A DNA stretch of 64,000 nucleotides, taken from contig CM068842.1 in NCBI GenBank assembly GCA_028554795.2, positions 56,069,360-56,133,359 on the forward strand, given 5' to 3'. A model generated the notes under the pieces. The model was not told the DNA's origin. It saw only the letters and a list, made by a program, of their open reading frames with translations, and did no database searches. The DNA is from Sinohyriopsis cumingii. Lineage: Eukaryota > Mollusca > Bivalvia > Unionida > Unionidae. The translations under genes were made by a program, and so were the position numbers. Shown piece by piece: positions 1-64,000 of the stretch (positions are counted from its first letter, which is position 1; each line of letters opens with the position of its first letter).

Positions 1-1690
1 ATTTTCTTTCCAAACAACATTCCTTGTACACCGCATTTAATATGTAAGGAAATTTTGATCAATGAAAATGTCATTCACGCCGAGTGGAGGCAGTACTTTA
101 ATAAATAAATACAAATTCAATTAAAAATATTATCAATTGAAATTTGTGTTCTAGTTCTATCTTTTAGTTCCTTTTAAGTGTAATTGTCATATATGCAATG
201 TGTCCTCTTGTAATTAAATGTAAATGCATCAATCTGCCATAACAGCTATGTCTTCAAGCATTTCTCTGAGAACCTAATTAATACTTCCGGAAGTATTTAT
301 TGTATTGGTGCACTGTATTAAAAGCTGGCCTCCTTTGTATTATCAAGTTAATTATGTCTTTTGAATCAAATAAAGGAGGTGGAATAAAAGAAAAGTTAAA
401 ATGCACGAAAATCCTACAAACTTAAAATCTAGCAGCTCCAGTCGTATGTCAGGTGAATTCTATTTGATCAATCGAACACTTATAAATGTTATTGTGTATG
501 TAACATAAACTACCTTAAATTAACTGATTCTTTCATAACTGATCAAAGATAACATGGCAGCCAAGCGAAATGAATACTTTGTAAAATAAAGAGCTTGATT
601 TCACAGATACGAACATTGTGGGCAAGCGAGTTTCAGAGAATTCTTGAACTGGCACATAGAGATATCCTCAAGGATGATAAGAAGTTTCATTATTACTTCC
701 AGTGAAATCCCGACATCAATATTGTACTAACTGAACAATACAAAAATTGAGTTTCGATGTAGACGATTGTCTCATGAAATAAATGTCTAGTGTTATTGAA
801 AAAAAGAAATCTTGTTTGATGGTGTATCAACAGGTAGTCTAGTTCCCTGCTTTTGGGACTTCCAATTTGGCAGGATAATATTAAATACCACTGCAGGAAC
901 CAGACTCATCAAGAAAACAAAAAGCAGGGATGTAATACACAGACTTTTTTGCATACACGTGATGGTTTTTAAACCAGTTGGAATGATCTTTCATGTTGGA
1001 CATTTTGAAAATAAATGTTATTTGAACAGAATAACAAACAACTTCATTAGAAAAAGCACGTTATTAAAAATTATTATCGATGTGATTGGAAAATGAGGAT
1101 TCAGTCAATAAACAGCCCTGTTCCCTAACGCCACCCCACCCTCACGATTTTCTCGATGTCAAGCGATTTTTTTCCATTTTTGGAGGTCTCTCTGTAACGC
1201 ACGCCTTGCTTATAGTGCAGTCTATGTTTGTGGACCCCATTGTGTGCGAGTTATCGAGGGAGAGGTGTAGATACTTCAGAGAAGTCAGCTGAGGACAGAT
1301 CAGATCTGCTAAATTTGATCAGATTTTCAACTTCAAATCAGGATGATTTTTTCATCAACCTGATTTTCAGCATGCAAAAGGACAAAAATGACAACTAATG
1401 AACAAATTTATTTTTCTATGTAAAGATTATATATGTGGCAATCCTACTGTATATTGGTGATAATGTATTGCTTACTGGATCTGGATTTCCTCTGCAGTCA
1501 GCCGGTATCTTCCTCAGAACAGAAAATGTCTTTTCAGTGTCTGTATTGGAATAGTACAACTCTAATGAGTCTATCAAGAAGTTTAAATTGTTCCTGCCTG
1601 TGGGTAAATTCAGGCTACTGATTTCCTGTCAGAACTTCTAAAGATTGGTGATATCTGAGTCAAGTTTGGGATTTTCAGTGATACTTCAGT
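1..1690. other. No gene or repeat recognised
   Basis: AT-rich sequence with only short chance open frames. A plus-strand stretch near 650-715 looks like an acceptor followed by about 22 codons and a stop, but nothing supports it. It probably belongs to the intron or 3' flank downstream of the last host exon seen at 3,354. Confidence 0.4.
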
Positions 1691-2645
1691 TCCTTAAATT
1701 TTGGCTGGGAGGTTCACCTGTATGATGTCATAAGCAATGCTCTGGAGAAAACCAAATATCAATACAACTTTCAAGAAAGCTGCTGTGGTGGTCATGTTCA
1801 ATGTCAGATTAGCACAATTTTCATTTAAGATGAACTAGACACTACAGGTAGCCTTCAGGTAAAAACACATGTTGATATGATTTTCCATTCAAGGGGAGTA
1901 CCAATAACAAGATTTTCAAGTGGCATCTGTGGTGACCATACTGGACACCAGAAATGCCCAATTTTCTTTTAGAACCAATCAGACATCATAAGAAGCCATT
2001 CAGTGAGACCCACCCACATGCTGATATGACCATCCATTTAGTGATAACAATATTTTTAAGCTGACCACTGGAGCAGTAATAGGGGATGTCTGAGTGGAAC
2101 CATTTTTATTTAGGACCAACTAGACATCATATAAATCTTCTGGTGAAAACTCCATGTTAATACAACATTCCCCCTAAGCAATAAAGAGTTTGTCAAAAAG
2201 GTAGCCATACTGGCTGTCTGGGCAGCACAATTTTCATTTGGTATCAGCAAGAGGTCACATGTCTTCTGGTGAAAATCCAATGCTGATTTGACTTCCCATT
2301 TACGAGAAGTAGCAATAATAATATTGTCATCCGATTGATACCATTTTCAATTAGGACCAACTCAACATCACAAGAACTTCATTGGAAACCCCATGTTGAC
2401 ATATCTGATATGGTCAACCCACTGATCCATTCAGGAGGAGTAGCAATAACTGTGGTGACCATATTATATGTCCAAGCAGCAGCATTTTATTTTAGGACTG
2501 GATGGACCCTGGGATGATTGTGTGTGTAAAGTTTCATGGCAATTGTCAGTAATAAAAGTAAGAAACTACCAACAGACAAATGGAGGAAAGACAACAGGCC
2601 ATCCCATAAGCTTGTCTGGTCTATATCATCACAGCTAAGAATGAG
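1690..2645 (+). repeat. R1 dispersed repeat, ~130-bp degenerate core units plus tail
   Basis: Diverged head-to-tail units share words such as 'gaccaactagacatcat', 'gaaaaccccatgttgatatg', 'ccattcaggaggagtagcaa' and 'tttcatttaggaccaact'. The end carries the common tail 'gggatgattgtgtgtgtaaa' followed by 'ggccatcccataagc' and 'ggtctat'. The same units and tail recur at least eight times in the window. Tandem core plus unique tail resembles non-autonomous elements of the molluscan pearl/Helitron-derived kind, but that family assignment is inference. Confidence 0.7.
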
Positions 2646-2890
2646 ATATGTCCATTCAAAAATTTATGATGCATATTTGTGAAGAAAAAGAGATTTGGGA
2701 TGTTTTCAGACAAAATAACCTTTTTTTATACCAAGATAATAAAAAGTGAACATGAGATCCTCGCCCTTTTTGTCAAGCCTGACTTTTATTCAACTAAAAT
2801 AGAAAATAAAACAGAAAAAAAACTTGTAAACACTAAGTTTAATCTCAAAATTTTTAACACTAATCTTAATCTAGAGTACATATGGAAATA

Positions 2891-3193
2891 CAGTCAGACT
2901 GATGTACAGTGAGATGGACATAAAGTCAGACTGATGTACAGTGAGATGGACATAAAGTCAGACTGATGTACAGTGAGATGGACATACAGACTGATGTACA
3001 GTGAGATGGACATATAGACTGATGCACAGTGAAGTGGACATAGACTGATGTACAGTGAGATGGACATACAGTCAGACTGATGAATAGTGAGATGGACATA
3101 GTCAGATTTATGTACAGTGAGATGAAAATAAAGTCAGACTGATGTACAGTGAGCTGGACATACAATCAGACTGATGTACAGTGAGATGGACAC
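2891..3193. repeat. Minisatellite, ~28-33-bp unit
   Basis: About ten copies of a unit built on 'cagactgatgtacagtgaga' followed by 'tggacata', with small length changes between copies. Short minus-strand frames reading through it are repeat artefacts. Confidence 0.9.
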
Positions 3194-3353
3194 AGGAATG
3201 GACATGCATGCCAAAGTGATCACTGTGCTAAAATTTTGACCAAGGTAGCTTGACAAAAATGAATCTTTGAATGTCATTAAGATACTTGTTATTACCCGAG
3301 TTTTGCTAATGAAGAATGAAAAACTGAACATCACTTCTGGTACTTGTATTTAC

Positions 3354-3432
3354 CTGAACTTTCATGTCTAAGAATTTCAAAGTCTTCATATCCATGTCTG
3401 TATTCTTTCTGCTCTGTTATTTGCCCTTTTAC
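3354..3432 (-). CDS. Host gene exon 12 (unrecognised protein)
   Basis: This 79-bp internal exon lies between 'ctgtccag' and 'GTAAAT' on the minus strand. It starts in phase 0, matching the end of exon 11, and ends one base into a codon. It encodes 26 residues beginning VKGQITEQKEYRHGY and ending EILRHESS, a charged segment. The 306-bp intron to exon 11 is the shortest in the chain. The next exon should begin with two codon-completing bases and was not found in the remaining 3.3 kb. The protein family is not recognised. Confidence 0.72.
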
Positions 3433-3738
3433 CTGGACAGAGAGAGGGGCAGAAGGATAAATAAAAATGTGAGAGTATGTGCTAAACAGTGTTTTATGGA
3501 CACTTCTTAGAAGATATAGTTTTTGGGAATTAAACAAATTTTAATTGTCAGTGAACTAATATGTATGGACATCTAAAGAGTGGATATTTTTCCACAGTCA
3601 AACAAAAACAATATATCTCCATCCTCTCTTGATCCATTATTCTTTCAAGTTTTCCTAAATTTGCTCCTTCTTCACTATTATAAGCTAACATAAATTACAG
3701 CAAGAGAATTTGACACAAATAAAAAAACAATCTAATAC

Positions 3739-3825
3739 CTTTGTGGCATCTGGCCGAGCTCTAAGTCTGGTCTGAGGTCGCTGAAAATCTTCCGGGAATG
3801 TGTCCTTCAGAGTCTTGATGAAGCC
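3739..3825 (-). CDS. Host gene exon 11 (unrecognised protein)
   Basis: This exon is 87 bp, exactly 29 codons, with acceptor 'gttcag' and donor 'GTATTAG'. It is phase 0 at both ends, so it joins exon 10 and exon 12 without a frame change. It encodes GFIKTLKDTFPEDFQRPQT followed by an Arg-rich RLRARPDATK. GC content and codon balance are clearly higher than in the flanking AT-rich intron. A loose likeness to one segment of the WASH-complex subunit WASHC4 was considered and not accepted, because the other exons do not match that protein. Confidence 0.85.
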
Positions 3826-4299
3826 CTGAACAAAGAAAACTAAATTAAATGTTGTTGAAATTAATTATAGGTAAATTTGTTTTAAAAACCCTTTTTATTT
3901 GGTACAGGTATGCATGAAGGTAGCTCTTTCATGATCTTTTGAAAGACATTTTTTTAAGTTAAGCTGAGAGGTGATGAATTTATCACACTGCATATTATAC
4001 AAGTTTAGACATTATGACAGTTATTGGAATGGTTCATATATTTTATGGCTACACATCTCTAGAAGGTAGGAACTATCTTCAGCAGTAACCACAGTCACAA
4101 CTGTTTTCAATGGCATGCACTAGCAACTAAAAAAAGAGACGTAGATGCTTAATTCTGTAATTCAGTTACAGGATGATGAATAATGTTTAAGACAGATCAT
4201 GTGACCATTCAAGCAGGGTTGAACACAGAAATATATGTGCATGTCTGGTGAGGGTTCCTCCAAATTTAAGCACCATTCCTTCCCAAAACCACTTCTAAC

Positions 4300-5870
4300 C
4301 AATATTATGAGTATGTTCTTTGCAGTGTTTTAACAAGAGTCTCTCTCTCAAAGGGACTGATGCTCTGTCTGAAAAGTATTTGCAGGAATTTCAAGACAAA
4401 ACCATTTCTTCTTTTTAACAGCTGAGTGCCAAAGCTATCTCTGATATTTTTGAGTAATACGATTTTCAAATTAGCATTTAAGGCCGTCATATTGGATGCA
4501 AGATTAATGTCATTTTTATTTAGAACAAACAAGACAGAAGAAGAAGACTTTTGGTGAAAATTCCATTTTGATATGACCATCCATTCATGAGAATTTGTGA
4601 CAAGATTTATAACCTTTCAGTGCTGCAGCCAAATTTTAGTTCCGGTCTGCATAATTTTCAATCAGGACCAACTAGATAGGCTAGCTGCCATAACAGACAC
4701 ACCTGATGTCAGATGGCACCATTTTCATTTAGTAACAACTAGACATCACACAAAGTTTTCTTGTGAAAACCTGATGTTGATATGACTTTTGATCTAGGAA
4801 GCACAGCAAGAAAATTTTCAAGATGGCCATTGTGGTGGTTATACTGGATAACAGATCAGAACAATTTTGAAGACCAGATTAACAGGAAAAAAATGTCTTT
4901 TAATGAAAAACCCATGTTGATATTGCACCATTCTGGTGGACAAGCAAAATGAGATTTTTAAAATGGCCACTGTGGTAGCCATACTGGATATCCAGGCAGC
5001 AACATTTTCATTTAGGACCAAGTAGACATCTTAAAAAGTCTTTTAGTGAAAACCGCATGCTGATATGACCATCCCTTCAGAAGGAGTAGCTATAAGAAGA
5101 TTTTTAAGATGGTCAATATGGCAGCCATATAGGACATCTGAAGGGAACCAGCCACATGCAGGACCAACAAGATATATGTTGATATGAATTTCCATTCACA
5201 AGAAAAAAGTGACAACAAGATTTCATTGATAGCCACTACAGAGGTTATACTTGAAGTCCAAATGGAAAATTTTTCATTTAGGTCCAATTAGACATCATGA
5301 AAAAGTCTTCTAGTGAAAGCCTATGTCAATATAACTTTCCATTCAGGAGAAGAAAGAATAACAAGATTTTCAAGATGGCTGCCATGGTGGCCATATTAGG
5401 TATCAGATCAACACCCTTTTTATTTAGGCAAAGCTAGAGACCATAAAAAGTCTTATAGCAAAAACGACATGTTAACATGACCATCCATTCAGGAGGTCTA
5501 GCAAGAATATAGTCAAGAGAGTTGCTTGGAGGCCATATTGGATATCTCAGCAGCCACATTTTTATTTAAGACTGACTATGGACCAACTAGACCTTAGGGT
5601 GAATGTGTATATAAAGCTTTATCTTGGTATTCAGGAGGAGTAGCAATAACAATTCTTTTTTCAAGATGGCCACTGTGGTGGCCATATTGGATTTGCAAAC
5701 AGCATCATTTTCATTTAGGACCAACTGGACCATGGGATGAATGTGTGTGTGAAGTTTAATGGCAATCCTCTAAGTATTTTAGAAGGAATATTAATAACAA
5801 ACTTGTGCTAAAAGATAGATAAAAAGCCAAGCCATAAACTCCTATGGTCTATAACTAGTAGTCCTAAACA
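4300..5870 (+). repeat. R1 dispersed repeat, long copy with head, core and tail
   Basis: The head 'tttttaacagctgagtgcc' followed by 'atctctgatatttttgagtaa' opens the copy. About ten degenerate ~130-bp core units follow, with 'caagatggccactgtggtgg' and 'cattttcatttaggaccaa' as landmarks. The tail 'gggatgaatgtgtgtgtgaa' and 'agccataaactcctatggtc' closes it. The same head recurs near 12,930 and 49,675, which shows the copy is modular. Confidence 0.75.
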
Positions 5871-6648
5871 AGAGAGTCAAGTGTGTATGCAACAACTCAT
5901 TTGGCTGACATCTGCCAAATAGAAAAGTGCAAGAGCAGATGGCCAAGTATCCCAAGTTAGTACAATCAGTAAGGGGACTTTATCCTCTCCATATTCACTC
6001 TGCAATAATGCTCTGCAGTGGTGATATAAATACCTACAAATCACCACCACACCTTGGCAGACACACCAATGGCATCTCCCTGTTCAGGGACTGGTTGACA
6101 TTACTGACTGAAATTTGAACAGCCAATGAATAAAAGCCACCCATGGAAAGACTGAAATGTCAAGAGTGATTTACAATTGAATATCATTTAAGAGTCAGTC
6201 ATCTTTATTTGAGTTATATATTTAGACAATAAAAAAAGAATAATTTATAAAGTTTGTATGTTCAGCAGATGTACACATATCTTCAAAAAGTGTACTTGTC
6301 AACCAACATGTATCTAGGATGATATTTTGCAACCATTTGTGATAAAAAAAAATTGCTACAATGATAATTAATACAAAATAGTACAGTTCAAATTAAAGAT
6401 AAAATTTGTTTAATAATGCTTTCTTTTTTCTGTAACAATAATATCTCAAAGATATATGTATGTAATGCCCTGCATATTCACACAGATCTTTTATTAAAGA
6501 AAGAATGCATCTTCTTTTCTTCACAAAATATAGACATTCAGTATAAGAATGAATTTGACTTCATCATCATCTTTATATTTCCAGAGCAACACAAGGTCAG
6601 TTGGCTTCTAGCAATTATTTTTGGTTTTGTATATTGATGCAACAACTG

Positions 6649-6696
<48 letters not shown>

Positions 6697-7700
6697 TTTA
6701 TTAAGTTTTAATTACCTTCAATAAAGCTGTGATTGTATGTCAGAAGAAACCATACATTATGTTAATGAGAATTCATGCATAAGGGTAACTCAATGAACTT
6801 GTGCGATTTTAATTCACTTCAGTCAGAAGTGACTGTGATTTTTATTAACAAAGTTTATCGATCTTTTCACTACTTGGAGTACCATATCATTGATATTTTA
6901 TATGATCATTAAAAAAGGTAGCTGGGCACTCAGAAATAAGACAAGAAAGATAATGACTGCTATTACAGGAGACAAGAAAAGCAAATTGTTCCCACATGAC
7001 ATAACAATGTAGATAATAATGTAGATGAATCAGTGCCTCTCTCTTTCTCTGAACCTCTCAAGAGCATGGTTGCAGGGGTCATAAAAAAATAAACCATGCC
7101 CATTTTATTGATACCATGTCCACTCCATGGTGATCATTGGATGTAACTTTGTGAGAAAGTGTTGTGTGCAGAGCTATTCTCTGTGAGAAGCCATAGTAAC
7201 TCAATCAGGATGAACAGAGATATGGTGGAACATTTTTTTAAATCCTCTCCATTCTCTCTCCACTAGAACAGCTATGCATGGAGAAGTGAGCAGTACTGCA
7301 GATTGCTTTCTGTTAATATTTCATAAAAAAATGTGTTAATTGGTCCTAAAAGAGGTTGGTTTTTATTTTAGTTATCTTTAGCCATATTTTGTGGCAAATC
7401 AGCGTTATTGAATAAAACTCGAAAAAATGTTTAAATCTGTATGCAATATTCAAATTTGATTTTTGCAAAGTCATATACATGGCACTCATACTGGGGCACT
7501 TTTTCTTTTAACAAATTTACCCCAACATAATTACATTTTAGCTGGATGACCATATCCACCCTGCAAAAAGATATACCTGAACTTGCCCACCAATAAGAAA
7601 ATTGAAACTTGTAACAAACAACACAGAACAAACAAACATAATTTGAGTGCTGCTTTCCTCTTCAGCTGCATTTTTGTCTTCTTTTGCAAGAGCCTTGTAC
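5871..7700. other. Intronic sequence without recognised features except one microsatellite
   Basis: No exon with matching splice signals and phase was seen, and no repeat shared with the rest of the window. The (TA)n tract at 6,651-6,694 is listed separately. Confidence 0.4.
6651..6694. repeat. (TA)n microsatellite
   Basis: Uninterrupted TA dinucleotides, about 22 repeats. Confidence 0.98.
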
Positions 7701-7724
7701 ATGACTTGAGATTCACATTTCAAA

Positions 7725-7904
7725 AGACGGGGTATGCAGTAGGTGGTTTGTTATGGTGCATAACGTGCCAGCAGATCTGGGTCTATGTTGTTTGTTTTAC
7801 TGATTCCTCCTAAACAAACTGCACAGACCTACATCTGCCAGTACATTATGTATTGACCGAAATGGGTCTGTGCAGCCTGCAGTTGGACTCTACTTATAAG
7901 CAAG
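7725..7904. repeat. R3 short repeat with inverted ends (MITE-like)
   Basis: This ~180-bp element has related copies at about 18,283-18,455 and 27,440-27,610. Shared words are 'cagcagatctgggtct' and 'gcagttggactctacttata'. In the 27.4 kb copy the two ends are inverted versions of each other. Here it directly abuts the left end of the pogo element. Confidence 0.65.
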
Positions 7905-8137
7905 TACCGTATTTCATGTTATTTTTCGTACACAAAAAAATAATTATTAATTTCAGTGTACAGAAAATTATATGTAAAATAATTATCATTTTGTGGTAAT
8001 GACCGTGTATGAAAAATAAAGGGATCATACCCGGACAAGGCATGCAGAACACATGACACTTGACAACCTGACGTACAAAACTTATATACAAATCCAGTCT
8101 CATTCTGCTCTCAAATCAAGAATCTGGTTGTTGTTAT

Positions 8138-8140
<3 letters not shown>

Positions 8141-8199
<59 letters not shown>
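8141..8199. repeat. (GA)n microsatellite inside the pogo element
   Basis: About 29 uninterrupted AG dinucleotides, located between the left inverted end and the transposase remnant. Confidence 0.98.
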
Positions 8200-8202
<3 letters not shown>

Positions 8203-8799
8203 ATCTTTATTGTTCAGTTACCTGTCAGTTGTTATTCCTTATGTAAACACTACAAGGGCACTATTATATTCCATTGGCAATTAAAACCTGAATAAATAAA
8301 TCATTTTGGTTGTAATTATGATCCATTGTCATTGTGCCACATGGCTATGCAGACATGCTAATTAAATATGCTTGACCTTTAGCTTGGTCTTTTCCAGTAA
8401 ATACTGCATTGAGGACCAGATTCACCTCTACAGATCAAATTAAGGAGGCTCTACATAGGGAAATGAGGCTACCATCGGGTATTGAAAATATATACGACAA
8501 GCCCATTAGCTCAAGAACAATATTAATCTACTGAAACTTGTTCTGAAGCCAGTTGAGAAAAAAAATGGCAAATGAATTTAAGAGAGAGCGAGATAGAGAG
8601 AATAACAAAGCAATGTGTATAAAAAATATTTTTGTATTTATAAACACAACATGTTATTTTCAAGGATATTATTTGTGATCCAACATTGGATGAATGCACA
8701 AAACAATGGCAAAAACATGATGCAATGAAACATTCATAATTTTCAAGAGTTTTACAAGTCTTCCAGCTCAAGACCCTCAAACATTCATTCTTCTCCAAT

Positions 8800-10370
8800 G
8801 GAGCTGCATTGTCACTCCTTATGTACTCTCTACCATTTATTACGTTTGAAAGGCCAGTAACTTTGAAGCTACTGATTATCATGTCCTTTTCTTCTTTAAT
8901 TCTTCAGTCAATCATCTGCTGCTTTGAAGGGACTGGAATTTTTTTGGTTGCCTCCTCACCAGCTTCCCTGGTTGCAATATTCTGGAAGCCTGGTCCTTCA
9001 TGTACGTTGACCATTCATTCTGCAGCAGTCCTTTGAAAGGCTTATTTAGATATACATCCAGTAGCTGCAGTTTACTTGTGCATTCACCGGACATTACTGC
9101 CATTGTTGTTCTGGATTTTTCAATGGAGTTTTTTTTACTCCATCAGTAAAATGGCCATGGAATGAATCCAACACTAGGAGAGAAGGTGCACACTTCGTGT
9201 GTACTTTCCAAACTTCAACAATATAATCCAACATTAGGTGTTCATCCATCCATGCTTTTTGTTGACCTTTCACTACAACTCCCTTTGGGATTTTTTGAAT
9301 TTTTAAGTTTCTTTTTCCCGAAAGATTATCATGGGTGGCAACAAGTCACCAGATGCCAGGCATGTCAATACACAAGTTAAATGGCACTTGTCACTGCCGG
9401 TACCTCTAATACGTACCTCTCTTGTTCCGACTTTATCAATTATCTTCCCTGGAACCAAGTCAAAATACACTGGCGTTTCATCCATATTTCCAATTAAATG
9501 TTCATCAAATTCCTCATCCTCCCACAGCCTTCTTGTATATCTGGTAAAGCAGTCTATTTTTTCCTCTTGATATCGAGGTAGTTTTTGAGATATTGAAGTT
9601 CTACATCTCAGTGCAAGTCCATTTCGCTTGAAAAATCCATCAACCCATCCTAATGAGCCCTGAAACTTTAGGTTTTACTCGTGAATAACTGCAGTAGTAT
9701 AATTTTGTAACATCTCAGTTGTTACAGGTACGTGATGGTCCTGCATACAGAGTAACCAAGATAAAATTTCCTGCTCCTTCTCTTGCGAATATGTCAAGGG
9801 TTGGCTGGCACCTGGGATAGATCCTTTCTTTGTCCTTTGAATATTTTTCGAGAAATCCATTTTTATCCAGCTTGATAAAGTACTTGGTGTAAGGTGGTAC
9901 TTTGCAGCTATGGGTCTAATTCCACATAGTTTTGCCTCCACAACAATTCTTATTTTATCGTTAATGTCCCATTTCTTATACTGTCCTCTTACTGGTGACT
10001 TTGCAGGAAACTGGCTTATATCCCTCATATCTTGGCTGTAGTCCAGCTTGTCTACTGCAAGCTCAGGAAATTTTTCAGCAACAATGGGCACCTTTTCAAT
10101 AGTATCTTTTGGTATGATGGTATTATCTGCTGCAACAATATCTCATCTGTGCAGTTCAGCATCATCTTTTACATTGGCAATCTTGGTAACTGAAGTAACA
10201 GACAGGTGATGTACTTCACCTTTGTCTTTTCTGGGCCATCCAGGTCCAATTTTCTGCCTTTCATTTGGTGGTTCAGTGCATTTAGGTGGTGGTGGGATAA
10301 AAGTCTCTCCCTTTGGCAGGGGTTTGAAGAAACCTAATAATGAAGACATGCCCAAGCACGAACAGACCAA
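8800..10370 (-). pseudogene. Decayed pogo/Tigger-like transposase
   Basis: From the 5' side, a segment at 10,091-9,675 carries a psq-type helix-turn-helix (KYHLTPSTLSSWIK) and the start of a CENP-B-like DNA-binding region. A DDE domain follows, with the first Asp in GNMDETPVYFD near 9,480. The second Asp is in LLVLDSFHGHF near 9,150, and the third in LQLLDVYLNKPFK near 9,050. A typical pogo C-terminus, MIISSFKVTGLSN, lies near 8,880. The frame is broken: a stop follows LHR near 10,140, another follows FREKET near 9,303, and frame changes occur near 9,100-9,300. It is not functional as it stands. The DDD triad fits pogo rather than classical mariner. Confidence 0.88.
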
Positions 10371-10924
10371 GATCTTTGAAGATATTAACTATACATAAAT
10401 TGAACTCCCGGAGTCAATGACTTTTGCATTCATGATTAAAACTAACTGGGTTTTTATAGTTTTTACTGCATTACAATATTTAAACAATAAGATTAATTGC
10501 CCAATGGTCTGTGGTCTTCGTGTCTTCCTGTACTGAGATATTATTTTTACTGGATAAATAAATTCAAATGGCTTTTGAACTCATTTTTAAATGCACGCGT
10601 TTCTTAGTTACACTGACTGACGTAATAAAGAGTGCTCATTAATGACATTGTCCAGTTGGCAATGAATAGCAGTATATATTGTAATGACAACAACAGAACA
10701 AATATATCAATCATTATATTTTCTCATTGATACAAATGTAGAAGAAGGGAAATAAAATTAATCTGAACAGATTCTCAGTTAACAAAACAGTTGTCCTGTT
10801 GGGGTACAAAAAATAACATGAAATACGGTATACACAGTAAGATTTATGGAGACACAACAAGGAATATGCTTTAAAATTAGATTAGTATGGACTAATACAA
10901 ATTCTAACTATTAAAAAAGTTTAC

Positions 10925-11017
10925 CTTTACTGTAGGACAATGAATCAAACTATCTTCAGCTAATTCCATTGCCAGAGGAACCATATACAGATTCATGTTT
11001 TTCAAGGTATGCAGGGT
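10925..11017 (-). CDS. Host gene exon 10 (unrecognised protein)
   Basis: This exon is 93 bp, exactly 31 codons, with acceptor 'tacttttag' and donor 'GTAAAC'-like. It is phase 0 at both ends. It encodes TLHTLKNMNLYMVPLAMELA then EDSLIHCPTVK, a Leu/Met-rich segment that looks helical. The other two frames contain stops, so the frame is fixed. It joins exon 9 upstream and exon 11 downstream in phase. The exon sits only about 95 bp beyond the right end of the pogo element. Confidence 0.85.
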
Positions 11018-11059
11018 CTAAAAGTAGAAAATGCTGTAACAAGAGCTTGATAATTTAAA

Positions 11060-11200
11060 TAAACAATGATATACAGTCTACAGCACACTTGGTTGCCTGC
11101 TGTAACAAGATCTTAGTATAGATACTAAAAGATAGCAAAAAAACGATACAGTCTAGTGTCACTTTGTTGCCTTCTGTAACAAGAGTTTTATATAAATACC
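11060..11200. repeat. ~62-bp tandem repeat, first short array
   Basis: Two units carry 'atacagtctactgtcactct'-like and 'gttgccttctgtaacaagag'-like words, the same unit that fills 11.74-12.62 kb and 13.77-14.05 kb. Confidence 0.85.
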
Positions 11201-11930
11201 ATAAATTAGCAAACATAACATGCAGGTTATCAAAGTTTCTTCTTACCATGCCCCTTTCCCCCTCTGGGATATATATGTCCACACTGATTTTTACCTGTAT
11301 TACCATGTTGTAGTAATATTTTAAAAGACACATTTCCTATTTTATATGCTCCCAGTTTAAAATAGCAAACAAGTCCAATATTGATTATATAAGTTATGTT
11401 TAACATTTTAGCTAAAATTTTTGAAGTTAAAGGCAACAGAATAACAAGATCAACATAATAAAATCAGCATCTTCAATTTAATAACTAACTCATTTTTGAA
11501 GAGCAGCAATGTTGTTGTGTTTACTAAAATCTTAAACTACCATCGATGAAAATGATTCGTTGTTGTTATCATAATTGGATTCAGAGCTACTGTAAAATGA
11601 AAGGAGCCAACACAGACTTTGGTCATTTATACTTTTTTATGAAGAACCTGTGGATTCTATCTTTTTACACACAATATGAAAACTGCAGGTATACATGAGG
11701 GCATGTTCTACTTGGATGCATGTTATATTTTCTAATTTATAGTAGTAAACAATGATACACAGTCTACTGTCACTCTGTTGCCTTCTGTAACAAAAACTTT
11801 ATATAAATAGTAAATAACAATACACAGTCTACTGTCATTGTGTTGCATGTTGTAAAAAGATCTTAATAGATATAGTGAGTAATGAATGATACACAGTCTA
11901 CTGCCTGCTGTAACAGAAACATTATATAGA
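11105..11930. repeat. Duplicated block, copy 1
   Basis: About 820 bp here align almost collinearly with 13,104-13,915. They share 'ccctttccccctctgggata', 'tattgattatataagttatg' and 'gagccaacacagactttggt'. The copies are offset by about 2.0 kb. Both ends lie in the ~62-bp repeat, so unequal exchange between arrays is the simplest origin. Confidence 0.88.
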
Positions 11931-12615
11931 TAGTAAAAAAATAATACACCGTCCACTGTCCCTCTATTGCCCGCTGTAACAGAAGCATTGTAAAGATAGT
12001 GAAAAATTATACACAGTCAACTGTAACTCTGCTGCCTGCTGTAACAGGAGCTATATATAGATAGTAAAAAATTATACACAGTCAACTGTCACTCTGTTGC
12101 CTTCTGTAACAGGAGCTTTATATTGAGAGTAAAAAATGATACACAATCTACTGTCACTCTGTTGCCTGCTGTAACAGGAGCTTTATATTGAGAGTAAAAA
12201 ATGATACACAATCTAATTCACTCTGTTGCCTGCTGTAACAAGAGCTTTAAATAGATAGAAGAAAAAATTACAGTCTGTTGTCACTCTGTTGCCTGCTGTA
12301 ACATGATTTTTATACAAATAATAAAAAAGATACACAGTCTAATTTAACACTGCTGCCTGTTGTAACAGGAGATTTAAACAAATAGTAAAAATTATACACA
12401 GTCTACTGTCACTCTACTGTCTGCTATAACAGAACTTTATATATATATAGCAAAAAAGATGCACAGTCTACTGTCACTCTGCTGTCTGCTGTAACAGAAC
12501 TTTATATATATATAGCAAAAAAGATGCACAGTCTACTGTCACTCTGCTGTCTGCTATAACAGAACTTTATATATATATATATAGCAAAAAAGATACACAG
12601 TCTACTGTCACTCTT
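11740..12615. repeat. ~62-bp tandem repeat, main array
   Basis: About 14 units based on 'gatacacagtctactgtcac' and 'ctgttgcctgctgtaacagg' with an AT-rich linker. Late units differ by having 'tatatatatagcaaaaaaga' linkers. Short open frames in it are artefacts. Confidence 0.92.
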
Positions 12616-12839
12616 CTGCCATTCATCACACCTAACCTTTGTATGCTGCCAGCTATTTGTCAAGAGCAGATTTCTTTTGTCTTTAATTCTTCCTAATATC
12701 TGACAGTTCTTCATATTTTCAAAGTTAAGAAAATTATTAATTCTGTAATATTACTTAAATATTTTAAACAGCATATCACTACACCTTGGCTTTTGTATAT
12801 TTATGGAACAAACACAAACAAACTCAGGCTGAACCTGGA

Positions 12840-13100
12840 TCAAACAAGACAATGGTCCACAGTAGGGACTGGTGCTCTACTGGCTGCAAAGAATTTTCAG
12901 GAATTCAAGATAAGAATATTTCTGCTTTTTTAACTGCTTGGTGTTGAAATCACGTCTGACAGTTTGAACAGTAACAAGATTTTCAAATTAGTTGTTATGG
13001 CAGCTATAACAGATGTAATATTTTCACCTAGGACCAAACAGAAAACATAAGTCCTCAGGTGAAATCACATGTGAATATGAGCATCCATTCAGGAGAAGTG
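12840..13100 (+). repeat. R1 dispersed repeat, head fragment
   Basis: The head 'tttttaactgcttggtgttg' is followed by core units ending in 'ccattcaggagaagtgataa'. It then runs directly into the ~62-bp repeat at 'caagatcttagtatagatag'. Confidence 0.65.
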
Positions 13101-13103
13101 ATA

Positions 13104-13915
13104 ACAAGATCTTAGTATAGATAGTAAAAGATAGTAAAAAAAAAATGATACACAGTCTACTGTCACTCTGTTGCCTTCTGTAACAAGAGCTTTATATAAA
13201 TACCATAAACTAGTGAATATAACATGCAGATTAACCAAGTTTTTTCCTACCATGCCCCCCTTCCCCCTCTGGGGTATATATGTCCACCCTCATTTTTACA
13301 TGCATGTATTACCTTGTTGGAGTAATATTTTAAAAGACATATTTCTTGTTTTATATGCTCCAGGTTTAAAAAAGCAAACAAGTCCAATATTGATTATATA
13401 AGTTATGTTTTACATTTCAGCTAAATTTTTTGAAGTTAAAGACAATAGAATAACAAGACAAGATCAACATAATAAAATCAGCATCTTCACTTTAATAACT
13501 AAAACATTTCTGAAGAGCAGCAATGTTGTTTGTTTTTACTAAAATCTTAAACTACCATTGATGGAAATGATTCATTGTTGTCATCATAACTGGATTCAGA
13601 GCTACTGTAAAATGAAAGGAGCCAACACAGACTTTGGTCATTTACATGTTTGTTTTTTATTATGAATAACCTGTGGGTCCCATTTCTTACACACAGTATG
13701 AAAACTGCATGTATACATGAGGGCATGTTCTACTTGGATGCATGTTATATTTGCTAATTTATGGTTGCCTTCTGTAACAAATGCTTTATATAAATAGTAA
13801 ATAATGATACACAGTCTATTGTCAATGTGCTGCCCATTGTAAAAAGATCTTAATAGATATAGTGAGTAAGGAATGATACACAGTCTACTATCACTCTACT
13901 GCCTGCTGTAAGAGA
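13104..13915. repeat. Duplicated block, copy 2
   Basis: Partner of 11,105-11,930; see that entry. Differences are scattered substitutions and small indels, indicating a duplication that is not very recent. Confidence 0.88.
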
Positions 13916-14045
13916 ATCATTGTAAAGATAGTAAAAAATGATGCACAGTCTATTGTAACTCTGTTGTCTGCTGTACAGGAGCTTTATATAGATAGCAAAA
14001 ATTACAGAAAGTCTACTGTCACTCTGCTGCCTGCTGTAACAGTCA
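13770..14045. repeat. ~62-bp tandem repeat, second array
   Basis: About four to five units of the same 'cacagtctac...tgcctgctgtaacag' repeat, partly within the second duplicated block. Confidence 0.88.
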
Positions 14046-14130
14046 TCACTCGGCCAAGGATCAAAACCCATGACCTCCTGCATCTGAGGCAAATGCTCTA
14101 ACCACTAGTCCACCTGAGTGGTCTGTTCAG
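14045..14130 (-). repeat. tRNA-derived SINE head fragment
   Basis: Read on the minus strand it shows 'ggactagtggttagagcatt' (A-box-like) and 'ggtcatgggttttgatcc' (B-box-like). It lacks a SINE body and is interrupted by neighbouring repeats. Confidence 0.6.
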
Positions 14131-14700
14131 AAGAAGTAGTGATAGCAAAATTTTCAAAATGGTTGGTGTGGTGCCCATATGAGGGTGTCAGATCAGCACC
14201 ATCTTAACATCATACCAAATCTTTCAATCAAAACCGCATGGCAATATTGCTTTACAATCAGGAGAAGCAGTGATAACAAGATTTTAAAATGGCTAAAACA
14301 ATGACAAGATTTTAAAATGGCTATCTTGGCAACTATATTTGATGTAAGATCACTACTATTTTCAAGCAGGACCAGCTAGACAGGATAAGAAGTCTTCTAT
14401 TTAAAGCTAATATCAATATGACTTCCCATCAAGTAGGATTAGTAATAACAAAGATTTTCAAGCTGACCACAGCAACACCCATACTTGTTGTCTGAGCAGC
14501 ACCATTTTCATTTAGGATCATATAGACAGTGGGATGAATGTTTGTGTAAAGGTTCGTGTCAATCCTTCAAGAGGTTTAGATGGAGTAGTGACAACAAACT
14601 AGTGCTAATGCATAGACAGACACAGGGTAATAAAAGATAGATGATAGATGGTGGACAATGGGCCATCCCATAAGCTCTAATGGTCTATGACCAGTAGAGC
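14130..14700 (+). repeat. R1 dispersed repeat, core and tail
   Basis: Core units are followed by the tail 'gggatgaatgtttgtgtaaa' and 'ggccatcccataagctctaa', then 'tggtctatgaccagtagagc'. The tail ends about 25 bp from the donor of exon 9. Confidence 0.75.
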
Positions 14701-14723
14701 TATAAAAAGTAAAGGCCTCCTAC

Positions 14724-14835
14724 TGTCTGTATGAAAAACAGGGAACCAAATGACATCTGGTCTGTGTTTAAGCTATCGCTGATTTTGGCTATCATGGTCT
14801 TCCCAGCAGTTCTGTAAACATGGCTCCTCTCGGAC
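14724..14835 (-). CDS. Host gene exon 9 (unrecognised protein)
   Basis: This 112-bp exon has acceptor 'gttattttag' and the weaker donor 'GTAGGAG'. One base completes the codon left open by exon 8 (giving Leu), then 37 codons end in phase 0, matching exon 10. It encodes SERSHVYRTAGKTMIAKISD then SLNTDQMSFGSLFFIQT. I looked for it because exons 8 and 10 do not join in frame. An open exon with exactly the required phases lies between them, which strengthens the whole chain. Confidence 0.82.
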
Positions 14836-15099
14836 CTAAAATAACAACATACATAACCTGCATTTATTTACCAAGGAAAATTAGAGAATTGGTAAGCAAT
14901 TTTCTCACGTAATATACCACCACCCCTCCTGCATTCCACACCTACCCCCATGGAAATGAAAGAAAACTCTAGGCCATGCATGGACAGCTTCCCAAAGGGG
15001 GTGGGCCAGATAAGTGATTTTTAAAGCCACACCCTAAAATGCAAATGAATGGATAAAATCTGGTCATAGGCAGGATCTGGCGCATGGGTCATGATTTGC

Positions 15100-16170
15100 C
15101 CACCTCTAGTCTAGAGTCAAAAAGGTCATGAGTCTTATGAAAATTGCGAGTCTAATGATTGGTCAACTCAAGTATCTTATGAAGATGACCATAATATAAA
15201 TATCCATAAAAACTGCAAGTCAAATTGTATTAGCATAATTCTGTTATACACTACATTCAGCTGCAAAAAGGCAATAACTCTATTGAAAATTGCAGGAAGG
15301 CAGTAATTTGTTAATATGCACATGTTCATATGATGACCATAACATGCAATTTCTCATGGCAATCCATTAAAAACATGAGACAAGTTGTATTCATGAGATT
15401 ATACACAGCATACGGTTGCAAGTATAAAAGGCAGGAACCAAAAACAAGAATCCCAGTGACGTATCATTTAGACAACTTTAGATAATGACCAACATTTCTC
15501 AAGTTTAGTGATGAAATCTGTTTGACTACTTGCATTCAAAAGTTTATCATGCACTGTTGCAAGTAAAAATGAGAAGTAAGTCTAACAAAAAAGGTCAATA
15601 ACTCTAACAAAAAAGGTCAATAACTCTAACAAAAAAGGTCAATAACTCTAACAAAAAAGGTCAATAACTCTGACAAAAAAGGTCAATAACTCTAACAAAA
15701 AAGGTCAATAACTCTAACAAAAAAGGTCAATAACTCTAACAAAAAAGGTCAATAACTCTAACAAAAAAGGTCAATAACTCTAACAAAAATCACCACAGCA
15801 CAGTGCTTGGAACATCTTCAGATCATGACCATAACATGTACATTCAAACAAGTTTCAACATGAAAAACTTACAGACTTGTCACATTCATAAGATTTGGTC
15901 ATACACTTCCTCCAGCTGAAAGACACTTGGGCATTAACTCTAACAAAATTTTGTGTGAGCCAACTGATTTCTCAAAATGCACAGCTTCAGGTAATGATCA
16001 TAACATTCTCCAAGTTTCATGGTGATCCAGTGAACATTGAGATTAGTTCCATTGAAAAGGGCAATAACTCTTCTAAAAAGAAGGAAGCAAAATGATCTGT
16101 TCATATTCACTTCTTCAGGTGATGATCATCACATTTACCAAGTCTCATGACATCAAAAACTGACGGCCAA
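15100..16170. repeat. R5 degenerate repeat, 'gatcatgaccataacat...caagtttcatg' type
   Basis: Loosely repeated units share 'ataactctaacaaaa', 'atgatcataacattc' and 'aagtttcatggtgatcc' over about 1 kb. The 23-bp minisatellite at 15.57-15.79 kb appears to have grown out of one unit. Confidence 0.6.
15572..15790. repeat. Minisatellite, 22/23-bp unit
   Basis: About nine nearly identical copies of 'ggtcaataactctaacaaaa' plus 'aa'. Only one copy differs (ctgacaaaa). The homogeneity suggests recent expansion. Confidence 0.95.
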
Positions 16171-16587
16171 GTTGTGTTCACAAGATTGTGTGATGGATGG
16201 AAGGATGGACTGCCATATGGACATGAGGATTCCTGTGTAACCTTGACTCTAATGAGGAAAGATTATAAAAATCCCACTCTCTCTCCATATAACATAGATA
16301 TCAGAAGAATGACTTATCCCCTGACTAAACATGGGTAATACAAATGTAAAATTAACATTAATGTCCAGCAACAGTCTCTAACTGATTGATCACAGACTCC
16401 ATAGGGACCTGCCTTTCCTCAAGTGTAATGAAGACATGAAGTTGATATAAAAATGAGTGCCAGATATCTGAGGAAAGTAGACTTGTCATATGGAACCAAA
16501 AGTGGTAATTTTAACTCCAGTTACTTTCACCTCTGACCAATTTGCTCAAGAATTAACAGAGAGTTACCTGTGCCCAACTGCAGACTA

Positions 16588-17321
16588 TAGTCTGACTATA
16601 CATACCCGTTTGTTTGTACCCCCCTACCGATTTCAATAACGAAAACGTTTAATGTGATAAAAAGTGCACAGAATTAAGTCAATTGAATCATTGATTTATA
16701 ATTTCTAACCTAACTGTGACCAGAATGGCACTAATGCTGGCATCCCTTGCACCCTTTCATGCTTAACGGACTTTCCATACTAACACGGCACCATATTGCA
16801 TACACTATAGGCAAGTTTATTTCCTTCAGACAAAATAATGACGTAGTTCATCCTGTTTGGCTACTGCCGGATAATTTCGTAAATTACCATTACATTGAGA
16901 GTTTGGAATTATATCCCTTTGCACACATGAACATAGAAATTAAACCGCTTGTTAAATCCACGTGAAAAGCAAATTTGTTGTTGTCATTATTTTCCTTTAC
17001 TTGATTCAACATTGTAAATATCGGAAGCAGATGACTTATGTATGTACATCTGTAATCGTGATACACCACTTTTGTTGAAAATGGACTTGTCCAGGAACTG
17101 GAAATGGATCCGAGCATGTCCGTCTATTACATTGAAAACATATGTTAAGCATGAAATGCGCAGAAGATCATGGTGTTAGGGCCACTCCACTCACAGGCAG
17201 GTTAGAAACTATAAATCAATGTATGAATTGACTAAGTTCCTTGCACTTTTTATCACATTAAAGGTTTCCATTATTTAAATCGGTAGGGGGTACAAACAAA
17301 CGAGTTTGTATTGTCAGACTA
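16588..17321. mobile_element. Foldback/MITE element with ~150-bp inverted arms
   Basis: The left arm opens TATAGTCTGACTATACA and continues 'gtttgtttgtacccccctac'. The right arm, read inverted, opens TATAGTCTGACAATACA and continues 'gtttgtttgtaccccctacc'. Homology runs on through 'tttaatgtgataaaaagtgc' for roughly 150 bp per arm. The ~430-bp middle has no recognised coding sequence. TA next to each end would fit a Tc1/mariner-like target, but that is inference. Confidence 0.85.
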
Positions 17322-17979
17322 TACCTATATAGCCTGATAAAAATTAGATCCAGGCAAAAATTTAAAATTCAATAGCATACTGCCCTAGCCAAAATGTCTA
17401 CCAATGAATTTTGATGAAAATTAGGAAACTGAAACTAGACTCATCATGCAGATAGTCTTGGACACCACATTTGACATGAAGAAAAATTTATTGTTACAAA
17501 ATTATCATGTGGTAAAAAGATGAACATATTTCTCATACTAAATGTGTGCATTTTATATGAAATTTATTAAATGAATTGGATATTATTTTATGTCATGAGC
17601 TATTTGCAACAAGTGGCATATTATATTATTCAATGAACACAAATTTGAGAGTCATATGTCACATAACGTTAAGAATTTTCCACTGCTTTCTCTCATCACT
17701 ATGTGATGTTGCAAAATATCATGCTACAGTGTTGCAAATGATTTTTAATGTATGTCATCAGGACAACACTAAATGCATGTGTTGTGTGATCAGGAGGTGT
17801 TATGGTGTAGGCTCAGACTAGACCTATGAACTTGGTGATAATGGTTTGTAAAAGGGTCAAATCAATGAACTATTTATCTGTTAAATGTGCACAGTTATTG
17901 CTAAAATACCTGACCAGCATATATTAGAATATTGAACCCATCTAACAGTGAAAATTACTTCCATTAATTTAGAACTTAC

Positions 17980-18056
17980 AGATCATCTTCAAACAGATTG
18001 TTGATAGAATTTCTGTAGCCAAATAATAATTCCCTGATACCACCATAGGCTTCGGT
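17980..18056 (-). CDS. Host gene exon 8 (unrecognised protein)
   Basis: This 77-bp exon has a strong polypyrimidine acceptor 'ctttttctttgcag' and consensus donor 'GTAAGT'. It begins in phase 0, matching exon 7, and ends after two bases of a codon that exon 9 completes. It encodes TEAYGGIRELLFGYRNSINN then LFEDDL. Direct joining to exon 10 would hit a stop within five codons, which is why exon 9 is needed. Family not recognised. Confidence 0.85.
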
Positions 18057-18282
18057 CTGCAAAGAAAAAGAAGATAAAAACAATCTTAAAACATTCTGTA
18101 ACACTTGACTCAATTAAAGGTTTCACACTGCTAAAAATACATATTTAATAATTTCTTCTTTAATTAGTTACGAATCTTAAATAAGTATTTCCAATATTCT
18201 ATATACATAGATTGAATAAAGAAAACTGATTTTAACATGTAAAATAACTAAAATAAATACTCCCTCAAAGGTTGAGTCAAAC

Positions 18283-18455
18283 TGCAAACTATAATGATCC
18301 TGATCTGCTGTTGCATAATATGTCAGCAGATCTGGGTCTGTAGAGTTTGCCAGGAGTAATCAGTAGCACAAGCAACATAGACCTGATCTGCCAGCACATT
18401 ATGCCATGATATATCAGGGTTTATGCTGCTTAATTTAAAAGCAAGTAAATATGGT
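18283..18455. repeat. R3 short repeat with inverted ends, second copy
   Basis: Contains 'gttgagtcaaactgcaaact', 'cagcagatctgggtctgtag' and 'gacctgatctgccagcacat', matching the copies at 7.7 kb and 27.4 kb. Confidence 0.65.
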
Positions 18456-18712
18456 ACAGCCATGGTCAAATGTCTAAATTATCTACAGATAAATCCATGA
18501 TAAACTGTCAGAAATATTAATAATTGTGATGTTATGGTTTTTAGTGTGAGAGAGTACAAAAAAGAAATAAATCTGCAATAGCTTCATGACAACAGTTTCT
18601 ATAATGTATTAGAATCAGGGAAAGCTTTATATTGGATGAATTATACTGGATATTTAATAATGAATAAAATAAGATTACTATCCCAAAGTACAAGACCATA
18701 AATGGAACATCA

Positions 18713-18714
<2 letters not shown>

Positions 18715-18785
<71 letters not shown>
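18715..18785. repeat. (AT)n microsatellite
   Basis: About 35 AT dinucleotides; the minus-strand frame with a run of Tyr-Ile is an artefact. Confidence 0.98.
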
Positions 18786-18786
<1 letters not shown>

Positions 18787-19070
18787 CATTTCCACATATT
18801 TTTAAGTAACAAAAACTATCAAAAAAACTAATAAATGTAGGGCACAAACATAATTTTAAGTGTATGTTTAAATTCAGTATTGGATATTATTTATGATATA
18901 ATATTATTAATATCATGCACTCAAATTTAAATAATTGTCATTATCAAGGAGCTATTTTTATATCAATGGAAAAAAATGCAATAACTCCAACAAAGAAACA
19001 ACGATCTTTTAGAAAAGGGAACAAATAATATACAGTAGATGATATTATTATTTCTTCTTTGATTAATATT

Positions 19071-21556
19071 ATTATAAGATGTACTAATATTTGGCCATGG
19101 TTGGGCTTCCACCGTTTTGAGTAGTATGGTTATAAGATATACTAGTACTTGGACATAGTTGGGCTTCCACCTCTGTGAGTAGTATGATTATAAGACATAC
19201 TAATACTTGGCCATGGTTGGGCTTCCACCATTTTGAGTAGTATGGTTATAAGATATACTAGTACTTGGCCATGGATGGGCTTCTGCCTCTTTGAGTAGTA
19301 TGGTTATAAGATATACTAGTACTTGGACATAGTTGGGCTTCCACCTCTGTGAGTAGTATGATTATAAGACATACTAATACTTGGCCATGGTTGGGCTTCC
19401 ACCTCTTTGAGGAGTAATGTTATAAGATATACTAGTACTTAGACATGGTTGGGCTTCCACTTCTTTGTTTGGCATGGTCATAAGATATACTAGCACTTGG
19501 CCATGGATAGGCTTCCACCTCTTTGTTAGGCATGGTGATAAGATATACTAGTACTTGGCCATGGATGGGCTTCCACCTCTTTGAGTAGTATGGTTATAAG
19601 ACATACTAGTACTTGGACATGGTTGGGCTTCCACCTCTTTGAGTAGTATGGTTATAAGATATATTAGTACTTGGCCATGGATGGGCTTCCACTTCTTTAA
19701 GTAGTATGTTATAAGATATACTAGTACTTGGCCATGATTGGACTTCCACTTCTTTGTTTGGCATGGTTATAAGATATACTAGTACTTGGCCATGGATGGG
19801 ATTCCACCTCTTTGAGTAGTATGATTATAAGATATTCTAGTACTTGGCCATGGATGGGCTTCCACTTCTTTAAGTAGTATGTTATAAGATATACTAGTAC
19901 TTGGCCATGATTGGACTTCCACTTCTTTCTTTGGCATGGTGATAAGATATACTAATACCTGGCCATGGTTGGGGTTCCACTTCTTTGTTTGGCATGGTTA
20001 TAAGATATTCTAGTACTTGGGCATGGATGGGCTTCCACCTCTTTGTTTGGCATGGTGATAAGATATACTAGTACTTGGCCATGGTTGGACCTCCACCACT
20101 TTGACTATTATGGTTATAAGATATACTAGTATTTGGCCATGGATAGGCTTCCACCTCTTTGAGTAGTATGGTTATATACTAATATTTGGCCATGGTTGGG
20201 CTTCCACCTCTTTGAGTAGTATGGTTATAAGATATATTAATACTTGGCCATGTTTGGGCTTCCACCTCTTTGAGGAGTATGGTTATAAGATATACTAGTA
20301 CTTGGACGTGGTTGGGCTTCCATTTCTTTGTTTGGCATGGTTATAAGATATACTAGTACTTGGCCATGGATAGGCTTCCACCTCTTTGAGTAGCATGGTT
20401 ATAAGATATACTAGTGCTAGGACATGGTTGGACTTCCACCTCTTTTAGTAGTATGGTTACAAGATATACTAGTACTTAGACATGGTTGGGCTTCCACCTC
20501 TTTGAGTAGTATGGTTATAAGATATATTAGTACTTGGCCATGGATGGGCTTCCACTTCTTTGAGTAGTATGGTTATAAGATATACTAGTACTTGGCCATA
20601 GATGGGCTTAGACTTCTTTCTTTGGCATGGTGATGGGATATATTAATACATGGCCATGGTTGGGCTTCCACTTCTTTGTTTGGCATGGTTATAAGATATA
20701 TTAATACTTGGCCATGGTTGGGCTTCCACTTCTTTGTTTGGCATGGTTATAAGATATATTAATACTTGGCCATGGTTGGGCTTCCACTTCTTTCTTTGGC
20801 ATGGTGATAAGATATATTAATACTTGGCCATGGTTGGGCTTCCACTTCTTTGTTTGGCATGGTTATAAGATATACTAGTACATGGCCATGGATGGGCTTC
20901 CACCTCTTTGTTTGGCATGGTGATAAGATATACTAGTACTTGGCCATGGTTGGACCTCCACATCTTTGAGTAGTATGGTTATAAGATATACCAGTATCTG
21001 GCCGTGGATGGGCTTCCATCTCTTTGAGTAGTATGGTTATATACTAATATTTGGCCATGGTTGGGATTCCACCTCTTTGTGTAGTATGGTTTATAAGATA
21101 TACTAGTACTTGGCCATGGATGGGCTTCCAAATCTTTGTTTGGCATGGTGATAAGATATACTAGTACTTGGCCATGGTTGGACCTCCACCTCTTTGAGTA
21201 GTTTGGTTATAAGATATACTAGTAATTGGCCATGGATGGGCTTCCACCTCTTTGAGTAGTATGGTTATAAGATATACTAGTATCTGGCCATGGATGGGCT
21301 TCCACCTCTTTGAGTAGAATGGTTATATACTAATATTTGGCCATGGTTGGGATTCCACCTCTTTGTGTAGTATGGTTATAAGATATACTAGTACTTGGCC
21401 ATGGATGGGCTTACACTCCTTTCTTTGGCATGGTGATAAGATATACTAGTATTTGGCAAGGGTTGGGCTTCCACTTCTTTGTTTGGCATGGTGATAAGAT
21501 ATACTAATACTTGGCCATGGATGGGCTTCCACCTCTTTGAGTAGTATGGCTATAAA
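19071..21556. repeat. 58-bp satellite array, about 43 units
   Basis: The unit carries 'gatatactagtacttggcca', 'tggatgggcttccacctc' and 'tttgagtagtatggttataa'. Two subtypes are interleaved: one ends GAGTAGTATGGTTAT and the other GTTTGGCATGGTGAT. Occasional units lack the 'agat' of 'ataagatata', giving 'gttatatactaatatttggc'. The array lies in the 15.9-kb intron between exons 7 and 8. Confidence 0.95.
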
Positions 21557-22084
21557 ATAAAGGTGCTGCAGCTTTTGAGGCCAACAGGACAGCTGCTCCA
21601 TGACCTTGACCTTCGAGCTCTTTGACATTTAATTGTGTGTTATATTCTTTCCACACTGGTTTTAAAGGTAAAATCTGATGAAATACTGACATTTAAATAA
21701 ATGATCATCCAAAAGCTGATGCCAGATGGCTAGATGGATGGAAGGACATTATGACTGCTACATCTTGCCTTATGTGACAAGCATTTAAATATCACTCTGT
21801 ATTTTTAAGACAAACAGCTAAGAAATTATAATTTACAAAATAGTTTATGACTGATCAGTTATAAACATAGTCTAAGGGATTTTTAACTGAGAGAACTCAT
21901 CTGAGGCCAGGTAAACATATAATTAAGAAAAAAGAAATTTTCAGCTGCCAAACATAAACAAAAATAAAAGGTTTTCAATGGAGAACTGCCAAACAGAACA
22001 TGTGTAACATAAAAAGAAAAGAAAAACATATAGATAACAAATTGTTGTAAAGTAAATTACATCAAACTACTTACCCAGAAATGC

Positions 22085-22475
22085 ATGTAGAATAGCAGGG
22101 AATGAATCTAATACATGTAGAACAGCAGGGAATTAAACTAATACATGTAGAACAGCAGGGAATGAATCTAATACATGTAGAACAGCAGGGAATGAATCTA
22201 ATGCATGTAGAACAGCAGGGAATTAAACTACATATCCCAAGAAACCATGAAGAATAGCAGGGAATGAATCTAATACATGTAGAACAGTAGAACAGCAGGG
22301 AATGAATCTAATACATGTAGAACAGCAGGGAATTAAGATGATACATGCTACAAAAAAACATGAAAAACAGCAGGGAATGAAGTTAATACATGTTACAGGA
22401 AACCGTACAAAACAGCAAAGAATGAAGTTAAAATACACTTCATGAAACCAAGTCAAACAGCAGAGAATGAAGCTT
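22085..22475. repeat. Minisatellite, ~30-bp unit grading into a ~45-bp form
   Basis: About seven clean units of 'acatgtagaacagcagggaa' plus 'tgaatctaat'. They are followed by longer diverged units containing 'aggaaaccgtacaaaacagc'. The minus-strand frame over it is a repeat artefact. Confidence 0.9.
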
Positions 22476-22839
22476 TTACATACTACATAATCGACCAGGA
22501 ATGTGAAGTATCCTATCCAGTTTTTGAGGTGCTAAATCATGATCTAAGCCAGTACAATGTGAAATGTATCTCACAATGACCTCCTTTTATGGTAAGGGTG
22601 TAGTATTAATACTAATATAGATGGATACAGCCATTAGGTTTCAACTGGGCTTGATTTAAAACACAAAATTGTACACACTGATACCAAGGGTAGAATAAAA
22701 GTACCCTCTACTTTGCAGAAATGAGCTGAAAATGGTCAGATCATTATGGCAGAATTACTGAAGTCAATGTATTCAAGACAGTTTGTCAATAACTGAAGGA
22801 GTGGTTGTACTTAAAAAATGCAGATATGTGTTGTGATGT

Positions 22840-23150
22840 GATTTGAATTTTTAATGTAGCTTTTAATATTTTTTCAGTCATATCACTACGATGTCTGCAA
22901 TGTGGCAGTTTTTAGTGATGTCTAGCACTGGAGCATCATGCTGCAGACATGTAGCATGATGTCCCACCCAGTCACATTATCCTGACACCAGGCCGACCAG
23001 TCCTAACACTAACCTCTTAATGCTGAGTGCCAAGTGAGGCAGCTGTTAGTACCATTTTTGTAAGTATTTGGTATGACTCGTCCTGGCATCGAACCCACAA
23101 CCTCCAGCATTCGAGGAGGATGCTCTAACCACTTGGCCACCGGAGCAGTG
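22840..23150 (-). repeat. tRNA-derived SINE, family S1
   Basis: Read on the minus strand, the head shows an A box in GTGGCCAAGTGGTTAGAGC and a B box in GTGGGTTCGATGCC. The body carries 'tcggcctggtgtcaggataa' and 'atgtgactgggtgggacatc', shared with copies at 27.7 and 37.0 kb. This is the best-preserved head of the three. Confidence 0.88.
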
Positions 23151-25770
23151 AAAATGCAGAGGATGGGCAGGTAAAAAGATAAACAAGTAGAGGGACAGGT
23201 GAACATGACTTATGATTTATATCCCAGTCCTATTCATGGTATGAGCCAAAGAAACAAAATGCCACAAACCATGGAAAGTTTACATTTTGGCTAAGTTACA
23301 GAGTATAGATGACTCATATGGAATCAGAGTTTGAAGCAAAGAGTTATAAAATGTTCTGCCCTCACAGGAATATTTATGGGAATGTAAGGAGGGCAACAAT
23401 ACCAAATAGTGGGGTAAGAGAGGAGTCAACATGCCAAAGATTACTGACATCAGTCCTCTTGTATCCCACAAGTCTCAACTACAACAGTCCCTCTCCCAAA
23501 GACCTCCCAAAAAGCCCAGCCCACTGTGGACCCTAGCACCATCTGTACCTGAGGCAGGGTACCCAGTTGCCCCATATTATGGAGGAACAAAAAGTGCAGG
23601 TGAGCCATTAGGTTTGGCTCAAACCCTGCACTGGCCTGCAATCTCATATTTCAATTAGCATTCCACATGATGGTGGATATATTTAATCCTTTGAATTCGG
23701 TGGTAGCTCCAAATTGAAAGCCATAGGCTTTTGTTATGAGGAGGTGGTTGTCAACAAAATCCATGAAGTCATAACTTAATGGATCCTGCACTTTTTTAGC
23801 AGCAGTTCATCTGCATACATTTTTAAAAACATTCCCATTATATATCTTTGAATAGTGTCAGTGCTTGGAGTGGAATAGCAATTCAAATGTTGCTTTGCAT
23901 ATAATCCATTATGACTTATGGGAGTACATTATTATATAGTCTCTTGTTTACTTAGCATGTTATGTTGTACTATATGCTCATTTAAAGATTCTGCAGTCAA
24001 TCAAGCAAACATGCTAAATGTGCTCTGATAAAAACACTTGCATTTGGATAAAGTGAGGAAACATTGCATAAAAATTGTCTTAGCAAATTCTGTAAAATTC
24101 ACCTTCTGCACTAGGTGGGTGTTAAAGCGATCTATGTATTGCATGTTCCTTGTGTCATGCATGACTGAACTGCAATCTTGTCTTATGAGACAAAAGACAG
24201 GCATGGGTACACCAACAGCTGCTGGACCAATTTGTAAGATTATGCACAACGCATAATATAAATCTATATATGCAATACTTTTTTTGAGTAGATGTTCTAG
24301 CCTATGCAGTCAATTAAATGGCAGCCACCTGACCTTTAATGCAAAACTGTCTGAATCATGTGCTCCAGTTATTCTTGCTGCCCATTCTACAAAGAAAAGA
24401 GTACCTGCTCAGGATACATTTCATGAGTGAGAGAGAGTGGGTGGTAGAGGACAAACCTGACTCTGTATGGGATGAAAGAGACCAGGTTTTAGCTGCTTTA
24501 AAAACAACCCATCATGGAGTCCTCATCCCTGACCAGCCCAATTATCAAAATGCTTACCAAAATACAATTTTGATGTATTGTTTTTAGACTATCTGAGACA
24601 CTGACCCAAACTTCTTGGCCCCACCTGTCAGCAGGTGACCTTAACTGTGTGATCCAGCATGGGATTGATGTGGTAGCCTTTAGGAATGAATCATAGGTTG
24701 CAATGTCCATGCTCAACACATCCACAACATAATTAGCATGCGTGACTAGATTAAAAAATCCTTGGCTGAGCATGGATATGACAGACTATGAAACACTTCT
24801 AAAGGTTACCACACTAGCAACATAATAAGCACCAATATGAAGTGATGCTACCCACCTACCCAGCTTCCTTCTAGTGCTAAAGTGAGTGCATACCATAATT
24901 TGAGTGTTTGGGAAACCCTAATAGCTAAATGACATGGATGGCCATCAGCATAGCCATGCCTTTTAATGACTTTATAGTCTTTGTATAAATTAAGAGATGG
25001 GAGTTTGCAAAAACATGTCACACTGTAATCCTCATGTAGTTTGGCAAGCACTTTCAGGGCAGAGCTGGTCTTTATTTTGTTGAAGTACATGGAAGAGGTT
25101 TAAATCCTGATTATTCACAAGCCTGAATAGGAACCAAGGATAGGAACCAAGGGTGCTCAATCAATGGCAAATTTACTTAGGTTCAAACGCCAATGGCAAA
25201 TGCCTGACCTGCTTTCTGGTAACTCCCCCCCACCCATGAAATTGACTTTCTGGTGCATGGCTGCTTCAGAAAGTGTGATGTTTGTTGATGCACTTGCATT
25301 ATGATCACTAGGCAACATCTTGACGTAATACTATGGCAGTCAGCCACAATACATGCATCTATGGGAGAACATGCTGGTCTTGACCCACATAAATCTTCTT
25401 ACCATGTTGAAGTGTTCTGGAGCTAGTCATTGATGCCCAATAGCAAGGATATTGCAATCCTTATGCTTCATATAACTGTTATGAAGAGAAATGGCTTCCC
25501 ACTGTAGTGGCCCCACCCAAGTGATTCAACAAGGTTGAGCAGCTCCTCACTGAAGACAGTGTGCATGAGAACCCAGTCATGCATAGGACATTGGAAATTC
25601 TTTGTGACTTTCCTGCATTTGTTTTGGACTTCACCAACATAGGGTACCTGAAGGACCCAGCCTCTGGTGGAGTGGACACTATGGGTCATGTTAAGCTATA
25701 ATTTGTTTATTTTATGGGTGAGGGCACAAATCAGGAGTTACTAATGTTGGTATGTCTCCCCTTCAATCTG
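23151..25770. other. Single-copy-looking region with no recognised gene
   Basis: The base composition here is less AT-rich than the surroundings and several short open frames occur on both strands. Examples on the minus strand are 24,001-24,249, 24,498-24,773, 24,848-25,090 and 25,468-25,689. None shows a family motif I recognise, and no splice-flanked exon fits the host phase chain. It could be an old decayed mobile element. Confidence 0.35.
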
Positions 25771-25779
25771 GTATAGTTA

Positions 25780-26058
25780 CCCTATTTGCCACTAGGGGAC
25801 CTCAGGAACCAAAATAGGCCCAATTACCAATCTAAATGTTCTCCAACCAAAGATAAATATTTTCAATTTCTTTTCTCCCAATTAATCCCCCATGCAAAAG
25901 AATAATGGTCCTAAACCCAAAACTCCTGATCCCCTGAGGAAAATCAGAATTTTTTTATATACTTGAATCAAATTATCATAGAGATCATTTAGACTGGTAA
26001 CTGGGCCTATTTTGGTTCCTGAGGTCCCCTAGTCTATGAAAAATAACATGAAATACGG
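25780..26058. mobile_element. Hairpin MITE with pogo-element ends
   Basis: The right end, read inverted, begins CCGTATTTCATGTTATTTTT, identical to the 2.9-kb pogo element. The left end begins CCCTATTT. Inside, near-perfect arms 'taggggacctcaggaaccaa' continue for about 46 bp each (25,793-25,838 and 25,988-26,033). The left side lacks about 14 bp of the outer end. TA lies outside each end. At 279 bp it has no coding capacity and was probably mobilised by a pogo transposase. Confidence 0.88.
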
Positions 26059-26267
26059 TAAGAGCTAGAGTACAAGTAACTTTTCATAACTAGAAATGGT
26101 ACTGACATGAAGGAAAGCAAAATTAAAACAAGTCATGATAGTCATTCTGCACTGGGTTATAATTTCAAGTAACAAATGGAAAGAAAGTGTTTAATTAATC
26201 ATAAACAGTTTTGTGTTCATCTATAACTGACACAAAAAATTTTTTCAAGCACTTTAAGCATAGATTA

Positions 26268-26845
26268 TTCAATTCCATGTACAGAATTACATTATATAGA
26301 ACTCTTCCATGTATTAATACTGCCATGTACAGAATTACATTAAACAGAACTATTCCATGTATTAATACTGCCATGTACAGAATTACATTATATAGAACTC
26401 TTCCATGTATTAATACTGCCATGTACAGAATTACATTAAACAGAACTATTCCATGTATTAATACTGCCATGTACAGAATTATGTTATATAGAATTCTTCC
26501 ATGTATTAATACTGCCATGTACAGAATTACATTATATAGAACTCTTCCATGTATTAATACTGCCATGTACAGAATTACATTAAACAGAACTATTCCATGT
26601 ATTAATACTGCCATGTACAGAATTATGTTATACAGAACTCTTCCATGTATTAATACTGCCATGTACAGAATTACATTATATAGAATCCTTCCATGTATTA
26701 ATGCTGCCATGTACAGAATTACATTATATAGAATCCTTCCATGTATTAATACTGCCATGTACAGAATTACATTATATAGAACTCTTCCATGTATTAATAC
26801 TGCCAAGTACAGAATTACATTATATAGAACTCATCTATATATAAA
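26268..26845. repeat. Minisatellite, 48-bp unit, about 12 copies
   Basis: The unit is 'tacagaattacattatatag' followed by 'aactcttccatgtattaata' and 'ctgccatg'. Three subtypes alternate (attatatagaact, attaaacagaact, atgttatatagaatt). As 48 is a multiple of three, open frames of 228 and 203 codons exist on the two strands. These are repeat artefacts, not genes. Confidence 0.95.
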
Positions 26846-27439
26846 TAGTGCCAATAACATGGGTACTTTTGGCAATTCACTTCTTATTCTGCATTAAGTT
26901 TCATTTATGAACAAAACCCTCTGCAACAAAGAAAATCAGTCTAGATATCCCACTGTACAATCATGATATCCATAAACACAACCCATTCAAATCAAATATG
27001 AATCATTAATATTCCCCACTAAATAAATGTAAAGGACGTCTGAATTTTTGTGCTGTCTCTTAATCATATAACGATTCTTCAAAAGGAAAACTAATAATTA
27101 ATTACAAAATTATTTTCATGGTCAAATGCAATGATAAGAGAAAATGCAAACAGGAGAAAAGGGATATTGAGAGGAAATTATGTGTCACCTTTCCTGATCC
27201 AGGTTGTAACTGAAATTCACATACACATGACATATGATCCTATCTGAAGAGACATATTCCATAAAAACATTCAATATTATTTTAGGATTTAAAATGAAAA
27301 TTTTCATGCAATGTATTAAACTAAAAATTTGAAATCAATGTAGAACCTATCAGTATATAAGAGCAAATGTTTTACTCTAGGAATATTTCTTGTTTGACTT
27401 TTAATATCCATTTCATCTGATTACAGATGGCACCATATA

Positions 27440-27610
27440 TACTTGTTTATAAGTTGAGTGCAACCACAAACTGCACAAACCCAGATCTGCCATCACATAA
27501 AGTGTCAGAGAAGTTTGATAAGAGTAACCAGTAGAATAAGACCCTGATCTGCAGTCATATTATGTTAATGCAGATCAAGATCTTTGTTGTTTGCAGTTTG
27601 ACTCGACTTA
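27440..27610. repeat. R3 short repeat with inverted ends, third copy
   Basis: The left end 'ataagttgagtgcaaccaca' resembles the inverted right end 'gtaagtcgagtcaaactgca'. The interior has repeated GATCTGC words. It is followed at once by a (CA)n tract. Confidence 0.7.

Positions 27611-27613
<3 letters not shown>

Positions 27614-27654
<41 letters not shown>
27614..27654. repeat. (CA)n microsatellite
   Basis: About 20 CA dinucleotides at the end of the R3 copy. Confidence 0.98.
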
Positions 27655-27655
<1 letters not shown>

Positions 27656-27669
27656 TTATATATGCAATT

Positions 27670-27895
27670 TGTCAGTTTATAGTGCTGTCTATCACTATGG
27701 CATCATGCCACAGACATGCAGCATGATGTTCCACCCAGTCACATTATCCTGACACCAGGCCAACTAGGTCTAACACTAACCTATTAATACTGAGCACCAG
27801 GTGAGGCAGCAGCTAGTACCATTTTTATGTCTTTGGAATGACCTCCTTCATCCAAGGTGGATGTTCGAACCATTTAGACCACTGCTGTGATCCAT
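27670..27895 (-). repeat. tRNA-derived SINE, family S1, second copy
   Basis: Matches the 22.8-kb copy in the body ('acccagtcacattatcctga', 'caccaggccaactaggtcta'). The tRNA-like head is more decayed. Confidence 0.8.
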
Positions 27896-28320
27896 GTCAA
27901 TATGACTCTCATTTCAAAAGAAGTAACAATAACAACAATATTTTCAAGATGGCTACCAGGGCAGCCATATTAGACATCAGACTGGACACAATTTTATTTA
28001 TGACCCACTAGATCATTTAGTGGAGACTCGAAGTTGACCATCCATTCATAATAAATGGTAATGATAAAAAAATTCAAGATGGCTGCTGTGGTGGCTATAC
28101 TGGATGTGCAAGCTGTACCATTTGTATTTATTACCAACTAGATATTTGGATGAATGTGTGTAAAGTTGCATGGCAATCCTCCAAGTAGTTTAGGATAAGT
28201 TGGGATTAACAAATGTGTGCTAATGGATGGACTGATGACAGATATTACACCTCAGACAATGGATGATGGACAACAGGCCATCCCATAAGCTCTTTAGGTT
28301 TTTAACTAGCAGAGCTAAGC
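27895..28320 (+). repeat. R1 dispersed repeat, core and tail
   Basis: Carries 'ttttcaagatggctaccagg' and 'caagatggctgctgtggtgg', then the tail 'ggatgaatgtgtgtaaagtt' and 'ggccatcccataagctcttt'. Confidence 0.75.
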
Positions 28321-28519
28321 CAACTACTGCCCTTTGATGGCAACCACTGGGGCTTGCATTTGCTAGAAATTAGGAACAAATTTCAAACAACCATGCAGCA
28401 AAGTGAGTGTGAAACCATTGCGTCCTACTGACTCATGAACAGTGAGTTAATGGTATCATTATAAAAATCATATTTGATATAAATGGGAGCAACATTAGCT
28501 ACATTGGTTAAGCTACAGA

Positions 28520-28650
28520 TTAATTCAAGGGTCACATGTTTGTTACCTGCACAGTCTAACAGGAGTTGGCTCCCTTGGTGTGTCTTTGGAAAAGGAACTT
28601 AGCTCCCTTTCCCACAGCATGCAATGTGTTACACTGCCATTAGTACCAAC
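28520..28650. repeat. SINE fragment with 'gtgtctttggaaaaggaact' motif
   Basis: The words 'ggagttggctcccttggtgt' and 'gtctttggaaaaggaactta' resemble 54,360-54,440 (gtgtccttgggaaaggcact) and 41,735-41,760. This is a central motif seen in several tRNA-SINE families. It is a partial copy. Confidence 0.5.
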
Positions 28651-29233
28651 AAACCAAGTCAAACATTATTTGATACAAAGTTATTCCAAGAAAAATTCTG
28701 TCCAATCCATATAATCCAACCTGGCTATTTCCATTTATCTTTCATTGCTTTGCTGATGCTGCCTTAATATATGTTATTTCAGAATATTCACATTTCATAA
28801 TTTATCCTGATCAAAGGTTAAGGAATCTTTACAGAAGCAACAAGAGCACCATGTGGGCCTGACACTGCTCTCCTGGCTTACATAACTTAAAGCTGACCAT
28901 TTCACTAAGCTGGCTAACTTAGTATTGGAGGAACACAACCTTAAGTAAACCATGACCAAACCTCAATATCATGTTTATTTTACTTATTTTACTAGTCTGA
29001 TAAGGCATAATCATAATGCATAGTTTCATGCTCATAAATGAATTCATCCAAGATCTAGATGGAATATATCTAATCACACCTCTCTCTCAATATCTGGCAT
29101 AACATGGTCCAACAAAGTGAGGGAATAAGTTATTTAGGGACCTCCAAAAATTAAGAAGGGGTTGCCTTCCTGGCTGGAAATTGACGGTGAAGAGGGGGGT
29201 GGGCAGTTTAATTGTTTAATAGTCATTTTATAA

Positions 29234-31605
29234 TTGTCAATAAAAAGCTTTGAAGTCTTTATGGAGCAAATAGTAAATGAACCCACCAGAGTAACATCTA
29301 CCTCTAAAACACTTATAGCTCATATTTATACCAATACAAAAGAAAATGTTTTGGAAGTAATGGTTCCAAAGATTGGTATAAGTGACCACTTTGCAATTTT
29401 TCTAACACATAAAGTCAATGGCAAATCAACAAAAAATAATATCCATAAATCCATTACTTATAGATCCTTTCAAAATTTTGATCCTGTTAAATTCCTAGAA
29501 GATCTGAAACAGATTCCATGGAATACAGTCCAAATCTTTGAAGATATTGATGATGTTTTAGATACTTGGACAGATCTGTTCATCAGTATAGTGAACAAGC
29601 ATGCAACTTTAAAAACACACAGGATAAAGAAAGCCCACCAGCCAGGCTGGATCTCCCCAGATATTTTAGAAGTAATAAAGCAAAGAGACCAACTAAAATC
29701 AGTAGGAAATCAAACTGAATATAGAGTTTGGAGGAATAAAGTTAATAAAATGATACATCAAGCCAAACAAGCACACTATAAAAAAGTGCTTGATGAAAAC
29801 CAAAATAATCCCAAAGCTATTTGGAAAGTGTTTACAGGGTTTGGTGCAGGCAAATGTAAGAGTAAAGCTGAAATTTTATCCCTCAATCATGAGGGCATTT
29901 ACACTGATAATCCAGCTGACATCTCAAATATTTTTAACAACATTTTTGTTCAAATTGCTGAAAAACTTAAAGAACCCAGAACTTCATCTGATCATACGGA
30001 ACTCAAACATTTTTATGCTAAAAAACTGCCAACAATATAAAGTTTGAAATTCCTGAAATGAGTCCTGAATTTGTGTTGAAATACATAACAAAAATGGATG
30101 ATTGTAAAGCTACAGGACTTGATATGATTGGACCAAGGCTACTAAAGGTAGCTGCACCTGCAATTGTAGAGAGTATAACTTTCATTTGCAATGAAAGTAT
30201 TAGGTCTAATAAATTTCCACAAACATGGAAAACTGCCAAGGTTATACCATTGCATAAAGCAGGAACAAAAGATGATGTAAATAACTACAGACCCATCTCT
30301 ATCCTTCCTTGTCTCTCCAAATTACTAGAAAAACATGTACATGATTCTTTTCTCAACTATTTAAACACTTACAATGTTATTCATGATAATCAGTCTGGCT
30401 TTCGCCAGAATCGCTCCTGTGAAACTGCACTTGTATCTTTGATTGATAATGGCTGAAAGCATTAGATCAAGGAGAAATGGTAGGCACTATTATGGTTGAT
30501 TTTCGTAAAGCTTTTGATCTTGTAGACCATGAAATTTTGCTTGAAAAACTAAAAATCTATCAATGCAATGAAAACTCCCTAAACTGGTTTACTTCTTACT
30601 TAACCGATAGAGTGCAAAAAGTATCTTTAAATGGTCAACTTTCTGTAAGTAAAAATATTAATTGTGGAGTACCACAAGGCTCTATCCTTGGGCCTCTCTT
30701 ATTCATACTATTTATCAATGATTTACCTCTTAAGATTGGAACTTCAATTTCTTCCACTGACCTTTATGCAGATGATATTACACTGTCTGAGATTGGTAAA
30801 ACCAAAACAGTACTTGAAAATAACTTATAAGATGCTCTCAACAGACTTCAAGTATGGTACAAGGAAAACAGTATGATCATAAATAAAGAAAAAATGAAAA
30901 CCCTACTAGTTACAACACAACAAAAACGAGCAAGGCTAGATAGCGACAAACTCCAGGTTCTAATCGACAATGTGAGCCTCAATATGACCTCTCAAGATAA
31001 AATTCTTGGTGTATTCATGGATAACAATCTTACTTGGTCTATTCACATTAAACATATTTCAAGAAAGGTTAACTCTTATCTTTGGCTACTGAGGAAAATC
31101 AAAACAAACATTCCTCTTCAGTATAGGGTCATCTTTTATAAAAGTTTTATTCAGCCATATCTGGACTACTGTAATGCAATTTGGGGTAATACCTCTAATT
31201 CAAACATAACAACACTTTTAAGACTCCAAAAGAGGGCTTGCCATTTAATTCTAGATCAAAGTATAGACAATTTTCAGGATGCAATGAATAATATAAAGAT
31301 TTTAACAATACATGAAAGAATATTTCTTAGAAAGGCCAAATTGATGTATAAAGTATCCAGAAAAGACATTCCTGTCTATCTAAGCAATATCTTTCACCAA
31401 AGAGATGCTGATGGCACTCCAAATTTAAGGTCCATAAGAAGAAAAAATTACATTATACCAAGGCCAAAGAAGGAATTGTTTAAGAAAAGTTTTCAATATA
31501 CTGGTCCACTGGTATGGAACAACATTCCCAGTGACATAAGGCAGGCTCCTAGCATTTCATCTTTTCACAATCAATGTCTTAAATGGATGAAATCTTTAGA
31601 AAATT
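29234..31605 (+). pseudogene. LINE endonuclease/reverse transcriptase, broken
   Basis: In order, the endonuclease end is seen in QIVNEPTRVTSTSKTLIAHI and GISDHFAIFLT. RT blocks are NNYRPISILPCLSKLLEK, NQSGFRQNRSCETAL, VPQGSILGPLLFILFINDL, and the catalytic box LYADDITL near 30,765. The RT C-terminus runs to the stop at 31,606. Stops follow LPTI near 30,038, DNG near 30,455 and ENNL near 30,828, and there are frame changes between the pieces. The last 244-codon piece, 30,873-31,607, is intact. Five-prime truncation plus these lesions make it inactive. Confidence 0.92.
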
Positions 31606-31904
31606 GAACAGTTCTAGTACAAAAAATACCGCCTGCTTTTCTGTAATTTTACATCATTTTCATAGCTGAATATTTCAATGTAGGATTATATTTTATGTTT
31701 TATATATATGTTTATGTTTTCACTGATGCCTGTGAATGTGTTCCAGGCTTGATACTTTGAATTTTAAAATTACTTAATTATTTAGTGTCACGCCAGACTC
31801 TTCACATCATGTTGTATATACTGCATATATTGTACATAACAGATAGAAGGCCTCAAGGTAGATTAGTTCTGTAACTAATTGAGTTACCTTCTCTAAATAA
31901 AGTC

Positions 31905-31905
<1 letters not shown>

Positions 31906-31951
<46 letters not shown>

Positions 31952-31970
31952 CATTATTATTATTATTATT
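31906..31970. repeat. (TTA)n tail of the LINE
   Basis: About 21 TTA/ATT triplets with one interruption, directly after the LINE polyadenylation-like signal. Confidence 0.97.
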
Positions 31971-33687
31971 TACATTTCTGTCTATATTACCTTTATTTTC
32001 AAAATCACCAGCCTGTGAAAGATCATTAAAAATATTACTCCAAGACATTTCAAAACTCACACCACCATGTGCACCTGCAAAAATATTGTGTACTATGTAA
32101 TTGCTTTTTGCATGTGAATGTGGAAATATAAACATTGTGTACTATGTAATTGCTTTTTGCATGTGAATGTGGATATATTTGACTGTTATCTCCTGATTCA
32201 CAATAAAACAAGATTTCCTTTTATACAAAAAAACTAGAGACATTTATATTGTGAAGCAATAACCATCAACAATAAAACTCAGTTTGTTTTATTTATTTGT
32301 TTGTTCTGTTAATAAAATATTGAAGTTACAATTTCACTGAAAGTAATAGTAAAATTCCTGCTCATTCTTGAGCAAACCTGAGTGCCAATTCAGGAATAAA
32401 AAAAGTTTATTACGAAGTTTGGAACTTGCTTCTCCATAATAAAACAAAGCTTTTCATTTACTGAGCACTCCTTTTGCTGTCCTGGATCACATTTTGTGAA
32501 TTAGTGTCATAAACCAATGATTAATGTTAGATACTTTGTTAATTAAACAATAATAATATTTAAAACAGTGTTTTAATGGTCAATTAAAATTAGCTGACCT
32601 GACACTCTAACATCATCACTAGATCATATGTGGGTAGGATTTTCATGAACTTTTTTTCATCTGCTGCCTTTATTTGATTTGAAACAAAAGACAAAATTAA
32701 TACAAAGCAGGTATACTTTTAATTCATTGTAACAATACAACAAAGATTTCTGCCAATCAGAGAATAAGCAATTAATTAGGTTCTCAGAGAAATGATTGCA
32801 GACACAGCTATAACAGTAGATGGATACTTTCTACTTTTGAATATAAGAAGACATAGCAAATTAGTTGAAAAGAGCTCAACCAATCAGATGTAATCACCCC
32901 ATTAACTGCTTTACTAAAGCACAGTAGATGCAGAGTCATACCATAAGCTCACATTACCTCACAGCCACATAAGCTCAACAAAATACAAGTGTATCCCTAC
33001 TCAATTTGACTGAATGACTTTGATGCCAGTAGAAAGGACTAATATCTCTTGCAGAATATCAGCACATATGATGCCAAAGGAACACTTAAAACATATAAAA
33101 AAGAAAAGCGGCATAATTCTGAAAAATTGTTGGAGTGTGACAACAGAGCATGTTAATTTGATGTCCTTATTATTTGTCCAGATTCAGGACACTTAGTTGT
33201 AAATGTAAGTATATACAGTCAATGCCAAAAGACTGCATACCTCTAGAAAAAAAACCATTAGAGTGTGATGACAGAACCACATAGATTCCACCTAGTGTCA
33301 ATAATCTTGACCAAATTTCAGGTCACTTTATCAATAGCTATGTGACTAGTTGCATACACAAGATTTATCATATATAATACATACATTTATCACCAAAATG
33401 GGAAACAATTCTGGAAAAATGCACCAGAGGGTGATGACAGAACCATCTGCACATGTGGACCCAATGTCAATAACATGTTAACTTTCAATATACTCCACAT
33501 ACAGCTGAAGGAGTGGTTTCACAGACAAGAATATCATGAGATAATGTACATACATATGTACATTACTTACCTACAGGATGGACAGATAAGCCCAAAATGA
33601 CATGCATCTGCTACATTTATGGTATACCATGCTAACTGTCATCCAGGAATACTTGCACCTACCTGATTTGATGAACATACCTTACAG
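31971..33687. other. Intronic sequence, no gene recognised
   Basis: Contains a 46-bp-scale tandem duplication at about 32,084-32,175 ('gtgtactatgtaattgcttt' twice). Otherwise nothing supported. Confidence 0.45.
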
Positions 33688-33846
33688 CAGTGCTGTCCAA
33701 CCCACGGCCTGCAGGCTGATTTTAAATGGCCCACCAGAGCTCGAGCAGCTTCATAGTCATTGCTTTTCAGTTTTCTGCTGCGGCCCTCAGCTTCAAGAAA
33801 AACATTTTTCAGTGGCCCATGGTGTCAAAAAGGTTGGACAGCACTG
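33688..33846. mobile_element. hAT-type MITE
   Basis: The inverted ends CAGTGCTGTCCAACC and GGTTGGACAGCACTG are perfect over 15 bp and begin and end with CAG/CTG, as in hAT elements. The flanking 8-bp repeats are CCTTACAG before and CCTTATAG after (7 of 8 match), the hAT target-duplication length. At 159 bp it is non-coding. The short frame through it is an artefact. Confidence 0.92.
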
Positions 33847-33969
33847 CCTTATAGGAAACATCTGAGAAGTAACAGGAATTTAACCAGACTTTTATGATAT
33901 GTCTCAATTTCCAAATTTACTCCATACAAGGACATTTTCTATTTCAGATTTTACTATTATTGTAAATAC

Positions 33970-34093
33970 CTCTGCCACAGCCTGGATGATAGCTCTTAGA
34001 CCTTTGTTCTGTTCTGTTAGGTGGTGAACTCTGCCTGCAGTGCTATGAAGCAATCTGTACAACTCCACAAACAGCTTCTTGTCAAAGGCATGC
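33970..34093 (-). CDS. Host gene exon 7 (unrecognised protein)
   Basis: This 124-bp exon has acceptor 'ttcttcag' and donor 'GTATTT'. One base completes the Arg codon left by exon 6, then 41 codons end in phase 0, matching exon 8. It encodes HAFDKKLFVELYRLLHSTAG then RVHHLTEQNKGLRAIIQAVA E. The Leu/Ile/Val spacing suggests amphipathic helices, perhaps of an alpha-helical repeat domain; that is inference. The hAT MITE lies 124 bp beyond its donor. Confidence 0.87.
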
Positions 34094-34329
34094 CTGAAGA
34101 ACAAAAGAAAAACAAACCATAGAAGTTAATTGTAGGAGGGGGGCAAGATAAATGGCCAAATGTTTCAGACATGGTTGTTTTGATTTTTATTTTAGTGTTT
34201 TTCAAAACATTTGATGGAACAGCCTACTGGAGAAGGCCCTTCAACCTCCTTCCTACCAAATCCCCTTAAGATTTTAAGAAGTACTTTAATGATTTTTTTA
34301 AAAAATCTTAATCACACAATCTTAATCTT

Positions 34330-34710
34330 TTTTTCAGTAAATGCAGTCATATTCTATGGCAAAATGGCATCAGTAGTATAAACTTGTAAAGACCTTTATT
34401 CCCAGGATGCTTTTTCTTAAATACACTAAAGTTCTGCTGAGTGTTTTTGAGAAGATGTCATTTTCTATTTTTAGTTGTAGCAGCCATATTTAATGTTGGG
34501 TCAGCATTATTGTACAGAATGCTTTCTGTCAATTTTAAAAAAATTAAATTGGGTTTATTGTTTTATAAGAAGATTTCATTTGAAAGTTTTACATTTTTAG
34601 TAATGATAGCCATATCTGATAACAGATCAATATCATCTGTACAAATTAATAAGGCCTTTATGCAGTTGATTTATGTAATTATATTTTCTTTCCCAGAAAG
34701 ATTCTGATGA
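34330..34710. repeat. R4 dispersed repeat, ~150-bp degenerate units
   Basis: Units share 'atggcatcagtagtataaac', 'ttgtagcagccatatttaat' and 'catctgtacaaattaataag' with 44.2-44.7 kb. The layout is similar to R1 but the words differ. Confidence 0.55.
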
Positions 34711-35029
34711 TGATACATAAAAATAACAATGTAAGACTATCATATTAACTCAATGTGTTCAACACATTTTGAGAATTTGGACAATTTCAGAATCACTCTG
34801 CACAATTTGCAAAATGCTTGGTACTGTGAGAATTCTGAAACAGCACAGAGAAATTCCTGAATTGTCCTTGCACAGTATGAGAAATGGGGGAATTTCAGAA
34901 TTCTCAAATTAACAAATTCTGGACATGTATCTGACAGCCTGGTATATTATAACTGTTTTTAATGCTACCTGAAAAATCTAAAACACATTTTATTTAAAAT
35001 CCAAAAATATTATTTTGATACCAATACAA

Positions 35030-35400
35030 GTGGTCACTTTGGTATACTATAAATGAAATGTATTTTAACATGTTTTAACAAATCTAGTAGGGCATGATTA
35101 ACTTGGAGATTAATTGAACAATGGGTCTCAATGATTTTGACTTTGGCCAAGGTATGCAGTCTTGAACTAAACTTACTGTGCAGAAACAACTGTTTTCTTA
35201 CTATACTTGCCATCTTTCCATGACCTTGACCTCTCACCTTGAGGCCCCAAATGTATAGGTTCCTTTATTAATCTAAGCCATTCACAACTTTAGTCCAAGA
35301 ATTTACTCCATAAATAAAGTTATTCAGCAAAAAATTCACATTATGTGTCACAGTGACCATGATTTTTACCTTATGACCCCAAATGAATATCCATTCTCCA
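35030..35400. repeat. R2 dispersed repeat, 'gaccttgacc...gacccc' type
   Basis: Degenerate ~110-130-bp units contain 'ccatgaccttgacctctcac' and 'gaccccaaatgaatatccat'. Other copies lie at 38.7-39.0, 51.05-51.87 and 54.2-55.3 kb. I have this pattern in mind as common in bivalve introns. Confidence 0.6.
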
Positions 35401-35404
35401 AACC

Positions 35405-35590
35405 TTTCATGCAATGATTTTAGGGAGCTGCAGTAGCTCAGCTGGTAGATTGTAAGTTTGATGCCCACCCCAACCAACCCAGGTCAGCTGAATTTGCGTG
35501 ATCTTGGTCCATAATAAAGCCAACAGATAAAATACATCAGGGCATCCCACATGTTCTTCTGCTCTATGACCAGTAGAGATCAGAATATGC
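35405..35590 (+). repeat. tRNA-derived SINE-like element
   Basis: The head 'gctgcagtagctcagctggt' is a good A box and 'aagtttgatgccc' a weak B box. The body is 'aacccaggtcagctgaattt'. The end 'ctctatgaccagtagagatc' resembles the R1 tail. Confidence 0.6.
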
Positions 35591-36372
35591 CTACATATGA
35601 ATGTCCACAAGGTGGAGAACCAGCAAAAGCTACCGTAATCAACCATCTTGCAATGGGTTGAAAAAATCAAAGTCATGTATATGCACAGTCAGAATCTATG
35701 CAGAAGTTGAAAGTCCTGATAAAAGTATCAGAAAATTGAAAAAGAAAATGTTGGTTGTATTTATTATATCATATATTCGATAATATTTTCCCTTCTTTTT
35801 CTTACTTTTTTTCCTCTTCAAATAGCATGTGACGTATGTAAAACTAAATAGCTGTATGCCACTTAGCTTGAAGATCTCCAATGACAGAGGAGGTAAATGA
35901 TAACAATGATAACAAGGTCAATAAAATATGTATGTTTAATTTTTTGGGTCAAAATACAATTAAAAAACCTAATACTACACTACCATTTTCAATGAAAAGA
36001 AGGGAAATAATTTCGGTAAAGCATATGATGTTTGTATGATGCTTTTTATTTCAGAAATGCACAGATAATTTAATTTCATATTTCAAAGGTTATCATAAAC
36101 AACTCTATTTACATCACTGTTTGCTATACCATATCCACAAGGAATATATATGAGAGACTGTTACCATTAAAGAGTTCTAATTTTCCAAAAGTCTTGGTTG
36201 GAGCCTTTAAACAAAGCATGATTTCTGTAAATGTATGAGATAACATCGCTTGGGACATACTGTATTACTGTGGCCCATCAATAACAAGACAATGTCAGAT
36301 TGACCCAATGATGGTGGACACCTTATTAAAGCTAGATGGGTAATCTGTGTTTGAAAACTTCTGAAGACTGAC
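35591..36372. other. Intronic sequence, nothing recognised
   Basis: AT-rich, no shared repeats or exon-like open frames seen before exon 6. Confidence 0.4.
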
Positions 36373-36465
36373 CTGTCTAGGAGAGCCAGGGTGATCATAC
36401 ACTGGACTATATCAAACAGTTCTACCTCTGTCCTGTAACTTGCTATTTTCCTCTGTAGGTTGGAC
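36373..36465 (-). CDS. Host gene exon 6 (unrecognised protein)
   Basis: This 93-bp exon has acceptor 'taatcatcag' and donor 'GTCAGT'. It starts with one base completing the Lys codon of exon 5 and ends two bases into an Arg codon completed by exon 7. It encodes SNLQRKIASYRTEVELFDIV then QCMITLALLD, likely helical. The flanking intron is far more AT-rich. Confidence 0.86.
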
Positions 36466-36929
36466 CTGATGATTACAATTAAAAACCAATACATACAATC
36501 AAAAAGCAATGTCTACTCTTGGATGTAAGTATCAAATTTACACTAATTTCACAAAAATCAATAAAAAAAATAAAGCAAATTCACAACAAATCACACATCA
36601 TATTTGCAAATGCCACACTTTTTTTTGCTAGAAAAAAACAACACATCATGATAATGCATCTATTAAAACCTTCCCAAAATTATTAAGCATACTTTAAGGC
36701 TGCATCCTCTACCAAAATTTTGAACATGTAAATGGTATACAACAAATGAAATTATGTCATTTAATTGAACTAATTCAAACCTCAACCTATCCCCTGATTG
36801 GCACATTTGCCTTATATCTGATTTCTAGTTATCTTTAAATCTTTGACAATCTGCAACAGGTGCCTCATTCAGCTTACAATTGTTAGATTAACTGTATATC
36901 TTTTACCTCTTTTTAGGATTTATCTACTA

Positions 36930-37370
36930 TGACCTACGATGACTAAGAAACTGCAGTCATTTGTAAGCTTGAAACCCTGTTTCTTTGAAATAAAGACCCA
37001 GAAGCAGGAGGTTGTGGGTTCGATCCCCAGCCGAGTCATATCAAAGACTTATTAAAAAGGATACTAACATATGATTCCTTAGGTGCTAAGCATTGAGAGG
37101 TTTGTGATAGGACTGGTCGGCCTGGTGTCAGGATAATGTGACTGGGTGGGACATCATGCTATATGTCTGTGACATGATGCCCCAGTGCTAGACATCACTA
37201 TAAACTGCCTCACTGCAGACATTGTAGTAATATGAATGACAAATTGTTAAAGCTACGTTAAAAATCCTTTTCATACATACACTCTTTGAAATAAAATGTT
37301 ACTCATCAAAGGTTCTGCTAACAGACACTTTTTTAAGAAAGTAAATAATGTAGCTAAACAATGTTTTCTA
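36930..37370 (+). repeat. R6 low-copy repeat interrupted by a SINE
   Basis: The flanks 36,930-36,994 and 37,283-37,370 together match an uninterrupted copy at about 56,625-56,760. Shared words are 'atgactaagaaactg', 'tttctttgaaataaa/tttctttaaaataaaa' and 'ttactcatcaaaggttctg/ttactcatcacatgttctg'. The interruption is exactly the S1 SINE. Confidence 0.82.
36995..37282 (+). repeat. tRNA-derived SINE, family S1, with 13-bp target duplication
   Basis: It is flanked by perfect TCTTTGAAATAAA repeats at 36,982-36,994 and 37,283-37,295. It keeps the B box (GTGGGTTCGATCCCC) but lacks the A box, so it is 5'-truncated. The body 'actggtcggcctggtgtcag' matches the other two S1 copies. Confidence 0.92.
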
Positions 37371-37735
37371 AGCATTATAAGTAACAGTAAATCAACCTGA
37401 ATTGTGCTATTGTATTATGTGTGATACAACCAGTTATCATCAACCTAAATTTTTAATGGCAATCCCCAATTTGATCTAAAAATCTTCCTCACTTTAACCA
37501 TAACAGTAATAACCATAAAAATTCTTGAAGACAGTCATTTTAAACTGATATGTGGAAACTACACTGAATTAGTATAGCTTGTTCATGCCTCATTGAGTGA
37601 CATGTGAATGTTGTTTACATGGCTATTGATTTTGTAATATTTACTATTAGTGAACTAAACAAAGATATTTTACACAGGGGATAAAATTTCACGGTAATCA
37701 TCACAGTAACTTAAGACAAGTAGTGATGACAAACT
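37371..37735. other. Intronic sequence, nothing recognised
   Basis: No exon or shared repeat seen. The last ~30 bp ('agtagtgatgacaaactatt') match the R1 tail and lead into the 33-bp minisatellite. Confidence 0.4.
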
Positions 37736-37744
37736 ATTGGTAAT

Positions 37745-38404
37745 GGATGGGCATACAGATACTGACCAGCCAGCCAGAGATGGACATACAGATGCTGGCC
37801 AGCCAGCCAGGGATGGGCAAACAGATGCTGGCCAGCCAGCCAGGGATGGGCAAACAGATGCTGGCCAGCCAGCCAGGGATGGGCATACAGATGCTGGCCA
37901 GCCAGCCAGGGATGGGCAAACAGATGCTGGCCAGCCAGCCAGGGATGGGCATACAGATACTGGCCAGCCAGCCAGGGATGGGCATACAGATGCTGGCCAG
38001 CCAGCCAGAGATGGACATACAGATGCTGGCCAGCCAGCCAGGGATGGGCATACAGATACTGGCCAGCCAGCCAGGAATGGGCATACAGATGCTGGCCAGC
38101 CAGCCAGAGATGGACATACAGATGCTGGCCAGCCAGCCAGGGATGGGCATACAGATGCTGGCCAGCCAGCCAGGAATGGGCAAACAGATGCTGGCCAGCC
38201 AGCCAGGGATGGGCATACAGATGCTGGCCAGCCCACCAGGGATGGGCATACAGATACTGGCCAGCCAGCCAGGAATGGGCAAACAGATGCTGGCCAGCCA
38301 GCCAGGGATGGGCATACAGATGCTGGCCAGCCCACCAGGGATGGGCATACAGATACTGGCCAGCCAGCCAGGAATCGGCATATAGATGCTGGCCAGCCCA
38401 CCAG
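37745..38404. repeat. Minisatellite, 33-bp unit, 20 copies
   Basis: The unit is 'gggatgggcatacagatgct' followed by 'ggccagccagcca', with variant positions (gca[t/a]acag, at[g/a]ctgg, agcca/cacca). Because 33 is a multiple of three, at least five long frames (212-253 codons) stay open on both strands. Overlap of all of them on one array shows they are artefacts. Confidence 0.97.
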
Positions 38405-38689
38405 TCAACATATGACAGGCAATTGCATAAGATCATCAGGTCATTCATATTTGTTTGAGTTACCATGCTCACAATAAATCTCAGATAAAAATCCAGAGTC
38501 TACACATTTAACTGTTAAATCAACATGAGACTGCTGAAAATCAACTGATTATAAAAAGCAACAAAATACAAAGTCATCAGAATTCATTTGTATCTGTACA
38601 TGTCACAGTTTTCACAAGCTCAATGAAATACAAAGTCATCAAAACTCATTTGCATATGTACAAGTCATTGTGTTCACATGTTTAGTAAA

Positions 38690-39005
38690 ATACAAGAGGA
38701 CCATGCATGGAACATTATATACCTGCCCGATGTTTAATAGTCCCCTATGAAGAAAATTAAATTTTAGCGCAGAAACCACTTTTGCGTGACCTTGATGTTT
38801 GGATCCCAAAATCAATAGGTTTCTTCTAAAACCCAACTGTAAGCCATGCATGAAGTTTGATCTAGGTATGTGATGCAGAAACCATTTTTCTTCTTTCAGA
38901 CAGTGACCTTGAAATTTGAGCTTTTGACCCCAAAATTAATAGGGTTCTTCCTTACCCCAAGTGCAAGCCATCCACAGAGATGATGAAGAACTCATGCTTT
39001 TGTGA
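38690..39005. repeat. R2 dispersed repeat
   Basis: Carries 'gtgaccttgatgtttggatc', 'ccaaaatcaataggtttctt' and 'aagccatgcatgaagtttga', in two to three diverged units. Confidence 0.65.
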
Positions 39006-39620
39006 GGAAACAACATTGAGAACTGATAGATGGATGGGCAACATTTTCATTCAGGACCAGTTAAAGGTTGAATGAGATTTTCGAGTCAAAAACTCAAGTA
39101 AATACCAACTATTCTTTCAAGCAAAGTAGTAATAAGATTTTTGAGATGGCCACTATGGTTGCCATATTGCAGGTCAGACAGGCATCATTGTATATCAGGC
39201 CCTACTACATCTTGTTATTGTGTTTAAGTGAAAAGCACATGCTGATACCACAATTTCTTCAAAAGAAGTAGTTGTATGAAGATTTTCAACATGACCACTA
39301 AGGCAACTATTTTGCCAGTAACTAAATCAGCATCCTACGACCAATTTGCAAAAAGTTTTTATCTGTGTAAATACCATATTCATATATCCACCTGGAGTAG
39401 TTATAACAAGATTTTCATGATAACTGCTGTGGTGGCCATATTGGGAGGTAAAATCTGCACCATTTTCATTCAGGACCAGCGAGACATCATAGGAAATTAC
39501 TTAGTTAATATGACATTCCATCAAGAAGAAGCAGTAATGAAGACATTTTTCTAGGTGGCTGCCATGGTGATCAATCAGTATCATTTTAATTTCTGATTTT
39601 TGACCATCTTTATGTCATAA
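39006..39620 (+). repeat. R1 dispersed repeat, core units
   Basis: Carries 'tttttgagatggccactatg', 'attttcaacatgaccactaa' and 'attttcattcaggaccagcg'. It is interrupted at 39,62x by an S2 SINE and resumes after it to about 40,090. Confidence 0.65.
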
Positions 39621-39621
39621 G

Positions 39622-39862
39622 TTGCTGTTGTTTTGGAGTTTAATGCCATTTCTATCCATGATGGCCAGCATAATTGGTGGAAGAAGAACCTGGAGAAACC
39701 CCTGTAAGAACCACCAGCTCACAGGAAGTTTCTGGCAAGCTTTCTTACATACTCACAATGGATAAGCCTGAGAGCTGAACCCATGTGGACAAAGGTGAGA
39801 TGGCAGTGACAGGTAAAGGTGAGCATTTTTGACCACTCAGCTACCAGGGGCCCCTACATGTC
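39622..39862 (-). repeat. tRNA-derived SINE, family S2, old copy
   Basis: Inverted copy beginning 'gttgctgttgttttggagtt' and containing 'ggtggaagaagaacctggag' and 'gtgagatggcagtgacaggt'. It ends 'ctcagctaccaggggcccct'. It is clearly more diverged than the 48.4, 55.9 and 60.0 kb copies. Confidence 0.82.
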
Positions 39863-39960
39863 ATAAGTAAAACTCCACATAAATATGACCATTTTTGACC
39901 ACTCAGCTACCAGGGGCCCCTACATGTCATAAATAAAACTCCACATAAATATGACCATCC
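39822..39960. repeat. ~70-bp tandem duplication across a SINE/R1 junction
   Basis: Two copies of a ~70-bp segment start 'tttttgaccactcagctacc' and contain 'cataagtaaaactccacata'. They differ at very few positions, so the duplication is later than the SINE insertion. Confidence 0.9.
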
Positions 39961-40090
39961 ATGCAGCAAGAGTTTTAAAGTGGCCACTTCCATAGCTATG
40001 TTGGATGTCCAATCAGCAGCATTTTCAATTTACAAGTTATAAATAGTCTTTTTGTATAAGCCCGATGTCTTCATGGCTATTTATTAGATA

Positions 40091-41645
40091 TATCATAATA
40101 ACATACTGAAATATATCAGTGGGAGAAAGAAGCTATTGCCACAGTGGTGATACCATTTCTGTGGCCATTGGAAATATCACTTCTGGAAATACTTTTTTTC
40201 CATTTAGGAAAGCTATCTGCCCACGTGTATGTTATTCAGATTTTTATTTCTGTAACTAGACCTATTTATTGCTTTTCATCTTCTTTTCCTTCTCTCTTAC
40301 CCTCCCAGCCTATCTATCCCCATACAAATGAACAAATCTTAAAACTTAAAATCTGTTTGACACTATGTAATCAATGAGAAGACACTACCAAACATGCCTA
40401 AAAATGAACCCAAAACAAGAAAAAGCTGGCTTCAAGTATTGTCTTTTCATAATTAATTTCCACATAAATTATGCAAATTGTCAATTACTACCTGTAAATT
40501 TACATGACCTGTTGCTATTTGATATTCTGTTTCACTCACTAATTTTCATCTACCAACTCCATGAAAATGGTACATATTTTGTTAAGAAACACTCTTGATT
40601 AAATACAGTAATAAAATTGGTTAAGAAGCAATTTTAACACCTATCACAATCAGAACCATGTCTGAAAATGAAGGAAAAATCAGGCATTTATGAGAATTGA
40701 TTGCACCAGAAATTAAGGTTCAATTGAAATTTGGGTAGAGCATCTGTTAGTGAAACAGACTGCAAGGTTGCCAGCATACAAAATTCAGGTTTAAATGCAG
40801 AATTAAACAAAAATAGAAACCAAATCCTAAGGGCTGTTTCATTTAAACATGCACGGTACCCAGGGAAGGCACTGTTTTTTTACAAAAATATATGCCAGGA
40901 TACCTGATTATCCAGAGTTCATATAGAAATGATACAAAATTCTAAATTGCATCTATGAGTGACTACTCCACATAAAAAGCGCCATCCCTGGATCCCATGT
41001 ATATTTTGCAAGTAAGCTCACAATCTTCTGAAATATGTTGGGCCATTCTGTCATGTAACTATAGTATTCTACCACCAACCCTAGCAATGTTTTACTGTAT
41101 CAATCCATGCAACAGATGTGTTAATGAAAATAAGTCTGTTCATTTGTCATGAAAACAGTCATTCATTTGACAAAATACAAAATACAAAATAGTATTTACA
41201 CAATTTGAAGCATTATATGTACCATCTAAATTTGTAAAAAGTCAGTGTCCTAGAATTAGTGTAAAATTTCAGAAATTCTTGTTATCAACATAGTAATGCA
41301 GCCATTTATTGCACTGACTCAGAATAGAGAAACAAACCATACAAATCTAAGATTTTTGCCTTAAATAATATATAATGAAAAGAAAATCTAGATATCCTGA
41401 TATGTGGATATATTCCACTTGTAAGATGGAAACAGTAGTGATTTTCAGTATGAACTGTAGATGTTTCTAAAATGAAAATAGTGCCGATCTGACATCCAAC
41501 AAAAAGTTGGCTTCCTGTATTAACATTTCATCATTAATTTTTAAAATGAATCATGGAAATTATGCTTCCTCACTTGTAACAATATGTTCTCACTTCAGCA
41601 ATGAAATATTTTCTTATCTCTACTCAAAAAATAAAGATATTCTCT
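40091..41645. other. Intronic sequence, nothing recognised
   Basis: AT-rich, with small open frames lacking splice context or family motifs. Confidence 0.4.
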
Positions 41646-41649
41646 ATTT

Positions 41650-41815
41650 ATTCAGGACAAAGATGCTGGACTTATGACCAGTAGGATAAGAGTTCAACTC
41701 CACCATTGAATTACCCCAGATCAGCCATTGTGGTGCATTCTTGGGCAAGCCACTTTACTTGCCTTGGCACAATATAACCATGAAAGTGCTGCTGTGTCAC
41801 AACATAACTATAAAA
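41650..41815 (+). repeat. tRNA-derived SINE-like element
   Basis: It has 'gagttcaactccacca' (B-box-like) and 'gcattcttgggcaagccact' followed by 'ttacttgcc', a motif shared with other SINE bodies. The A box is weak. Confidence 0.6.
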
Positions 41816-41840
41816 AATAACATTCAGGAGGCATAGCAAT

Positions 41841-42455
41841 AAGATTTCCATGATGGTGGCCAAGTTAGATGGAAGCAATAGCAATAGCAAGATGTTCATG
41901 ATGGTGGCCAAGTTAGATGGAAGGAATAGCAATAGCAAGATTTTCATGATGGTGGCCAAGTTAGATGGAAGGAATAGGAATAGCAAGATTTTCATGATGG
42001 TGGCCAAGTTAGATGGAAGGAATAGCAATAGCAAGATGTTAATGATGGTGGACAAGTTAGATGGAAGGAATAGCAATAGCAAGATGTTCATTATGGTGGA
42101 CATGTTAGATGGAAGGAATAGCAAAAGCAAGATGTTCATGATTGTGGCCAAGTTAGATGGAAGGAATAGCAATAGCAAGATGTTCATGATGGTGGACAAG
42201 TTAGATGGAAGGAATAGCAATAGCAAGATGTTAATGATGGTGGACAAGTTAGATGGAAGGAATAGCAATAGCAAGATGTTCATTATGGTGGACATGTTAG
42301 ATGGAAGGAATAGCAAAAGCAAGATGTTCATGATTGTGGCAAGTTAGATGGAAGGAATAGCAATAGCAAGATGTTCATGATGGTGGCCAAGTTAGATGGA
42401 AGCAATAGCAATAGCAAGATGTTCATGACTGTGGCCAAGTTAGATGGAAGGTGTA
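41841..42455. repeat. Minisatellite, 48-bp unit, about 13 copies
   Basis: The unit is 'atggtggccaagttagatgg' followed by 'aaggaatagcaatagcaaga' and 'tgttcatg'. It is flanked by R1 sequence and its words ('caagatttt', 'tggtggcca', 'ttagatg') look like an amplified R1 core. Frames of 206 and 165 codons on the two strands are artefacts. Confidence 0.95.
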
Positions 42456-42464
42456 GCAATAAGA

Positions 42465-42740
42465 AGATTTGAAGATGTCCAACATGGATTGTCATACCAA
42501 ATGTCAAAGGGGCATGGGGACTGTCATACCAAATGTCAAAGGGGCATGTCCAACATGGACTGTCATATCAAATGTCAAAGGGGCATGTCCAATATGGACT
42601 GTCATACCAAATGTCAAAGGGGCACCATTTTCATGTAAGGCCTGACTAGACCATATCATGAAACTGTGTGAAAGGTTTCATAACTTTCTTTGGAGTAATT
42701 TAGAAGAAGTAGTGATAACAAACATCTGCTAACAGATGCT
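42465..42740 (+). repeat. 39-bp minisatellite and R1 tail
   Basis: Three to four copies of 'atgtccaacatggactgtca' plus 'taccaaatgtcaaaggggc' occupy 42,465-42,625. The R1 tail words 'ttttcatgtaaggcctgact' and 'ggagtaatttagaagaagta' follow. Confidence 0.88.
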
Positions 42741-43718
42741 GAATGAAGGATGCAGGATCATAACATTTGCTATTCTGACCTTATACAGATATTAATATGG
42801 TGAGAAAAGCAAGATCCCAATTTTAGATTCAACACAATATAGAGTATAGGAAAGAAACAAAAACTGGTAAAGCAAGTTTGATGCTGAATACTAAATGACC
42901 ATAAAAGTAAAGGACTACTGTAATAATTATCACATAAAAAAGGACTTAATGTTAGTCTGTGCAGAAAACCCCTTCTCATAATTTTCAGTTTGGTGAGGTA
43001 TAAGCACAGTAAGCATTTCTACCTTGCATTCAACTTTGACATCTTATATTTGTACTCACATTTTTTTCTTATTCTTTGGTGGGGTTAATAACATGCAGCC
43101 TGATTTCTAGCTGATGTAAATCCATTGAAACTTCAATGGTTTTCATTCAATCAGATGTTTCTGGACATGTGTTTGATGTCTTCAAAGTCTTCAAGTTAAC
43201 AATTACAGGATCAGTATATGGATCCAGGTGACAAATTCTGGCAGAGGGAACTTAAAAGCAATCCCTTATCACCTTAATACTAGCCATTGTCTTGAGCACA
43301 CACGAATAACCTTGAGCACACCAGAAGCACTTCTGGGCATGCACAGTTAGGCAGTATGAAAGATGTATGGAAAAGGCTGCTAGACACATAAAAAAGCATT
43401 TTGGTGCTTAAGACTAAAGCAGGCTACTTTACAGAGAGCACTCAGTCAGGCTTCATAAATTATTTGTGCTTCAAAAATTATTATGTCTGGTAGTTCATGT
43501 TTCATTGCATGAGTTCTTGTGTGTAGCTAATTTCAAGTCATGTGACAGACAGTACTTTCTGCATGATTAGTGTGCTCATGCAGTCTGGCAGCATCAATGA
43601 ATGAGTGATGGACATAAGTGGATGGGACAGATGGAAGTGGATGGAACAGATGTATGATTAACACCATATGCAATCCCCATCTTCACAGATATGACATAGG
43701 TATAGAATGCAAGCTCAC
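42741..43718. other. Intronic sequence, nothing recognised
   Basis: No exon-like or repeat features supported up to the donor of exon 5. Confidence 0.4.
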
Positions 43719-43971
43719 TTTATTGGTGAAGTAATCTGCCATGCATAGGGTTCACTGTGTTCATCATCCCCAAATCGGAAGCCATCTATGCGGACTTTAC
43801 GAGGCTTGATTTTTTCCAGATGACTATGAACATGTCTTTGAAGACTGCTAAGTTCCTCCTCCTGCAGATCTGTCAGTGGCTGATTCCTACTCCTATTACC
43901 CTGAGTACGACTCAGTCCTGTTGCCAAGCGACTAGGAATTGCAGATCTCTTACTGGCTGCTGTTCCTGGAA
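43719..43971 (-). CDS. Host gene exon 5 (unrecognised protein)
   Basis: The longest exon, 253 bp, has acceptor 'atcttacag' and consensus donor 'GTGAGC'. Two bases complete the Val codon opened by exon 4, 83 codons follow, and it ends two bases into a Lys codon completed by exon 6. The first part is basic and Ser/Thr/Arg-rich (KRSAIPSRLATGLSRTQGNR), probably a flexible linker. A charged, likely helical stretch (LQEEELSSLQRHVHSHLEKI) follows, then KPRKVRIDGFRFGDDEHSEP and YAWQ. Reading on past the donor meets TGA at once, so splicing is required. Confidence 0.88.
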
Positions 43972-44204
43972 CTGTAAGATATAGATGTTATGTATGATAT
44001 CAATATGTCCAAAGGTACGATAATGTACCTGTAGACAATGTTCCATATTCTCAAGCCCGAAGTCAGATATGACAATTTGATTTGATTCAAAATACAGGAA
44101 TGTGTAAACATAGCCATATTTGATGGTATTATCAGCATCATTGATAAAAATATTAATGGTCTTCATGTCATGCCATTTTATCTGAAGATTTGTCAAATTA
44201 TTTT

Positions 44205-44730
44205 GAACAGATGGGTTAACCTAGTGATTTTAACAATATTTGATGGCAGGATGGCATCATCTGTATAAATTTGAAAGGACTTCATACCAACATGCCATTT
44301 GTTATATATGATCAAATTCTGTTCTGCAGTTTCGTAGAAAGTTATTTAAATGTTTTTCTAGTTAGTAACAGTGGCCATTTTGGAAGGCAGATCTGCAACT
44401 GTAATACAAAACTAAAACTCATAGGATGCTTTCATTCAAAATCAGTCAAATTGTGTTGAACAGCTTTCCAGAAGATGTTTTGAGTTTATTTATTTTTAGT
44501 TGATATCTTTTGTACAAGTCTGAAAGATCTTCATGCCAGAATGGCTTCTTTAGGTTTCATTAAATTTTATTCCAAAGTTTTGGAGAAGAAATTGTTTAAC
44601 GACTGTTTCTATGTTTAGTGATGATGGCTATAACTGATGGTGAATTGGTGTCATCTGTATACATTGGAATGGCCTTCATGCCAGAAGAATCCTTTCTGTA
44701 AAGTTTGTTGAAATTCCATTCAGCTAAAAT
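44205..44730. repeat. R4 dispersed repeat
   Basis: Three to four degenerate ~150-bp units share 'atggcatcatctgtataaat', 'ttcataccaacatgccattt' and 'gttagtaacagtggccattt' with 34.3-34.7 kb. Confidence 0.6.
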
Positions 44731-46220
44731 TTTCATTTCTTTCATTTGACAAATATACCAATATAAAACTGCATGAATTCTAAGTGTATACTGATTATTT
44801 CATAAACAATGATTGCCAAACAGTCGTGTTATTCCCTTTTGAATTTGTATACATCAAATTGTGCCAGCCAACTAGATGATGGACTTCAGATAAAAATATC
44901 TATCAAACTTACCATTGTGCTCATGATAACATAATGCCTACTACCTTTCTAGAGATGGTTCTGGTTAGTGACCAACAAGCAACAGCACGTTTTACCCAGA
45001 ATCATATTCAGCAATAGGCTAATTAAATAAAAAGAAACCACGTGGCATAAAAACACCTAATAAAAAACATCTGTGATTGGCCTTATGTAAGCTAGACATG
45101 TAATTATGACTTTTGCCCATTACATAATCCTCCACTGCCTTGCACAGTTGTTTTATGTAATGCAATGCCAGCCAGATCAATAGAATTAATGTAAGACAAT
45201 TACAACTGACATTAACTGTTTCATTCCAACTGGCACGGTAATTCAATTCCTGTATAAAATAGCCACACATGCTCATGGTTGTCTGTAGGGTAATAACTAA
45301 GGTACAGTATTCTAAAAAGAACTTTTATTTCTTCATTTGAATCAACAGTGTGAACAGGTTCAACAATTATGCATTAACTACAGTTTGACACGCTATGAAG
45401 GAAAGAAAGAAATACAGAATTTTGTATAGCCTTTATAAAAAGGCTGCCTTAAAAATTTCTTCTGAGGATGCATGGATTGCATCAGTTTTTCACCAGTATT
45501 ATAAATGTATTTTTAAAATGGAATGTCTTTGTTTCTAATTGTATATTATAAAATAAACATGAAACACACGCATTCTTTAATTTCAAAACATGCATAGTTT
45601 GTTATAGATTATGCAAAAATATTTCTTTCTGTTGTCCACAGTAAAAAATATATTTACATTTCAATTAAATAAATAAATATTGTGAATAAAAACAGTATTA
45701 CTTTTCTCTTACTTTTAGCTCAAGCTCTCTCACTTCTCCCCTTTATATCTGGAAAGAGAACTCACTTCTAGCTATTTTCTGACCCTGATTTAAATTTTGA
45801 TAGGGTTTTCATTGTGCATCAAATCAGTCATGGCTATATATAGCCAAATAAGTTTATGTATTTCCCAAAAGGCACATCAAACATAGATAAAGGCAATAAA
45901 AGGAATATCCTTAAAATACAAAGTCAAATTCTTGATATTAATTGCACTTTTCTAAAAAATCCATGACCTCCTTAGCAAGAACACCATCACAGGATACATC
46001 TGAGGGTAAAATGCTCCCTCCATTAGTCCCCTCTCATGACACGCAGGTGGATACATTGGGTCTATTTTAGATCCCTGAGTCTGCAGGGAGGGTGGTGAAG
46101 CTGATTCAGGTTTGATATGAAGAAGATTGATGAAGATGGAGTTTCAATATATCAAACTGCAGGGCTTGATACAAGTTCTAATGGTTCATGATGCCAGAAC
46201 TTATTCTTACTTCATTATAT
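44731..46220. other. Intronic sequence, nothing recognised
   Basis: AT-rich, no supported feature. Confidence 0.4.
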
Positions 46221-46224
46221 TCGA

Positions 46225-47195
46225 CAAATAAGAGTACATTAACTGCTAGGATGACATGGGACAAATGGGAGTATATGAACCTCCAGGATGGCATGGACAA
46301 CTGGGAGCACATTAACCTCCAGGATGGCATGGGACAACTAAGAATAAATTAACCTCCACGATGGCATGGAACAAATGGGAGCACATTTATCTCCAGGATG
46401 GCATGGGACAACTGAGAGTATATTACTCTCCACGATGGCATGGGACAACTGGGAGTGCATTTATCTCCAGGATGGCATGGACAACTGGGAGCACATTTAT
46501 CTCCAGGATGGCATGGGACAACTCGAAGCACGTTAATCTCATGGATGGCATGGGACAACTGGGAGCACATTAATCTCCACGATGGCATAGGACAACTGGG
46601 AGCATATTAATCTCCAGGATGGCATGGGACAACTGGGAGTATAATAATCTCCAGGATGGCATGGTACAACTGGGAGCACATTAATCTCCAGGATTACTTG
46701 GGACAAATGAGAGTATATTATTCTCCAGGATGGCATGGGACAACTGGGAGCACATTTATCTCCAGGATGGCATGGGACAACTGGGAGCACATTTATCTCC
46801 AGGATGGCATGGGACAACTGGGAGTATATTAATCTCCAGGATGGCATGGGAAAACTGGGAGCACATTTATCTCCAGGAAGGCATGGGACAACTGGAATCA
46901 TATTAATCACCAGGATGCCATGGAACAACTGGAAGCACTTTAATGTCATGGATGGCATTGGACAACTGGGAGTATATTAATCTCCAGGATGGCATGGGAC
47001 AACTGGGAGCACATTTATCTCCAGGATGGCATGGGACAACTGGGAGTATATTAATCTCCAGGATGGCATGGGACAACTGGGAACACATCTATCTCCAGGA
47101 TGGCATGGGACAACTGAGAGTATATTATTCTCCAGGATGGCATGGGACAAATGGGAGCATATTAATCTCCAGGATGGCATGGGACAACTGCCTGC
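46225..47195. repeat. Minisatellite, 37-bp unit, about 26 copies
   Basis: The unit is 'gggacaactgggagcacatt' followed by 'tatctccaggatggcat'. Two subtypes mix, one with 'gagcacatttatc' and one with 'gagtatattaatc'. Scattered copies lack a base ('catggacaact'). Frames on both strands are artefacts. Confidence 0.96.
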
Positions 47196-47882
47196 CAATT
47201 TCACTAGCATGTCATTACAGCAATGGTTTGTTACACCATCTCGTAATTATTGCTGTCATGTGTCAATTGATTTACCCAATTCTATCCAAGTTTACTGATC
47301 TATTCATAATGTTTAGAAAATATTTTAATAACAAAAATTCTGGATGAAAAAGTTAGTTTTTCCACCAATTTATTGACTTTCTTCTTCGTAGATATTTGAT
47401 GCATTTTCAAGTTGTGAATACTGGAAACATTACTGCCATCATGTACTTTCTATCAGTTATCTTTGCATTTCTGTCCACATTTTAATGTTTTTCCAACATC
47501 TGACATAGTATTACAAAAAGGCTGAACCATGTGAATGTCCTAAATGAAGTACTGACTATTATGTTGGCACCTTAATTTTTCTGGATTAAAATGATAAGCT
47601 TAAATACTGAACATTAATTTACAACTAAAAGATTGTTGTGACTATAGTTCCCAAGAAGGTTGTTCATACAAAATGCATGTGATCCTGCCATTGTAACTTT
47701 ACCTTATGCTGACTGGAAACCTAATTCTAACATGTCACTTACTGTCAGTAGTTCAGTTGCCATGAGGTTGTCTGGTCTCTAAGCATGAGGAAACTGAAGA
47801 TCCTGATGGATGCTAACCTAACCTTGCTTAAACTGGGGCTTAAACCTAGGACTGTAGTTGTGCAAAATGTTCTTCTACTCAC

Positions 47883-48025
47883 CTGACCCTGGGGGCTGGG
47901 CATCTGAAGTGCTGAAGACATCAATCTGTGGCTGGAAGATAGAGATGTAGACCTCTGCTTGAGATCTGTTCAGGAAGACACCTTCATGGAGGGATGCCAT
48001 CGGAAACTCACAGAAACTGGACATC
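47883..48025 (-). CDS. Host gene exon 4 (unrecognised protein)
   Basis: This 143-bp exon has acceptor 'tgttctacag' and donor 'GTGAGTAG'. One base completes the Ala codon of exon 3, 47 codons follow, and it ends one base into a Val codon completed by exon 5. It encodes MSSFCEFPMASLHEGVFLNR then SQAEVYISIFQPQIDVFSTS and DAQPPGS. The internal Met is not proposed as a start, because phase continues from exon 3. The beta-like EVYISIFQPQIDVF could be part of a C2- or Ig-like fold; this is only a guess. Confidence 0.88.
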
Positions 48026-48359
48026 CTGTAGAACATAAGGAAATATGATTAAACCAGATACAGGAAGTTTTTTTTTTATACCTGTTTTGGAAATTATAAA
48101 TTTCATCAAACATCTCTCCCAAAGGCAAACTGCTTTGGCCATGTATTTATTACATGGGAAGTGTAAGGATTTATTTGATCACATCAGTATGATTCATTGC
48201 AACAGCAGATATTTTATTCCTGGGTACAAATGGTTAAAAGAGTCTATAGAAACAGAAACTCCTTTATTTGCAATTCAAATGCCTAAAATTCAAAGTATAG
48301 TTAAGATAATAAGCAATAAGGAATTTGTTATCTCTGTTTATCTCTTTCTATGTTCTTTA

Positions 48360-48546
48360 ACATTAGTCCTGTTGTTGTTGTTGCTGTAGGGTTTAACGCT
48401 ATTTTTCAGCACAAGATAGGCTATACATGGCGGCCAGTATTAATGGTGGAGGAAGAACCCGGGATAACCCTGGAAACAACCACCAACCCACGAGAAGCTA
48501 CTGTCAAGCTTTCTCACATACCAACATAGGCCGACATTAGTCCTGT
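48360..48546 (-). repeat. tRNA-derived SINE, family S2, 5'-truncated, with perfect target duplication
   Basis: The inverted SINE body at 48,373-48,533 ('tgtagggtttaacgctattt', 'ggtggaggaagaacccggga') is flanked by perfect 13-bp repeats ACATTAGTCCTGT (48,360-48,372 and 48,534-48,546). The tRNA head is missing. A perfect duplication suggests fairly recent insertion. Confidence 0.93.
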
Positions 48547-48630
48547 AAAAGTGCATTCTGACTCACTCTTTCAAGAATATGACAGTGACATATATCCAAG
48601 TTACCATGTACTTTTTATATTAGGATACAT

Positions 48631-48930
48631 ACTTCATATGGCTAGTGGTGTGTTCCATGCTGATTGGTTAATGGCCTTGTAAATCAATAGCTTGCCAAAG
48701 GGTCAGCTGATGAAAAAGATGTGGATCCACACTTCACATGGCTAGTAATTTGTTCCATGCTGATTGGTTGGTGGCCTTGTCAATCACTTGCTTGACAAAG
48801 GGTCAGTTGATGAAAGAGATGTGAATTCACACTTCACATGGCTAGTAATGTGTTCCATGCTGATTGGTTGGTGGCCTTGTCAGTCACTAGCTTGACAAAA
48901 GGTCAATTGATGACACAGAAGATGATGCAC
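48631..48930. repeat. 100-bp tandem repeat, three copies
   Basis: Units start at 48,631, 48,731 and 48,831 with 'acttcacatggctagtaatg', then 'tgttccatgctgattggttg' and 'gacaaagggtcagttgatga'. Confidence 0.95.
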
Positions 48931-49660
48931 ACTTTCTGAATTGTTCCAGGTGATCAAATTTCAAAGATGGCACATTAGTGCCCAAGGTATGTAAGTTTTT
49001 GGATAAGACATTTTAGAAACTTTTCTTATGTGATTCCATCAGACAGTAAAAAATCAAACTATTTACACAGTCATAATGAGCATAAGTGTACATGAGGTTG
49101 TCTGGTTGTTTGTGGAATAAGAAACATATGAAACATTTTTTACAAAAAAAACCTGCTATCTCATCTGCTTTTGGAGAAAGTAATCTAAGAACCAAATATA
49201 CAACATGACAAATAAAAAGAAACCAATATTCTTAATTCCGTACTAACAATAGGTGACAGTGTCTGAGTGTAAATACAGGTCGTAGTTATCCTTAAGTTGC
49301 AACTACACATAAAGTTTGAAAAATGTTGGTCTGAATGTCTCAAAGACATAGCTGATTGGCTGGTTAGTTGGATGGCTGATTTTTAACAGCATTTAAGCAC
49401 ATAATTGGTTACTTCATGTTGAGGAAATGGGAATTTACTGCCTTTCTCAAGTATTCACCAAGACAACAGACCCAGGCTGGTCAAAGATAGCTGATTTATT
49501 GCTACAAAAAACTTATAAATGAGCTTATGCATATGTATATAAAGGCTTAAATGTTTGAAGATACCATGGGTCAAATATATCAATATTCAAAACACTATAT
49601 CCCGTCTCAAATGATAAACAAAAGTCCCAATAAGGGATATTTTACCACCCACATAAAATT
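48931..49660. other. Intronic sequence, nothing recognised
   Basis: No supported feature. Confidence 0.4.
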
Positions 49661-49664
49661 GAGA

Positions 49665-50860
49665 TGAACTTTTTAACTGCTGAGTTTTGAAATCATCTCT
49701 GATATTTTTGAGCAATAAGATTTTAAAATTACCCACTTCTACAGCCATACTGGATGTGAAATTGGCACCATTTTCATTCAGGACAAATTAAATATCATTA
49801 GATGATTTTTGGTGAAAACCCGATGCCAATATAATATCCAGTCAGGAGATTAAATGACAAGATTTTCAGCATGTTCATTGTGGCAGCCATAATGGATGTC
49901 TGTGGAGCACCATTATCATTTAAGACAAACTAGATATCATAAGAAGGATTTTGGTGATATGATTTTCAGTTCTGGAGGAGTAGTGACAAGATTTGTAAGA
50001 TGGCTATCATTGTGTCCATAATGGATACAAGACTGACTGTAATCATTTTCATTCAGTACCAACCGGATATCATAAAAAGTCTTCTGGTGAAACCCTCATG
50101 TCAATATGACTTTCCATTTAGGATGAGTAGTGACAACAAGACTTTTAAGATGGTGCCAACTGTAGTCATATATCCAACCAAATTATGGCCGTTTCCTTTA
50201 TAACCAACTAGACATCATAGAAAGACTTTTAGAGAAAACCCCATGTTGATATGACCAACTGTTCAAGAGAAATAGTAATAACAAGATTTCCATATTGGAT
50301 TTCTAAGCAGAATAATTTTTATTTGGGATAAACTAAACAGCAAATGAAATCTTCAGGTGAAAACCCATGTCAACATGACTTTCCATTCTGAAGTAGCAAT
50401 AACAAGATTTTCAAGATGGCTGCTATGGCAGCCATATCAGATGTCAAACTGACAGTTTTATTTAGGACCAACTCAACAGCAAGAAGTCTTTCAGTGAAAA
50501 CCCCAATGTTGATTTGACCATCTATTGAGGACATGCATCACTAACAAGATTTCCAAGATGGCTGCTGTGGCAGCAATATTGGATGTCTGAGCAGTACCAT
50601 TTTCATTTAGGACCACCTAGACCGTGGGATGAATGTTTATGTCAAGTTTTCTTAGTAGACTAAGAGGAGAAAGAACCTAATGGCCAGACAAACCAATAGT
50701 TATATGTTTGTGATGACTGTTTATACTGTATATAGTTTCACACAGTTGTCTTGGTAGACTAGAAGGAGTAAGAACCTTATGACAATAGACAGACAAACCA
50801 ATAGTTATAAATTTGGGCACTAGTAGGATGGATCTTCATGACTGTGACACCATATTCAAT
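49665..50860 (+). repeat. R1 dispersed repeat with head, ~8 core units and tail
   Basis: The head is 'tttttaactgctgagttttg' and 'atctctgatatttttgagca', core units carry 'caagatggctgctatggcag', and the tail is 'gtgggatgaatgtttatgtc'. It has a different end ('agacaaaccaatagttat' twice) from other copies. Confidence 0.75.
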
Positions 50861-51049
50861 GGATTCCTTTCTAGCCTAAACAGCAAACCATATGTGAATT
50901 TCACTGAAGAAAAAAAAAGCAGAGTAAAAAGAAATCTATATTTGGCTCATTATAACCCTGACCTTCCCACTGTGTAACCAAAATCATGCAATTCTTTTCC
51001 TCCACATATCAATTAACCCTCCTCAATCTTCAGTGCCATCATGTGTAAT

Positions 51050-51870
51050 TGAAGTTACTCTCAAGAAACCATTTTATTAGTTTTGTGTCAGTGGCCATGT
51101 CCATGGACCTTTTGATCCAAAAGTCAGCATTATCCTTTTTGCTCCATGTGCAAACCAGAAACAAAATTTGGTCAATGTATGTGATTTTGAATGAAGCTTA
51201 ATATGAAGAAACTATTGTCTTCTTAACAAACTTACCGTAACTTTGAATTGTAATCTACCTACAAAGTTTGGACAAAGAAACTTACTCTAGAACAGAAGTT
51301 ATCGTGCAGAATCTGTTTTTTATTGAGTCACATTAAACTTGACCTTTGACCATTTAACCTAACAAAGAATTGGCTTATTTCTTACCCAAAGTGCAAGCCT
51401 TCAAAATTTAGTCAAGATATGTGGTCAAAAGCTAAAGTTACCACGTGAAAAACACTTGTCTTCTTTCTCTCATAGTGCCCATAACCTTTTATTATTGGAC
51501 AGGAAATCAGCAGGCATCTTTCCAAAGTGTAAGACATCCACAAACTGTGGTGAACATATATGGTGGAGAACTAAAGTTTTTCTGTAAAAACTAGTTTTCA
51601 TCATTCAGCCTGTGACCAATTCCTTTATCCCAAAATCAACAAGCTTCTTTCTTACCCAAGTGTCAGCCATCAAAAGAGTATGTTCCAGGTCAGTAATGTA
51701 GACCTAATGTCATTAAGCTGACAAACATTTTTCTTTTTCCAATAACAATGACCTTAAGCCTTGATCCCAATATCTACAGGCTTCTTTCACAGCCGAAGTG
51801 CACGCCACCTCAAAATTTGGTAGCGGCAAAGGTAATAACTAAACTTATTGTGTGGAAATGAAGAAAGGTA
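51050..51870. repeat. R2 dispersed repeat, about six units
   Basis: Units carry 'aacttgacctttgaccattt', 'ttcttacccaagtgtcagcc' and 'ccccaatatctacaggcttc'-like words at ~110-130-bp spacing. The array stops about 110 bp before exon 3. Confidence 0.7.
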
Positions 51871-51981
51871 ACAGATGGATAAATATGCAAATATGCAGAT
51901 GTACAAAAAGACTTCTGGAAGTCAAATATACAAGCAGCCTTTCTTAAGTTATATAAACAATATAAATATGCAGAAACTTAC

Positions 51982-52082
51982 GCCTCTTCCTTTATGTCTG
52001 AAACCACTTGAACAAAATTCAGTCCATACTGCTTTTCTCCCCGTACAAAGGAAGGAGTTTCAGGGTCCAGTTGGAAAATACA
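51982..52082 (-). CDS. Host gene exon 3 (unrecognised protein)
   Basis: This 101-bp exon has acceptor 'cctttttcag' and consensus donor 'GTAAGT'. It starts in phase 0, continuing exon 2, and ends two bases into an Ala codon completed by exon 4. It encodes CIFQLDPETPSFVRGEKQYG then LNFVQVVSDIKEEA. Charged and aromatic residues are well mixed, as in a folded domain. Intron to exon 2 is 651 bp. Confidence 0.88.
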
Positions 52083-52733
52083 CTGAAAAAGGAATTATGT
52101 CTCATTTCCATAAATCAGCTAGTAACTTTTTAATTTCTTTAATCATCTCATTAAGGTTTAATGTAGATATTTTTATTATGTCTTCAGTATTGGTCAAAGC
52201 ATATTTGTCCCGTGTTTAAATGTGAAATCTGCATCAATCTGATCAAACTTCCAATCTGCCACGCGTGCAACGACTGTGATTCAAAAAGTTGTGTTTAACT
52301 AGTTTTTAAATCACTGGCTCAAAAACATGATTATGTTACAGAAAGTAATTTAGTGAAAAAGAGGTATTTAAGATAAATTATTCTTCTATGCACAAAAGTT
52401 AGAACACTTCTACTGGAAACATTTAATAATAATTAGATATTATTAATACATTGTGGAATCTTCCAGGTTCTAAAATGTGTGTTTGGTGATGATGCTATTT
52501 CTTGTATGTAGAAGATTTGTCCCAGGATTACTTGTTCTTGGGGACACAACTATTGAAGTAGCTACAGTAACTATTGTTACTTTAGCTGTAGTGCACATAA
52601 TATTTATTACTTTCAAAATTAACATTACAATTAATTATCCATTTGTTAATAAAAGCATAAATTGGACATTATCTGTCAATTAAAGAAATACTGTTGATGA
52701 ATGTCCTATTTTTGGACTAAAATTCTGACTCAC

Positions 52734-52793
52734 CTCAACATATATGTACTTGTTTCCAATCACAGCATCACTCATTTTCTGCAGGAAATTGCC
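52734..52793 (-). CDS. Host gene exon 2 (unrecognised protein)
   Basis: This exon is 60 bp, exactly 20 codons, with acceptor 'tgttatag' and donor 'GTGAGT'. It is phase 0 at both ends. It encodes GNFLQKMSDAVIGNKYIYVE. It joins exon 3 in frame, and exon 1 also ends in phase 0. The 8.7-kb gap to exon 1 could hide further exons, so direct joining of 1 to 2 is not proven. Confidence 0.82.
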
Positions 52794-53408
52794 CTATAAC
52801 AGAAAATTACTGTTACTTCTTGATTTGGAATGTATGTAATGCTTATCCTTTGGTCATCTTGAGAGAGTATAAAAAACTGCAATTTTTTAAATTTATTATT
52901 GCCATTTGAAGCACTTTCATAAAACAAAATAATAAAAATACCAGCACTATACTAAGTGATCTGAGTCATTAATTACAGATTATTAACTATAATAATTAGC
53001 TGTACAAATAATAATTAATTGCATTTATCATTGATAACTGATAAATAAGCATCACAGATGACACAAATAAAATCACAAAAGCCATTATGTTCAATCTAGA
53101 CCATGAGACTCCAAAACCCAAACAAATTTCTAAAATGACAATAAATTTACTAAAACTGCAAAGCATTTGTTAAACAAGAGCACCTTTAAAGGAATTTGTA
53201 GGCCTGTGACCAAAACAAATTTCCAGGAGAATTACATTCTTCTTAAATCCTGAGTATTACAACCATCTCTGATATTCTTGTGAAATGTGAATATACCAAA
53301 GTTGCTAAAACAAAAATATTTTCTTACATGTCTATGTAAAAATTTTCACAAGATACCTGTAAGTGCAATACAAAGATTACTATAATGGCCTTTGATCTTG
53401 AACCTGAT

Positions 53409-53522
53409 ATCATGGACAAAAAATCACTGTGATATCATGGACAGAAAATCACTGTGATATCATGAACAGAAAATCACTGTGATATTATGAACAGAAAATC
53501 ACTGTGATATCATGGACAGACA
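53409..53522. repeat. Minisatellite, 25-bp unit
   Basis: About four and a half copies of 'gatatcatggacagaaaatc' plus 'actgt'. Confidence 0.95.
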
Positions 53523-53664
53523 TTCAATGAACTGCATTGTTCAAGGTATTCTTCTAATATATCCATCTACAGAGTTTGATAAAAATCCATTCATACTTGT
53601 CTGTGTTATCATGCTCACAATTACGTACAGATAAATATCTGGATCAAGACTTATGACCTTAAAA

Positions 53665-53930
53665 TCAGTGTGAGAATTCTGGCTATAACACTGTTCAATG
53701 GAATATAGATGTTAATATCAGTGTGAGATATTGGGCTATGACACTGTTCAGTGAAATGTAGATGATAAAATCAGTGTGAGATGTTGGGCTATGACATTGT
53801 TCAGTGGAATATAGATGTTAAAATTTGTGTGAGAGTTGGGCTATGACACCGTTCAATGGAATGTAGATGTTAAATTCAGTGTGATAATTGGGCTATGACA
53901 CTGTTCAGTGGAATGTTACTAAATACAAAC
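53665..53930. repeat. Minisatellite, ~55-bp unit
   Basis: About five copies with 'tcagtgtgagatattgggct' followed by 'atgacactgttcagtggaat'. Confidence 0.92.
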
Positions 53931-54054
53931 ATTACTCAAAATTAATTTGTATATGAACAAGTCACTGTGTGTATTAGCTCAATGAAGTAAAAAAAATGCC
54001 AGCAGTGACCTTTGGCTTCTCCCCATTGTCAATATAGGTCTGGTTTTCAAAACT

Positions 54055-54170
54055 CCTTCACAAAAAAGTGGATATGATAGTTGTCAGATTAGTACCAATT
54101 TCACTAAGAACCAATTAAATATTGGAAGAAGTGTTTTAGTGAAAACCCATGTCAATGCCACCATTTGTGC
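54055..54170 (+). repeat. R1 single core unit
   Basis: Carries 'gttgtcagattagtaccaat' and 'ttttagtgaaaacccatgtc'; diverged. Confidence 0.45.
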
Positions 54171-54219
54171 ATGATTTCTTGATTCAGTTTAAAATATTTT
54201 CACCACTTTTCCCTTGGGA

Positions 54220-55320
54220 CAGATGCAAAATTTAGTCATATCACAGCCGTACTATCTGATTTTTTTAAACTTATAATGACAGTGACCTGAAACCTGTAGA
54301 CCCACAAATCCTCTAATTTCTCTATTACTTGAAATGCATTGTATCCACAATGTTTGCAAGTTCAATACCTTCCCAGGCTAACACAGGTCAGCTGCCTCAG
54401 CGTGTCCTTGGGAAAGGCACTTAGCGCACATTTTCTCAGCAATAATGTTAACATGTGCAAAAGACATTTATATTTAAACCATGACCTCTGACCTTGTGCT
54501 CACCCAACCAATAGGTCCCTAACATGTCTTAAGAATGTACCCAACACAACTTTGGCCAAGACACAAAAAATTGTAGCTAACAAAAAATGTCTTCTTTCAG
54601 TCAACAAAATCTTAGCCATTTAATTTTTTACCCTAAAATCAACTGAATATTTTTAAACATATATGTAAGAAATCTACAAACTGTGGTCTAGTTCTGTGAT
54701 GTAGAACTAAAGTTATTTTATACAAATTAATTTTCTTCTTTTGGTCACAGTGGCCTTAACTTTGATATAAAAATCAATAGGCTTTTTTTGTATCTTAAGT
54801 ACAAGCTATCTATACAATTTGGTCCAGGTATGTGCTGTAGAACTAATGTTATTGTGAAAACAACAGTGGTCTTCTTTCAGTCAGAGTGACCTTGACCTTT
54901 CACTGTTTAACCCCCAAACTGATATGCTGCTTCCTTACCCCAAGTGTGTGACATCTATAAAGAAGTTATAACTGCAGTTACTGGACCACATGAGCTATTT
55001 TGTTAAAACCATTTTACATTTTGCAAAGTATCCATTATCTTTTGACCCCCAAATATATAGGTTCTTCCCTATATCAAGTATAAGTCAACCATCAAGACTG
55101 GTTAATGTAGAGTGTAGAAGAGCTTAAGCTTTGATACAGAAACTATACTTTTCAATCAGTGACTCTGGCCATTGGACCCAGAAATTGATTGATGGTGAAC
55201 AAGTCAAGTTACTGAGTGGAAACGAAAGTTGTAACAGATAGCTAGACTGATGGATGGACAGTATCAAAACATAACACAGTTTGCCTTATGACAAGCATAT
55301 CAGAATTAGACCTCAAATTC
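54220..55320. repeat. R2 dispersed repeat, about eight units, with a SINE fragment
   Basis: Units carry 'cagtgaccttgacc'-like, 'ttctttcagtcagagtgacc' and 'caatttggtccaggtatgtg' words. At 54,360-54,440 a fragment has 'gtgtccttgggaaaggcact' followed by 'tagcgc', a SINE-body motif. Confidence 0.7.
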
Positions 55321-55947
55321 ATTTATTTTTTGTAGATATCAATTTCTGAAGTTTTTTTTTTAAAGAAAAAGTTTTTTATCAGTAGTGAAATTTATGGATT
55401 GGGTAAGAGGTTCCATTGTATTCATACAAGAATCATCATTCACTGGGTCTTTAAACTTGTACATGACAAATAGATGTGAATGAACAGTAATTGTGCATTG
55501 AAAGATGGGCATCCAAATAATGTTTTTTTTCTTCTGAAAATGGCAAGAAAAAATATTATACGGTCATGATTTTAAAAAAACTATAACAAAACTGTGCAAG
55601 AATTTCTATCAGATAGGTTAAAGTTGATTTTAAAAAATGTAAGTAATTTGCCCAAAAATGTCACATGTTAAAACACAAGGACATACATTGATCTAGATAT
55701 ACAGAATGCTATGTTCAATGGTGACACTAATGATGGGTAACTGAGAATCTTATGTATGTAATTTCAATTGTATGTAAGTTTGAAGTATGACTGTGTTATA
55801 TCTGTTGCACTTACATACAATTCTGCCAGTAATATACTGTGCATTCATTTTTATTAAATGGAGTAGGGTATCAACTGTCATAAATTTTCAGATTTCTACA
55901 AAGCCACAAATTTCAAGACATACCTTAAGACCCAAGTAACAATGAAG

Positions 55948-56207
55948 GTAGGGGCCCTGAGTGGCAGAGTAGTCTAAAGCGCTCTCTGTTACGGATCACT
56001 GCCATCTCACCTGTCTGCGTGAGTTCGAGTCTTGGATTCAGGTAATGTGGGTATGTGAGAAAGCTTGCCAGTAGCTTCTCGTGGGTCAGTGGTTCTTTCC
56101 GGGGTTTTCCCGGGTTCTTCCTCCACCATTAATACTGGCCGCCTTGTATGGCCAATCGTGTGCTGAAAAATGGCATTAAACCCTACAACAACAACAAATA
56201 CAACAAC
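55948..56207 (+). repeat. tRNA-derived SINE, family S2, full length
   Basis: The head has an A box (TGGCAGAGTAG) and a B box (GAGTTCGAGTC). The body carries 'agcttctcgtgggtcagtgg' and 'ctccaccattaatactggcc', and the end is 'aaaccctacaacaacaacaa' with a CAA-rich tail. It is flanked by AACAATGAAG at 55,938-55,947 and 56,208-56,217. This is the best reference copy of S2 in the window. Confidence 0.94.
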
Positions 56208-56219
56208 AACAATGAAGAT

Positions 56220-57255
56220 AACTGGACCAGATACAGATCTTTAAATATAAGTACTTATGGAAAATTGCATTTATGGCAAAACAAGAAAAAATGATTCTCT
56301 GAAAGTCAAATTCACACACTGCTGACAACTATTTATGTGTAAGCCACTAGCAATGTCTTTGCCATCCCTCCATCAACATGCTATTGTTTTATTTAATGCC
56401 ATACCTCCCTCAGCATGCAAAATTGGTATTTGCTGTCTGCCTTTTGTGAGCACTTTAAGTTTTTAAGCTGTGTCTTTGTTCAATATATGTAAAATGTTTG
56501 CTGAAACATCCTTAACGATCACAAGGATATTGTTTTGTACTACTACATATATGTACATGATTGAAAAACCAATAATGCAATCAGTTGTTCTGCCATGATT
56601 TGTACATATGATGCTTTTGTAGGATCTACAATGACTAAGAAACTGTGCAGTGGGTTACAAGCTTAAAAACATAGTTTCTTTAAAATAAAATATTACTCAT
56701 CACATGTTCTGTTAATGAATGTCTATTTTAAAAGTAAATATTGTAGTTTAAGAAATATTTTGTCAGCAAATCTACCTGATATGTAATTTTGTTTCATGTA
56801 CAATACAATTGATTCTCTTTCAACTTTGATTCTTGCTAGTGATGCCATATTCAAGCCGTAAATCATCCATACTATGATGGATTGGTAGGAGATGGCTTAC
56901 ATACAAAAATTTACAAGACCTGCCCTGTCCAAGTGCTGCATCAATATTTACTAATGCTGGAAGGGTTGTCCATAACTAAGCTGGAGTTCAACCAAGCTCT
57001 TGCTATGTGGGTTTAATCCTCAATTATTCAAGTCTCACAGTTTTAGGATTGGGGCAACAATGGAGGGTGCTAGGCAGGGTCTATTAGACAGTCTTATTCA
57101 GGTCTTAGGTAGGTGGCTGTCAGATGTCTTTAAGAAATATATCCACCTGAGCAGTAGAATTTCGAGTTTTTAATTCAGTGCTGATTTCGGTATTTCTACA
57201 TATTTTCATAGTACTTTTTACTCTTTGGTTCTGCTTTCCAAATTGTTCTGCTTTC
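56220..57255. other. Intronic sequence with an R6 copy
   Basis: The only supported feature is the uninterrupted R6 copy near 56,625-56,760, the empty-site counterpart of 36.9-37.4 kb. Confidence 0.5.
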
Positions 57256-57257
57256 AG

Positions 57258-57800
57258 GTTTCATGGGTGCACAGACTGATACAGCCATCCACATCATATG
57301 GGCACTGCACTTCATATGGATTCCTTGGAGAGCACTTCACTTCATATGGGTTCATTGAAGACATGACCATCTTACAACAATTCTTCCACTGGTGTTCTGT
57401 GACATGGAATACAAGCATTTCTGGATATTGTGTGCACATTTCAGCAGTCTCTTTGGGTGCATAGACTGATAGAGCCATCCATATCATATGGCACTGCACT
57501 TCTTATGAGTTCATTGAAGATGTGGCTATCTTGCAACACTTCGATCTCTCACTGGCATTCTGTGACATGGAATACAAATGTTTCTGGATATTGTGTGCAC
57601 ATTTTGGCAGTCTCTTTGTGTGCACAGACCAATAGAGCCATCCACATCATACAGCACTGCTCTGCACATGAGTTCATTGAAGAGCACTTCATATGCGTTC
57701 ATTGAAGATGCGACTATCTTACAACACTTCAGTCTCACAATGGCATTTTGTGACGTGGAATACAAATGTTTCTGGGTATTGTGTGCCCCCTGACTTCAGA
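57258..57800. repeat. ~165-190-bp tandem repeat, three and a half copies
   Basis: Units start with 'gggtgcatagactgatagag', 'ccatccacatcatatgg' and include 'gttctgtgacatggaataca' and 'tttctggatattgtgtgcac'. Unit length varies through internal duplication of 'gagcacttcatatg'. Overlapping frames on both strands are artefacts. Confidence 0.9.
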
Positions 57801-57959
57801 ATTCATGCAATTTTGACACAACATGTGCAGGAGTTTGTGTTTTTTCTGTGTCTGATAATACTAGATCAGTGTACAGAATTGGCTTCAAGTGTCTGTTGAA
57901 TTTTTGGCAATGTCAGGCTCATTCATGCTCTTTACATGAACTCTAAAATGTTTTGATTT

Positions 57960-58450
57960 ATTTCATCACATGTTGTCACACCCTGCTGCAGCTGCAGTAC
58001 TCCACAATTAAGCTTTACCTTGCAAGAATTAGATTCCATTACCTACAGGCTGGTCATAGTAACCCTTTTCAGGAGTCCGACAGGTTACAGTGTCATGGGA
58101 TAAAAAGGAACACCATTTCATAGTAAGCCTTGTATGTCTTTTCCATATGAAGAGGAAATTCCATTGTATTTAGATATTAGCTGGAGCTCGCCTTTGTGAT
58201 CCATTGTTCCTCATGGACAATGGATGTGCCTTAAGTAGAACTACTATCCTTATAGCTACCATTGAGGCTGTTTTGCTCAGGTTAGGTTATGATTCACATC
58301 TCTATAATGGACCCACCTTCCACATTTGGGCAGCTACTAGTGCTGCTAAGGCTGGAATTCCAGACCATATGATCCAACCTTGGGTCCTCTAATGTATATT
58401 GTAGATATATTCAGGTGCACACTGCTAGAGTTAGCTTTGTGTAGAGGCAG
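57960..58450 (+). mobile_element. Tyrosine-recombinase element fossil (DIRS/Ngaro- or Crypton-like)
   Basis: Translated similarity shows the core-binding part of a tyrosine recombinase followed by the catalytic part, including an Ala/Thr-rich AATSAAKAGIPDHMIQ motif typical of these elements. It is broken, with several breaks, and old. No reverse transcriptase or gag-like part was seen next to it. Family is given as a group because no other part is left to decide. Confidence 0.75.
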
Positions 58451-58994
58451 ATGTCACGGCATGTGCCTCACTTGTCGGTTCACACTTGTGTCGATCAATG
58501 CACTATTCCACTTTTTTACTTAGTGATACCATCATACAAATTGGAACACTTCATAGACGTTGTATAGCTATGCCAGTCATTCATTTTCACATCCTTTGCT
58601 ACACTGTCATTTCAGCTGTATCTTCTATTAGTGGACATTTGAATTCCTAACTGGTTATCTAATACATATATCTAATATTGATACCTTTAAGCACACTAGG
58701 ATTATCATGTGGTTCAAAACCTAGTTGATGTATTTTCCATGTTATTGCATTCTCAATCATTATTATCTTTATCTATCCTTACATTCCTTAAATTGGGGAT
58801 CTTCATTACAGTCGCATTTTTCCATAATCACATGGCTCCCTTTACTTCGTCTGGGCCATTGCCAAGTTTCATGCATTCACAACTTTGCTTTTGAACCCCA
58901 ATTTGTGTCAGTACTTAAATGTACTCAACTATTATGCCCATATACTTTATACCCACTTCCGATGGTACAAGTATGGAGTATAGGCTGGTGTTTG

Positions 58995-59262
58995 TTATCA
59001 TAGCAATCCTCAGGATCAGACTTATCAAGTTTCGGTTATCAGTGTCCCTAATACCTCATATCAGCCACTTGCAGCTCCACATACAGGTATTGGACACTCT
59101 TCACAACCCTACAAACTCCCCCAAGTCTCTCTTCCTGAGGTATTCCTATAGAACAAATTCAGAGCTCGGCTGGTGCAGTGTGCTGTGAAAGGATTTGCCC
59201 CCATTATGCAAATGATTATTTATATTTACAATAAAGTTTATACTGAACCTATGTATTGCATG
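58995..59262 (+). repeat. ~265-bp direct repeat, copy 1
   Basis: Contains 'gcaatcctcaggatcagact', 'ccccaagtctctcttcctga' and 'gatttgcccccattatgc', ending near 'aataaagtttatactgaacc'. About 90 percent like 59,690-59,953 by eye. It lies downstream of the tyrosine-recombinase fossil. Confidence 0.9.
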
Positions 59263-59689
59263 TTTTTTAAATTACAATTTAATTGATAAAAAGTAGTTTA
59301 AGTTATACACAGTGCATCCTTCTCAGGCCCTTTGCTGGGCCCCTCTTTTACTACTATGGATTCTCTGCCCAGACATGATGTCATTGCAGCCAATATGTTA
59401 AAAAGCTTGTAACTAAATTTAGATATTTTGTCATGTTGAACCAGTTAGATGACTGAGTTGGAGCATGTGATCAAACATTGTGTCAGTTAGGGTGTTGTTC
59501 ATATAGCAAATGATACACCTGTAGAGATGCATTCCTTTCAGTGCCGATGCTGCATTTAATCTTGAACATTATTTGCAGAAAGAACCGCCTGCCTCCCCTT
59601 CTTCCACCATGTTGTTTATTTGAGACATTTCTTGCATAGCGTTCCAGCTGTCCTGGGGGCCCTCTGTCAAATCGACTAATGTTTATTAA

Positions 59690-59953
59690 CATGGCAATCC
59701 TCAGGATCAGACTTATCAAGCTTCGGTTATCAGTGTCCCTATATACCTCGTATCAGCCCCTTGCAGCTCCACATAAAGGCGTCGGACACTCTTCACAATC
59801 CTACAAACTCCACAAGTCTCTCTTCCTGAGGTATTCCTATAGAACAAATTCAGAGCTCAACTGGTGCAGTGTGCTGTGACAGGATTTGCCCCCATTATGC
59901 CAAAGATTATTTATATTTACAATAAAGTTTATACTGAATCTATGTATTGTGTG
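59690..59953 (+). repeat. ~265-bp direct repeat, copy 2
   Basis: Partner of 58,995-59,262. The 430 bp between the two are not repeated. Such repeats downstream of a tyrosine recombinase could be the end repeats of that element, as in Ngaro-type layouts; inference only. Confidence 0.88.
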
Positions 59954-60008
59954 TTATTTAAAATAATAAGTTTAAAGAAATGCTTAAATAAAGCACCTTT
60001 TTCTAATG

Positions 60009-60256
60009 TTGTTGTTGTAGGGTTTAACACCATTTTTCAGCACATAATAGGCTATACATGGCAGCCAGTATAAATGGTGGAGGAAGAACATGGAAAAACA
60101 CCAGAAAGAACCACTGACCTACGAGAAGCTACAGCCAAGCTTTCTCACATACCCACTCTAGCCAAACTCGAGACTCAAACCCACACAGACATAGGTGAGA
60201 TGGCAGTGATCCATAATGGTGAATGCTTTAGACCATTCAGCCCCTCAGGGCCCCTC
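60009..60256 (-). repeat. tRNA-derived SINE, family S2, near full length
   Basis: Inverted copy starting 'gttgttgttgtagggtttaa' and including 'ggtggaggaagaacatggaa' and 'gctttctcacatacccactc'. It ends with the tRNA-like head 'cattcagcccctcagggccc'. Confidence 0.9.
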
Positions 60257-60369
60257 CTTTTATATGTAAATAATAGTATCTATGGATGCTATTGCTGTTG
60301 ACAGTGATATGCCAACCTTTGAATTTCACTCCTATTTATACTCTTTGGAAAATAGTTATGTGATATACT

Positions 60370-60555
60370 TTTGACAAATCAATGCTTGTTCAGGATGCCA
60401 AATAGGCTGGACTGTGCCAAACTGTGATGTAATTTTGACCAATCACTGCTTGTCCAGTATGCCAAACAGGCTGGACTGTACCAAACTGTGATGTAAGTTT
60501 GACCAATCACTGCTTGTCCAGTATGCCAAACAGGCTGGACTGTGCCAAACAGACA
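60370..60555. repeat. 64-bp tandem repeat, three copies
   Basis: Units carry 'gaccaatcactgcttgtcca', 'gtatgccaaacaggctggac' and 'tgtgccaaactgtgatgtaa' at 64-bp spacing. Confidence 0.95.
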
Positions 60556-61526
60556 CCCTACAAAATGTGACAGAACTGAGGGTTATCACAGAACCGAATT
60601 AGCACCCCTTGTCCATTTAAAGTCAATCAGTAACAAATATATAAACATTTTGTAATATGTCCTGTCCATCAAATATCAATGCTGTTTAAGTCATAATCAA
60701 GTCCACCAGGTATGGGTGAAGAGTAAACAAGTACCGATGAACACTGACAACATTGAAAATACACTGACTAGCATAAAAAATGAAGTACACAATGTTAAAA
60801 GTTCCAAACATACCGATACTTGTATAAAAGAAGGCCAGAATTTATGAACAGCACAGTGAAATTTAATGAAAATGTTAAATTTGACAAATGTAGTGTGTGG
60901 AACTGGTTATGTGATCAAGTGTAAGCCATCTTGGCTGCAGATGTATTTTGTAGTGTCATCTGATGAAGTCATCAAGCTTAATGCTATTTGAATGCTGATT
61001 GGATGGGAATTTAGGTGTGATAAACATGTTTCTGGGTATGATACATTCATGTGAACTAATGAAACATTTTTATGACTGATGCTGAGTGCAGTAGATTTAA
61101 GAAGCATCCCAATTGAGCCTGATATTATCAATTTGGATCATTTTATGCATATGTCTCCACATTAACTAATCTTGTTCATACAAGCTGACCTATTCAGCTG
61201 GATAAAAAAAAACTTATCTGCAGATGTCACCAGTAATTAGATTACCTCATCAACTATGTACAGATGTCACTTATAATCAAACTCACTCTAAAGACCAAAT
61301 TACCAAATTAATTTACAGTGGACATGAATCTAAAACATACAGAGACTTTGTTCCTAGTGTAATAACTTGCATACGGACACTTTGTTCCTAGTGTAATAAC
61401 TTGCAGGATTAACTATTCAATATCTTTATCTTCTCTTACAAGAGAATTCTTTTGCAAACTTCATAAGGTTGTGCTTTGGAATGTGTTTGTATGTGAGTAA
61501 TGCATATGGCCTCTATATACGTGTAC
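60556..61526. other. Intronic sequence, nothing recognised
   Basis: Only a short duplication of 'actttgttcctagtgtaata' near 61,345-61,400 was noted. Confidence 0.4.
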
Positions 61527-61612
61527 CTTGTTTTGCTGGATCATGGGAGCTTCCCAGAACACCTTTTCCCAAACCTCAGGATTTTCTGACTTAAGTGTTG
61601 GCATATTCACAC
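61527..61612 (-). CDS. Host gene exon 1 of the visible chain (unrecognised protein)
   Basis: This 86-bp exon has acceptor 'taatattacag' and donor 'GTACAC'. Two bases complete a codon from an upstream exon not found here, 28 codons follow, and it ends in phase 0. It encodes VNMPTLKSENPEVWEKVFWE then APMIQQNK, Trp-rich and well composed. The other frames contain stops. It is not the first exon of the gene, since it needs an upstream phase-1 donor. Confidence 0.84.
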
Positions 61613-61686
61613 CTGTAATATTAAAAAGGGGGCATAGAAACCTGAACTAAATGTTGGAACATTCACACCTGCAATATTAAAAAGGG
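61591..61686 (-). promoter_or_regulatory. Duplicated splice-acceptor segment upstream of exon 1
   Basis: The segment with the exon 1 acceptor and its first ~20 coding bases is repeated 56 bp upstream, giving a second AG at 61,669-61,670. Both copies share 'attcacacctg(t/c)aatatt'. Use of the outer AG would add 56 bp, shift the frame, and meet a stop near the inner acceptor. Confidence 0.75.
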
Positions 61687-61689
61687 TCA

Positions 61690-64000
61690 AAGTCCTTGAA
61701 TTCATTTCAACAGCTGGCAATGTTCACCAATATTCAACAGCACCTGACCCATCAATACATTTTAATTAAGCTGATGCTGGTTCCCCAAAACTTTATGTGT
61801 ATGGATTCATGTTTTCCCAGTCCATCATCTATTAAGTATTTGTTGTTCCCCTTTATGGTATCTCCACAGTCATGCTATGGTGAAATTTAGAACTTGTTGC
61901 AGATCAAATAAAATTGTTTCAAATCTATGTTGTCATTATTTGATTTGAATGAATCGTCATCAGACAGAGGTATTTTACATCTCACATCAGTTATCACATC
62001 ATGAAGTAAATGTGAAACATGTATATTGATTTTGCTAATTCTGGTCAATTTTTTCTATATAATGCCCTTATGAAATACTCCAAATGAATGTTGCCATCCT
62101 AATTGCTAATTTAGTTGATTATGCCAAAATATCATGTTACACTGTGGTCTGTATCTTTTAATTGATTGATCACTGTCAAAGTTTACAGTGTAGTTTTCAA
62201 AAATGTTAAATGCTCATCATGTAAATAATTGAGGTTTGGTATATTAAATTTTTATCCTCTTTAATATCTTGAAAATATCATGGATCACTGGTAAGTTTAG
62301 CTGAGTTACTGGACATGAGTAATGTACTGTACTGGTCAATTTCTTGAAACATAAGTTCATTTATCAAGGATAGAGTGCTTAGCATTGCCATTTGTGTATG
62401 GAACTGCCTTCTCCTGTGTTAAAAAAAAAATCTATCTCAATTAATTGTTTCTCCACAGCTGCATGTAATTCAGAGTTGATTTCAATCTCCAACCTATTCA
62501 TTTCCTACAGCAGAACACTATATCAATATAAACTGTTTTACGCAATCTCTGCAACCCATGGAAAATTGTATTTCATTTTGCTATTTCCTCCACCAGTTTT
62601 TCCCAACAATTTTAACATATTACAGTTGGAAAATCGAACTGTTCCATTTATTTAAGTGGCTCAGTTTAAATTTTTATTGCATATCTGTGACAGTTAGATT
62701 TTCAAAATCAGCACATTCATACATTATTACAGGTGTACTAGTTTCCACTTAATGCTAAATAAAAATTCTTCCCATATCAACCTAATTTGGTTAAATTTGT
62801 TGTAAGTCTTTACAGGAATTTACTTTTAAAATACACCAAAATGGATACCTCTAACATGAAGTTATCATGAAATATGCCACTGAATAAAACTGAGATCACA
62901 AGAATTTGTAAAATTTGTGTGCTGGAGATGTTGACCACTTTGTTGCAAATATATGTAAACTTGTTTGGTTCACTTGAAATGGGAAAACAAATATATTACC
63001 TGCATACTTTACATTTTATATCACACAATTTAATCAACTATAACAGTGAGAATAGAACTGAACTATATGACTGATTTGTCTCCCTATGTACACTCTCCAG
63101 CAGTAAAAATAAAACAAGCCTCCATGTCAGTATGATGCAATACTGATGACCATTGATTTTACAGTTATCAAAGTGATTTATTGATTAATTCTGACATTGT
63201 CTTAAGATAAAAGGTTGCTTCTCCTACATTACTTTGAAGAAGATTGGGACTTACTTTGTTAAGGGAACTATTTGATCTGGAGTAGTGGGTTATGTCAGCC
63301 GCTTTTATTGCTGCCTATTGATAACACCTTCATTTACTCCATGTGAAAATAAGGGTAATCTATGCAGTTTCAGGGCACAATGGTTGACTATTCAATCACC
63401 AGTTCTTCAGTACATGTTAAACATTTTTTGGCTTTATGTTCAACTTGAATTTATTCAATTTTATCACTGGATAAAAAACTTGCTTTGGTGTCTAGTAGTT
63501 TTTGTGTAATTTAAAATTATTAAAAAATTTCAAAATGTGGTGTCCAGAAAATGATATGTCTGATTTTTAATTTTAATTATGGTACTTTACAAACTAATTC
63601 ACCAAGAGCCATTTTGGATCTAACTTTCTTTAACAAATTCTATCCCTGTTTTGATAAATTACTGACTTAATAAAGTTGATCAGATATTCAAGTTGTGCCA
63701 TCAGTTAACTAAATAAACATTTGTGTATTATCCACATCAAATACACAATTTGATCCATCTACACACTCACTGTTTTGATCATCCTGCTATCTTTGTTGAT
63801 GTTGCTTATCTCTGTTTTCAGCACTCAATACAATTAGCAAATAAGTATCTTTCCTGGACTATTGCAGTAAATCTTTTTTAATGCTTCAAAAACGGCAAAT
63901 CAACATCTGAATTCCACAAAAAGATATGATGGAGAGGCCTGGACAGTATGAACTGAGTACTAATAGATAGCATTAATGGATTTCAGGAATCCCACAAGAA
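61690..64000. other. Intronic sequence, no confident exon
   Basis: A 60-bp open interval near 63,258-63,317 on the minus strand ends at a good donor (GTAAGT). Its acceptor is weak and its phase does not fit exon 1. No shared repeats were noted. Confidence 0.35.

Follow-up and report, generated by a model that had tools for sequence, protein, structure and literature searches.

The window (the whole stretch of 64,000 nucleotides that was analysed here) most probably covers an inner stretch of a single large animal gene that lies on the minus strand and codes for protein. Ten of its exons, e1 to e8, e11 and e12 as numbered along that strand, are well supported. GT-AG introns, exons of 60 to 247 bp, mixed phases and long repeat-filled introns are common in large multi-exon animal genes, and no departure from this was seen; only the family here has no name. 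As it stands, the region is an ordinary gene fragment, and it shows how little of a repeat-rich 58 kb codes. Should the protein prove to fall outside all known families, an animal protein not yet described might be at hand.

Exon chain

Every open stretch bounded by AG and GT, on both strands, was taken as a candidate exon and scored by simple donor, acceptor and codon models, which were typed in from general knowledge without training on this species. On the minus strand, eleven exons emerged directly as a chain running from 61612 to 3354 (1,194 bp, open throughout), and one weak addition, e10, brings the number to twelve. AG acceptors and GT donors bound all twelve exons, the eleven of the direct chain and e10 besides. 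Together they comprise 1,287 bp of 58,259 bp, or 2.2% of the interval, in agreement with the 1.3 kb and less than 2.5% given by the first-pass annotation. The same annotation had described twelve phase-consistent exons; their ends, their junction phases (0, 0, 2, 1, 2, 2, 0, 2, 0, 0, 0) and their total length were rebuilt, the match of the inner exons being inferred from phases and total length, but e9 (a repeat copy) and e10 (background) did not withstand closer inspection.

The chain begins with the internal exon e1 (61527-61612, 86 bp, phase 1 to 0), which starts directly after an AG and ends in AAG, ahead of GTACAC. It is followed by e2 (52734-52793, 60 bp, phase 0 to 0), e3 (51982-52082, 101 bp, phase 0 to 2), e4 (47883-48025, 143 bp, phase 2 to 1), which has strong splice sites, and e5 (43719-43965, 247 bp, phase 1 to 2), the longest and top-scoring exon. 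Further along lie e6 (36373-36465, 93 bp, phase 2 to 2), e7 (33970-34093, 124 bp, phase 2 to 0) and e8 (17980-18056, 77 bp, phase 0 to 2), the last with a strong acceptor. The doubtful e9 (14468-14564, phase 2 to 0) and the weak candidate e10 (10925-11017, 93 bp, phase 0 to 0) come before e11 (3739-3825, 87 bp, phase 0 to 0) and e12 (3354-3432, 79 bp, phase 0 to 1), an internal exon that ends at 3354, ahead of GTAAATAC. A single frame is open in 11 of the 12 exons, e8 being open in two, and GC content over the twelve is 0.52, 0.36 and 0.43 at the three codon positions.

The acceptor region of e1 is tandemly duplicated just upstream of the exon. At 61613-61686 the polypyrimidine tract, the AG and the first codons of e1 are present twice, 55 bases apart, with 87% identity over 45 bases. 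Splicing at the upstream acceptor copy leads to a stop in the frame of the chain, and thus it is the downstream acceptor that fits.

Chance tests

The coding signal exceeds the composition-matched background. The twelve-exon chain, put together by hand from the scored candidates, reaches 74.3 when each exon costs a penalty of 9; first-order resampling of the minus strand without tandem repeats (150 runs) gave a mean of 13.3, a standard deviation of 6.5 and a maximum of 32.1, and the real plus strand yields at most 32.3. There are 20 minus-strand candidates with a score of at least 10, ten of which are e1 to e8, e11 and e12. Candidates at this level also number 5.9 per shuffle on average and 10 on the plus strand, so that reaching 10 by itself lends a candidate modest support; the strength of the case rests in the higher-scoring e4, e5, e7 and e11, and in the chain.

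Phase agreement was analysed with exon boundaries fixed regardless of phase, using the 20 minus-strand candidates with scores of at least 10, from which five were removed as repeat or transposon (56011, 59747, 59519, 9417 and 9812). Among the other 15 candidates, 8 of 14 neighbouring pairs agree in phase, which is weak (P = 0.058 for a one-in-three chance). The mismatches sit around 33663, 25517, 24625 and 10220, all scored minus-strand candidates outside the chain, and around a possible further exon, e14. Exons e1 to e7 follow one another directly in the list, and all 6 of their junctions agree (P = 0.0014); e11 and e12 agree as well. The agreement at all eleven junctions that had been claimed carries less weight than it suggests, since the junctions around e9 and e10 depend on a repeat copy and a background candidate.

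Unguided dynamic programming at the same penalty of 9 arrived at an optimum of 140.1 with 22 exons, among them repeat and transposon ORFs. Exons e1, e9 and e10 are missing from this optimum, and its e8 has a different phase. When the penalty was lowered to 7, e8 and e9 appeared in the phases of the chain, with e1 and e10 still absent.

Continuity between e7 and e11

The exon-like e9 is very probably a repeat copy that mimics a phase-consistent exon and not a true exon: at least 6 other places in the window match it with 74-86% identity, and it thereby illustrates how such a copy can pass as part of a gene. The dispersed repeat is about 100 bp long, and its further copies include those near 2049, 2205, 2469, 5700, 28097 and 50546, which share one orientation. 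As for e10, which was picked partly because it fitted the phase and length in the first-pass annotation, its score of 4.3 is at background, since about 56 candidates per shuffle reach 4 or higher; its peptide is protein-like by impression. The step from phase 2 at the end of e8 to phase 0 at the start of e11 requires one or more additional exons between the two, provided that they belong to one gene. Among the scored candidates, no phase-continuous, repeat-free and above-background exon linking e8 to e11 was found. With e9 taken as a repeat copy and e10 at background, the joining of e8 to e11 is an assumption. Three candidates lie in the 15.9 kb between e7 and e8, none of which matches in phase at its scored boundaries; with a different acceptor, 33663 does.

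The interval might accordingly contain two genes, or a gene and unrelated pieces, with e1 to e7 (perhaps also e8) set apart from e11, e12 and two possible exons beyond them, e13 and e14, on the same strand. The gap between e8 and e11 and the long distance from e7 to e8 speak for such a division. However, one overlooked exon running from phase 2 to phase 0 would suffice to connect e8 and e11, e1 to e8 share their strand with e11 to e14, and neither an initial nor a terminal exon, nor any start/stop structure, came to light between e8 and e11 (without a dedicated search), so that we regard a division as rather unlikely. One minus-strand gene, as originally proposed, is the best account of e1 to e8 and of e11 and e12, but its continuity from e8 to e11 is assumed.

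Far less probable still is that the exons are open by chance, or are remnants of transposons, and happen to lie beside consensus-like splice sites. Several high-scoring minus-strand candidates are of just this kind, including the top-scoring one (56011-56182, a repeat) and the transposon-like 9417 and 9812, and e9 is itself a repeat copy. Against this, the twelve-exon chain scores far above resampled sequence, and half of the 20 best minus-strand candidates are chain exons without another copy in the window: none was seen for e2 to e8, e11 or e12, and for e1 only the local duplicate.

If the single large gene is accepted, the spliceosome would excise GT-AG introns whose lengths run from 0.3 to about 16 kb and whose contents include satellites, SINE-like copies, the broken LINE and the DNA-transposon-like stretch, joining the exons of 60 to 247 bp that remain. 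The product would most likely be a soluble intracellular protein, perhaps one that serves a larger assembly as a structural component or adaptor, and the gene would extend past both ends of the interval 3354-61612.

Extent of the gene

Both e1, which starts in phase 1, and e12, which ends in phase 1, are bounded by splice sites at the chain's ends, and thus both are internal exons and the number twelve does not describe the whole gene. Contrary to what the title of the first-pass annotation implies, the gene is incomplete here. Downstream on the minus strand, two pieces continue the chain in phase: e13 (1476-1597, phase 1 to 0) has a score of 8.0, which is background level, and e14 (1146-1288, phase 0 to 2), with a score of 14.5, may be a further exon. 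A possible e0 upstream of e1 (62310-62413, minus strand, phase 2 to 1) also matches in phase but is weak, with a score of 3.1. When joined, the fifteen pieces from e0 to e14 are open over 551 codons.

Predicted protein

Relatives were sought in prokaryotic, viral and plasmid collections, solved structures and family models. The eleven-exon chain and its pieces had no significant match in Pfam (best E 0.018, MlrA_helical, for a piece), and there was none in NCBIfam (best E 0.1), PDB sequences (best E 0.15) or PADLOC. Such matches as were obtained from Pfam, NCBIfam and PDB are under every curated cut-off shown, and are short, unrelated and mutually inconsistent. The family is thus unrecognised within these four libraries, as had been reported; that the protein is understudied or lineage-specific does not follow from a missing family match in the libraries searched. 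We think it doubtful that a large animal protein family lies behind these exons, one that has neither a Pfam model nor a solved relative and may be restricted to a single lineage of animals. Searches of IMG/VR with e5 to e8 returned 10 pattern matches with no relative among them, and a single 20-residue Microvirga match of e1 to e8 in GTDB contigs (E 3e-5, against candidates only) was taken as chance. No transposon domain was detected in the chain exons in the Pfam searches. The peptides were also compared by eye with known proteins, including MADD, the IP3 and ryanodine receptors, WASHC4, WASHC5, RALGAPB, UNC79, INPP4A, VEPH1, EPG5 and C9orf72, and no convincing resemblance was seen.

Exons e1 to e8 encode 310 residues without a hydrophobic membrane span. 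The best 19-residue mean hydropathy of 1.22, the three cysteines and the net charge of -5 suggest that the product is soluble and intracellular. The first part of the sequence is mixed and another part is helix-like; the Ser/Arg-rich stretch that separates them, in e5, looks like a flexible linker. Judged from composition, our best guess would be that the protein acts as an adaptor, or in a structural capacity, within a larger assembly.

Repeats and surrounding sequence

The surroundings are an ordinary eukaryotic gene landscape. The top-scoring exon-like stretch of the minus strand, 56011-56182, was rejected because it is repetitive, recurring at 39663-39809, 48375-48527 and 60007-60212. Likewise, the candidates at 59747, 59519 and 59055 were discarded as copies of each other's surroundings, and those at 9417 and 9812 as lying inside a transposon-like stretch. 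In Pfam, 9812 matches HTH_28 at E 0.0035, under the cut-off, and 9417 has no match; the stretch is called transposon-like because the minus-strand peptide of 8960-10129 resembles transposases of pogo/Tigger-type DNA transposons.

Rfam gave 0 matches at the gathering score and ARAGORN 0 tRNA genes. A SINE-like repeat at 36980-37300, with copies at 22862-23108 and 27658-27827, carries the motif GGTTCGATCC, which resembles the B box of tRNA genes. Satellites are found at 46232-47190 (period 37) and, within the large intron between e7 and e8, at 19056-21559, where a 58-base unit is present in 43 copies. On the plus strand, 29234-31607 is a LINE-like element whose reverse transcriptase is split into several ORFs, with RVT_1 matches in 30058-30453 (E 2e-07) and 30477-30827 (E 1.2e-16).
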